DNA of 64,000 bases from Chloranthus sessilifolius. Its lineage: Eukaryota; Streptophyta; Magnoliopsida; Chloranthales; Chloranthaceae. The stretch spans positions 8,941,501 through 9,005,500 of the forward strand of contig CM037596.1 in NCBI GenBank assembly GCA_021018995.1. The letters run 5' to 3'. Of this stretch, positions 1 to 64,000 are shown piece by piece. The first letter of the stretch is position 1. Every line of letters starts with the position of its first letter. The notes beneath the pieces are model-generated. The model searched no databases. It was not told the origin of the DNA and worked only from the letters and a program-made list of their open reading frames with translations. The position numbers were made by a program, and so were the translations under genes.

Positions 1-1936
1 AAGATGAGAGAGAGATAATATAGTTACATGGTAGAGGACTGAAAAGTTAAAATTGTTTCATGTCGTGTCTAATTGCAAATCGACACGGGCTCTTATGTGT
101 GAAGTTGCATTTCATGAAAAGATTAAGTTTCTTATGATGAGTTTATTTGAACTTAATCAAAGGTCCTATGCGATAGGATAAACACTAATTTAATTAGTGT
201 TCACATGCCGAAAGGGAATTAATCTTGAAAGATCCTCACACCCGACCCCACCCCACCCCACACCCCATCTCCCTTTCTGGACTGTTCGTGACTTATTCAG
301 TTCATCTGACTAAGATTTTTTCTAATAGAATTAATTCTCAATGTCATGCGTGCCACCAGGATTTATTAGTGTGTATTTAGATTTACCTCTACTGTGAGTT
401 CTTGAGGGATTAAAAACCCATGGTTTGAGATATTTACAAAGGATGCCATTGAATTATATTGAGTTTTTGTTTTGAAGTGGAATGGTTCTAGGAACTTGTT
501 ATAACTATTTTATTTTAAAAAGAAACAGAGAAAGATTACTTACCTACTTGGGCACCCCTTTTGGTTTTAGAAACTTCAATTAGACTTGCTAATTAATTGA
601 TTAATTAAATAATTGATTGACTAAACGATTGAAATTTTATAGGAGTTTTCTTAAATTGCTTAAGCATGTATTACACAAAAGGGGGTGTCCAGCCGGTAGG
701 GGGTGTGTGTGCAAATTTTTCTTTATCTCTCTCTCTCTCTCTCTCTCCCCCCTCTATGGTTCTTGTGCAGCTCTCTTGGCACTTTGGTATAAAATGTCGA
801 AACTAAAGTGTTCTAATAATTTAGCTTAAGGATCGGGTCTTGTTAATCCAATGATTTGAGGTTCATCCTTCTAGAAGGTTGCATATGTTGATCATCAGAG
901 ACCGTGTACTTTTTGTGGTTAGTTTAGAATCACCAAGCAAAGGTATAATGTTTATTTAAAATAGTTTTAATAGCTAGATGAAGTTGAGCATGATCCTTGA
1001 TATAGTGTTAATATCAATATTTTGTCATGGAAATTAAAATTTGAGAACTTTGAAAAGTTCATTTTTTTTGTTTTTCAAAAAAGCTCTTCCATCTAGATTG
1101 CTTTCCTTCAACATGCACCTATGTTGTGCACCAAGACTGCAATAGTAGGATAAACTAGGTTTCAATAGGCACGACTAGTAAGGCCAAGCAAGTGAATGGG
1201 AGGCCATATTTACATTTTATGTTTATGCTGCTACTAAATGGGAGGCCGTAATAATTTTTTTTACATTATATTGCCTTTTCCCCCCCTCAAAAGCTATGCA
1301 TTTGGTGGTAATCTAGTCACACCAGAAGGGAGATTGATTCATATTATAACATAGTTTCACTAACAAATTATTTTTTAGGTAAAGCGAAAAAAATTGTGCT
1401 TTTACAAGGAATCATATTATTTACCACATTTAAGATTCATAATATATTATACATTATAGTATGTGCTACTATTATGGATGCATATTTGTCTTCAATATCA
1501 TGTTAACATAATTCATTCTAGTATGATGTTGATAACTTAATATTCGAGTTACGATTTTATCCTCATTGTATCAGCCTTCTAGTAGAGTGTCTAAATTTTT
1601 ACGTAGTAACAATTATAAATGCAAAACCCTGAACTTGGTCAAGTGTTAGACTATGTATCCAAATAAATCTACCGTTTGAGTTTTAAAGTTTTACTATCAA
1701 TATATAAGATTAGTTGGTGATACTATATATTGATTATGTTATATTGTATGATCATGATCACACCAAATATATTGTTATGTGTGATTGGAAATAATGGTGG
1801 GAAAATGACGAACTAGAAAGAAAAATAATGGAGTAAATGCAGACCCATGAATTGAGGCACGTAAAATGTGCAATTCATAAGTTTGTACTTTCCCGCTACC
1901 GTTCACAGTCAATAATGAGTTATCAACATGATAGAA
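1..1936. other. intron-like or intergenic DNA, no gene seen
   Basis: AT-rich DNA with no credible coding exon on either strand. It probably belongs to a long intron of the DUF3326-type gene whose last exons start at 4985, since that first exon has a 3' splice site and its upstream partner is not found in the window. Landmarks are a C-rich patch near 240-270 and a (TC)n microsatellite at about 726-747. The open frame at 617-829 owes its length to the microsatellite and is not a gene. Confidence 0.5.
726..747. repeat. (TC)n microsatellite
   Basis: About eleven TC units followed by a short C run. Confidence 0.85.
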
Positions 1937-1945
1937 TTTAGGATA

Positions 1946-2365
1946 GGGTACCTCTGTTCACGCCCACATCGAAAACCCCTTAAAACCCATTGATTGGGTC
2001 AGATCAGATGATGGAGATTGTGTTTGACCCCGATCTTCCACACAAAGGATCTTGAGATCCTGTCTCACTTATCAGACAGTCAGTTTTTTATTCCACATGT
2101 CACAGATCCCCAAAATATGGCCCTAAAATCACATTTGAGCATGATGTGTACCATATGATTCAAGGGTCACTTTTTTGGGATCTGTGACACATGGAATAAA
2201 AAACTGACCCATCCGATAGGTGCGACATGATCTCAAGATCCTTTGTGTGGAATATCTAGGTGAAACACGCTCTCCATAATCTGATTCGACCCAATCAATG
2301 GGTTTTAAAGGGGTTTCTGACGTGGTTGCTTTCAGTAAATGCATGGGCGCGAACAGAGGTACCCT
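1946..2365. mobile_element. Foldback Mutator-type MITE (family A)
   Basis: Almost the whole element is a long inverted repeat: the left end GGGTACCTCTGTTC pairs with the right end GAACAGAGGTACCC, and pairing continues through the GATCTTGAGATC-like core. A perfect 9-bp direct repeat, TTTAGGATA, flanks it (1937-1945 and 2366-2374), the size made by Mutator-like transposases. No transposase is encoded. Relatives with similar ends lie at 5979, 39756 and 62378. Confidence 0.85.
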
Positions 2366-2374
2366 TTTAGGATA

Positions 2375-3094
2375 TGACTCATGTGGCACTGCATGCTGTG
2401 ATCAACTTCGTGATAGTTGAGACACCCTTAGATCTCTATTATGCCCTTACAAAGATATTTTGAGAACAAAATGTAGAATGCCAGAAATCCTAAAGCAGGT
2501 CTCATGCAACATTTTTGAAATAAGAATTATTGAATGGGTTAGAGATATTTATGGTGTGTTAACGGGTTATAAACACAGTTTGGTTAGATGGACGATCTGG
2601 ATGTACTATTCCTTTGATCTATGGTCATAGATTCTCTTCAATATACCAAATGTTGTCTAAGCATCTTTTGGTTTAACACAACAGTCAAATTCAAAGTAAC
2701 TTAGAAATTTATTTTATATGTAACTTGAATGGATACAACTTTTAATTTATTCCAATATTCAGAAAGGACCAGATCTGACCCGCCTGCACCCTAGGCCGAG
2801 CCCTAGCCTAGGCCAACTCTGTGTGCACGTGATCTAGAACATACTATGCTCTTTTAACATATACTAGCCTTTACACAATCTTTTTCTTATAACCACCTTT
2901 TACTTTTCTTCACCAATTTTTACAACGCAACTTTTAAAGAATTTAGTTACCTGACATGAGATTTTCTCCTTATAGATCTTGCCTTCCTTACTAATAACTA
3001 GCAAATATAGGGTGTATATTATATATACCATAATATGTACATAAAAAATTTATTTTAATATATTTAAAATAAATAATATATAAAAAAACTATAC
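2375..3094. other. AT-rich DNA, nothing recognised
   Basis: No gene. A short palindromic CCTAGGC patch near 2790-2815 may be a MITE relic. Confidence 0.4.
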
Positions 3095-3099
3095 TTCAA

Positions 3100-3770
3100 T
3101 AGCGTCTTCTTCAACAATGGTTGCATCACCCATTACGAAATTGGAGTGCTTCGATATGACGAATTTCAAGAGGTGGTAACAAAGGATGCATTTTTTGTTG
3201 ACCTCGTTCAAAGTAGTCCATGTTCTCACATTTGGTTTTCCATCAATTGAAGAAGGATTTGCTGTTGACGAAATTAGAAAGAGATAAAAGTAGGAAGCCT
3301 ATGATTATGTCTATCGTTGGCCCATCTTTAATTCATTCGCTGATTCTCTCTCCGATATTAACCAACCAATCACTATTGCCAAAGCATTATGGAAAGCGGA
3401 GAACAAATAAATAATTTAGAATGCGAGATATGAGTCCCATATTGTAAGTCAAAATTTCAATTTTCAAATGGTTGATGATAAACTAATATTAGGCCAAGTC
3501 CACAAACTTCAAACATGATTGCTTATGGATCTAAGTTTGATGAGTGGTTCGTAGTAAATATAGTAATTGCAAAGGTACCACCTTCATGTAGGGCTACTGT
3601 AAGAAAAGTGGTCCATGGATGTGCTTCTTCAATATCTATGGATAGAAGAAGTCCATCTAATGGGCAAGATTGAAAAGAAAAATGGACCTTACATTCAATG
3701 CCAATATAATTAGATCAAAGAAAGATATAGACAAATCAAGGAAGAAGAATTCTTATACTCTACACCACAT
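3100..3770 (+). mobile_element. Ty1/copia gag fossil
   Basis: Conceptual translation shows scattered copia gag (UBN2-type) words in order, such as NFKRW, QRMHFLLT, INQPITIAKALW and FQMVDDKLILGQVHKLQT. LTRs and pol are not recognised nearby. The remnant is broken many times and looks old. It lies in what is probably an intron of the DUF3326-type gene. Confidence 0.65.
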
Positions 3771-3812
3771 GTGGGCATCGGGCCCAAGTTGGACTCGGGC
3801 ACAGTCAGGTCC

Positions 3813-3950
3813 ATGGATTAAAATTTTGGCCGAAACATTTCGGTAATTTCTGATTGGGGGGGGGGGGGGGGAAGGAAGTTCTGCCAAAATTTCGAATTTC
3901 GGTTTCGAACATGCCCGAAACTGAAATTCAACCTGATATTTTGATCCTTG
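3813..3950. mobile_element. Mutator-type MITE, TTTCGG interior (family B)
   Basis: The tips ATGGATTAAAATTTTGG and, from the other side, CAAGGATCAAAATATC are imperfect inverted repeats. Flanks GTCAGGTCC (3804-3812) and GTCAGGTCG (3951-3959) form a 9-bp target duplication with one mismatch. The interior is made of CCGAAA/TTTCGG words and holds a run of 16 G (3856-3871). The same interior occurs at 30116-30292. Confidence 0.75.
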
Positions 3951-4146
3951 GTCAGGTCGGTCCATTCCGATTATTATAAATTTTTTAAAATATTTTAAAT
4001 AACTTATTTAAATGAAAAATTTTGTCCGTTCAAGTTAAAATTCAAAAAAATTGTCAATTGTTTCATCCACAACGATGTCTATTAAAACCATTTGACTGTT
4101 GTGTTTTGATAAATCTGTGCATCCAACTCAAAACCAATTGGCAATG

Positions 4147-4391
4147 AGTGGAGGGGCCCAGGATATTATAAGGGGGGAAACAAGGCTATAATTTACCCAA
4201 TGTGGGACTAAACTTCAACTCGCCCCACACGTGTTGGTGGGACTGACCCAAATCACGTGGGCAATTGAACTAGGTGACGTGGAGTGGAGAAAGGCCTGCT
4301 CTGATACCATGATAAATCTGTGGAGGGGCCCAGGATTTTATAAGGGAAGAGACAAGGCTATAATTTACCCAACGTGGGACTAAACTTCAAC
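4147..4391 (-). mobile_element. TRIM-like LTR fossil with duplicated terminal segment
   Basis: Two copies of a segment of about 72 bp (4147-4219 and 4320-4391, beginning TGGAGGGGCCCAGGAT) flank about 100 bp. Next to the second copy, TCTGATACCATGAT reads on - as ATGGTATCAGAG, the usual initiator-Met tRNA primer site of plant LTR elements. It carries no coding sequence. It is best read as a tiny non-autonomous LTR element on -, old and incomplete. Confidence 0.5.
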
Positions 4392-4984
4392 ATGTTTCAC
4401 TAAAAGATGCTTAGAAAACCGTAGGCATATTTAAGTGAATCTATGACCATAGATCGAAGTGTATGCCCACTCACAGCCAATGAGAATAACACTAGAAAAT
4501 AAGCTTTGATAAACTTAGTTGTTATACGATAAGTGAATATGCCCATTGATTTGGAAGTTAAAATTGATGGGCATCCTCTTCGCGCACCACAGCGGAAAAT
4601 ACTCAAAGCGATTGAATGATCATCTAATCGATATAATTTTTTGTGGGTTGTCCATATTTATTGACGTTTTAAACTAGTCACATGATCAGGCAGATTGGAA
4701 AAAGTGGATGATTGTGTTATGGTTATGGATGGCTTATGCTGGTTATTTGTTTATTAGATATTCTTACTGGACTTCTCCTTAATTCTCTATTTCACTTCTA
4801 CTTCTAGTTTTGGCTTTTTTTTTTGTTGCACATTCTGACATGGTAACTTCTGTTAAAATGAAGTGTCTTTGTTACAGAGATATCTAGAAATATGGATAAT
4901 GTTTGAGAAATATAGGGAGTTTTTTGTTAATTTTTGTGTTCTCCTTTCTCGCCCTCTCCTTATATATTTTAAATTTTGTAACAG
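4392..4984. other. Intron sequence upstream of the first visible DUF3326-type exon
   Basis: No exon seen. The 3' end shows a pyrimidine-rich stretch (about 4936-4968) and then TTTTGTAACAG, a good plant 3' splice site at 4984. Confidence 0.55.
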
Positions 4985-5170
4985 ATAGGATACACCTTTT
5001 TACCATGCGTTCTTGCTGGGTTAAGTAGAGCGCCACAGTATGTGGTAAGGAAACCGGGGGCCTTATTGCATGGTTGCATATTGGGAAGTGACGTTGATAG
5101 TGTAATTCTTCCCATTGATGCTTGTGGAGGGGAGGGAACTCTTGCTTTTGCAAGAACTTCAAGAAATAAG
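4985..5170 (+). CDS. DUF3326-type gene, antepenultimate exon
   Basis: 62 codons, entered in phase 0 after a CAG acceptor and closed at AAG before GTAGAT. It encodes the most conserved-looking block of the visible part, including the glycine-rich DACGGEG. An open frame running past 5170 to 5281 is only read-through into the intron. Confidence 0.82.
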
Positions 5171-6605
5171 GTAGATTTCCTTAGTTCACTGATCTACTGT
5201 TCTTCTGTTCATGGTTTAATCACCGGTTTGGCCCCTGATCAATATGCTAGAGCAAGTTGTGTTGGTGGCTTGAACCGTTAGGCCCTTTTTTATCTAGAAC
5301 AAATGTGAAAAGCAAAGAAAAGCTTGATGTGCAGTAGCTTGATCTGTTTTGATTCATTTAGCAGCTTTTTCGTTCTCTATTTTCCATGATTTCTTTTTCC
5401 CATAAGAGTAGCTAGTTTTCAGACCATGCTTCCATTGAGTACATGGTTGTCAAGGTAGGCTAGCGATCTGACCATGTTTTTGGGTCGGGCATCTAATTTG
5501 GTCCCATCGAGTTGGGTTGAGCATTGAAGCACTGACCTGAAGGTTAGGTTCAGTTGGATTTTGCCCTGACCCAACCCCGTATGTATACATATTTTTCTCT
5601 CTTTTTTGCTTATATCCTTTTTTTTGAATCAGGTCAGGTCAGGTCAGGTCAGGTTCATATTATTGGCCTGTCGTCGGGTTGGGTGACCCGGGGACCAGGT
5701 AGGGTCGAAGGCCCGAAGGGTCAGACCAACCTAGATTTTGACCCCACTTGACCCAGCCCATTGACAGCCGCAATTGAGTAGGGCTACAGCCATGTCAGAA
5801 AAAATAACTGGTTATTTTAATACAGCCTTTGATAATTGCTGTTGAGGAGAATGAAACAGTTCTCGATGATACACCTGATAAGCTTGGAATTGAAGCGGTA
5901 TGAATCAAATCATTTTATATCGTTATTTTTTCTGATTTTTTTTCTCTCCAATTTTTAGTCATGTTGAATATTTTATAAGGGTACATTTAATAAGCGCCCA
6001 CAGAATCTTGCCGAGCACCTACACCAAAAATCATTGATTGCTTTAAATCTGATAATGGAGATCTTGTTTCGCTCCAGTCTACCACACAAGGGATCTTGAG
6101 GCCATGAACGTACCATCAGACCTTCAATTTTTGATTCCACTTATGACAAATCCCAAAAAAGTGGCCCTAAAATCACAAGACATCACTCTCAAACGTGACT
6201 TTAGGGCCACGTTTTTGGGATCTGTGCCATACGGAATCGAAAACTGACTGTCTGTTACGGTCATGACCTCAAGATCCATGTGTGGAAGATTGGAGCGAAA
6301 CACGATCTCCATCATCTGATTTAAAGCAATCTATAACTTTTGGCATAGGTGGTCGGCAAGATTCCGTGGGTGCTAATAAAGATACCCATTTTATAAAGTG
6401 GAATTCCCCTTTGCAGGTCAAGGTCTCAAATTATTGGGAAGGTTTAGGTGTTATCACCGCACACAAGGCAGGGATAGATCCAAACTCCCTTAGAAGAAAC
6501 GGAATTAGTAATATCAGATGCTCGTCCATCTTGCCGTCTTCAAATGACTATTTAGCCTTGAAGCGCCCTCCGTTGCTTAATCAGGTTGGTTCATTTGCAA
6601 TTTGA
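4985..6605 (+). CDS. DUF3326-type conserved protein, C-terminal part (three exons)
   Basis: Three exons, 4985-5170, 5826-5897 and 6417-6605, join in phase 0 into 148 codons ending at TGA 6603-6605. Splice sites are TAACAG before exon 1, AAG-GTAGAT after it, TACAG before exon 2, GCG-GTATGA after it, and TTTGCAG before exon 3. Visible words include GYTFLPCVLAGLSRAPQ, DVDSVILPIDACGGEG, VEENETVLDD and HKAGIDPNSLRRN. I recall these from a plastid/cyanobacterial protein family of unknown function, DUF3326, in which this stretch is the C-terminal third. The family name rests on memory; that this is a conserved gene rests on open frame plus consistent splice sites. The N-terminal part is not in the window. 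No catalytic role is claimed. Each intron carries one Mutator-type MITE. Confidence 0.8.
5443..5772. mobile_element. Mutator-type MITE, GGTCGGGT/GACCC interior, in an intron
   Basis: Inverted tips ATGGTTGTCAAGGTAGG and, from the right, TGCGGCTGTCAATGGG. Flanks ATTGAGTAC (5434-5442) and ATTGAGTAG (5773-5781) are a 9-bp duplication with one mismatch. The interior is rich in GGGTCGG and GACCCAAC words and holds a GGTCA pentamer array at about 5632-5655. Its right flank ends 44 bp before the exon at 5826. Confidence 0.7.
5826..5897 (+). CDS. DUF3326-type gene, penultimate exon
   Basis: 24 codons (PLIIAVEENETVLDD..., ending GIEA), phase 0 at both ends, between TTAATACAG and GTATGA. Confidence 0.82.
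5979..6387. mobile_element. Foldback Mutator-type MITE (family A) in the last intron
   Basis: The ends GGGTACATTTAATAAGCGCC and, from the right, GGGTATCTTTATTAGCACCC are inverted repeats, and pairing runs nearly to the centre. A perfect 9-bp target duplication, ATTTTATAA, lies at 5970-5978 and 6388-6396. Without the element the intron would be only about 100 bp. The right edge of the element is 29 bp from the 3' splice site at 6416, close to where a branch point is expected. Confidence 0.88.
6417..6605 (+). CDS. DUF3326-type gene, terminal exon
   Basis: 62 codons plus TGA, entered after CCTTTGCAG in phase 0 (VKVSNYWEGLGVITAHKAGI...). An open frame starting at 6282 is longer only because it runs through the MITE and across the splice site; the acceptor at 6416 is preferred because it joins in frame with the previous exon. 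Confidence 0.82.
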   Translation, partial: VKVSNYWEGLGVITAHKAGIDPNSLRRNGISNIRCSSILPSSNDYLALKRPPLLNQVGSFAI

Positions 6606-7107
6606 TAGGTCCTTCTTGACCCAACATCAGATGCTCTTCCATCTTTCCTATTACGATTGTAGAGGATCAATATGTTGAATATCTACTGGCTATACAACCA
6701 TAGAATAACTTTAATAACCTGGACCACTTTTCACCATTTTATACCGGTATCTCATGGGACTTCATCATGAAAATTTATTCAAGGATATATGATTTTAAAT
6801 CAGAAATTGGTATAATAATGATTATTATTGTCATCATCATATTTATTATCATTATTATCAAAGGCATCTCTGATGATTCATCGATGTGGGAAATCGAGTA
6901 GAAATTACATGCTTTATCATTATATGTTAATTTATCATCATTCTAGTGGAACATTAATTTTTGATACAATGTGGGCTGCCACTGCTTATGTCAATGAAAC
7001 CACCTGTTTTAAATGCTAATTTTTTCGTTGGAGAGTTTTCGAATCTCTATTCACACTTGGGTTTCCAAAATTGGATTTTTTAGGTTAATTTAAAAAGAGT
7101 TGTCTCC
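6606..7107. other. 3' flank of the DUF3326-type gene
   Basis: Probable 3' UTR followed by AT-rich DNA with an ATT/ATC trinucleotide patch around 6816-6862. No clear AATAAA signal; AATAAC at about 6713 is the nearest variant. Confidence 0.45.
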
Positions 7108-7126
7108 ACCAACAGCAGAAGCTATT
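7108..7126 (+). repeat. Left target-site duplication of the L1 LINE
   Basis: 19 bp, ACCAACAGCAGAAGCTATT. The copy at 16523-16541 differs at one base, which fixes both ends of the LINE. Confidence 0.9.
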
Positions 7127-7236
7127 TTCAAGGATAGTTTGCTAGGACAGGAAATAAACTGGGAGGTTTTGCTCTGAGCCCTCAATTTTCGTGTCATCTT
7201 CTTCTCTATTGTGACCGAGGCTCTTTATTCTGCCTC

Positions 7237-8551
7237 ATGGAGGTTCCTTTGAAGCTTCCAGATCCTCCGGGAAGGTGGGCTTCCCTGTTTAAGGAAAGCA
7301 AACTCTCTGATTCTTATGAGAAGCTTGAGTTCATCCCTAGCATCGAGAAGGGAGTGGTCATATGCCCTGAAGCAGAGATTCAGATGGAATCTCTCCTTAA
7401 TAGGGTGTGTTCTTGGGATGAAGCCTTACTATCAAGGTCTAAAAACGACTATAGAGAGATTATGGAAGATCCGAGGATGTGTGAATACTATAAAAGTTGA
7501 AGAGGGGTTCTTCTTATTCAAATTCTAAAATGAGGACATGAGGAAGGTCTTAGATGCAGGGATATGGACAATAGGAGGAAGACCGATGGTCTTGTGAAAG
7601 TGGGAGCCTGCGATGAAACCTGAAAGGGAGATGATGGAATCGGTACCCATCTGGGTTAGACTTTCGAAACTTCCTATACAATTCTGGTCTTCGAATATCT
7701 TGAGTAGAATTGCTAGCACTATTGGAATGCCGATTCATGTCAACATTCCTACTACGAACGGATCTAGATTGGCATATGCACGGGTCTGCATTGAAATTGA
7801 TGGTGAGTTTGAGTTCCCTAAAACTATTATCCTGCAGAGAGAACATGGTGAACAATTCATTCATAAAGTGGAGTATGAGTGGAAGCCCAACATATGTAAG
7901 CATTGTTCATCATTTGAACATGCATAAGAGAAGTTATCAAGACTAGACAAGAATGGGTGGTCAAATCCAATAAGGATGGTTCGAATGATCATATTGATGG
8001 TGAGATTACGTCTATGCAATTGAAAGATGAAATCAATTCGGAACCACAGGCTAATCGGGGTGTGGATGGTGATGCAATTCGAGACTCACAGGAACACAAT
8101 AGTAATAGAGAAGATGGATCTGCAGCCGTTGATGAACCATAGAATCATTCCCGAGGAGGTTAATTCGATAGATCTTAACGCAAATTCTGGAAACCGTGCA
8201 GACTCCTCTTTCGTTAAGGAAACTGCAGATTCATTATCTGCTAATTCTAGTAAGGGGTCAAAACTTCGAATTTCTCATGACGCAAGTTGTGGCTCCTTCA
8301 CCCAATCAAATCCTGGGGCAAGAGAGAATCATGGCCCTGAAATATCTAATAATAATAAATGCTTTATTCTGGAAAGTGACGATATCTCAGGGATGATTGG
8401 GGATAACTGTATCAAAGTAGCATCTTTGCTGAATATTAATAGTAAAATTGATAAAGTTGGCAAAAAATCTGGTGCTAGGAAACCCATGAAGGGAGGACAG
8501 TCAAAGAAAAGCATGAGTGAGGATACTCAGCCCATTAAAGAGGTTTCCTAA
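7237..8551 (+). pseudogene. LINE ORF1 (gag-like, DUF4283 and zinc knuckle), decayed
   Basis: ATG at 7237 begins MEVPLKLPDPPGRW. The block at 7613-7927 reads PIWVRLSKLPIQFWS and then ASTIGMPIHV and SRLAYARVCIEI, the usual signature of the DUF4283 domain of plant L1 ORF1. It is followed by CKHCSSFEHA, the remnant of a CCHC knuckle. The tail (7957-8551) is hydrophilic and rich in Asn, Ser and Asp. Several in-frame stops and shifts separate the pieces. The final TAA overlaps the ORF2 start as TAATG at 8549-8553. The ORF1 protein of this clade binds LINE RNA. Confidence 0.75.
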
Positions 8552-8587
8552 TGAATATATCCTCTTGGAATGTGCGTGGGCTGAACC

Positions 8588-9533
8588 TGATGGGGGCATC
8601 CAACAAAACAAGGCAGATGAAAGCATAAAGAGGAAATCAAAAGAGAAGGCAGAAAATAAGATACAACAGCACATTGTCCCACAACACACTGTGAAGAGTA
8701 CAACAACACGTTGTGCTACAGTGCGCTGTGATTAGTGCAACAGCACGCTGTGAACAGTCCCACAGCACGCTGTCCCACAGCGCCGTGGACGACTCTGCCC
8801 AACGATGGACTTGCGGGAATTTCTATTTTTGTTACAAAAATTATCATTTTTAATCTTTTATTATTTTAGGACTCTTTTATTGCGAGTTTTATGTTGTTTA
8901 GGGTTTTCTTAGCCTATATAAAGACATTGTAAACACTTTATTAATTAGTTTTTGATTGATGAATGAAAAGAGAGTTGCTTTTGTGCAAATCCTAGAGAGC
9001 TTGTAAAGAGTTTTCAACTGAGGGAGTGAATCCTTTAAACCTTGAGGAGTGAGCAATCGTTTCTTGTGCGACTTGTTGCGAAGCCGACGTACAGCCGTGG
9101 TGTGAAACTTCGGAAAACCCTTAGTGTGAAGCCTTGGAATCTATCCCTTTATTTTGTCTTTTCTCTAGTTATTGCCAGGTATTATCTGTTTTTAATTCCG
9201 TTGATAAAAATCAAAATCTCAAATTGTTCCCCTTTACTGAATTATTTTAAGCCTTATTTTATTTAAAATTCCTGAGGAGTCAAGAGACGATATTGCGATT
9301 GTCGATTGATGCCCTAACCTAGAACGAGACTTGAGTTCCCTCATCGGAGCCGTTTTTCTAGATTGGGAAAATTTCACGCATGCGAATGCTAAAATGGATT
9401 AATCTAATTGTTTTATTAATTTTATTGAATTAATTTTATGTGTTGTATGATTTTGAATATATCCGCTATTCAATTCATTCTAAAGTTAATCCCAAATTGG
9501 CATATTAGAGTTTTAGCGTGTCGTCTCGCGTCA
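8588..9533 (+). repeat. 5' LTR, family I (CAGCACGCTGTG palindromes in U3)
   Basis: 946 bp. U3 holds about seven degenerate copies of a CAGCACGCTGTG palindrome (about 8664-8785). Downstream is the shared module with a TATA box, TATATAAAG, at about 8915. Confidence 0.88.
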
Positions 9534-11325
9534 GTTTTGGTGTCAAAACACAGTCTTTGTTTAGGGTTGTCCGTGTCATATAGATTTTAGGGTTCACTTG
9601 ATTTTAGTATACTTTGTCTTACAATATCTAGTCTTGCATAACTCCGTTATGGATACTAGTAGCTTAGAAGCCCTGATTAGAGATCTTACATCTAAAGTGA
9701 CCTCTAGTCAAACCCGGATGGATGAGCACATCGCTGATCAACAAGCCCGGCATGAGGCTTTTAGAGACCCATTTTGAAGAGATCAATGAGCTCATCACTG
9801 AGAATCACAATAGAGTCAACAACAGTGACCGTAGGAGAGATGTTCCTCCCCGACGTGAGGTCCAAACCAATCTAGACGATAAGGTCATGAAATCAGTGAA
9901 AATGGACGCCCCTACTTTTAACGGGAAAAGACAACCCAAGGTCTTTCTTGAGTGGGTCACTAGCATGGAAATCTACTTCGAGTGGTATACCATGTCCGAA
10001 GAGCGCAAGGTCAAATTTGCCAAAGTCAAGTTTATGGGTCAAGCTAGATTTTATTGGTTGGGAGTAGAGCGTTGTAAGAAAATCTATTCGTCCTATTTCC
10101 ACGTGGGCTGAAATGAAAGTCCAACTGCACGAAAAATATGTTCCCGTATCCTATGATGAACGTATTCTTGATGAGTGGCAGTCATTGCATCAAGGAGATT
10201 CTCCAGTCACAGAGTACATCGATCGGTTTGAAGACCTGATGACCCAGGCCGATGTCGATGAGCCAGTAAAAGTTATCCTCTCTCGATTCCGAATGAGTAT
10301 TCGCCAAGAGTTACAGAGGGAACTCATTCCTTATCCCGTTGCGGATCTCGAGGAATGTTTGGTTAGGGTTGAAGAATTAGAAAGGTATCTTGACACCCCC
10401 AATAATGACCGATCTAAGTCCCTCAAATTTGAGTATCGATCTAATCCTATAGAAAAGGGAAGTACTGCCTCTAGTCAATCCATAAAATCCATGACTCCTT
10501 AGATTGACAAAGGAAAGGGACTAATGATCAAGAGTTCTAAGCGTGCTCCACAACAATGTTATTAAGTGTCAAGGTTTTAGTCACTTTGCATCCCAATGTC
10601 TCAATAAGGGTCAAACCTTGATTATTCAGGAGCATGCCGAGAAAGAGAGCAACGAGTTACACGAAGAATGTATAAACCGTGTGAAACACCAAGTGATGAT
10701 GACGGTGAAGTTTCAGTCAAAGCCGTAGGTTGCATTAGGACAGTTTCTATTACCGAGGACGGTGCTGATAGTGCGTCCATCCCAAGTGAGTCATTAGAGT
10801 TGGTAGGAGCATATCATCATTCTGATTTGCATGAGATTAACAGTATGAATTTATTGAGCATCGAAAATACGCATGATCGTACTAACACATTGAATATATT
10901 TAATGAATTTGATACTAACGATTTTGTGTTAATTCCTGATATTCGCGAGCATGTGAAATCTTTTCCATTCTCAGAAAAGGGTAATGATGGAGGTCTAGTT
11001 CTTCCTCTAGACAAGGGCAGCCATCCAATAGTTGCCTTAACGGATCTTACGCCTATTCTAGATCCCACAACCCCGCCCTTTGATCCATTCCTTGAGCACT
11101 CAATCGAACTACACTCATTTACCCAGTTTCTATCCCGTACCTTACCTGTCCAATATGAGAAAGGGTCGATTGAGAAGGTTATAGAATTTTCTGGCTTTCA
11201 TGCCAATGAAGGCAAGAATCAGAAGTATCTTATAGAGTGGAAAGGCAAGCCAAGAGTTGAGCTTCCGAAGTATGACATCTTCCCTAACTCATCGGAAATG
11301 AGTTTTTTCCATCCGAGGAGAGTAT

Positions 11326-12278
11326 TGATGGGACATCTAACAAAACAAAGCAGATGAAAGCATAAAGAGAAAACCAAAAGAGAAGGTAGAAAATAAGACA
11401 CAAAAGCACATTATCCCACAGCGTGCTGTGAAGAGTACAACAGCACGCTGTGATTAGTGCAACAACGCGCTGTGAACAATCCCACAATACGCTATCCCAC
11501 AGTGCCCTATGAACAGTCCCACAGCGCGCTGTGGACAAATCCGCCCAGCGACGGACTCGTGGGAATTTCTATTTTTGCTACGAAAATTGTCATTTTTAGT
11601 CTTTTATTATTTAGGACTCTTTTATTTCGAGTTTTATGTTGTTTATGGTTTTCTTAGCCTATATAAAGGTATTGTAAATACTTTATTAATTAGTTTTTGA
11701 TTATTGAATGAAAAGAGAGTTGCTTTTGTGCAAACCCTAGAGAGCTTGTGAAGAGTTTTCAACCGAGGGAGTGAATCCTTCAAACCTTGAGGAGTGAGCA
11801 ATCATTTCTCGTGCGACTTGGTGTGGAGCCGATGTACAGCTCTGGTGTGAAGCTTCGAAAAACCTTTGGTGTGAAGCCTTGGAATCTATCCCTTTATTTT
11901 GTCTTTTCTCTAGTTATTGTCAGGTATTATCTTTCTTTAATCCTGTTAATAAAAATCAAAATCCCAAATTGTTCTCCTTTTACTGAATTATTTTAAGCCT
12001 TATTTCATTTAAAATCCCCGACGAGTCAAGAGACGATATTGCGACTGTCGATTGATGCCTTAAACTAGAAAGAGAGTCGAGTTCCCTCATCGGAGCCGTT
12101 TTTCTAGATCGAGAAATTTTCACGCATGCAAACGCTAAAATGGATTAATCTAATTATTTTATTAATTTCATTGATTAATTTTATGTGTTGTATGATTTTG
12201 AATATTTTCGCTATTCAATTCATTCTAAAGTTAATCCTAAATTCGCATATTAGAGTTTTAGCGTGTCGTCCCGCATCA
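11326..12278 (+). repeat. 3' LTR, family I
   Basis: 953 bp, matching 8588-9533 along its whole length, with the same U3 palindrome cluster at about 11405-11535. Confidence 0.88.
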
Positions 12279-15200
12279 GAACCACCACACAAAACGCAAC
12301 GAAGTCAGGAAGTTAATACGAGAAGCTAAGGTTGGCATCTGCTGCCTGGTAGAAACTAAAGTTAAACAAAACAGATTGGAACAGATTGGTTGGCGCATCA
12401 ACAGGCAATGGAGTTTAATCTCTAATCATAATTCTCATCGTTTGGGGAGAACTTGTATTCTCTGGGACCCTGATAAATTTCAGCTAGTTAAAAGCCAAGA
12501 ATCCTTACAACACATTCACTGTTTCATTAGAGGAATTCTGGTGGGCTAGAAGCTACTATCACGTTTGTTCACGGCTCAAATCTCGTGTCTGATCGGAGAA
12601 GTCTTTGGCGATCTCTTCAAAGACTTGCTCATACTATCCATATCCCTTGAATTTTGCTTGGAGATTTTAATTGCATCAGTAATAGAGATGAAAAGGTAGG
12701 AGGTCAATTGGTCCCTTTAAGAATAATGGAGGAATTCAACAGTTGTATCGATGCTTGCAGCCTTGTTGACATGAGGGCTATTGGAAACCTGCTGTCCTGG
12801 AGCAATCGAACGATTGGGAATCGAAGGATCCTATGCTGATTAGATAGAGTCTTGTCTAACTCTCAATGGCAAACTCTTTTCCTTGATGTTATAGCTGAAT
12901 ACTTACCTGCTGGGGTTTCGGATCATTCAGCCATGGTTGTTAAACTTCATCCCACGAAACGAGAGAGTCCAACTCCATTCAAATATTTTCCTATTTGGAA
13001 TGAGCAGCAGGGATTCCGAGAAGTTGTTACTGAGGCATGGAAGGAAGAAATAAACGGTACACTGCTATACCGATTCCAATATAGACTTTAGAAGGTTAAA
13101 GGTCCGATAAAGAAGTGGAATAAGGAAAAGTTTGGTCCTGTTCAAACTAGAGTTTGCGATGCCTGTGTCCACCTTGAAGAAATTTAGAAGAAGATTCAGT
13201 CGGACCCGCTTAATCTAAATTTGGCTGCTCAGGAAGTAGAAGCCTCCAAAATTCTCAATAATGAACTGGATAAAGGAAAGTACTATAAGCAGAAGGCAAA
13301 GATGCATTAGCTCACAGAATCTGATCGGAATACAAAAAATTTTCACTCTTCCTTGAAAGCCAGATTTGCTAGAGATAACCTGTTTGAACTTAAGGATGTC
13401 AATGGTAACAAGATAGTGGACAAAAAGGAGATAGATGACTTTATTGTGTGCTATTACAAAAAGATTTATTCTCCTACAAGTAATGGCACTATTCCTCGGA
13501 TACTCCACATCAAGCAACTTAGTATTCAAGATGTTGTTGCTCTTTCTAGTGGTGTGTCAGAGGAAGAGATTAAGAAAGTTATCTTTGAAGCCCCCTCGGG
13601 AAAGGTGCCTGGCCCAGATGGATTTCCGGCGGATTTCTATAAAAGCTTTTGGGAAATCATCAAGGAGGATCTCTATAAAGTTGTGAGTTATTTTTTTATC
13701 CATAAAAAATTGTTGAGGTCAATTAATGCAACTTTTATCCGCTTAATTCCCAAAGAAAAGGACCCTACCTATATTGATAAATTCAGATCGTTTGCCTTGT
13801 GCAATTTCTTGTACAAGGTATTCACCAAAATTTTGGCTGATTAGTCCCAACCAGTCAACTTTTCTTAGAGGGGGGAGAATTATTGAAAACATCCTTTTAG
13901 CGCATGAGATGGTGCGCAAAGTTCATCTCAAGAGTGGGTCCAAAGCTTTTTGTGCTAAGATAGACTTGAAAAAGGCTTATGATAGAGTTCGGTGGGACTT
14001 GTGGTGGAAATTCTTCAGCAAATGGGGTTTGATGAAATTTGGGTGGAATGGATTAAGGAATGTATCACAATTACATCTTTTTCTATTCTCATCAATGGTA
14101 CTCATGGATTTTTTCAAGGCAATTGTGGCTTGAGACAAGGAGATCCTTTATCTCCCCTCTTATTTACGCTTGTCATGGAGACCTTTTCTTGCATGATGAA
14201 TGAGATGGTTGACAAGGAGAAGGTTAAAATTCCAAATATCCTTAATGGTCCCTTGATTTCGCACCTTCTCTTTGCAGACGATGTGCTTTGTAGACGATGT
14301 GCTCCTATTTGTTGAGGATGATATTAATTCGGCAAAGGAAATCAGAAATTTGTTGCATCAGTTTCATAACTTTTCTGGGCTTATGGCAAACGAATCTAAA
14401 AGTGCAGTCATTTTTAGCTGAGCGTTTGTGCACGATACTGAAAATTTTCAAGAGCACAATTTCAAGAAGGAAAACTTGCCCATCAAATATTTGGTTCTCC
14501 CACTTTTCTCTTCCCAAATGACCTATTTCTTGTGTCTTCCGCTTATTCAAAAGATCAAGGATAGGGTTGAGAGCTGGAAGAGCCATCTTCTATCATATGC
14601 AGGTAGATTAGAGCTTATCTCCTCTGTGTTGAGCTCTTTTCAAGTTTATTGAACCGGAGCTTTTACTATCCCTTTGAGTGTGATCAAAGATATTGAGAAA
14701 ATCCTTTGTAGGTTCTTATGGCGGGGGCCTACTCTTTCTCAATCAATGCACCCCATGTGTTGGAAGAAGGTCTGTCATCCGAAGAATGGAGGGTTTGGCA
14801 TCAGGCGGATCAAAGATTGGAACATAGTGGGGATGGCTAAGCTTTTTTGGTCTCTCTTGGAAGAAAATGTTTCCCTTTGGGCTCAAGCAATGAAAGCTAA
14901 ATATATTGGTAATGAAAGTATTTGGACCAGCACTCTACCGCGTGATCCTTCCTGGGCTTGGTGAGGCATCTTTGAAGCTAGGGGAATCGTGGTCAAGAAT
15001 TCCGGATTCATTATTGGCAATGGTCAAGATACCAGCTTTTGGTTTGACCATTGGCTTGACGGTGAATCCTTGATCCCTCAGTTTAGTAGAAGGTTGGCAG
15101 CTCAAGCAAATATGGACATCAATATTAAAGTTGGAACTGTTTGGCAAAATGGGGATTCGGCTTTACCCCACCCTACCAACCTCAAAATGGAGCAAGCTTG

Positions 15201-16522
15201 GTTAAAAGTCAGGAATTCGGGACCGCCAGATCCAATGGAAAAAGATAAATGGGTATGGGAACCAGATAAGTTCGGTAAATTAACTCTCAAATCTGCTTGG
15301 GATTCCGTCAAAGGAAAAAAGGAGGAAATTATTTGGGGGAATTTTGTTTGGAATGCTACTATTATTCCAAAACAAGCTTTTTGCACTTCTCTTGCTATTT
15401 AGAATAAGCTACTCACTATGGAGAACCTGAACAAGAGGGGCATGGTGATCCCTTCTAGATGTGTCCTATGTTGGAGCCAATCTGAAGGCATTGATCACTT
15501 GTTTTTCAAGTGTGGCTATTCGAGTTGGGTGTGGAGATCCATCAAATGTAGGCTTGGTATAATGCGATTGAACACGAATATATTATATGAGGAACTCAAA
15601 TAGTGTATTGAAGAAAGCAAAGGAAGAAACTGGAGGAGTTAGCTTATCAAAAGTGTTTTTGCTGCTTCGGTTTGGCATCTATGGCGGGAAAGAAATTTCT
15701 GAATTTTTGAAGGCAAGGCTAATCATAAGAAGGAAATTCTTAAGCACATTATTAGTAACGTGAGTACCAAAGTTGATGCCTTGAATATTGAGAGAGAGGA
15801 GAGGGGGGGGGGGGGGGGGGGGGGGGATGATGTCTTAAGTTTTATTTGGAGACTCAAAAATGTGAAAATTCCCACACTAGCCATAGCCGGTGGAAGGCCC
15901 CGCCAAAGGGAAGTTGGAAGTTAATTCCATATCTTCCAATAATAAGTGTGGAATTGGACTCCTCAGAGATGAAAATGGCTCATTCATCGCTAGTTATCAT
16001 GCGCCTATTTGGGGAGTCACAGGGGACAACGCCCTCCAAGCTGTTCATATGGGTATTCAGTTGGTGGTAGATTGTAAGGCTAGTTTACTTCACAAATTGA
16101 ATGCGGTTCGGAGAATGTAGTTAATTGGGTTAACAACAAAATTCCTTTCAGGTGGCAAGATTATAGTTTGATCCATGAAATTAGACAAGCTTTGCAGGAA
16201 TACAATTGGGGATTATATTACATTAAAAATGAAGCCAATTCGTGTGCTTTATTTCTCGCTTCGCAGGAGTTGAATGCAGATTCTATTGTTCGGTGGAAGC
16301 ATGCTCATGATATCCCTCTCCTTTCCAATTGCATTAGAAAAATGTGATCTTGTAAATTTTATTTTATATTCTTTTCGCTTATTTTGAGGATGAGGGGGTG
16401 ATGGCATTGCCGAAGTTCCTCCATCCTCATGGATTTTTGTTTCTCCTTTTTTTCTTGTATTCTCCTTTTGGTTTAATGGAATTTTAGAATTTACCGATCA
16501 AAAAAAAAAAAAAAAAAAAAAA

Positions 16523-16541
16523 ACCAACAGCAAAAGCTATT
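16523..16541 (+). repeat. Right target-site duplication of the L1 LINE
   Basis: ACCAACAGCAAAAGCTATT, directly after the poly(A) tail; one mismatch to 7108-7126. Confidence 0.9.
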
Positions 16542-16797
16542 CAAGCCTACCAACATCCATTCAAGGGATCCTCCAAAGCTGACTTGCACATTTGTTAGAG
16601 GCCTTGACATCTTAAATGTCAGCTTTTTATAAGATGAAGCATTGTAGTAAAAGCTCCATGAGGGATTCTTGACCATCGCTCTACGAGTGGAGCTTTTACG
16701 ACAACTTCAACCGCTGATTCTGTGGTGAGTATGCTCATTATAGTTCTTTGGCGACACTTTGTAGTTTGTACCATAGTTCTAAAACTCAGTGAGTCAT

Positions 16798-17855
16798 TGA
16801 CGGGGACGCCGACATTGTAGACATTGGATATGGACCGTTTCGTGTATACCGACGTCGGAAGAAGCAGAATGGAAATCAAAACTGGCGAAAGATGAAATTC
16901 TGGAAATTGAAGGAGCATAGAAAAATCGATTGATTGAAAATTTTCAATCGATTGAAATTAAAATTCAATCAATCGAAATATCAACGGCGATATTTTATGT
17001 ATATGAGAATTTCAATCGAACGATTTTCAATTTCGATTGATCGAAATTCAATTTCGATTGAACGATTTTCAGTTTCGATCGATCGAAATTGCGATCGAAA
17101 TTTCGATCGAACAAAATTCAATTTCGATCGAACGATTTTCAATTTCGATCGAACGATTTTCAATTTCGTTCGATCGAAATCGTGTCCGGTTGTTTTAGAA
17201 GTTTAGTTTCGAATTTTGTTTTAGGGGTTTATTTGTCTTTTATTTATTATTTGTTTTAGGGTTTTCTTTTATTGAAAGAACTCCTATATAAGGTCCTTAA
17301 GTGAACAATGTAATTAGTTGATGATTAATGAAAAGAGCTTTTGCTTGTGTGCTTGAGATGAGCCGATACGGAGAGTGATTCTTCTTCCCGAGAAGAGTTT
17401 TGTGTGAAGCTTGCAAATCTATCTATCTACCTATCTATCTTATTATCTTTGCTTGCGTGATTCTACAACCCTAAATCGACCATCATCTTTTGAGATTCTA
17501 AACCCTAATTTTCCCTAAACCATTGAATCGACTTAATTCAACAACCGTAGCCCCATCAGACTGTTAAGCCCAGCCGTATCAAAATAACCTAAAACCAGAG
17601 ATTCCATCATTGCATTGTGAGCGCTTTAATCTAGAATTCTAGAGTCCTATCTCTAGGAACGATCCACGCTGCAACCTAACGGATCTAACGCCCAGACTGA
17701 ACCCTGCTTGAATTATGCGTGATTCTCCCGTGGAATACTGTGAAAGCCTGAGGTATTCGTTATATTTTGCAAGTTTTATTATTTAATTTAATTCAATTTA
17801 ATTTCGGCAAAATCAATCATCGCATTCACGTAGTTTAGGGTACCGTCTTGTGTCA
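16798..17855 (+). repeat. 5' LTR of outer element (TCGATCGAA array in U3)
   Basis: 1058 bp, TGACGGGG to TGTCA. At 16924-17182 lies a dense array of ATCGATTG, TCGATCGAA and CGAACGATTTTC words. Confidence 0.88.
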
Positions 17856-19275
17856 GTTTTGGTATAAGAGCCTAGGTTCTAGGTTAGGGCATATTGGTGT
17901 GACATTTAATTCCATAGCATTTTAATTTTCATTGTATCTTCTTTCAGTTTTTATTTGTGCACATCTAGTGTTTGATAAAAGTCCCCATTCATTGCTGGTT
18001 CATATGTGCATGTCATTTTAATTCAATGAAATCTTATGTCATTTGTATTCATCATTGCGCGCGTCTTGTGTTCGACAAAAGTCTTTATTCATTTTGAGTC
18101 ACATGTGCATGTCATTTCGATGTCTTTAATATCATGTCAATTGTGTCTGCATTTGTGTGCACGTCATGTGTTTGTTAAAATTCCTCAATTGTTGTGTGGC
18201 CCATAGAATTGTGTCTGAGTTGTGTTTGTGACAAGCATCATGAATGAGTCACTTGCACGTCACCATAAATTTGTTACCCGTCATGAAAGGATGCTAGCCG
18301 AACGAGGAAACCGCTACACACCAAAATCTTGGCAAAGTCCCAAAAGTCATGATGAGACTAGATTTAGGGGATACCCTCATCAGCGTGAACCCGAGTACAA
18401 TCCCGCCGAAAAGTTTCTAAAATCTATTCGGGATGAAGTTCCATGTTTTGAGGGATGTCTAAACCCCAAAACCTTCGTGGAATGGTTATCTAGTGTGGAA
18501 GAGTATTTTGATTGGTATGGCCTACCGAATGAGTACAAAGTTAGGTTAGTGAAAACAAAGTTGGAGGATAGTGCCAAAACCTATTGGACTAATGTTGAGC
18601 TTCTACGCGAGTTACCTAATCGTAAGCCCATCACATGATGGGAGGACATGAGGGAGCGACTTATCGAGAATTATATTCCTCTTACGCACCGTCACCTCCT
18701 ACGAATTTTGAAAACCAAGTCAAATAAGTGTCCCGATTGTCTTAAGTGTCAAAGATTCAGACACTTTGCTTACCAATGCTCTACAAAACTTCCCACTCCG
18801 AATTTAGTGACTAAAAGTAAAAGTTCTAAGGAGCCGGAAAGTATGAAAGTAGAAGAGGAAGTGTATGACCCTAAGACCGTAATGAGTGAAGAGGAGATCG
18901 AAGAAGCTGAAGAGAGTCTAGTTTGTGTCAAGGGGGCTTTTGATTTCCTTGTGAGTAGTAATGTTGAGTCACCCACGCACGATTCGACCGAGTCACCTAT
19001 GCACGATTTGTTAGAGCCCGTAGAGCCAGTTGTGCACGAGTCCTTGTTGGTGGTAGAGTCGTGTGCACTTGAATCTTTAAAGTTGGTCGACCCGAGCACA
19101 CACGAATCAATCAAGTCACTTACCCATGAGTCATTAGTGTCCCTTGACTCGATCACACATGAGTCACTAGTGTTGGTCGAGTCCACTGCACATGAGTCAC
19201 CAGTGCTGATACAAGCCACTACATGTGAGTCGTTAGCGTCGCATGCACATGAGAGTATCGAGTCCATTGATACAT

Positions 19276-20235
19276 TGACAGGGACGCCGACATCGTAGAC
19301 ATCGGATATGGACCTTTTCGCGTGTACCGACGTCGGAAGAAGCGGAATGAAAATCAAAACTAGGCGAAAAGGGAGTTCTGGAAATAAAGAGGGCGGGTAC
19401 AAACCGCGAGGAGAACAGTATCAAGCGAGCCCTCGCTCGAGCGGTTAAATCCCTCACTCGAGCCGGCCCTCGCTCAAGAGACCACTTAAGCTCGCTCGAG
19501 CGGTTATAATCCTCGCTCGAGTGAGCTACAGTAACGAAAAATTTTTGTTTTTTATTTTTTTTAACCTTTTTAGTCTTTTATTATTTTAGGACTCTTTTAA
19601 TTGCGAGTTTTATATCGTTTAGGGTTTTCTTAGCCTATATAAAGGCATTGTAAACACTCTATTGAAATTGATTATTGATTATGAATGAAAAGAGCTTTTG
19701 CTTATGTGTGCTTGAGATGAGCTTCTACGAAGAGTGAATCTTCTTCCCGAGAAGGGTTTGGTGCGAAGCCAAGGGTGTGAAGCCTACAATTCTATCTATC
19801 TATCTAGTTTCATCTTCTTTGCTTGTGTGTTGATCCTTACAATCCTAAATCACCCATCATCCCTTTTAACATCCTAAATCATAATTTTCCTACACCGTGA
19901 ATCGATCCGATTCAACAACCGTAGATCCCAGCAAAGTTATTAAACTTTCCACATCAAATAATCAGAAGAAATCAGTGATCCCATCATTGAATTGAGAGCG
20001 CCATAATCTGGAAAAACCTAGAGTTCTATCTCTAGGATCGATCTGCGCTGCAACCTAACGGATCTAGCCCTCGGACTGAACCTTGCCTGAATTATGCGTG
20101 ATTCTCCCAAGGAATACTATGAAAACTTGAGGTATTCATTATATTTTGCAAGTTTTATTGTTTAATTTAATTCCAATTTAATTTCGGCAAAATCAATCAT
20201 ATCAGTCATGTAGTTTAGGGTACCGTCCTGCGTCA
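19276..20235 (+). repeat. 5' LTR of inner element (CTCGAGCG array in U3)
   Basis: 960 bp. U3 (about 19415-19530) is built of GCTCGAGCG palindromes. A TATA box, TATATAAAGG, lies at 19636-19645 in the module shared with family I. Confidence 0.9.
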
Positions 20236-22187
20236 GTTTTGGTATCAGAGACCTAGCTTCTAGGTTAGGGCATATTGTGTGTCATTTTAATTTTCGTTGC
20301 ATTTTATCTTATTTGTGTTCAAAAGTATACACGTCTACTGTTTGACAAAATTCCTCATCCATTGTGGTTCATGTTTGCATGACATTTAGCATTCGTGTTA
20401 GTAAGCCGTGTTCACCATGAGCATGAGCGAGATTGTTGATGCCCTTAGGGACATCAAAGCCCAAATGTGTGCAATTAATAATAGGGGCCGCTACATATCA
20501 AATTATGGGCAAAATCTCAAAAGTTGTAACGAGACTAGAGTTAGGGGTAACCTTTACCATTGTGAACCTAAGTACGACCCTGCCGAGAGGTTTCTAAAAT
20601 CTATTCGGAATGAGGTTCCAAATTTTGAGGGTACGACAAATCCTAAAACCTTTGTGGAGTGGTTGTCTAGTGTGAAAGAGTATTTTGATTGGTATGACGT
20701 ACTGAATGAGTACAAAGTCAGGTTAGTGAAAACAAAGTTGGAGGGTAGTGCCAAAACCTATTGGACCAATGTTGAGCTTCTACGTGACTTAGCTAATCGT
20801 AAGCCCATCACACAATGGGAAGGCATGAGGGAGCGACTTATCGAGAATTATGTTCCTCTCACACACCGTCATCTTTTACGATTTTTAAAATCAAAGACAG
20901 ACAAGTGTCCTGATTGCTCCAAGTGTCACGGATTTGGACATTTTGCTTACCAATGCTCCACAGAACTTTCCACTCTGAATTTATTAATTAAAAGGGAGAG
21001 TTTTAAGGAGCAGGAAAATTTGAGAGTAGAAGAGGTGTATGACCCTCGTACCATGATGAGTGAAGAGGAGATGGACGAAGCTGATGAGAGCCTAACTTGT
21101 GTCAAAGAGACTACCATTTCCCTTGTGAGTAGTGATATTGAGTCGCCCACACGTGAGTCAATTGAGTCACCCACGCACGATTCAACCGAGTCACCTACAC
21201 ACGATTTGTTAGTACTCGTAGAGCCCGTTGTGCACAAGTCTTTGTTGGTGGTAGAGTCAAGAGTACTTGAGTCGGTTACATGTGAGTCATTCACGTCGCA
21301 TGCACATGAGAGTATCGAGTCCATAGACAAGCATGCACATCATAGTCTCAAGTTACATACTTCTATACATTCCAAGTCTTATTGTAAGTCATCTTTTGAG
21401 TCTCATTCCGCATTGCATGCCGAAATTAAGCCTGAAATTAATTTATGCAATGAAACTCTCAAAATATCGATGCAGTTACCTAAGGCTTTTATGAAATTTC
21501 AATTGAATGATCATGCAATGGTTCGGATCAGGCCTGAACGATTCCCATCGGGAGTCGTAAAGGATCTTCAGGCCCACGGCGTTAGACCTTTTGGAATTGT
21601 GGCAAGGAATGGTCCTAGTGCGTACAATCTTGAGCTTCCTCCACATATCGGGGTCAGCTCTACGTTTAATGTGGAGGACCTAGTTCCTTCTTTGAGCTCA
21701 TTACCTCCTTGCAACCTGTTCTAAACAACCCTAGTTACAATCCCATCCCAACTTTAGAGCCAATACCACTTCTCTACCCAAGCAAGCAGAGGAAAGAGAT
21801 AATTTAGGAAATTTGGGATAGTCTTGTGGCATTCACCTGCAGCAGAAAACTTATGGTTTACGAGATACAGAGGGTTGGCGAGTCGACTACCGAGAGTGCA
21901 TGGGCCAATCATGAGAGAGCTCGTCGCTTGAGTTTCCGTATTTCTGATCGATATTACGATCACGCTTTATCGGGGACGAACTCCTTCGGGTCCGAGAGAG
22001 TCGATGCAAAACTTCAAAAGTATTTGGTAGAGTGGCTTGGCGAGTCGGGTTATTGGGCTCGTCAAGGAGAGGTTTACTGGGTACGTCCCTCTACTATGGA
22101 CCGAGATGATGCTCATACGTCACCGAGTGCCAGGATTCATTTCATGCGTGTTTCATCGGTGATGAAATATTTTGAGTCGGGGAGAAT

Positions 22188-23108
22188 TGACGGGGACGCC
22201 GACATCGTAGACATCAGATTTGGACCTTTTCGCGTGTACCGATGCCGGAAGAAGCGGAATGGAAATCAAAATTAGGCGAAAAGGAAGTTCTGGAAATGAA
22301 GAGGGCGGGTACAAACCGCGAGGAGAACAGTATTAAGCGAGCCCTCGCTCGAGCGACCACTTAAGCTCGCTCGAGCGGTTATAATCCTCGCTCGAGCGAG
22401 CTACAGTGACGAAAAATTTTCGTTTTTCGTTTTTTTACCTTTTTAATCTTTTATTATTTTAGGACTCTTTTAATTGCGAGTTTTATATCGTTTAGGGTTT
22501 TCTTAGCCTATATAAAGGCATTGTAAACACTCTATTGAAATTGATTATTGATTATGAATGAAAAGAGCTTTTGCTTATGTGTGCTTGAGATGAGCCTCTA
22601 CGAAGAGTGAATCTTCTTCCCGAGAAGGGTTTGGTGCGAAACCAAGGGTGTGAAACCAACAATTCTATCTATCTATCTAATTTCATCTTCTCTGCTTGTG
22701 TGTTGATCCTTAAAATCCTAAATCAACCATCATCCCTTTTAACATCCTAAATCATAATTTTCCTACACCGTGAATCGATCCGATTCAACAACTGTAGATC
22801 CCAACAAAGTTATTAAACCTTCCACATCAAATAATCAGAAGAAATCAGTGATCCCATCATTGAATTGAGAGCGCCCTAATATGGAAAAACCTAGAGTTCT
22901 ATCTCTAGGATCGATCTGCGCTGCAACCTAACGGATCTAGCGCTTGAACTGAACCCTGCCTGAATTATGCGTGATTCTCCCAAGGAATACTACGAAAATC
23001 TGAGGTATTCGTTATATTTTATAAGTTTTATTGTTTAATTTAATTCCAATTTAATTTTGGCAAAATCAATCATATCATTCACGTAGTTTAGGGTACCGTC
23101 CTGCGCCA
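22188..23108 (+). repeat. 3' LTR of inner element (CTCGAGCG array)
   Basis: 921 bp, very close to 19276-20235 but with fewer CTCGAGCG units. Confidence 0.88.
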
Positions 23109-23966
23109 TACACGTACACATCATAGTCTCATGTTGCATACTGCTATACATTTTAAGTCTTATTGTGAGTCATTTTTTGAGTCTCATTCCACATTGCATG
23201 CCGAAATTAAGCTTGAAATTAATTTATGCAATGAAACTCTCAAAATATCAATGCAGTTACCTAAGACTTTTATGGAATTTCAATTGAATGATTATGTGAT
23301 GGTTAGGCCTGAACGATTCCCATAAGGAGTTGTAAACGATCTTCAGGCCCACGACGCTAGACCTTTTGGAATTGTGGCAAGGAATGGTCCTAGTGCATAC
23401 AATCTTGAGCTTCCTCCAGATATCGGGGTCAGCTCTACGTTCAATGTGGAGTACCTAATTCCTTCTTTGAGCTCAACCCTACCTCCTTGCAACCCATTCC
23501 AAACAACCCCTAGTTACAACCCCATTCCAACTTTACAGCCAATACCACTTCCCTACCCAAGCAAGTGGAGGAAAGAGATAATTGAGGAAATTTGGGATAA
23601 TCTTGTGGCATACACCTACGGCAGAAAACTTATGGTTTACGAGATACAGAGGGTTGGCGTGTCGACTACGGAGAGTGCATGGGTCAATCATGAGAGAGTT
23701 CGTCGCTTGAGTTTTCGTATTCTTGGTCGATATCACGATCACACTTCATCGGGGACGAATTCCTTCGGGTCCGAGAGAGTCAATGCGAAACTTCAAAAGT
23801 ATTTGGTAGAGAGGCTTGGCGAGCCGGGTCATTGGGCTCGTCAAGGAGAGGTTTATTGGGTACGTCCCTCTACTATGGACAGAGATGATGCTCATATGTC
23901 ACAAAGTGCCAGGATTCATTTCATGCGTGTTTCATCAGTGATGAAGCCTTTTTGGCCTGGGAGAAT

Positions 23967-24950
23967 TGACGGGGACGCTGACATTGTAGACATTGGATAT
24001 GGACCGTTTCGTGTATACCGACGTTGGAAGAAGCGGAATGAAAATCAAAATTAGGCGAAAGATGAAATTTTGGAAATTGAAGGAGCATAGAAAAATCGAT
24101 TGATCGAAATTAAAATTCAATCAATCGAAATATCAACGGCGATATTTTATGTATATGAGAATTTCGATCGATCGAAATTGTGATCGAACGAAATTCAATT
24201 TCGATCGAATGATTTTCAATTTCGATCGAATGAAATTCAATTTCAATCGAACGATTTTCAATTTCGTTCGATCGAAATCGCGTCGGGTTGTTTTAGTTGT
24301 TTTAGAAGTTTAGTTTCAAATTTTGTTTTAGGGGTTTATTTGTCTTTTATTTATTATTTATTTTAGGGTTTTCTTTTATTGAAAGGACTCCTATATAAGG
24401 TCCTTAAGTGAACAATGTAATTAGTTGATGATTAATGAAAAGAACTTTTGCTTGTGTGCTTGAGATGAGCCTATACAGAGAGTAATTCTTCTTCCCGAGA
24501 AGGGTTTGGTGTGAAGCCTGCAAATCTATCTATCTTATTATCTTTGCTTGCGTGATTTTATAACCCTAAATCGACCATCATCTTTTGAGATCCTAAACCC
24601 TAGTTTTCCCTAAACCATTGAATCGACTTGATTCAACAACCGTAGCCTCATCAAACTGTTAAGCCCAGCCGTATTAAAATAACCCAAAACTAGAGATTCC
24701 ATCATTGCATTGTGAGTGCCTTAATATGAAATTCTAGAGTCCTATTTCTAGGAACGATCAACGCTGCAACCTAACGGATCTAACGCTCGGACTGAACCTT
24801 GCCTGAATTATGCGTGATTCTCCCATGGGATACTGCGAAAGCCTGAGGTATTCGTTATATTTTGTAAGTTTTATTGTTTAAATTAATTCAATTTAATTTC
24901 GGCAAAATCAATCATCGCATTCACGTAGTTTAAGGTACCGTCCTGCGTCA
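23967..24950 (+). repeat. 3' LTR of outer element (TCGATCGAA array)
   Basis: 984 bp, matching 16798-17855; its palindrome array (about 24093-24290) is shorter. Confidence 0.88.
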
Positions 24951-25316
24951 GTCATCGAGTAACTCGGCCGAGTTACTTGACTCTCCAGGATTTCGGTTTG
25001 AGTCCAAGTTGAGTCGAGATATCGCTAGGATGATGCAACTAGGGCTCATAAACTATGCTTATATACAGAAGACTTTCATTGGATAAGTTTTTAGAAACCC
25101 TATCTTTTTAAAAAGTGATAAACTACTCATTTTACTAACATATCTTTCCTTCTTTTTCTTCTGAAATATATATTTCTTTTGTAAAATATATATTTTAAAA
25201 ATATTTACTAAATTACCGAGTTGGAACAAGTTGAGTTTATCCGAATCTTTGAGTTAACTCGACCCAGTTGACTTTCGAGTCGAATCCAGTTATCGGATTT
25301 TCAAACCTTTGTACCA

Positions 25317-26094
25317 CTGTTGGCAACTTCACTTACATTTTGTCACTGATAAGGGCCACTTTTGGAGCTTCAACCAACTGTTATATAATAGTTTCAACTC
25401 GTTACTTTTAGAATCTTCCTTATCATACTATTGGCACGAAATGTTCAGAGAGATTTTATTGTATAATTTTGTAATTTAGACTAAGGAGCGGTCGAGGACC
25501 ATGGCTTTTGTATGGGAAACTTTGATGTTTTTATCTGCATCAGTAACTTTTGATGAATACTCACATTGATCTTTCTTTCATTTTTGATTTTGAAGACGCA
25601 ATCAATTGTGTTAGTAGAAAGAGTAGGAGTAAATGCCAGAAGCACTACTGAGACGGCCGGGGACGTAGAGGTTCGCTCTAAACCTTCTTTTTTTAAAAAA
25701 AAAAAATTCTGAAATTTCCGATTACTTACCAAATTATCAGCACATTCTGTGATAATGGGAGAAATTTTGATTAATTTAAAATTTATCCAAGATGTAATTA
25801 AATTCTTGATCACGATGTAGTACATATGATTAAGAATTAAGTGCACAAAAAGCTTAAAAGGGACTGTTTAAGCCAATGCACTTGATTTGCCGTTGTTGAA
25901 TCTATGTAATTATATCATGCACCTTCCACCAGTCTTGAAAGCTACAGATTTTTAAGTTCTGGATCTTTGGTTCTAAACAAGGTTTCGGATTGCGGTCGCG
26001 GTGTCAATGTATAGAAGTCGACGAGCACGTACAGCGTAAGTGTAATCGAAATTACCTATTGTTTTTAATTTTGAAGGTATGAAATTTCAACTGC
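25317..26094. other. Intergenic DNA, no gene recognised
   Basis: One frame on - (25481-25846) is open for 121 codons, but it matches no family I know and has low-complexity stretches. It is left as unassigned. Confidence 0.35.
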
Positions 26095-26530
26095 AAATGG
26101 AACGATCCAACTCTCCTAAATGTCATTTAAACACCAAAATGGTGTTTAAATGACCGTATAGGATTAATGGTTTAAGATGTGGGTAATCCACACCGCCAAA
26201 GTGATAGATCATAAGTTGAAGGGCCATATGGGCCTCAAAATCATATTTTTTGGAAGATTTGAACCATTCAATCTGCACAGTCTAATACGAAGCGTTATTC
26301 TAAGCTTTAATGGCTGATATTAAAGTCCACAATTGGATGGTTCACATCCACTTATGGGCATGATTCTTGGGCTAAAACATGTTTCAATGATGGATTGCCC
26401 ATGGGCCAATTTAGATTGGTGAGCAACAAAGCATTATAACAAACCACACTTCAATGTTGTAAGATAAATAGTCTAATTTTTAGTGGTGTAAGATTATTTG
26501 AACACCATTTTGGTGTTTAATTGCCAGTTT
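26095..26530. mobile_element. Dispersed non-autonomous element with GGTGTTTAAATG ends
   Basis: Both ends carry ACACCAAAATGGTGTTTAA-like palindromes (about 26123-26146 and 26501-26522). The body is homologous along most of its length, in inverse orientation, to about 63470-63895. Shared words include GTGATAGATCA, GGCTGATATTAAAG and TTCACATCCACTTAT. No coding sequence. Confidence 0.6.
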
Positions 26531-26535
26531 CCTTT

Positions 26536-26774
26536 TGAGTGGTAGCTCGGTTGGTATCCTCCCTCCTTTGTGGGGTTTGAGGTCATGGGTTCTACACTCC
26601 ATGTTTGTTTCATCCTTTATATTAATATGGTGAGTGTTGTTCTGCGGAATTTATTCCCCTTTGTGTCACTCAATGTGAGTGCTTTATTCTATGGGATTTA
26701 TTCCCCAAGTGTTGCTCTGAACTATCATACTCTACTATATGTAAGGCACATCCAAGTTGTCTATACCGTATCCG

Positions 26775-26775
<1 letters not shown>
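26536..26775 (+). mobile_element. tRNA-derived SINE-like element ending in (TA)n
   Basis: The head GTGGTAGCTCGGTTGG resembles a pol III box A. About 45 bp on, GGTTCTACACTCC is a weak box B. An unrelated tail runs into the (TA)n tract. The open frame at 26570-26956 is made by this element plus the TA array and is not a gene. Confidence 0.45.

Positions 26776-26836
<61 letters not shown>
26776..26836. repeat. (TA)n microsatellite
   Basis: About 30 TA units, abutting the MITE at 26837. Confidence 0.95.
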
Positions 26837-26840
<4 letters not shown>

Positions 26841-27222
26841 AAGGTGTCCGTCCTCTATGGGAGGATGGTCACCGTCCTCTAAGCTTTCATGCGGAGTTCC
26901 ATGTGGCACCCAAAATGTTGTTTCGATGCCACGTGGAGCTCGGGTGCATTGCTTAGATTAGATCATCTATGAAAAAAAATTGAAAACTCATCTCCACCGT
27001 GTGTTTTTTGAACCGTGAAATATATAGACCAATGAAACTTGTCAAATTTTGACTTGTGGGTTTAAAAAAAAAAATCAATTTTTTTTTTTTTTTTTTTAAT
27101 ATTGATCTAAACCGTCCACCTATACTCCACGGGACACCTAATTAGTGTTTTGGGTGCCACGTGAAACTCTAGGTGTATCTTGGAGGACGGTCACCGTCTT
27201 CCATTGGAGGACCTAACTAGCT

Positions 27223-27225
<3 letters not shown>
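26837..27225. mobile_element. MITE with long inverted repeats set between two (TA)n tracts
   Basis: The left arm (GGATGGTCACCGTCCTC..., then ATGTGGCACCCAAAA) pairs with the right arm (...TTTTGGGTGCCACGTG, then GAGGACGGTCACCGTC) over roughly 75-100 bp. Both sides are bare (TA)n, the arrangement reported for microsatellite-targeting MITEs such as rice Micron. No coding sequence. A half copy appears to lie at 31160-31244. Confidence 0.7.

Positions 27226-27259
<34 letters not shown>
27226..27259. repeat. (TA)n microsatellite
   Basis: About 17 TA units at the right edge of the MITE. Confidence 0.95.
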
Positions 27260-27263
<4 letters not shown>

Positions 27264-27414
27264 TGTCTCTTCATAGGGATCATAAGGTTATGAAAGCACC
27301 CTATAGCCACTGAATCCTATTAAAAGTTGACGTCCACGAGTCAAGGCCTTTGATACCTGTGTGTCAACTTTTGACAGGATTAAGTGGCTAAAAGGAATTT
27401 GTGCTTAGGAATAT

Positions 27415-29670
27415 TGATGCAGGACAAATGCTAAAACTCTATTTATGCAATTTTGAAATCAATTTATGATTTAATTAAGCAGCGAAAATATAAAAATTAA
27501 TCCCAAAATACATAAAAGATTTATTAACTCCGTTATAATAATTCAATTGATCCGATTTAGCGTATGCTAACATATGAATTTTCCCAATTGAGAAAATAAG
27601 GTCTTATGCATAGAATTTAGATCTTTGTCTAGTCCAGGGCTTCAAGCAACTATTAAGATGATGTCTTTTGACTCTTTGATAGGATTTGAATAATTAAAGG
27701 GCCGAAGGGTTTAAAATGTTCAAAGGAAAATAAAGAGTTAGGATATGAAATTAGAGATCAAATCCCAGCAATAATAACTAGGAGAAAAAGATATTTGGGG
27801 TTGATTTTTTGGTAAAGAAGCAACGAAATAAGTTATCTGGCAATAGTCCAAAAAAAGAAAATAGAAAAACAATTGAAGGTCCAAAACTTCGCACTAAAAA
27901 GATAATTGATTTCACACCAAATCATATGCGGAATTGAAGATTCACTCTTCGAGTTTGAATGATTCGCTCTTTTGGGTGTAAACTTTTTACAAGCTCTTTA
28001 GGGTTTTGCACAAAGCAAAGTTCTCAATTTCATTTATCAACCATTAACTCAAGTAAAGTCTTTACATGCTTTTATATAGGTTAAGAAACTCTTAATTAAA
28101 CAATAAATTCGAAATAAGAAAGTTCTAAACCTAAACAAATACTAAAAATGATAAGTTTTGTCTAAAACTCGTGTGATCGCCAATTTGTCGATGAAACTCA
28201 CAAACTTCCGTCCTTGACGGATACGTATATGACTATAATTTGTCTTATTCATGAATGTCCGTCCTTGGGCACAAAATATTTTGGGCACGGAAGTCCATGC
28301 CTTAAATTTCATAAACACAATTATTTTTTTGTTCGATCCGTTTTGGAACCCACGAACATCCTTTGCATAATGATAATTTTTTCTTTGTCTGTTTGAAAGC
28401 CCATTGGTTGATTTGGGCTCGTTTAGGGAAACCTTTGATTTCAATGATTTTGGATTCCTCAATCCACCAAACTTGTACAATCTTTCTTTCAACTTATCGA
28501 ACTCTTGAATCACCAGGTTTTGTGATGCCACCAATTTGTCCAACTGCTCATTGACAAAAGTGTAAGAATGCATAAAATTGGTCACTATCCATGTTGGAAC
28601 CACTCCACGTGTTGAGATTTAAACTTGCTCTCTGATACCAAGTTGATGCAGGACACATGCTAAAACTCTAATTATGCAATTTTGAAATCAATTTGAGATT
28701 TAACTAAGCAACAAAAATAAAGAAATTAATCTCAAAACACATAAAAATATAATAACTCTATTATAACAATTCAACTGATTCGATTTAGTGTAGGTTAGCA
28801 TATGAATTTTTCCATCGAGAAAATAAGGTCTCATGAATAAAACTCATATCTTTGTTTAGTCTAGGGCACCAAGCGACTATCAAGATGATGTCTCTTGGCT
28901 CCTTGTTAGGGTTTCAATATTTTAAAGCTTGAAGGGTTTAAATCATTCAAAGGAAAATAATGGGTTAAGATATAAAATGAGAGATCAAATCCCGACAACA
29001 ATAACTAAGAGAAAAATATATTTAGGCTTATTTTTTGGTAAAGAAACAATTAAATAAGTTATATGACAATAATCTAAAAAAAGATAAATAGAAAAGGGGT
29101 AAAAGGTCTAAAGCTTCGCACCAAGGAGATAATTGGCTTCACACCAAACTGCATGCAAAATCGAAAATTCACTCTCCGAGTTTGAAAGAGTCACTCTTTT
29201 GGGTGAAAACTTTTTACAAGCTTTCTAGGATTTTGCATAAAGTAGCTTTCAATTTCATTAATCAATCATTAACTTAAATAACGTCTTTACATGCTTTTAT
29301 ATTAGTTAAAAAACTCTAATTAAACAATAAATTCAAAATAAGAACGTCCTAAACTCAAACAAATACTAAAATGACAAGTTTTGTTCAAAACTCGTGTAGC
29401 CGTCAATTTGGGACGAAACTCACGGACGTCTGTCCTATGTCTATGAACTTCCATCCTTGATAGATACATTTAAGACCATAATTGGTCTTATTAACAGATG
29501 TCTGTGAGTTATTCACGAAAGTTCGTCCTTCAACATAGAAGTCCATGCTTTGGATACAGACGTCGATGCCTTAAATTTCAGAAACACAATTTTTTTTTTT
29601 CCGTCCATTCAGGAACTCATGGACATCCTTCACATAACGACAACTCTTTCACTGGCTGGTTGAAAGACCA
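27415..29670 (-). mobile_element. Short non-autonomous LTR element and tandem partial copy (fossil)
   Basis: Two long direct repeats, 27415 to about 28137 and 28644 to about 29365, each begin TGATGCAGGACA on +. Next to the second, CTCTGATACCAAGT reads on - as ACTTGGTATCAGAG, the initiator-Met primer site, so the element runs on - and its interior is only about 500 bp. Beyond 29365 the sequence again resembles that interior, suggesting a tandem partial copy. The open frame 28142-28603 (-) spans the interior; it contains a short coiled-coil-like stretch but no recognised domain. Old, LARD/TRIM-like, broken. Confidence 0.65.
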
Positions 29671-30106
29671 TTTGTGTGTCCACTTTTTCTTTGATCTCTT
29701 TTTCTTCACGACTTTGTCACAATTCTAAGATGTGAATCTAAATTTCGCATATGATATGCCAATTCTTTTTCATCAGAACTCAAAAAACTAGAATATTTGT
29801 ACGTATCATCGTCGACTTCAAACTTGGGAAGGATCAATTTCTCTCAATTTTATGAGCTTTGCATCTAAGTGCGACCACTTTCTGCATCTTACACTCATCT
29901 TCTCTCAAGCTCTTTATTTTGCCTTTTTCCCTTGGATCGGTACTATCCAATTTACCAACCAGTAGAAGAGATAAGGCTGTGAGATATGATTTACCAGCAT
30001 TTCGTCTTTTCATGTCTACTGTTCTTGACTTTCTTATTTCAATAAATTCGATGTGTTTTCAATGCAAAACTTCTCTAAGCTGAGGCCTGGGATGACCTTC
30101 GAGCCA
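29671..30106. other. AT-rich DNA, possibly more of the LTR fossil interior
   Basis: No gene or defined repeat edge seen. Confidence 0.3.
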
Positions 30107-30115
30107 GTTTGGTGC

Positions 30116-30292
30116 AAGGATCAAAATTTCGGCCAAATTTCGGTTTCGGTCCCCACTGAAACCGAAACGAAATTTTTTATTTTCGGATATTTTTGGCCCT
30201 TTTGTAGTTTTCGGCTGAAATTTTGAATTTCGGTTTCGCCAAAATTTCGGTTTTGGTCCCCACCGAAACGAAATCCAGAATTTTGATCCTTG
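30116..30292. mobile_element. Mutator-type MITE, TTTCGG interior (family B)
   Basis: Inverted tips AAGGATCAAAATTTCGG and, from the right, CAAGGATCAAAATTCTGG. A perfect 9-bp duplication, GTTTGGTGC, at 30107-30115 and 30293-30301. The interior is a palindrome built from CCGAAA and TTTCGG words. Close kin of 3813-3950. Confidence 0.87.
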
Positions 30293-30301
30293 GTTTGGTG
30301 C

Positions 30302-31159
30302 CACGCAGTACCCAATTTGATGATCAAATGCCATGGCAACATGCCCAAAGTTATATAATGTACCATTTAAAGAAACAATTAGAAAGGGTGATTTTTCACT
30401 ATTGACTATATTGGTCAAAGTTGAATTTTTTTAATGTACCATGTTTGGGAGGGTAACCTTTAAGTTTGGCTTCTGATTTTAAAGGCAAAAAAGGCTGAAA
30501 ACTCTAGCAAAGTCGTTGAACCTTGAGAGAATGTGATATAACTCTATATCACGTGCCACATGGCATCTGATCTAACTCTCGAAGGTAGCGGGAAAATGCT
30601 ACCTTCGAGGGTAAGACTAGCATCCCTTTATCCTTGTAAAATATAGAACGTCCAACTTATAGCTTATGTTAACCGACCGATACCCAATCTAAATTTGAAA
30701 TGTGTCACTCATCTGGGACACATAACACAAATTTCCATCCCAAAAAGTGAAGATTAGGGCGCACCATCAAACGTGATTCATCACCTTCACTTGGTGACTC
30801 GGCACAGGGTGATTACTGTAACAAACTAGTGTATCAGTTGTTAATGATACGATGCTGGTGATTTATATCTCATGCACAGTATTTTCTAATCACTGTTTTT
30901 CCCTTGTAATGTTGTACTCATGAAGGGCTTGTTGTGAATTCAGAAGCTCTGCCTTTGGTGTCCTAAATAATTTGCTGCAGGCATTCTTGTATGCTATGAT
31001 CATATGAGAACTCCATGGTGTTGGATAATATTAGATTTACCATTGTGTAAAGCCCTGATGACGGTTTTAGTAGCAGTTGTGAAACTAGCGTGTTAGTTCC
31101 ATCTTTGCTGCTGGAAATATGTTGGTAATTTGGTGCTCAGTGCATTTCAACATTCACAT
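30302..31159. other. Intergenic DNA with a MITE fragment
   Basis: About 30520-30640 matches, inverted, the left part of the element at 60295-60704 (CACATGGCATCTGATC; GGTAGCGGGAAAATGCTACC palindrome). The rest shows no gene or repeat I can define. Confidence 0.45.
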
Positions 31160-31239
31160 AATACTGTTTTGGTGCCACATGGAGTTTCAGCAGCCTATAT
31201 AGATCAATTATAAAAAAAAATGATTTCAAAACTAGGGTT

Positions 31240-31244
<5 letters not shown>

Positions 31245-31317
<73 letters not shown>
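31245..31317. repeat. (TA)n microsatellite
   Basis: About 36 TA units. The left flank, about 31160-31244, resembles one arm of the MITE at 26837-27225. Confidence 0.95.
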
Positions 31318-31320
<3 letters not shown>

Positions 31321-31924
31321 CAAAAAATTTGATTATGGGGCTTAGTGCCTTCAAAATTCTGGTCAAAGTCTTCATATTGCCTTCCTAGTGCATTGAAATT
31401 TGGTAGCTTTGATCATATTTTGGATGATGGATATACTGTAATGCCTTGACGTCACATGTCAAGATATTGTCCTCTTTGGGCATCTTCACTTAGCCTCACC
31501 AGCTTTTCCTGATCCTACCAGTAGCCCTTTCCCTTCAAAATTTTATTTTTGGTATGGGCTGTCCCTTCCCGAAATCACCACTGCAAAAGACACCCCCTAA
31601 CAGCGTTTTCCTGTATTCCTTGGTTGGTGGCCAACACCCGGCTTTGCCAAACCCGAGGCAACTCGGAATTGCTTTCCGGCTAAAGACCACCCTTGCTATA
31701 AATCATTGACTTGACAATCATTAAAAATCTTTTGCTCATAAGAGCAAAATCTTGGGGGTCGGGAATCGTTACTTTTAACGGATAACCCTCTAGCCCTAAC
31801 ACCCTCGCATCCATGACAGTGGCAAATGGAACGTCTACGAAAGTTAACGTTACGGCAAGTCCCACAAATCCAGTCACCAGCCCTCAAGACCAATGCAGAC
31901 GTTACAGCAAGCCCCACCAATCCA

Positions 31925-32213
31925 ATCTTGGACCGATACGTATCGGCCGATACTGATATAGTATTTTTTGACATCAATACAATTTGTATCGCTTAGTATC
32001 GGCTGATACTGATACGGTATTTGCCATCATCGATACCCCATTTCCTTCTTGTTAAAAATAAAAACTAAAAATTGGTTGTACCGATCAGTATCGACCAATA
32101 CCAAGATAGTATCAATCTGATACTGATACGACCCCAAGACTTGTATCGAGGTGGTATCGATTATTGGTGAAACCAATACGTATCGGTATTGGCCGAATTT
32201 TGATACCATGATT
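31925..32213. mobile_element. MITE with GTATCGG/CCGATAC interior (family C)
   Basis: The right tip reads CATGGTATCAAAATTCGGCC from outside inward. The interior is packed with CGTATCGG, CCGATACTG and GATACGT words. The left tip is diverged, so its edge is approximate and no target duplication was found. It lies about 0.5 kb past the SPC3 stop codon. Confidence 0.6.
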
Positions 32214-32736
32214 TCAAGCACTTCCTTTATCATGAAAACCAATTTCTAAATGTGAGGCAAGCGAGAGATCCGACATGGGTTAAGTGCACTGGAGGTTAGA
32301 AAAGTTGGAATTGATTTTGAATTATCTCCAAACCTGCTTTAGTCTATTCATTTGGGTTTGACCACTTTGAATCACCCGATGAAGATGGTTTTTTTATTCA
32401 ATCTTCGACCCACCAAATCTTCACATCGAGTTCTTCGCATCACGTGTGGCACATTTGATGAAAAATAGCGCCAGGTGTCCAAAATCAGCAACCCATTCAC
32501 AATCCAGATTGGGAGTGGGTGGTTAACCTATTCCCAAAGATCATGTTAGTATGTGATTATGAAAAATGCATATATCCACCATTCAACCATCCACTCCAAG
32601 TAATATGAAGCAAATTTTGTATTAGCATTGAGCTTAAGCTGTGATGTAAATGTCAGTACAGAAAATAATGTAAAAGTCATTCTCAATTTCATCCACAAAC
32701 TAAACTCTGTTAGATGATAAACAAGAAAAGTAAGTA
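32214..32736. other. 3' flank of SPC3
   Basis: Downstream of the SPC3 stop on -. No canonical AATAAA poly(A) signal is apparent in the first 150 bp; nothing else recognised. Confidence 0.4.
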
Positions 32737-32862
32737 TTATGTGTACTCCTCAGGAAGACCAAATTCGGACATAACCATCCGACCTTCTATCATTCTACCC
32801 GTCTTAGGCATAACATGCCAGTGGAGCACGAGTTTGATTTTCTTGCGACGGAGGTTGCTACC
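32737..32862 (-). CDS. SPC3: SPC3 exon 6 (terminal)
   Basis: 41 codons plus TAA (32737-32739), entered after TTGTCCAG. It encodes [20 protein letters not shown] and the C-terminus GLPEEYT. The HWHVMPKTG core is the best-conserved part of the family. Confidence 0.93.
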   Translation of the reverse strand, partial: GSNLRRKKIKLVLHWHVMPKTGRMIEGRMVMSEFGLPEEYT

Positions 32863-35800
32863 CTGGACAAGTCAATAATTATATTTATTACAAAGAAAAT
32901 GATGATTTAGTGCATTAAAGTAAAAATAAAAAAATACACTGTTGGGCTCAAATACCGAATGTTTGCACTTGTGCCTTCATCACCATTCAATCTTATGATT
33001 GCATTAGTGCCTTGGTCAAACTACTGTCTAATGTATCAGCTGATATGTTACATATCTGTCGCAGGTTCGAGTCCAGCTTACTTATAAAAAATATATACAT
33101 TTATATATATCTATCTACATATCAGTTAGGAACCCCTATAAATTGCACTAAATTTGTACAAATTATGTTTAGAATATTATGCAAGACAAATTTTAGAAAA
33201 ATCTTTGGGATAGCTTTAGATATTTGTATTCCTTTTCTTTTTTCCTTATTAAAACTATGAAAAACTAGCACGGTACTTTAACATTTTGAATTAAATAGAT
33301 CTATAGTTCTCTATTAATTTTTTTAATATCAACAAAACACATATTACAAGGTTTCTTTTGCATAAATTAAGATAAATTTTCATATGTTCCAAGGACTGTG
33401 TTCAGGTCCAATTGGATGATTTCAACACCCTAGGAAACAGGGAATTCGGATGGGAAACCATTTGAAAAGACTAAAGTATGGTCTTTTAATATTTATTTAG
33501 ACTATACATTAGCTTTATAAATTGTTTCCACTTGAGAATCCCTAAATGTAAAGAATGAAATATCTAGGCCTGGCCAGAGCCAATTATTGAGCGAGCCTGA
33601 ACTATAGGTCCATGCCCAGTCCTGCAAGCCAGAACCTAGAGATTCCAGAACATGCCTGTAGAGGGCTCTACCCATGGTATCAAAACTCAGCTGATAACAG
33701 TACGTATCGATTTTGTTGAGAACTGATACCAATACCACCTCGATAAGATCGAGGTGGTATTGGTATTGGTATCGGTATCAGTATCAGTATCAGGCCGATA
33801 CGGGCCAGTATCGGCCAATACTGACCGATACAAATTCAATTTTCTTTTTTTCTTTTTTACTTTTCTCAAAAACAGGAAGACCGATTCAGTATCGGTGATA
33901 CCATATCAGCATCGGTCGATACATAACGGGCCAAGATGGACCAATACCCGATACTAACACCTTAGTTCAACCGAGGCAGCCAACAAGCCAATCATTGGCA
34001 CCCTTAATTAATGCCTAGAGGATATTATTCTACGTGGAGTTTCTTCTAAAGGTATTAATCTAGATCTACTCTAACGGGAGAAATGTGCAATTAACTGTCT
34101 GTGACTGATAAATCCTCAAAATTAGTGCCAATAGGAGAAAACCCACCAGTTTCAACTTTTGTAGTTTTCTCAGTTTTCTCATAGAAGCTTTTCATAATGA
34201 TAGGACTTTTCTTCTTTCAGGTCCCACCTCCCATCATCATTCAAGACTCAATTGGCCAGTGATGAAGGCCCTAACACTGACGAATCTGTGTTTTAAGTTG
34301 TACCAATATATTGCAACACATTGAAGAAATAAAGGAATCTTAGAAAACCTGCCTGATCGATTAAGGGATACTTGGTGGTGATACGGGTTTGGAACTTTGA
34401 GTGATCTTTGTCAAGGATTATTTGATCCCACAATGAGATCTGGAGACAAGGAAAATAAAAAACATCAGTATGTAATGGTTAACATGCACGTTTTTGCAGA
34501 TAATGTAGTTCAAATGAAATCATAGACAATTATAACGCCCCCAAAACTCCTAATGGAATCAATGTCTATCACTAACATCCGCCTCTGTAATTTTTTATTA
34601 CACAGAAAATAGTAGCCATTAGTGCAGCAGCTAACCAATTATAGGAAACCATGATGTTAGTTAAGTTGTGATATCAAGGTTTAGATGCTTAAATTCTGGT
34701 TTATTAAACAGAAGTAATAAAAGAAAATAAAATAGGTACACTGTGCCCCAAGAAGCCCAAATTTAAGACATTTATAACAGATGGATGATAGTTGGATATG
34801 TGTTTTAAATGATATTAAGCACAGCTATTTTGTGATTACGTGAAACACTTGATTCATCAACCTAAAGGAGAAGTGGCAGGGACCACAAGTCTCTTCGTCT
34901 TGCATAGCACTTCTGTTTAATTGGAATGTAACATTGCAGAAATTGCATGTGTGATTGGAAGTTTGCAAAAAACCGCATCATCATTATCATCATCATCACC
35001 GTCGTCATTATCTTCACATCATGATAGCCTTTTCCCATCTATTTCGAATCGGCTTTGCAAGTCCTATTTATCCACTCGTTTCTAATCAGTGCTAAGCTCT
35101 CTGTAATTTCGCAATTCTTCATGTCCTTTCTCACTGCTTCCCCGCAGGTCTTCAGTGATCTTCCTCTTCTCGTACTACCTTGTGCTTGTAGCGTCTCAAA
35201 CCTTCATACAAAGTCTGTTTCTGGCCACCGATGGGCATGTCTAAACCATCTCTAGCGACATTCCATAACTTTTTCCTTTATAGGTGTCACTCCCAAATTT
35301 CCTTTAACGTACTCGTCTTGAATTTTCTCCTTTCCTAACATATGCATCTTAGACACATGTACTCTATTTCTCCACCAAAAGCTGTAACATGAGTTGCTTA
35401 TAGTAGATTAGATCAGTGCCATCATAATCATAGCCTTCTCCCATCTATTTGGGGTCGGTTTTGTGAGTCCTATTCCTCCACTAATTTCTGATCAACCACT
35501 AAGGTCTTTGTAACTCCACAATCCTTCTTCATGTTACCTTTCACTGCTTCCCCCCATGTCTTCACTTGTGTTCATCTTCACCTACTTCTTTGTGCTCGTA
35601 GCATCTCAATCCTTTGTACAAGATCTGCTTCTGAGTTCCGACCTCCGATGAACATGTCAAAACCACCTCAAGAGGTATTTTGTATGTGTTTCCTTCGTAG
35701 GTGAAACTCTCAAATTTCTTCTTTGTTCTCGATCATAATTCTATCCTTTCTTGTTAATCCACATATCCATCTTTTTTTTTTTCTTTTTCTATTTTTTTTA

Positions 35801-38800
35801 TCGGTAAAAGTTCAATCAATATATCCATCTTAACATATGCATCTAGGCCCTAAGCATATTGTTGTTTTTTCATAGCCCAACATTTTGCACCATATAGTAT
35901 GGCAGGTCTTATCTTTGTCCTACAAATACATTCCTTCAATTGAAGTGCAACTCTTGGGACACAGAATACTCCACTTGTTTGTCTCAATTTCATCCAACCT
36001 GCATTAATCCTATTTAGGACGTCCTCCTCAAATACACTCTGATTGTAAAGTCGGGCTTAAATAACGAAATCTATGCAATATGGCACTAGATGGTTTTCTA
36101 TATTGACTAAATATTCCACTAAGCTATCATGTTCACTAAAGTTGCTTATAGGTAGATGGCCCTGCATTAAATAAATGTATATATGGCAAAAGCTGTCATG
36201 ACCTTGCACTAAATGAATATAAATATGGCACAAGCTACCTCCCCTCTTAAAAGGTACAAAGCCTTGCTACACATGGCACAAGTTGTTAGACCTTGCATTA
36301 AACATATATACACCTGGTACCAGTTGTAATAGTCTGGCACTAAATGAAGTTTTTATGACTCTTATTTTATTGAGAAGGAAGAAGACAAAAAATCTCCTAC
36401 AATAAATAGTCATCATAACTTTTATTTTACTGAGAGGACAAGTCCTCTTACACTTAATAAGAGAGATAAATCCTCTTCCATTTAATAAAGGGAAGAAATC
36501 AATGTCTTACTTGTTTGAGAAAGAAACTTTCTCCATGTCTTAAGACATGTTATAGTGTATCATCTTTACGAAAATTTTACTGCAATTTGGTATGAAAGTC
36601 AATGTGACTTCATTTCGCAAGAGCAAAAACTCCCTTTACAACTGGATGGAAATTTAGGTTAGATGACCAATATATAAATTTGAGTAGAAAGCTTCACCTT
36701 TGAGAAAAATAAATAAATATCAGAACTCAAATTACAGCCGAAGCAATAAACCATAATCTTCTAAGTATTCTAATGTTGATATTTAAGCATCGAAAGTGAA
36801 GGGCTGTCACAAGTTATAACTTACAAGTAAATTAGTGGCAAACCTGATTCAAGGAATTCTTGTCAGTTTCATACTCAGCTGCAATAAAGACAAAGACCTG
36901 CAAACCAAAGTCAGATTAATCCAGTAAGACGAATGTGGAATCTCCTAAAATGGTTGTACTGTGCCATCCTATATATCGGGAAACAGAAAAGCATCATATA
37001 CGTTTTAGATGTTTAAAGTTTAATAATTCCCTTCACAGAAAATTTTGTTGGACTGTAGAAAGATAGTCAAAAACAGCAACACGTCAAATTTCATTCTTCC
37101 GTGAGAGTGGTTTTCCTCTTTGCCGTTATGTTGGTGTTTATGGAAACAGTTTGTCATGATGTTACTTTCTTCAAGTTTGTATATTATAAACAATCAATAG
37201 ATGGTCGCCTTTACTTCGTAGCAACACAGCCTGCAATATTTGATGAGCCAGATGTGATCGATAAGGACCTATGTTACTTAATATGCTGATATAACCTGCG
37301 GATGGCGAATTGGTTTGCAGCAAACCAATTTGCTGTTCAATTTGGTCCAATTTGGTCCGATCCAGCGAACTGGGCGAATTGTAACGGAAGTATAAAAACC
37401 GCTTTAAAAGTCAAGTGCAGGTGGGGTGAATTGATCCCACGACCTTCAACTATGCTAGAACCAAACTTCCACACTGCCTAACCAACTAAGCTAGACCTTG
37501 TTTTAAAAACTTAACGTTAATAAATACATTTCAGTTTTATATCAACTTACCAAAAAAATAATAGTAAATAATAAAACTCATCCTACCCCTAGCGAATCGG
37601 TTTGCATGGGGGTAGCAAACTGCAAATTACAAACTCAAAAATGAATCGAGCAAAATGTGAATTAAGTAACATAGATAAGGACAGTAGGACACATGAGCAA
37701 TCAAATGATCCACAGTCGTGTTTCAGATTATATTATTACTGCTAATATTCAAACGTGAAGAGCTTCCTGTCTTTTCGCTTGAGAAAATAACTATTTGCTT
37801 ACTGCTCATATCTGGATATGAGGAGCTTCTGTCCTCATGCTTGAAACAGCAAAAGAGATTTTGATGCATCTGAGACACAAACCATACTGAATCAGGCCTC
37901 ATTGTCCACAGATGTCATGCACCGATGATACTAGGAACTTTTGTGAGCTGCCCTACATGGAATCAATTCTCAAGAAAATAAAGATTTGCACATCCCAACC
38001 ATATAAGCTCAAGTTAGTTTTGGTTATCTCTATTAGTTAGATTATATAAAATCTTTGAATAGATTAAATAAGATAATTAGTTTGACTTAGGAATACTTGT
38101 CTTTAGTTGGGAAATATTATAAATTAAGTGATGTAATCTCTTTTGGAAAAATCAATGAAGAAATTAGTTGAAGTCTAAGGAGAGTGGTCTTCTCGAATAT
38201 ATCAAAGAAAGTCCGGCTACCTCGAATCAGCCATCTTCTCACCTCTATTCTTTTTATATTTGATCCTTACGATACACGAGGTATCATAACAATTGGTACT
38301 AGAGCAGTCGATCTGGCAAGCGCCAAGTCAAATCTGCAATGTACTTAATGGTAAGGTCACAATTCCAATCTTAGAATCTAAGAGGCCCATGGAAGTTATG
38401 ACCATAGTTTACGCAATGAAATCATCGAGATTCCAGAAAGGGAACACGCTATTAGGATGAAACACAAATTATCCTTTCTCTGCAATAATAAAACAAACTG
38501 AAAGAGTTCACTTGAATGTTATCTTAATCGAGCAACCAAAAGGACCAAGTCCTTTGGAGGGGGCACATTCAAGATGCAGATGCTCTACAGGCACAAACTG
38601 TGGAGATGAGTTATCGACCACATTACATCTTCAGATGGGACCATCGGAGTGCAAGGATCCTAGTGGAACATGGTTCAATTTTCAAATTTCAACCCTTAAG
38701 AACAAGAGTGCTCAAGGAGGGTGGAATGTAACAATTATATTATGAACTTTTGTGAGCTGCCCTACACGGAATCAATTCTCAAGTTTAATAAAGATTTGCA

Positions 38801-39160
38801 CATCCCAACCGTATAAGTTTATCTAATTATTTTTGGTTATTTTTATTAGATTATATAGAAGCTTTGATTAGATTGATTAGATAGGAACTTTAATTAGTTT
38901 GAATTAGGAATACTTATCTTTAGTAGGAAAATATTATAATAAGTCATGTAATCTCTTTTGGGAATCAATGAAGAAAATAGTTGCAGTCTAAAGTGAGTTA
39001 TCTTCTCGAATAGATCAAAGGAGGCCCGGCTACCTCGAATCAGCCATCTTCTTACCTCTATTCTTTTTATATTTTATATTTTATCCTTACAATACATGCA
39101 GTATCATAGCAGAAGAGTTCAAATTAGAGATCAATAGATGGTATCAATCATCGGCCGCTA

Positions 39161-39240
<80 letters not shown>

Positions 39241-42200
39241 TCTAGCCAAATTCCTACTGATACTGAAAAAAAAAGAAACAATTTGCTTACTGCTCATATT
39301 TGGATATGAGGAGAGAAGCTCCTCCCGCTTGAAACAGCAAAAAAGATTTTGATGCATCTGAGACACAAATCCTACTGAATCAGGCCTCCTTGTCCATAGA
39401 AGAGCTAAAATTAGATATCAATAAATGTATGAAGTATCGGCCGATATCAATACGTAGCAGTGTGGCATCGGCAGTAGTGACCGATACTGATATCAGCTGA
39501 TACTGATACGTTTCGTCCTGATGCTAGATTTTCTTTATTTTTTAACTTTTATCAATTTTCCAAAAAAAAAGGTCAGTATTGAAAGTATCGGCCAATACAT
39601 ATCAGTATCGGCTGATACATATCGGTCCAAAGATCGGACATTTGGAAATACCAATACTGAGTTTGATACCTGATCAATAATAGCGAGATGAGAAGGACCC
39701 TTAACTAATGAATTTCAGATTAGGGTTCAAGCTACAGTAATTGTAATAAATCAATGAGTACCTTTATTTCCACCCACCAAATCTTTGAGTTCACCCACTT
39801 ATAGGGGTGTACAACTTTCAAAAACCATATCTTTAAGTTCACCCACTTATTCGGGTGAATATTTTGTAAAGGATTCACCCACATGAATTCTTTCGGCACA
39901 CCCACATCTTCCCCGCAAGATGACGGCAATGTCAGTGATGATGATGCCGATACCTACACAGGCGATGCTGAGGAAGAAGAAGCCAACGAAACCTCTTAAA
40001 ACCCTAAGAAGAAGAATCCATTAGCTTTTGGAACCCTAAGAAGAAGAAACCATGAAACCCTTTGAAACTCTAAGAAGAAGAAGCCATGAAACTTTCTTAA
40101 AACCACCCTTTGAAAAAAGAATAAAGAGGAGAAAAAGAGAAAGAAAACTTCAAAACTTATGTACTCCTCTTGAAAAATCTTTGAAAAGAAGGAGAAACGT
40201 AAGGAGAAGAAAAAGAAAAAGGGAAAAAAAAAAGTGTTTGTGTGTGACGGTGAGTAGCCATTGTCAATAATTTAAAACTGACGGTAGATACCCACTACCA
40301 GTTTTTCAAATCTGACAGTGGGTACCCACCATCAGTTTTAAGCCATTGACAGTGGGTACCCACCGTCGCACATATAGACATTTTTTTATTCTTTTTTTTC
40401 TTCTTACGTTTCTCATTCTTTTCAGGATTTCCAAGGGATTTTTATAAGTTTAAAGAGGGATGAGAAGATGAAGTGGGTTTTTTCTCCATTCACAAGGATG
40501 TATGACTGGCCGGAACGGAGGACTCGCCGGAATGAAAGGAGAAGTGGGTTTCATGGGGAAATATGACTCGCCGGAACGGAAGACTCGCCGGAACGATGGA
40601 GGAAGAGGAAGAAGATGAAAAATAGCACCCAAATAAGTGGGTGAACTTCAAGATTCACTCATCACCAAACCGAATCTTTGAGGGCACCCACAAATTGCCT
40701 CTTTTTCCCTTTGCACGTCTCTACGTGGGTGAACTCAAAGATTCGGTGGGTGGAAATAAAGGTACTCTAAATCAAATAGCAGATACTATTTTCTATTTCA
40801 CAATCACAAAGTCAATATTACATGGATTTATTTTTTCAGCCAAAGTAGTATTTTTGCTCAACTATCAATTTGCCAGGCTTATTAGTGGTTCAGTCAATGA
40901 GCAAGCAAGCAAGAAATAGGACATTGTTTCCCACTCTAGAAAGAAGACTATTGTGCTACATCAGCCACCTGTCATCAATAACTTAGAGCTTAACTTGCAC
41001 CCTCCTTTGTAGACAACACTTGAATTGTCACTTGTGGGAATCTTGTGAGAGATCTGAAAAGAAGGGAACAAACTGATATTTGAAAAGAAATAACACTCTT
41101 TGGTACGTCTTCACGCGATTATAGAGGACCTGGCCTGGTGGTGTTTAAGATTCTCGTGTTGGGTTGAGTTTGTCTCCAAGATAGACCACCTTATGGTTTT
41201 CCTTTCTTACTCTTGCCCAATGGAGGCTGATTTCTATTGCCAGCTTTTATTTTTTATTTTTTCTCATCTTTGCTTTTGTTTCTTTGGCAAAGCATCTCGT
41301 TGTGCCTCCTTTTGATCCGATATACTTTTGTCTGGTTTAATGAAATTATAGCTGCAATTTGATTTGTTTTTTTTTAGAAGAACAATGTGGTTGATCAAAT
41401 GTCTTATATCAAGAACTTGGCAGTGATGGGCATTCAAATTCTTATCAATGCCTTATCAAGAACTTGGTGCTTGGATTGCACCCTCCTTTATAGACGACTC
41501 TTTATGATAATGAGACTAAAAAAATCTGAAATATTAACGGAGACTTATTATTTCATATAGGACAAAATAGTTGATGGTACATTCTATCAATTATGAATAT
41601 TTTCAATCAATCTGCAAATCAACCTATTTAACAGTTGGCAAATATTTGCATATTGACCTCTCCAGTAAATTTTGAGGGGCATTCAAATTCTACATGTGTA
41701 GAGCATATTGATAGTTCGAATATTTTTTGTAGCAAATCCATGTATCAATATTTTAATCTTGTGATATTTCTCCCATATCAATTATTTTATAATTTCCAGC
41801 CTGTCTGTGTTTGTACATAAATCTATTAGGCCTGTCACAAATAACATACTAGAAGAGAAATATGAATGGAGAATGTACACAGATAGTGTCATGACCGTCC
41901 ACTTTCAGGCCAGGTGGTGCACATCGTTGATCAATCCATGTAGTCCAACTAGTAGCCAATCATTAGCAGGACTCAGCCAAAAAATCACGCCTATCAGAGG
42001 ATTAGAACCATCCCAGAGGCACACTTTAACCATTAAAAGATTATGAACAACCAATCATTTTCGAGCACATAGATTGGACAGTTGTGATCCCCATTGAATG
42101 TGATTTTTGGGGCTACTTCAGTCCAACATATGAGCTACCATTTTGACAACATGGGCCGATAAAAAACAGGTGCCACATGGCTTAAAATTGCGGCACTCAA

Positions 42201-45200
42201 GGCCCATTAATCCAAATATGAAACATTGATAACAACTAATTTCATGGTGGGAGTAAACTACACAAAACACTGAAAAACATTGACAAAAGTAGGACCAAAC
42301 CTGCTTTGTATTCCAGGTAAATGTTGATTGCAAGTCCACAGATACGTTCAGAGTCATGCTAACCTGTAGACAATGAGTGAAAAATTCAACTCTCATCCAT
42401 AAGCTGATGACACAAGAGCAACCATGTACATATGGATTGAATAGAGACCTGTAGGTCTCAGAAGTATCATTACTTTAGTTGCATTGCATATAAATCTAAC
42501 CATGTATTTACATATGAAGGTTGCCTTGGAAGACTTGTCTTAAAATGTTCTGATCTCGAATCAACTTGGAAAATCTTGTTTCTTAGGTAACCATGGGTTA
42601 AAATACCGGCCAATACATACCGGTATCGGAGTTCACCGGTACTGTACATTCAATGTATCGTACTGGTGCATTGCATACATTTGGGGTTTTACTAGACGAT
42701 ACGTTGGAATGTATCGTCCGGTACATACTGGCATCAGAGGTCAACGATACGTACCGGAAAACCGGTATTTTGACCATGTAGGTAACATACATATACGAAC
42801 ATAAAAACTCTATATATAAAAAATAAATAAGGTAAAACAATAAATTTTGTAAATTAAAAAAAGATTTTATTAAGAGCCACAAATTAGAATATAAAGAAGA
42901 TGCAAAGCTAAAGAGAAAGCAAGAGGAACAACATACCTAATGTAGAACGGAAACTATACAGAGGGATAGTCAACCTGCCATACTAATTGTCATATGCTTC
43001 ATGCTTAACCTTATCGTTTTCTTACTTACCCCATTCACCAGTTTGTATCGTTCAAGAATTTTCATACTTATTGTTAGTTGTCATTCCTTAAACTGTGTTT
43101 TGACTTTTGAACATCTTCCACCCCCACAGTTACTTTTGCATATAACTTTCTTTTGGATTTCATAAGCACCTCATTAGTGACCCGTATGTAACCCATATGT
43201 TATTTGGATTCACAATCCAATTTCACTCTCGTCAGTTCATCAGTTTGTAGAAAACTCTAAAAAGGAGAAATACCTACTGGCATTTAATAGAGAGAAAGAG
43301 AAGGGGAAGGTGATAGAAGAGAGAGACAATGGATACATTAATGACTACATTGTTGCTTTTCAAGAAACTTCAAGTTACAAGAGACAGGCCATTTATATAC
43401 AAGGCAACATAGACACCTAATATATTTCTACTCAATTTGGAGCTAAACTGACTATGCATACCTCGCATACATAAGTATCCAGTAACTAACATTTCCATAA
43501 TATATTATATATCCAACACTAGCCAGAGGTTAGGTTTGTATCCCGTCCATCACTCCCAGTACCCCATGCCTATGGGCCAACACTGGATAATAGCATATCT
43601 CCAACACTCCCCCTCAAGTTGAGCATCCTCAATGCTCAACTTACCTATAGTAGAAAGAGTCCATGAACCACAAATTGAAAGGACCATAAGGTCAAATAAG
43701 GGCTACTATCATAGTGGCGACAAAAGGCCATAAGGCCGATAAAATGGCTGCATATAACAACAACAAAAGCCACTCATGATCAGTGTAGAAGGGGCAACAG
43801 GTAGCAAAAGGGTATGTGTTAAACACTATATAGACATACATCAACATCAAAAGAAACAAAGGGGAGTAGAGATTGTAGCATCTACTAGAGAGTGAGCAAC
43901 ACCAAGGAACAAAAACATCTATCTTTACATATCTCAAGGCAGTAGTAGCAGCAACATCACACCATCAGCCCGAAAATTTTCATGGATATTTTCACAAACA
44001 GCAACTATGCAGTTTCCATAAACAGCAGTTCAAGGGTCAACAAATAAAATGGCAGAAAATAAGAGGGCAGCAATCATCAACTCGATGCAATAATATTATT
44101 CCTGTCGCTCACAACACTCACATTCATGCAGGTGGTTCATCGATATACTTGGTTAATATTGAAGAGATGTAGAAGAAAACAACACAGCTGAAGGGCATAA
44201 TTAATCACATCCTCTAAACCCAAGCACAACAATAGAAATTCTGAGATTACGCAGTATAACAATGAGGAATAGAAACAATCTGTAGTAGAGAAATATCAAA
44301 CTAAACACCGGATTTTATCACAAAAATCATTACAAACAAGGACTATATGGAATCTGTGCCACCCAAAGCTCATAAACATAATCATATCTCCCTTAGATCT
44401 CATCCAAATCAAAAGAGAAAGGAGAAGGTATTCCAATGCAACTTCTTACCAGGAATCAATGCTATTGGTTTCACAAAAATTGGAATCCATGAGATACGTG
44501 AAACCATCAAATTTTAGGGAAAACAGAAAAAGCATTTGAAACCCCTTGAAATCTTCTCCAAATCAGATCAGACCACCACCATTTGAAAGAACAAGGAAAA
44601 TCGATTAAGATAAAACAACAGGTGAGTTTCTGATCAAAACCTGTGAAACCAGAAATCTCCGAAGATCTATTCGGAAACCCTCGTACAGTGCTCAAAATCA
44701 ATCAAACCTTTTATTCAAAAATGATCAGCACTGGAAACCGATTCGAACTATGTGCTTCTTTTTCTGACTTGAGGTCAAAAATTTGACTTTGCTAACATCA
44801 ATATGGTGTTAGCAGACAAAGATGGGTCTGATGTTGCAGAGAAAGAAAAGGACTACAACAAAAAACCAATATTCCTGATTTCTGATGCACAAAGATTGGC
44901 CAAAGCGGCAAGGTGTGGAGCATACATCATATGGAACCAAGACAATACTATGAACGCGGGAAATCAAACCGCTCTTATACCTACAAGCTAATAACTAAAG
45001 AGGAGAAATACCCATTCAAGGTTTATTAGAGAGAGATGGAGAGAATGGGACGGAGAGAAGAGAAAGAAAGAGACAAGGGCACCTTAATGACTACATTGTT
45101 GCTATTCAAGATAATTCAAATTACAAGAGATAAGCCTTTTATGTAGAGGGCAACATAAACATCTAATACATGTCTACTCAAAACCCACTATGCGTACCTC

Positions 45201-47172
45201 TTATACATAAGTCTTGAGTGTCATCCACTAACATACATCTCTACAATGCATTATATCTCGAACACAGATTTTCATTAATGTTGCTAAATTTACATTTATC
45301 AATGGTCACCAAACAAGTTAAGCCTTAATATTATGAATGAGCAAAATTTTTTATTCTAGTGAATTTTTTACTATGAAAAGATAGAATATATTACACTTTT
45401 GATCAGAAGACACCAAGGTCTTCCACAAATCACTAAAAAAATACTCAATGATCACAAAATACCTAGAACAAGGCCATTAGCCAATGCTGGTCCCATACTT
45501 ACGGAGTGCTGAGATCACAATATAAAAGCTGGAATTATTCAGAAGACTTGCAGAAGAGGATGTCACAAATAGGAACTCAGTCAAAAATGACATCAAAGGT
45601 TAATGGAGAATCATAAATTTATTAGCTTGAACATGCGTATCTTTCTGCTATTAGCATTTCTAAATATGCACTTGAATCTCAAATACATTTAGAATTTTTC
45701 GACATAATTTCAATCGTAATAAAAATCTCATAATATTGTAGATTACAAGGACAACCATAAATTTGACTACATTAGAATCCAATATGAACCATTTTATAGT
45801 ATGAAACTAAGCAGTAATTGAAAAAACATGGAAAGTGTTGTTATTTGTTCCACAAATTGTAATACTAGATCAAGAGCAAGTTATTTCAGCCAGCCATAAT
45901 GCTCTTGAAACATATTAACATGTGCAAATTGGACGAGAGAAGTGCAGAACCTCATCGTTTCCATTCAGCTGCTTCCGAAACCGATTTACTTTAAGTACCT
46001 GAAAAAAAATATTGAATTATAAACCACTCAAGACTCGTGCAGTTTTCTTGTTTTTTCGTTCACTATACACATAGGAGTTGATAATTAAAAGGACGAAAAG
46101 AAGAGGTTCTACCCTCTTCTGAAAAGTTTTACCTTGGGGATTATATATAGTTGTTAGGTAGCATCACGCCATTGTAATTAGGCATGGTTTAAAACCTCGG
46201 AAACTATCTGAAATGCTGGCTGGAATATACAAGTACCGGTCCAAGCCAGAATGGTATATACCCATGTGAACGCTCCCGCACCCTATATACCGGCTAAGAA
46301 ATGTCTGCCAATATTTTATGGTATTTCCAAGATGGGTGCTGGGCCTGGGACATAGTTGTATGTTTTAACCCTAAGACAGTGCCAGTTGGGCGCCACATGG
46401 ATTGCAAGGTCAATCAAAGACCATTTAAATAATAATAACAATAACTACCGCAGTCAACAGTGGTCAATGCCTTGACAAATGAATAACGAATTAAAAATCA
46501 AGCCATGGTTCATTTTCACACCATTAGATCAATGTCATATATTTTTTTACTAGAATCCCCTATGGATGGGTGAACCCTAGGAGGAGGTGCCAAGTGGCCA
46601 TTGTAGTGCCATGTGGCACTGCAATTGGACGTTGTCTCAGCATTCAAGTCTGGGACAGCGTCCCAGGCATGCTTTATCCTTCCAAGATTTACCAGCATAT
46701 ACTAGTATATAAAAGTTTTGGAGCCAAGAAGTAAACCTTGTAATTAGCAACGTAGTTAAGGCGGTGTGGCGAGGTCATGGCGAAGCGGCTCACTACGCCA
46801 TGGCATGGCCATAGCAAACCCACGGCGATGCTATTTATTATTATAATTTTTTTTAAAATTATTTTATCTATTAATTAGTATTATTCTTTTTTTTATATAA
46901 GAAAAAATATATATAGGAAGAAAAAAAAATCAACTACTAGAGCATCATACTTTGATTCTAATATTGAGGATTTCATGTTCTAGGAATAAACAAGTATCAA
47001 TAAATACAAATCAAATATGGAACATCAACAAATTTGAAACATGGTAAGTATAAATAAATAAATATGAAATATCAACAAATATAGAATATTAAAAAATATG
47101 AAGCATTAAGTACACATACAGTAGTGTCACTGATGCTGAGGTTCCGGCGACGTTGGTGTTGGTAGCTGCTGT

Positions 47173-47215
<43 letters not shown>

Positions 47216-50200
47216 CAAGGATTTTGTAACTTACAAGTTGAGGTTTTGTGACTTTTTTTTTTAGAATGAAAGGAAAATTCATTAAAACTCTGAAAAAACA
47301 GAGATAGGAATGTGTGGAGGGACATTCTCCAACCACACAGTGTTGATATCATTACAGAAAGCATATTTAGCTAGTTCGCTGGCCGCCTTATTTCTTGAAC
47401 GACGGATCTGATGAGAAATAGCCTCTTTAAAAGAATTTAATGCCTCCTTAATTTCCTCTATAAGGACACCGATATCCGAATTTGGTTCGACATCATTAAT
47501 AGCATTGACAACATTAATAGAATCGCCTTCTATGATAACCTCTTGCATGCCAATGTCCTTAGCGAAAATAGTACCATACAAGGCTGCCAAAGCCTCAATA
47601 TGTTCTATGCTCGAAACTCCGTACACCAACTTTCAAAAGCAACCCAATATTGTCCTATTAGAATCTCTAATAACAACTCCACTACTTGCCCTTTTTAGGT
47701 TTCAATCCCAAGTAGCATCAACGTTAACCTTCTCCACAGTACCCGGTGGTGGCCACCATTCAACAGCACTAGGACATTGTAATAACGGCATATCTTTCTT
47801 CTATGCCTCCTTATATTCATAAAGAAATCTAACTGCATCCCTAGATATTTTAAGTTGGTCCTGCTTCATTCCTTCAAAACCTTCATAGTTACGAGCTCGC
47901 CAAATCGCCCATGTTGTTACAAGAAAAATATCGAGGTGCTGCTCACCGATGGAAGAGATCAACCATTCCATCCATTCCCTGAAACTTGAGACCAAAACTA
48001 ATTGTAATCGAAAGGACAACGGACTCACAAACCATACACCTGCTGCCATCTTACAATTTTTGAAGGCATGGATAATGCTTTCGCGTTCCTCCCCACACCG
48101 ATGACACATTACATCAATATTTAGACCATGGGTTAAAATATCGGGTTACCGATACATATCGTCCGAGCTCCAAAACGATACGTATCGGTATCGGTTTGTA
48201 TCGGACGATACATTGAATGTATCGTTCAATACATTCAATACATTTGAATGTATCGAACGATACATTCAATGTATCGTTTGAGTCCAATACCGATACGTAT
48301 CGTCCGATACGTATCGGTATCGGACGATATTTTGATCCATGATTTAGACCTTTGCCCCTCAAAAGGCTTCTAACCGGCAAAATTTCACGACAACATTTCC
48401 AAGCAAATAGCTTAACAATTCCATAGTTTCGTCCAAATAATATCCTCATTTATGTTGCTAGTGGTGGCCCGATCAACGTTATTGGAAACCGCTTCCAAAG
48501 CTACATGATAAGCACTCTTAACGGTGAAACGCCCATTCTTTGAAAACGCCCAAGCTCTATGATCCCCGGTTTCTCTTGTGGGTAAAGGTATCGTGAGGAT
48601 GACTTCTGCTTCTTCATGGAGGAAAGTACTGCGAATAAGACTCTTGCCACTGCATCTAATGGTGATCGATAAGTCCCGACACCATATTTACTCTTGGAGA
48701 AAGATTTGGAGAAATAATTTTGAAAGTAGTACGAGTTGGGACCCATCTTTCGTGCCATACATTTATGCTTTTACCATCTTCAACCCTCCATATGTAACCC
48801 TTCTCAAAGATATCTTTTGCTGAGATGATGCTTCTCCATAGGTAGGATGGGTGATAACCGAGTTATGCTTTGATGAATTATGTATTAGGATAGTACCTAG
48901 CTTTTAGCACCTTAGCAGCAAGGGAAGAAGGATGTTGTTGGAGTCGCCAACATTGTTTTGCCAGCATCACCATATTGAACGCTTGTAAATCTCTGAAGCC
49001 CAATCCTTATTGACTTCTACATGCACAAAGTTTTCTCCATGCGAGCCAATGTATACCCTACTCTTTCGTAGCATTTCTACCCCACCAAAACCTAGCCAAC
49101 ATGCTTGTGATTTCACGGAGTAGAGATTTTGGAAACCGAAAGCATGACATAGTGTATGTGGGGATAGCCTGAGTTACAGCCTTAATTAGTGTCTCCTTAT
49201 CGGCTACTGACAAAAGCTTCTCTTTCCAACCTTGTACCCTTTTCCAAATCCGATCCTTAAGCATTCCGAATATAGCTTCTTTGGAACGTCCAATAATTGA
49301 TGGAAGCCCTAAGTAATTCTCTTGCTGATTGTCTCCTTTGAGTTGGAGGAGCCTTAAAATTTCTCCACGATGTGCATCAGTCACGTTTCTACTAAATGTG
49401 GCGGTTCATTTGGTGAAATTTATCATCTCCCTGGATGCTTTCTCATAAACTTTGAGGATTTTGATAATCTCTTTTATATCTTCAATTTTTGCTTTGATGA
49501 AGATGAGGCTATCATCCGCAAAGAAAAGGTGTGAAATGTTTGGTGCGCCTCTACAGAATTTTAGACTTGAAATCTTTTCATCACTAGAAGCAACAGTTAG
49601 AAGCGCCGAGAAAAATTTTGTACACAAGACAAACAAGGAAGGAGATAAAGGATCTCCTTGTCGGAGTCCTCTAGACAGCCTAACTTCCCCAATAACACAC
49701 CCGTTGATGACAAAAGAATAAGAAACAGTAGAGACGCATCCTATTATGAGCCTTACCCATTTTTCACAAAAACCCAATTTTACAAGCGATTTTTCCAAAA
49801 AAAATCCACTCCACACAATCATACGCTTTACTCATGTCTAACTTTAAAGCGCAGCCCCCGACTTTCCCGATCCGTTTGTTTTTCAAAAAATGAGAGAGTT
49901 CAAAAGCCACAAGGATATTATTGGAAATTAGTCGACCCGGAATGAACGCGCTCTAATTTTCCGAAACAATAGATGGGATAACAGTTTTTAAGCGATTTGC
50001 AAGAATTTGGGAAATGATTTTGTACAAGACATTACAAAGACTGATTGGACGAAAATCACTAGGATCAATGGGATTATTCTTTTTTGGTATTAAAACAATA
50101 TTAGGACGATTTAAATCATGAAGGGATGCTAAACCATTAAGATAACTGATGGCACAATCAATGACGGATTGACTAGTAAGATGCCAAAACTTTTGAAAAA

Positions 50201-53200
50201 ATATGGGAGACATACCATCCGGTCCCGATGCTTTTAGTGGCGCCATCTGAAATAGCTTTTTTTACCTCCGTTGCAGTAAAATCCCGAGTTAGCCAATCAT
50301 TTTGCTCGGTTGTAACTTTTGGAGTAACTTCATGCAGTACTTTGTCGATTCTAACTGGTTGGGAAGTGGTGAACAATTTCTGATAATAATGGATAATGAT
50401 TTCTTCTATACCCTTCTCTAGTTCTTTCGACACCCCATCTTCATCTTTGAGTCCATAAATAGTATTTCTTTTCTTCCTTTTCGATGCCTTTGAATGGAAG
50501 AACGCGGTATTGTGATCGCCTTCGCACAGCCATAGTTCCTTGGAATGTTGTTTCCACATAACCTTAGCCTTTTCAAGCAGCTCATCAATTTCAGCCTTAA
50601 TGTTTTTTTGCGTAACTCGGCAGTAATTATCGTTGGTTTTTAGAGAGTGAAGTTCCTTCATCTTCCGATCTATTTTATGTCTCACATTTCCAAATGAAGC
50701 CCTATCCCAAACCTGAAGCACACTGGATGTCCTTCTAATAAAATTCATAATATCTTCCATTGGGTTGCCCCTGTGGGTGTTAAACCAGTTCTCTTGCACC
50801 TTTTTTCGCATTCCTCTGATTTCAGCCACATTGCTTCGAACCGAAAAGGGTGTGGGCCTTGCCGGATAGAGAACATAGGTTTATTATGAATAATGATGGG
50901 TAGATGGTTAGAAACCGAGCTAAGGAGAACCCTGACACAAGCTTCCGAAAAAACCCGTGACCAATGATCTGACGCCAAAGCCCTATCTAGTATTTCCGTA
51001 ATATTTTCTTCCCCTTCTCGTTTATTATCGCAGGTGAATTTGGGCCCCAAAAATCCCATATCAATTAGGCCGCTAAAGTCCACTACATTCCGAAATCTAC
51101 TAATCTGGCTCGGATCACTTATTGACTTTCCTTTCTTCTCATTGTTGGAAAGGATCTCATTAAAATCCCCAGCACAAAGCCATGGAGTAGCCCCATTTAT
51201 ATGCAATCTTCAAAGCATGTTCCATGCCTCCTCCCTTTTACTCGCCATTGGTTCACCGTAGAAGCCCATGTACCTCCAAGTAACGCCATTATTTTCCTCT
51301 TCACACTTTACATCAATGTGATATTTTGAAAATGATTGGAGATGAAACATGATATCATCCTTCCACAATAACACAAGACCTCTCGATCTGCTAGCTATCC
51401 ACATAGATACCTCCTTGAAAACCCAGCTTCCATTTTATATTTTCCATTTTTTTTCCTGCTAGTTTCGTCTCCATGAGAAAGACAATTTTGGGGTTTTCCT
51501 TAGCCACCAATTGGCTAAGAGCTCGAACTGTCCTAGGGTTCCCAAGCCCTTGGCAGTTCCAACATAATGTTTTTATTTTTGTCTGCGGGGTTGGCAAGCA
51601 ACCACCGCCATTGGATCAATTAAATGGGTATCATACGTGTAGACTTTGACCGTCCCTGAAACAATTGAGTTGAGGCATCCTTCTCACTAGCAATAAGAGG
51701 TGATAACTTTCTTTGTTCTCGTTGGGCCGAACCTGATTCAATGAAGTCAACAATCTCTTTTGTGATAAGGGTTGAAGGGACAATGTCTGGGCCATTGCTA
51801 CCCTGAGCTAGTTGTTTGAAAATTCTGAAATTCAATGTGTTGGTGGGCAGTGATTTCTCAAAAGATGATGAACTCGTTTGGGTGGAAGTGGCGGATGTTG
51901 GCTTCGAGGACTTAAGGGTAGGCGACATGTTATCTTGATCATCAGTCATGGGTGTTGTCAATGGTGAGGAAGTGGATTCCTGCGGTATAGTTGTTTTTTT
52001 TTGGGTATTAGGAGAATTTGAAATGAGGGTAGAATTGGGTAACTTTGAAGAGTAGTGGTTTTGGAGTTACTCATAATGTCATCAGTTATCAAAGATGGGT
52101 TACTAACGTGGGGTGAGGATGCAACGTGGGCCAAGGCATTCAATGTTTTTTGGATTTCAAAATTCAAACAGATTTTGGAACGGTTATTGGAACCATGGTT
52201 TTAAATCGACGAGTTGACTCGGAACTCGGGCGAGTCAACTCGACTCGACCCAGTTTTGAGTCGACTCGTCTATTTGCCTCGATTATTTGCTTCAACTCGG
52301 TCGACTTGTCGAGTCGACTCGGACACTCAACCGAGTTTGTGGGCTCAACGAGTCGACTTAAGTAACAAAATTTTTTAGGGCTTGCGGGGGTTTTAACTGA
52401 AGTTAAAGGGCATACTTGTCCTTTTGCCCCTTATATATTTAAAAAGGTTGGGATCCTCGACAGAAACTCAACGAGAGAAGAAGAACGAAAGAAAGAATCT
52501 CGTGTAGTGTGCCCTAAAACTTATCGTAGCCCTCAAATGCCCCTCTCGTGCCCTAAAAGCTGTGATTTTTTTTTTTCACTTTATAAGCCACATGTCACGG
52601 GGTAACTTTTTCCGACGCCCATGCGGCGCCTTGCTACACGCATGCCAGCACCTCAGTGCCACTTGGCCTGCCTAGCTTCACCCTGTGCAATGCATTAGTC
52701 CCTCGCTTCAGACAGTGGCATGCATCTCTTCATGCCATTCAAGCCAACCATCGTGTGTGGCCCACGCGACCAGCACACTTGGAGTAGCATGCAGCTCTTC
52801 ATGCTCTCCAAACCAAGCATCGTGTGTGGCCTGCACGACCAGCACACATCCGCCTCAGGCCCTCAACTAGTGTGCGCCACTGCGTCCCACGTAGCCCTTG
52901 AGCGCCCACGTGAGGTCACCGACCCATGCGCACCGCGACGCCTGCACGGAGCCACATGGTAACCTCGCCCCAGGTGACACATGGCATCGCCGCGGCGCCG
53001 CTTCGCGACAGCGATGTTCTAGGCCCACCCCTAACCTAGAAAGCCCATGAGCTCGTCCTGCAACGCAGGGCCCCATGTGTGAGAGAATAGCTCCACAGCT
53101 CCCTTATCCCTATATAAGGATAAAATAGTCATTCGGCCAAAATGGCAGGAGAACCTCAAACCTATTGGTTTGACACATCGCAACGCCCTCCCGCATCGCT

Positions 53201-54458
53201 AGCCCACTTGGCTCAGTCGCGTCCGTGTCGCGACCGCGTCTTACCCACATGCGACGGCGTCGCGCCCTCGCAACGCAACCACGTCGCCAGGCCCACTTGG
53301 CCCCATGTCGCGTGCCCTCCTGGCACCACATGTCGTGCCTCAAGCACCGTGCCGTGACTATGTCACGTCCATGTCGCGTCCGCATCGCGACCACGTCACG
53401 AGGCCCTCATGGCCTTATGTCCAGCATAGCACTGTGTCGCGACCATGTCGCGTCCGTGTTGCGACCATGTCACGTGCCCTCATGGCACCACATGGCGTAC
53501 CCTCATGGCACCGCATCACGTCTGAGTCGTGACTGTGTCTCGTGTCCACTCGACACCATATCGGGCCTGTCATTACACCCGGATGCCGCGTGCCCTCTTA
53601 GCACCGTATCGCTTGCCGTACAAGCTAGATGTCGCGTGTCCTCTTGACACCACATCACGTGCCATCATGGCACTGCCTCGCGTGCCTTATAGCACTCGGA
53701 CGTCGCGTGCCCTCTTGACACAATATCGCGTGCCCCTACTCGGAGCACCGCATTACGTGCCTTATGGCACTAGGACGTCGCGTACCCCTACGCAGAGCAC
53801 CGCATTACGTGCCTTATGGCACTAGGACGTCGCGTGCCCTCTTGGCACCACGTCGCGTGCTCCTATACAGAGCACCGCATTTCATGCCCCCACGTGCGTC
53901 TATTCGCGTCGCATCGTATATAAGGGACACCTGCACGCGTTGCAGGGCCGCGTGCCTCTGCGCCCACGCGTGCTAAACAGCTAGTTACAAAGTCCGCTTG
54001 CCTTCGTGCTAACTAAGTGCCCAGTTCCAAGGTCGTCATGCCTTCATACTGGCGCACATATTAATGAGGCCATAACACACAGGTGCCCTAAAATCTTTTT
54101 TTTTTCACTTTATAAACCACAAGTGCCTTAAAATATTTTTTATTTCCTACTTTATATTCATATATATATATATATATAATTATTAATATCATTGTCATTT
54201 AATGTGGGATATTAGTGCACAATTTTTGTTCACTGTTGCCATATATTAGTGCCCAATATCTATAAACGTTTCCCCTTCGTACACAAATTAATCACTTGTT
54301 TATTGATTTTTAGAGTTTAGAATGTGGTAGATTTGATAATGTAAATTTAACCTTCTGTTTAAATGTAATGAATATTTAGATGGATGATGTTTTATGATTT
54401 TCTAATTATTAAATGGATGGGATATGGACAATAATGAATTTTCATCTATTAAATATTT

Positions 54459-54511
<53 letters not shown>

Positions 54512-57500
54512 TAACCCAAGTCGGAGCGAGTCGAGTTGGACCGATTTTCCGCAGTAACTCTACTCAGATCATTTTCAAGTCGAGTCAAGTTTCCGTGTTT
54601 AAAAACCATGATTGGAACCGTTATTGATGATGGAGCAGTTATTGGAACGGTTACAGTTATTGATATTGGCATCTGGTTGACTGGGTTAGATTGTTTATTG
54701 AGTGTGGCACCGGGTTGACTCGGGTATGATTGTTTATTGAGTGCGGCACTGGGTTGACTCGGGTATGATTTTTTATTGAGTGTGGCGACGCCAACATCGT
54801 AGACATCGAATATGGACCTTTTCGAGTGTACCGACGTCAGAAGAAGCGAAATGGAAATCAAAACTAAGTGAAAGAGGAAATTCTGGAAATGTAAAGGAGG
54901 CCCGAGTACCGTAGCCTCAGAGGAGAAACAGATACAAATCGCGAGGAGAACAGTGTCGAGCGAGCCCTCGCTCGAGCGGTTAAAATCCTCGCTTTAGCGA
55001 GCCCTCACTCGAGCGACCACTTAAGCTCGATCGAACGATCCCTTGCTCAAGCGGTTAAAATCCTCGCTCGAGCGAGCTACAGTGAGGGAAATTTTCTTTT
55101 TTTTTTTAATCTTTTTAGTCTTTTATTATTTTAGGACTCTTTTATTGCGAGCTTTATATCGTTTAGAATTTTCTTAGCCTATATAAAGACATTGTAAACA
55201 CTCTATTAAGAGATTGATTATTGATGATGAATGAAAAGAGCTTTTGCTTGTGTGTGCTTGAGATGAGCTTCTATGAAGAGTGAATCTTCTTCCCGAGAAG
55301 GGTTTGGTGCGAAGCCAAGGGTGTGAAGCATCCCAATCTATCTTATTTTCTCTACTTGTGTGATTCTACAACCCCAAATTGATTATCATTCTTGTGAAAT
55401 CCTAAACCCTGATTTTCCCTGAACCCTTGAATCGATCTGATTCAACAACTGTAGAACCCAACTGAATTATTAAACCTTCCGCACCAAATATTCAGAGAAA
55501 ATCAGTGATCCCATCATTGAATCGTAAGCGCTCTAATATGGGAAAACCTAGAGTTCTATCTCTAGGATCGATCTGCGCTGCAATCTAACAGATCTAGCGC
55601 CAGACTGAACCCTGCCTGCATTATGCGTGGTTCTCCCATGGAATATTACAAAAACCTGAGGTATTCGTTATATTTTGCAAGTTTTATTATTTATTTAATT
55701 CCAATTTAATTTCGGCAAAATTAATAATTGCATTCACGTAGTTTAGGGTACCGTCCTGCATCAGTTTTGGTATCAGAGCCTAGGTTCTAGGTTAGGGCAT
55801 ATTGGTGTGACATTTAATTCCATAGCATTTTAATTGCATCTTATTTCAGTTTTTATTTGTGCACATCTAGTGTTTGATAAAAGTCCTCATTCATTGTTGG
55901 TTCATATGTGCATGTCATTTTAATTTAATTGAATTTTATTTCATTTGTATTCATCAATGTGCACGTCTTATGTTCAACAAAAGTCCTTATTCGTTTTGAG
56001 TCACATGTGTGTGTTATTTCGATGTCTTCGATCTCATGACATTTGTGTGCATGTCATATGTTTGTTAAAATTCCTCAACTGTTGTGTGGTCCATAAAATT
56101 GTGTCTAGGTTGTGTTTGTGTCAAGCATCATGTATGAGTCACTTACACGTCACTATGACTTCCTTGCACGTCATGAGAGGGTACTAATTGAACAAGGAAA
56201 TCGCTACACACCAAAATATTGGCAAAGTCCCAAAAGTCGTTATGAGACTAGAGTTAGGGGATACCCTCATCAGCGTGAACCCGAGTACGATCCCGCCGAA
56301 AAGTTTTTAAAATCTATTCGGGATGAAGTTCCATGTTTTGAGGGATGGCTAAACCCCAAAATCTTCGTGGAATGGTTATCTAGTGTGGAAGAGTATTTTG
56401 ATTGGTATGGTGTACCGAATGAGCACAAAGTTAGGTTAGTGAAAACAAAGTTTAAGAGTAATGCCAAAATTTTTTGGAATCATATAGAATGCGGTATTGA
56501 ATTTCGTTAGATTAAACTCATCTCCATATGGGAGGATAAGAAGGTGACACTTATTGAAAAGTATGTTCCTTTAACACGCCGTCACCTTCTAAGGAGTTGG
56601 AGAACCACGACAAATAAGTGTCCTGATTGTCTTAAGTGTCAAGGGTATGGACACTTTGCTTACCAATGCCCCATAAAACTTCCAACTTCGAATTTATTGA
56701 TTAAACGAGAAAATTCTAAGGAGCCGAAAAATATGAAAATAGAAGAGGAAGTGTATGACCCTAGAACCGTGATAAGCGAAGAGGAGATGGAAGAAGCTGA
56801 CGAAAGTCTCGTTTGTGTTAAAGAGACTTCTATCTCCCTTGTGGATAGTGATGTTGGGTCGAGTACACGTGAGTCCATCGAACTGGGTACGCAAGAACCA
56901 TTGGTGTTAATTGAATCGAGTACCCCAGAGTCTTTGGCTTTGGTTGACGCGAGTATGCACGAGTTCATCGAGTTGAGTGCACTTGAATCTTTGAAGTTGG
57001 TCGAACCGAGTACACATGAGCCAATCACTTCACCTACCAATGAGTCATTAGAATTCGTTGAGTCGAGTCCACATGAGCCAATAGTGCCACTTGATTTGAT
57101 CACACATGAGTCGTTAGTGTCGCATGCACATCATAGTCTCAAGTTGTATATTGCTATACATTCCAAGTCTTATTGTGAGTCATCTTTTCAGTCTCATTCC
57201 GCATTGCATGCCGAAATTAGAAAAAGAGTTAATGCTAGCAATGAACAATACAAAATATCTGCGGATGCTTATAGGCGCTTCAAGGAATTCCAGGTTGGAG
57301 ATTACGTCATGGTTCGGGTTAGGCCTGAGCGGTTCCCATTGGGAGATGCAAAGAAACTTCAAGCCCGTGGCGCTGGGCCTTTTAGAATTGTGGCAAGGAG
57401 CGGCCCTAAAGCATATATTCTTGAGCTTCCACCAGATATAGGGGTCAGCTCTACATTCAATGTAGAGGACCTGGTTCATTCCTTAGCCCAAGCCCCACCC

Positions 57501-59859
57501 CCTCACAACCCTTCCAAGCAGCCTCGAGCCCGAATATCAGCCCCACCCTACAACCCCTACCTTTCCCTTCCCCACGCAAGCAGCGTAGAGATGAGATCGA
57601 AAGGATATTAGATGATTTGGCAATATCCACCCATAGGGGCGGAATTCAAAAGTACTTGGTCAAGTGGTTGGGAAGGCCGGAGTCTGGTTAGCTGAAGACG
57701 AAGTGCGACGTTTGGACCCCGACATGCTCGAGCGCTATCACGACGCCGCTTCATCGGTGATGAAGCCTTTTCGGCCCTGGAGAATTGATGGGGACGCCGA
57801 CATCGTAGATATCGGATATGGACCTTTCGCGTATACCAACGTCGGAAGAAGCGGAATAGAAATCAAAACTAGGCGAAAGAGGACATTCTGGAAATGCAGA
57901 GGAGGGCCGAGTACCGTAGCCTCAGAGGAGAAATGGACACAAACCGCGAGGAGAACAATGTCGAGCGAGCCCTCGCTCAAGCGACCACTTAAGCTCGCTC
58001 GAGCGATCCCTCGCTCAAGCGGTTAAAATACTTGCTCGAGCGAGCTATAGTGACGAAAATTTTCTTTTTTTTACCTTTTTAGTTTTTTTTTTATATTTTA
58101 GGACTCTTTTATTGCAAATTTTATATCGTTTGAGGTTTTCTTTGCCTATATAAAAGCATTGTAAACACTCTATTAAGGGATTGATTATTGATGATGAATG
58201 GAAAGAGCTTTTGCTTGTGTGTACTTGAGATGAGCCTCTACAAAGAGTGAATCTTCTTCTCGAAAAGGGTTTGGTGCGAAACCAAGGGTGTGAAGCCTGC
58301 CAATTTATCTATCTATCTATCTTATTTTCTCTGCTTGTGCGATTCTACAACCCTAAATTGATCATCATTCTTGTGAAATTCTAAACCCTGATTTTCCCTG
58401 AACCTTTGAATCGATCGGATTCAACAACTGTTGATCCCAACTGAGTTATTAAACCTTCCGCACCAAATATTCAGAGAAAACCAGTGATCCCATCATTGAA
58501 TCGTGAGCGCCCTAATATGGGAAAACCTAGAGTTCTATCTCTAGGATCGATTTGCGCTACAATCTAACGGATCTAGTGCCCGGACTGAACCCTGCCTGAA
58601 TTATGTGTGATTCTCCCATGGAATACTACGAAAACCTGAGGTATTCGTTATATTTTACAAGTTTTATTGTTTATTTAATTCCAATTTAATTTCGGCAAAA
58701 TTAATCATTGCATTCACGTAGTTTAGGGTACCGTCCTCCGTCACACTGTGTTGACTCAAGGTTGATTGTTTAGTGGGTGTGACATCGGGTTGACTCGAGG
58801 GTGAATGATTTGACTCTGTGGTGTCAGTGGAAAGGGTATTGTTTTTTTTGTGTGTCCCAGGCTTAGGATGAAACGGGGATGAGGGAGATTCAGTGGCAGC
58901 GATCTGGTTGATGTTTTTTGAAGGGTTGGGATAAGGAAAAGAACGAGTTATCTCCATTGGGGATAACTCGCTCAGCACCTTCCCTTATTGTCTGATTTAA
59001 CATTGGACGAGAGTTCATCCCAGGTAAGGTGAGAGTACCACTATGACCTCCTTTCTTGGATATCTCTCGAAATTTGTCGCCTTGAGCCAATTCCAATACT
59101 GCTTTGTTGTAGGATATCCATCATAATCCACACAATCTTTTCGCAGAAGAAACAGAAAGTGGGTAGACGCTCATGTTGAAAATTTATCCATACCGGATCC
59201 TGATCCTCCATCTGAAGAAAAATACCTCTTCGAAGTGGCTTAGTAATATTAATGATGACCCTAATACGTAAGTATTTTCCCCAGGCCCTACCTTCGTCAT
59301 CCGTATCCACGTTTAGCACTTCTCCACAACTATTACCGATATTAAATCCCAACGATCTATTCATGGCCCCAATCAGTAAGCCGATTACTCTGATCCAAAA
59401 GGCGACTTTTTTCAAACGATATCTTTGCTATTGGAATGTCACCATTTAACTTGGATAGCACCAGAATATGGTTATCAAAACACCATGGACCCATCAATTG
59501 CACTCTTTTCAACTGAATTGCATCTTGGAATTTGAAAAGGAAGATGTTTCTCATCCATCTCCTTCACGTGTATCCTATTATGGAGATTTCCATGCGCGGA
59601 TGATGCTCTCTTTCGCAGCTTCTTTTTTTTATTTCCGAGAACTTATATATTATAAAAATGTCATAACTTATAAGTATTATACGTTATTATCCAAAAAATA
59701 AAATAGCGTACATAGCGATATCATAAATGCTATTTCTCTATGGCGTCGCTATTTAGTCATCATGGCTATTGGTTATATGTGGTGTTTCCCATCGCCATTC
59801 GCCATGGCGAGGCTATAGCTTGACCTTGATTAAGACAAAATATCAAGATGAAATCATAA

Positions 59860-59922
<63 letters not shown>

Positions 59923-62900
59923 CTCTTCACTTGAGTTATAGATTTGAATTGCACTTGAGTCATAGAGTTGAACTCTACACTCGAATCATTTGGGTGTCAC
60001 GTGGCATACAATCCAAGGATCCGGTGCCATGGCCACATGCACAAATGACTCGATCCTTGGTGGTCAAAGTTTGAAATTTTTTAAAGGTTAAAATTGTTGG
60101 GTGACAATTCATATCTTTGACCCATGAAATGAAGGGCAAAAAAATTAATTTTTTAACATTTTTTTCTTTAACCCTAGAGGGGCTGGTGAACCCTTAGAGA
60201 ATGTGATGCAACTCAAGATCACGTGACACATGATCCACACTCAAGTAGAGTTGGAACTCTACAACTCAAGTGCAGGGATCCCTTAACCTATATACAGGGA
60301 AAAGGGATGGTAAGCACGAGGGTAGCGCCCAAGTGCTACCCATGAGGGCTAGATCACATGCCATGTGGAATGTGATCAACAACAAAAAAATCCATTTTGG
60401 ATACTACATCCATAAGGCCTGGGATTTGTACAAAAAATTGATAGTTATGACTTTTTTGCCCTTCAAATCATAGGTCAAACATAAGGTAATGCTGACCTGC
60501 AATATGCATTAATTTTTTTCCCCAACTTTGATGACATATTTAACGGTGGATAAGCATCGGATCCTGCTCAAATTTTTTGGGTGGGACCTAATCGATCTTG
60601 TTCAAGTTGTTGTGTCACCCGATCTTCGAGTTCGGTCACATGGAGCCCAGCTGGATCGTGGATAGCACCAAGACGCTACCCCCATGGATAGCATCCTGGC
60701 CCTCATATATATATATATATATATAGTTGTGCAACTCTCAAGGTTTCACTATTTTGGCATAAGGGGATAGACCCGAGCACTGCCGGTAGTTCTTGGGTCA
60801 AGTACCTAAATCCAACTCTTCCATAAATGAGTAAGTATTAGGTAAGCAGCCCGAGTGCCAAGTGATGTAGATCACATGACACTTTTTGGGACGTCATGTG
60901 TGCCATCTTATTTGAAGACCATGATCTAAAAATATATGGTTCAAAAGATTAAGATGAAAAAGCATATCCATCATGTGTGATTCAAAGCAGTCACAATGGT
61001 TTTAAATTAGCAGTTTCGGTGATTTACATGGTTGTTGTTAATTTTTAAAAGGCGAGACTGCTTTGAATCACGAGATAGAAATGTTTTTCCCCTAATCTTT
61101 TATGTTGTAGATCTTTCGATCGTGGTCTTCAAATCAGACAACACACATAATGAAACCATGTGACATGTGTGCCAAAAATTGGCCCGTGAACCAAGTCACC
61201 AGGCACTTGGGCAGCTACCTAATACTAACTCCAAATTGGTGAGAATCAATCAGTCACTAAAATATTTTTTATTTACAATTTGATTAAAATATTTTTTATG
61301 GATTTGCATGCACTTGCAACCATAGTTGTGGTTTAGGAATAAGTTGGCAAGAGGAAAATTCGGAAAAAATTTTTTGAAAAGTTTGAGAAAAAATCGAGGA
61401 AAAAAAAAAATTCTGAAATTCAAAAACATGAGATTAAAAATTTAAAACTCGTGATTTATTGAACATGTCACAAATTCGCGATTTGATCGTGAAATTCGTG
61501 ACTTTTTCTAAAAAATACAATTTCTCGAAAAAAGCCGTGATCAAAATGCGATTTGTTCGTTTTACGAATAAGTAGCGTTTTATTTGCGACTTTTTCAAAA
61601 AGTGGGAGAACATGGTGACTATGATTGCAACAAATCACTTGATAAAAATTCAAAAAAAAATAAGATAAAAAATATGAAAAACATAAGAAATTGAAAAATT
61701 CGTGATTTATTCAATAAATCACAAATTAATAGCGATTTAATCAAAAAATTTGTGGCTTATTCAAAAAGTGATTTCTTGAAAAAGTCATAATTAAAATGCG
61801 ATCTGTTCGTTTTATGAATAATTCATGGTTTATTTGCGACCTTTTTCAAAAAGTCAGGGAACTTGGTGACTATGCTTGCAACCTATGTTACTTAATTCGC
61901 TCATTCACCCAACAAATCGCAAATTGAATACTGCGAATAGAATATGGCATAACAAGCCAATTGTCGAATTAATGTTGAGAATTTTACTTATAATAAAGTT
62001 TTGAAAGCATATAAAGATGGCTTATTGAAAAAAAAGAAAGCATAAAAAGATGATTTGAACCTAAAATCTATTCTAATTAAGAAATAATAATAAACCCATC
62101 CTACCCCATAGAATTGAATTCGTTGGAAAATAGCGAATTGCCAATTGCAATATCAAAACTGAAAAAAAATTGTGATTTATTGAAAAATCCCAACTCAAAT
62201 GTGATTTAACCATGAAATTCGTGACTTTTTCAAAAAACTAAGATTTTTTGAAAAACTAGTGATTTGTTCATTTTATGAATAAGTCACGTTTTATTCGCGC
62301 CTTTTTCAGAAGTCAGGAGAATTTGGTGACTATGCTTGCAACGCATCACCTCATAAATTTTAGGCCCAAAAATAAAAGAGTGCCTTTAAATCCACCCACA
62401 AAATCTTTGAGTTCACCCACGCTGAAACACATTGACTGCGTTGAATCAATCTTTCACACGATGGATCTTGAGATCATGGGCGTACCATCAAACGGTTAGT
62501 GTTTTATTTCACGTGGCACACATCTAAAATAAGTGGCCTTAATATCACGTCCAAGTTCAAAATTGGATTTAAGGTCACTTTTTTTGGTGTGTACCACATG
62601 AAATAAAAAAATAGACCGTTTGATGGTACACCCATGATCTCAAGATCTATTGTGTAAAAGATAGAAAGTATAAACGATCTCCATTGCCTGATTCAATGTA
62701 GTCAATGTGTTTCGGCGTGGCTGAACTCAAAGTTTTGGTAAGTGGATTTAAAGGTACTCAAAATAAAAACCCTGGGCTCTTAAAAAATTCGTAAACCCTG
62801 GGGGCTCTTAAACTTTAACCCGGAGGGGTAGCTCTGTTGGTCAGGCCTTGGGTTTGCTTCCCAATGGTCACCGGTTCTAGTCCCCCAAGGCCACTGGAGT

Positions 62901-63263
62901 ATTACCCGGTTCGTTAGCTCCAGCGCCCGTGGGATTACGCTAGGTGCGCGCAAGCTGGCCCGGACACCCACGGATACGAAAAAAAAAAAAAAAAAATCGT
63001 AAACCCTGATCATAACATCAGAAAACAATCCAAATTCATAAACCCTAATCATAATACCACCTATAACTATTTCAAATTAAAATCTAAACTAAAATAAAAT
63101 TGGAAACGAAATTCAAATTTGGGCGAGAGTTCATCACCTGGGTGTTAGCTTGTACAGAGGGGGTGTTGAAGTTATCAGAGACAGAGGCCAGGGTGCACAT
63201 TAGCCCGAGCAGGACGCCTGCAAATGTCAAGAGGGTGTTCAAACGATACCCAAACGAGTGCAT
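32737..63263 (-). CDS. SPC3: Signal peptidase complex subunit 3 (complete, six exons)
   Basis: Exons on -, in order: 63138-63263, 45951-45998, 42301-42363, 36844-36897, 34353-34439, 32737-32862. Every junction is phase 0 and the product is 167 residues, the length I recall for plant SPC3. The N-terminus, [20 protein letters not shown], is a short cytosolic tip running into a membrane anchor (about residues 9-29). The lumenal domain has [18 protein letters not shown] with an N-V-S sequon at Asn64, [30 protein letters not shown] and [15 protein letters not shown]3 is a type II ER membrane protein and a core subunit of the complex that removes signal peptides from secretory proteins; it supports the catalytic Sec11 subunit and is not itself the protease. 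No stop or frameshift was found. Four introns are GT-AG; intron 5 requires a GC donor. The 30.5-kb span comes mainly from transposon insertions in the introns. Confidence 0.94.
33674..33965. mobile_element. MITE with GTATCGG interior (family C) in SPC3 intron 5
   Basis: Left tip ATGGTATCAAAACTCAG. Interior rich in GATACC, TATCGG and CAGTATC words, with a strong hairpin around 33728-33764 (CCAATACCACCTCGAT, 3-base loop, then its complement). No target duplication was found, so the right edge is approximate. Confidence 0.55.
34353..34439 (-). CDS. SPC3: SPC3 exon 5, followed by a GC donor
   Basis: 29 codons ([16 protein letters not shown]... to LIDQ) after TTGTCTCCAG. The exon must end at CAG 34353-34355, because the next exon begins with GGT in phase 0; the intron then starts GCAGGT. 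Using the nearby GT four bases on would create a TAG at the junction. Confidence 0.9.
34440..34975. other. SPC3 intron 4, 3' part
   Basis: No recognisable element up to the RTE fragment. Confidence 0.45.
34976..35400 (-). mobile_element. RTE-clade LINE 3' fragment
   Basis: On - it ends in CCGATTCGAAATAGATGGG...AAGGCTATCATGATG and a GAT/GATGAT-rich tail (34976-35010), the terminal motif and microsatellite tail typical of plant RTE LINEs. It duplicates the 3' part of the neighbouring fragment. Heavily decayed; it lies in SPC3 intron 4 in the gene's own orientation. Confidence 0.7.
35410..36060 (-). mobile_element. RTE-clade LINE fragment with end of reverse transcriptase
   Basis: Conceptual translation on - gives [18 protein letters not shown], then [19 protein letters not shown], the thumb-side end of plant RTE reverse transcriptase, and further on [19 protein letters not shown] near the C-terminus. 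The fragment ends with CCGACCCCAAATAGATGGG on -. Frames are interrupted by several stops. 5'-truncated. Confidence 0.78.
36061..36843. other. SPC3 intron 4, 5' part
   Basis: Holds loose repeats of CATGGCACAAGCT and CACTAAATGAA words (about 36075-36360), perhaps a decayed tandem repeat. No gene. Confidence 0.4.
36844..36897 (-). CDS. SPC3: SPC3 exon 4
   Basis: 18 codons, [18 protein letters not shown], between TTTGGTTTGCAG and GTTTGCC; both junctions phase 0. Confidence 0.94.
37269..37673. mobile_element. Mutator-type MITE, GCGAATTGG/TTTGC interior, in SPC3 intron 3
   Basis: Inverted tips CTATGTTACTTAATATGC and, from the right, TATGTTACTTAATTCAC. A perfect 9-bp duplication, GATAAGGAC, at 37260-37268 and 37674-37682. 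Inside, on -, AGCTTAGTTGGTTAGGC and GGGATCAATTC (about 37430-37497) look like pol III boxes A and B, so a small tRNA-derived SINE may be nested here. Confidence 0.82.
37795..37912. repeat. Local duplication, copy 1
   Basis: About 118 bp (TTGCTTACTGCTCATAT... to ...GCCTCATTGTCCACA), repeated at about 39282-39402. The TRIM element inserted at its right end. Confidence 0.7.
37913..39111 (+). mobile_element. TRIM (miniature LTR element), fossil
   Basis: Direct repeats of about 380 bp, roughly 37913-38291 and 38727-39111, end in GTATCATAACA and GTATCATAGCA. Directly after the first is ATTGGTACTAGAGC, a diverged initiator-Met primer site. Just before the second is a purine tract, CAAGGAGGGTGGAA. 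The interior is only about 435 bp with no recognised coding domain, the definition of a TRIM. Left edges are approximate. It lies in SPC3 intron 3, antisense to the gene. Confidence 0.75.
39164..39237. repeat. (TA)n microsatellite
   Basis: About 37 TA units, placed within a GTATCGG-type MITE remnant (39130-39163 on its left). Confidence 0.95.
39282..39402. repeat. Local duplication, copy 2
   Basis: Matches 37795-37912 except for a short difference near 39315. Here it is followed without interruption by AGAAGAGCTAAAATTAGATATC; copy 1 is followed by the equivalent segment only beyond the TRIM. Confidence 0.7.
39415..39690. mobile_element. MITE remnant with GTATCGG interior (family C)
   Basis: Packed with TATCGGCCGATA, GTATCGG and CTGATACG words around a T-rich middle, the same layout as 31925-32213 and 33674-33965. 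Tips are diverged; edges approximate. Confidence 0.55.
39756..40767. mobile_element. Long foldback Mutator-type element (family A) in SPC3 intron 3
   Basis: About 1 kb. The left end GAGTACCTTTATTTCCACCC and its exact inverse at the right end pair, and the pairing goes on through CACCAAATCTTTGAGTTCACCCAC. The flanks TAAATCAAT (39747-39755) and TAAATCAAA (40768-40776) are a 9-bp duplication with one mismatch. Inside, TTCACCCACTTAT words recur near the left end and three degenerate GACGGTGGGTACCCACCGTC palindromes lie at 40235-40375. Frames such as 40052-40270 are low-complexity Lys/Arg runs, not genes. Confidence 0.83.
40777..42300. other. SPC3 intron 3, 5' part
   Basis: No gene. TTGCACCCTCCTTT occurs twice (about 40996 and 41477), hinting at a small duplicated repeat. 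A T-rich stretch at 41240-41360 (CTTTTGTCTGGTTTAATGAAATT) resembles an L1 3' end and may be a truncated LINE tail. Confidence 0.4.
42301..42363 (-). CDS. SPC3: SPC3 exon 3
   Basis: 21 codons ([20 protein letters not shown] and Gln) between TTGTCTACAG and GTTTGG; phase 0. It includes the N-V-S glycosylation sequon of the lumenal domain. Confidence 0.94.
42593..42778. mobile_element. Mutator-type MITE, GTACCGG/CGATAC interior (family C), SPC3 intron 2
   Basis: Inverted tips ATGGGTTAAAATACCGG and, from the right, CATGGTCAAAATACCGG. The flanks TAGGTAACC (42584-42592) and TAGGTAACA (42779-42787) are a 9-bp duplication with one mismatch. The interior is a long palindrome of ATGTATCG, CCGGTA and CGATACGT words. 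Confidence 0.82.
43246..45264 (-). mobile_element. Copia-like non-autonomous LTR element (fossil)
   Basis: Terminal direct repeats, 43246-43518 and about 44985-45264, start on - with TGTTGGATAT and TGTTCGAGATAT. They share the segment with TGACTACATTGTTGCT. Inside the right-hand repeat, on -, GGTATAAGAGCGG is a diverged initiator-Met primer site. Flanks CAGTT (43241-43245) and CAGAT (45265-45269) may be a 5-bp duplication with one mismatch. The CAACACTCCCCCTCAAGTTG stretch after the left repeat is common near copia LTRs. About 1.5 kb interior, no recognised pol. Old and broken; in SPC3 intron 2, same strand as the gene. Confidence 0.6.
45270..45950. other. SPC3 intron 2, 5' part
   Basis: AT-rich DNA; no element recognised. 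Confidence 0.4.
45951..45998 (-). CDS. SPC3: SPC3 exon 2
   Basis: 16 codons, [16 protein letters not shown], after a strong pyrimidine tract and TTTTTTTTCAG. The donor, GAG-GTTCTG, is weak. Phase 0 both sides. Confidence 0.92.
45999..46739. other. SPC3 intron 1, 3' end
   Basis: No gene. A weak palindromic patch with TACCGG and GGTATATAC words (about 46190-46320) may be a decayed family C MITE. Confidence 0.4.
47175..47213. repeat. (GA)n microsatellite
   Basis: About 19 GA units, 40 bp beyond the LINE poly(A) end. Confidence 0.95.
47290..51610 (-). pseudogene. Second LINE ORF2 (endonuclease, RT, zinc region, RNase H), decayed
   Basis: On -: endonuclease [19 protein letters not shown] and FLMETKL (about 51580-51470), [16 protein letters not shown] (about 51175), SNHLPI (about 50900); reverse transcriptase [17 protein letters not shown] (about 50235), [20 protein letters not shown] (about 50050), [15 protein letters not shown] (about 49650), [11 protein letters not shown] (about 49535); zinc-binding [18 protein letters not shown] (about 48105); RNase H with [14 protein letters not shown] and [13 protein letters not shown] (about 47600-47510). 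FADD is intact. Several frame breaks and the MITE at 48128-48341 make it inactive. Confidence 0.85.
48128..48341. mobile_element. Palindromic Mutator-type MITE (family C) inside the LINE ORF2
   Basis: Inverted tips ATGGGTTAAAATATCGG and, from the right, CATGGATCAAAATATCG. A perfect 9-bp duplication, ATTTAGACC, at 48119-48127 and 48342-48350. The interior is an almost continuous palindrome of CGATACGTATCG, CGGACGATAC and ACATTCAATGTATCG words. Insertion into a LINE of known sequence makes both edges certain. Confidence 0.9.
51620..52185 (-). pseudogene. Second LINE ORF1, C-terminal part
   Basis: Ser/Thr/Pro-rich tail on -, ending in a stop at 51620-51622, just before the ORF2 frame begins. 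It is separated from the rest of ORF1 by the 52195-54610 element. Confidence 0.65.
52600..53980. repeat. GC-rich degenerate tandem repeats
   Basis: Rough repeats of CGCGTGCCCTCATGGCACCAC and GTCGCGACCATGTCGCGTCC types (clearest 53180-53900). Open frames on both strands (53142-53825 on +, 52867-53394 on -) come from GC richness and repeats and show no known domain. CTATATAAGG occurs at about 53111 and GTATATAAGGG at about 53917, so part may derive from a promoter-bearing LTR. Confidence 0.55.
54462..54507. repeat. (TA)n microsatellite
   Basis: About 23 TA units next to the right arm of the Mutator-type element. Confidence 0.95.
54620..54780 (-). pseudogene. Second LINE ORF1, repeat segment
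   Basis: Three tandem copies of a unit of about 39 bp (TGACTCGGGTATGATTGT...) which on - encode a 13-residue repeat, [13 protein letters not shown]-like. Two more diverged copies lie beyond the LTR element at 58746-58825. Confidence 0.65.
54781..55763 (+). repeat. 5' LTR, family II third copy
   Basis: 983 bp, CTCGAGCG array at about 54955-55080, TATATAAAG promoter at about 55180. Confidence 0.86.
57786..58743 (+). repeat. 3' LTR, family II third copy
   Basis: 958 bp, TGATGGGG to CGTCA. Shorter CTCGAGCG array at about 57962-58050. Confidence 0.88.
58744..59620 (-). pseudogene. Second LINE ORF1, N-terminal part (DUF4283, knuckle remnant)
   Basis: On -: [20 protein letters not shown] and CFDNHILVL (about 59550-59460), then [20 protein letters not shown], and [10 protein letters not shown], the remnant of a CCHC knuckle (about 59160). 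The DUF4283 fold begins before FLFKF in intact relatives, so the 5' end is missing. Frames shift at least once. Confidence 0.7.
59864..59920. repeat. (TA)n microsatellite
   Basis: About 28 TA units abutting the next MITE. Confidence 0.95.
59921..60287. mobile_element. MITE with long inverted repeats beside (TA)n
   Basis: Left arm GCACTTGAGTCATAGAGTTG and onward pairs with right arm ...CTCTACAACTCAAGTGC over about 60 bp. The left side is a long (TA)n tract, the right a short TATATA. It carries no coding sequence. Confidence 0.65.
60295..60704. mobile_element. MITE with GGTAGCGC inverted arms beside (TA)n
   Basis: Left arm GGATGGTAAGCACGAGGGTAGC pairs imperfectly with the right arm, which reads from outside GGATGCTATCCATGGGGGTAGC. 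A (TA)n tract follows at 60705-60725. A fragment of the same family lies at about 30520-30640. Confidence 0.62.
60826..61235. mobile_element. Foldback MITE with GAGTNAGTATTAGG ends
   Basis: Left end GAGTAAGTATTAGGTAAGCA and, from the right, GAGTTAGTATTAGGTAGCTG. Pairing continues through GAGTGCCAAGTGA and ATGTGACA/TGTCACAT. A second inner pair, TTCAAAGCAGTC and GACTGCTTTGAA, makes the whole element palindromic. Target duplication not resolved. Confidence 0.65.
61380..62343. repeat. Three tandem copies of a repeat of about 240 bp
   Basis: Copies at about 61390-61630, 61650-61880 and 62160-62343 each run through TCGTGATTTATT..., GCGACTTTTTCAAAAAGT and end GGTGACTATGCTTGCAAC or close to it. A MITE of the CTATGTTACTTAAT type (from about 61888 to about 62155, kin of 37269-37673) separates copies 2 and 3. 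Confidence 0.65.
62378..62759. mobile_element. Foldback Mutator-type MITE (family A), SPC3 intron 1
   Basis: Left end GAGTGCCTTTAAATCCACCC and, from the right, GAGTACCTTTAAATCCACTT; pairing extends through GATCTTGAGATCATGGG. A perfect 9-bp duplication, AAAATAAAA, at 62369-62377 and 62760-62768, although the A-rich sequence makes chance matches easier here. Confidence 0.8.
62801..62996 (+). mobile_element. tRNA-derived SINE with poly(A) tail, SPC3 intron 1
   Basis: Box A-like GGGGTAGCTCTGTTGGTC (about 62824) and box B-like GGTTCTAGTCC (about 62872) are spaced as in a tRNA. A unique region follows, then an A tail (about 62979-62996). A perfect 12-bp duplication, TCGTAAACCCTG, at 62789-62800 and 62997-63008 shows insertion by a LINE-type mechanism. 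It lies about 130 bp inside intron 1 from exon 1, antisense to SPC3. Confidence 0.85.
63138..63263 (-). CDS. SPC3: SPC3 exon 1 (start codon)
   Basis: ATG at 63261-63263. 42 codons encode [20 protein letters not shown] and onward to [10 protein letters not shown], the cytosolic tip and membrane anchor. Donor CAG-GTGATG. No earlier in-frame ATG precedes it in the short A-rich leader, and the MHSFGYR start is what I recall for plant SPC3. Confidence 0.94.
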
Positions 63264-63470
63264 TTTTTCTATTTTATTATTATTTCTCTTTGGGAAGGAG
63301 ACTGATGAGATTTGTGGAGCCCCTCTTTGTTCGGTTGTTCATACAGCGATGCTGAACCTAAAGAGTGTTGTTCTGGTCATTTGCCAGCGTCATCTAGTTA
63401 AAAGTTACTCTCTTCCAAACTCTATCAATTAGATATGTCTCATAAATCGTGACCGTCCAATACTTCAGCT
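63264..63470 (-). promoter_or_regulatory. SPC3 5' leader and proximal promoter (inferred)
   Basis: About 200 bp between the start codon and the repeat beginning near 63470. The stretch next to the ATG is A-rich on - (AATAATAATAAAATAG). No convincing TATA box; the region is assigned by position only. Confidence 0.4.
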
Positions 63471-63895
63471 ATTTGATCGGCCGTCCATTATAAAACTGAC
63501 AAACGATCTTATACCATTAAAGATGAACTTTTAATTTTTCTATCATTTTTTATGTGGTGAACATTTGTGATCAATCTAAATTGTCCAAGTGACAATCTAT
63601 CTTCAGAAGCTGACTCATTCTAAATAAACATGACTATAAGTGGATGTGAATCATCCGATTGAGAACCTTTAATATCAGCCTCTAAAACAGAAAACAATAG
63701 TTGATGTCAAAGTCTACATATCAAATGATTGAAATCTCCAAAAAACATGACTTTTTAGCATGTTGCACTAACATCGTTGATCTATCACTTTGATGGTATA
63801 GATCACCCACATCTTTAAATGTTAATGGTGTATGATCATTTAAACACCACTTTGGTGCTTATGATGTATAGGAGAGTCGGACCCTTTTTGTTAGG
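63470..63895. mobile_element. Dispersed non-autonomous element with GGTGTTTAAATG ends, upstream of SPC3
   Basis: Inverse-orientation relative of 26095-26530. Shared words on - include GGTGTTTAAATGAT, AAAGTGATAGATCA, GGCTGATATTAAAG and TTCACATCCACTTAT. Edges are approximate and no target duplication was resolved. Confidence 0.6.
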
Positions 63896-64000
63896 GATAA
63901 CATTTAAATACCATTGGTTATTAAATGATCTTCCACCATTAAATTGTCACTATTTATCTCAAACCATTAAAGTGTGATTTATCATTGTGCCATGTGGCAC
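63896..64000. other. Far 5' flank of SPC3
   Basis: Short AT-rich end of the window; nothing recognised. Confidence 0.3.

Follow-up and report, generated by a model that had tools for sequence, protein, structure and literature searches.

How does a gene of 167 codons come to occupy 30.5 kb, and is it the one copy on which the plant depends? The locus lies in a 64-kb stretch of the Chloranthus sessilifolius genome, hereafter the window, which is placed at C13:8941501-9005500 in an assembly of 2.17 Gb and 32 contigs. We favour, with a probability of about three in four, an intact and anciently duplicated SPC3/SPC22 gene whose five phase-0 introns sit at positions common to a second copy on contig C4 and would owe their length to one transposon insertion after another.

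Structural annotation

The gene is read on the minus strand from 63263 to 32737, a span of 30527 bp, and has six exons of 126, 48, 63, 54, 87 and 126 bp, which sum to 504 bp, that is, 167 codons and a stop. All junctions are in phase 0 and there are no internal stops. Exon 1 (63138..63263, codons 1-42) opens with the start ATG and ends at the donor CAG|GTGATG; exon 2 (45951..45998, codons 43-58) ends at GAG|GTTCTG; exon 3 (42301..42363, codons 59-79) at CAG|GTTTGG; exon 4 (36844..36897, codons 80-97), a copy of which lies with its flanks on contig C5, at CAG|GTTTGC; and exon 5 (34353..34439, codons 98-126) at the GC donor CAG|GCAGGT. Exon 6 (32737..32862) holds codons 127-167 and the stop TAA. 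When the window was searched by tblastn with an Arabidopsis SPC3 protein, the six exons were matched in order at E-values of 8e-14, 1e-10, 7e-8, 1e-7, 9e-7 and 6e-4. This search and the exact exon table bear out the first-pass annotation, which had described six unbroken SPC3 exons totalling 504 bp, all in phase 0.

The same annotation had given introns of about 17.1, 3.6, 5.4, 2.4 and 1.5 kb and a gene that is over 98 percent intron, and both figures hold on measurement. Intron 1 (45999..63137, minus strand, as are the others) is 17139 bp long and holds a nest of L1 and LTR elements; introns 2 (42364..45950), 3 (36898..42300) and 4 (34440..36843) measure 3587, 5403 and 2404 bp; and intron 5 (32863..34352) is a GC-AG intron of 1490 bp. 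With 504 of 30527 bp coding, 98.35% of the gene is intron.

The donor of intron 5 deserves attention. Four introns are GT-AG and one is GC-AG, so nine of the ten intron ends are canonical and the tenth is this GC donor. Among the donors read at intron 5, CAG|GCAGGT alone yields the family reading DQ|GSNLR, and the earlier total of 504 bp implies the same donor, though this was unstated there. Apart from its GC, CAG|GCAGGT agrees with the U1 consensus. A GT donor 4 bases downstream was also considered and ruled out; it shifts the frame. The available part of PMC1769492 gives no frequency figure for GC-AG introns. The window gene has an intact frame, a start, a stop and usable-looking splice sites, while its splicing is a prediction. 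No tRNA gene (ARAGORN being run with the bacterial code) and no RNA gene of another known kind turned up in the 64-kb window.

Functional annotation

The 167-residue product scores 172.2 bits with the Pfam family SPC22 (PF04573), whose cut-off is 25, residues 1-165 covering positions 1-173 of the 173-position profile. The C4 copy scores 189.6 bits against the same profile and Arabidopsis SPC3 192.2 bits. Two SPC3 sequences from solved structures also match the window protein (1.3e-20 and 1.8e-20), which aligns without gaps to Arabidopsis SPC3 with 102 of 167 residues identical and keeps 39 of the 47 residues that the C4 copy has in common with a solved SPC3 chain. Judged from its sequence, the locus is an SPC3/SPC22 subunit gene of the ER signal peptidase complex, with expression and membership of the complex predicted.

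Transposons in the introns

The introns had been described as holding at least a dozen mobile elements, a plausible count, and L1, LTR and MITE-like elements can indeed be identified in them; it is because transposons fill its introns that the gene is stretched to 30.5 kb. A normal coding length, here 167 codons, combined with such elements in the introns is what one expects of a transposon-expanded long gene.

An L1 insertion with its nested elements (47252..59637, minus strand, the same direction as SPC3) takes up about 12.4 kb of intron 1, which is 17.1 kb long. The poly-T at 47252 is read as the poly-A tail of the L1, and in a related, L1-free repeat on C4 the two L1 flanks adjoin each other, so that the insertion can be placed from 47252 to about 59637. 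A clear target-site duplication was not seen at the ends of the L1 insertion, and none was established from the flanks of the LTR element nested in it.

The description of this intron as holding a full L1 nest stands in part. The L1 retains an ORF1 piece (59044..59427, minus strand) with DUF4283 and the zinc knuckle zf-CCHC_4; a reverse transcriptase in two open pieces (49409..50261, minus strand), for which RVT_1 scores 39.8 bits at 49409-49831 (cut-off 29.6) and 28 bits, slightly below that cut-off, at 49956-50261; and zf-RVT and RNase H-like RVT_3 pieces (47285..48145, minus strand) at 26.3 bits, slightly below the cut-off of 27.5, and 51.1 bits, respectively. An LTR element is nested inside, as claimed. 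The L1 is, however, broken into many frames, and the piece tested for the endonuclease region (50748-51209) had no Pfam match, so that "full" is too strong a word. Four of nine L1 pieces (48415-48687, 49061-49405, 50176-50880 and 50748-51209) were assigned to no family, nor was the piece at 51623-52066.

The LTR retrotransposon nested in the L1 (54783..58745) is on the plus strand, opposite in direction to SPC3. Its LTRs (54783-55764 and 57789-58745) differ at 83 of 940 sites, which corresponds to an age of 3.7, 11.9 or 23.9 million years if the rate is taken as 1.3e-8, 4e-9 or 2e-9. Its inner ORF carries SH3_Tf2-1 and a zinc knuckle below cut-off; from the former we read the element as probably gypsy-type.

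Smaller repeats link the window to the C4 gene. An inverted-repeat, MITE-like element (62378..62759) is related to sequences in the C4 gene and at other places in the window, a small repeat inside the L1 (48124..48343) recurs in the introns of the C4 gene, and G+C-rich repeat pieces (53012..53673) recur in its intron 1. Introns 1 to 4 of the window gene contain MITE-like and other repeats that are common to the C4 stretch or to other parts of the window.

Repeats are also found in the window outside the gene. An LTR element nest at 16796-25022, related to the LTR element of intron 1, has an outer pair of repeats (16796-17857 / 23965-24952), an inner pair (19274-20235 / 22186-23108) and an ORF (20405-21721) that carries SH3_Tf2-1. 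Two direct repeat pairs, 8588-9534 / 11326-12279 (within 8588-12279, 86.7%) and 27414-28408 / 28643-29675 (within 27414-29675, 78%), are possibly the LTRs of other elements. Beyond the gene on the plus strand, 13986-15399 is L1-like, with an RVT_1 piece and a zf-RVT piece below cut-off.

A second SPC3 gene

Where the first-pass annotation had suggested looking for a second SPC3 copy in intronless or compact form, the assembly holds a second complete gene, at C4:44871738-44968066, that is neither. Its exons lie at 44968066-44967941, 44937033-44936986, 44921089-44921027, 44889637-44889584, 44887969-44887883 and 44871863-44871738, with lengths and phases identical to those of the window copy, and its introns are GT-AG throughout, intron 5 included. 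It is no processed or compact copy, as all five introns are retained; they measure 30,907, 15,896, 31,389, 1,614 and 16,019 bp. The gene thus spans 96,329 bp for 167 codons, 0.52% coding and 99.5% intron. It is stretched further than the window gene, being three times longer (96.3 vs 30.5 kb).

The assembly search with the window protein gave 18 matches at E <= 10, with 22 candidates scored, and the search with the C4 protein gave 20 matches, with 20 candidates scored. Among the best candidates scored there are at least two complete SPC3 genes, those of the window and of C4, and since scoring covered the best candidates only, there may be a further, more diverged copy. The remaining matches to SPC3 are single exons and one weak match on C8. 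A family search of the assembly (20 candidates scored) listed exon 6 of the C4 gene alone and missed the window's own exons, so its silence carries little weight.

The window gene is therefore not the only intact SPC3 gene in the genome. The label "housekeeping gene" that it had been given finds no support as it stood: a complete copy exists on C4, and this copy is nearer to Arabidopsis SPC3 (125 vs 102 of 167 residues), which makes the window locus one of two old duplicates.

Divergence and constraint

The two Chloranthus proteins are identical at 105 of 167 residues, the window and Arabidopsis proteins at 102, and the C4 and Arabidopsis proteins at 125. Between the two genes pS is 0.735, dS is about 2.96, which is saturated, and dN is 0.252; the resulting dN/dS of 0.085 (bootstrap 95% 0-0.20) is rough because of that saturation. 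Fourfold sites are identical at 14 of 38. A near-saturated dS beside a low dN argues for old duplicates under long purifying selection.

A comparison with the solved chain 9rjb_D also bears on constraint. At the sites where C4 agrees with that chain the window copy keeps 39 of 47 residues, as against a match with C4 at 52 of the 94 other sites (Fisher P 0.0008), and where the window copy agrees with the chain C4 keeps 39 of 44. By these two counts the long-term constraint on the one copy looks much like that on the other. When neutral drift was simulated until 20% of the amino acids had changed, 17% of frames were stop-free, and the same estimate puts the chance of no indel at about 0.005 for an assumed indel/substitution ratio of 0.1. 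We conclude that the window gene is most probably an old duplicate that has been under selection for most of its life.

The copies differ in how far they have moved from Arabidopsis SPC3. Residues that differ in one protein alone number 32 for the window, 9 for C4 and 12 for Arabidopsis. A relative-rate test against Arabidopsis gives 32 vs 9 (P 0.0003). This does not prove that the window copy evolves faster, since the duplication may be one to which Arabidopsis is no outgroup; when the solved chain takes that place the difference is small, the counts being 8 vs 5 (P 0.41). The excess in the window copy may reflect faster evolution or a duplication older than the split from Arabidopsis. Measured against Arabidopsis, the window copy appears as the more diverged of the two old duplicates.

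SPC3 exons copied elsewhere

Exons of both genes recur in other parts of the genome. A 2.58-kb stretch of the window (36587..39165) that covers the end of intron 3, exon 4 and the start of intron 4 has a 96.6% copy on C5. This copy (within C5:113957454-113977453) is flanked by a pair of 2.16-kb inverted repeats, 97.7% alike, and adjoins tnp2-type transposase pieces (Transposase_21, DUF4218, DUF4216 and Transpos_assoc), of a kind that marks CACTA elements. A matching pair of CACTA end motifs was not found around the C5 copy.

A 520-bp piece of the C4 gene with exon 5 is present elsewhere six times whole and once split, at 85-89% identity to the source. The carriers are on contigs C1, C7, C12, C13 and C15, with whole copies on C1, C13, C15, C7, C12 and C13; the stretch C1:99727243-99740739 belongs with this family, and the tenth row of the search with the 520-bp piece is a weak partial match on C2. 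The six whole carriers are parts of a long repeat family, their long common stretches being 93.7-98.3% alike, while identity is 92% in some further pieces and 68-74% in short pieces some 330 bases long. The left end of the carrier is GGCCTCGTTCAGGTG, preceded by TTA or TAA in five of the six copies; no right end matching it was found in the 10 kb examined per copy. One copy holds a DDE_Tnp_4 transposase piece. This domain and a TTA/TAA (TWA) target site are linked to the PIF/Harbinger superfamily, and the combination points to a PIF/Harbinger-like family.

When elements of this sort take up exons of the host, one speaks of Pack-TYPE transposition, with Pack-PIF and Pack-CACTA among the types named in the available part of PMC8903248. 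The exon-5 family resembles these in carrying and multiplying a host gene fragment (520 bp, six whole copies and one split). One carrier holds a transposase piece, and the far end of the element was not found, so the family may or may not fit the strict, non-autonomous Pack definition. SPC3 exons appear to have been spread by transposons, exon 5 of the C4 gene into a repeat family and exon 4 of the window gene to C5.

Is the size of the gene unusual?

One should not mistake the length of this gene for an anomaly. Excerpts of the Chloranthus spicatus genome paper (PMC8626473) report that, among 2,184 high-confidence orthologs, 876 are longer than 20 kb, whereas the figure is 2 for rice and 0 for Arabidopsis, and name LTR elements as the major contributor. 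Mean introns are 3,681 bp in that species and 1,270-2,390 bp in six magnoliids (PMC8626473, PMC8626421 and PMC7917104). In Magnolia biondii, with a genome of 2.22 Gb that is close in size to the 2.17 Gb here, introns average about 2,774 bp with a median of 525, and some are exceptionally long (PMC7917104, in the portion available). The window gene resembles the long genes of these Chloranthales and magnoliids (PMC8626473, PMC8626421 and PMC7917104, all in part) in its normal coding length and transposon-swollen introns; the sole difference noticed lies in its 17.1-kb intron, most of which is an L1 nest that encloses an LTR element.

More distant lineages offer likenesses in their many-kb introns with LTR or LINE content. 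Gymnosperms have introns longer than 20 kb in which LTR elements or LINEs occur (PMC9364684), and in grapevine long introns have led to genes being split in annotation (PMC3058033), as stated in the accessible parts of both sources; the first-pass annotation had feared such splitting for this locus. Such long genes being common in Chloranthus and not exceptional in large plant genomes, a 30.5-kb SPC3 gene is to be expected here, and its stretching is ordinary for a plant genome of this size.

Competing explanations

The preferred reading, an intact old duplicate lengthened by transposons, draws on what is directly observed: the frame, the splice sites, the family membership, the second copy, near-saturated silent and low amino-acid divergence, and the nested insertions. 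Within it, the window gene could be a specialised SPC3 paralogue that works in a single tissue or for a particular class of secreted proteins, with a role like that of the nodule-specific SPC22 (DNF1) of Medicago. The duplication is old and both copies have been kept, and specialisation of a plant SPC22 has a precedent in Medicago, whose dnf1 mutant has defective nodules without a developmental phenotype, in the part of PMC3464683 that is available. Old duplicates may, however, equally be retained to share dosage, and we hold this sub-case tentatively, at well under even odds. Equally speculative, in our estimation, is a broader version in which the window gene would represent a second deep lineage, duplicated at or before the seed-plant or early flowering-plant radiation, with a specialised signal-peptidase role, the copies having grown to 30 and 96 kb and each having independently donated exons to transposons.

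A different account is that the C4 copy works and the window copy is a young pseudogene, silenced too recently to have acquired stops. Silencing in the last few million years is possible with an intact frame, the second copy nearer to Arabidopsis does exist on C4, and at 32 of its 167 positions the window protein has an unusual residue while C4 and Arabidopsis agree with each other. Splicing could be lowered by the GC donor and by the weak-looking donor GAG|GTTCTG, and the GC donor is derived, C4 having GT at intron 5. Yet all six exons, the start and the stop are intact, all but one of the ten intron ends are canonical, that one being a GC donor which matches the U1 consensus at its other positions, and a low dN beside a near-saturated dS speaks for long constraint. 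We consider recent silencing unlikely. That the window locus is the plant's single housekeeping SPC3 gene is highly improbable, its intact frame notwithstanding, given a second intact gene on C4 that is nearer to Arabidopsis SPC3.

If the window locus is the intact old duplicate that we favour, it would be transcribed across 30 kb, and the spliceosome would cut out the introns together with their transposons, using at intron 5 a derived GC donor whose pairing with U1 is otherwise good. The route that depends on IBM2 and EDM2, and also on ASI1, acts by masking poly(A) signals. Heterochromatic introns are spliced and the transcript passes through them with IBM2 and EDM2 in Arabidopsis, as the accessible part of PMC4417168 has it, and the intronic transposons of SPC3 may likewise be kept in heterochromatin that is no bar to the transcript. 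In that case the 167-residue protein would belong to the signal peptidase complex, where it would be redundant with the C4 copy or act in tissues of its own.

Implications

The two SPC3 copies have equal exon lengths and intron positions at 30.5 and 96.3 kb, and so form a matched pair for the splicing of transposon-filled introns. They are also a fully mapped case of how far a tiny gene stretches, and one that urges caution in gene annotation. As a lead for the biology of the plant, the old, diverged duplicate is more interesting than size alone.
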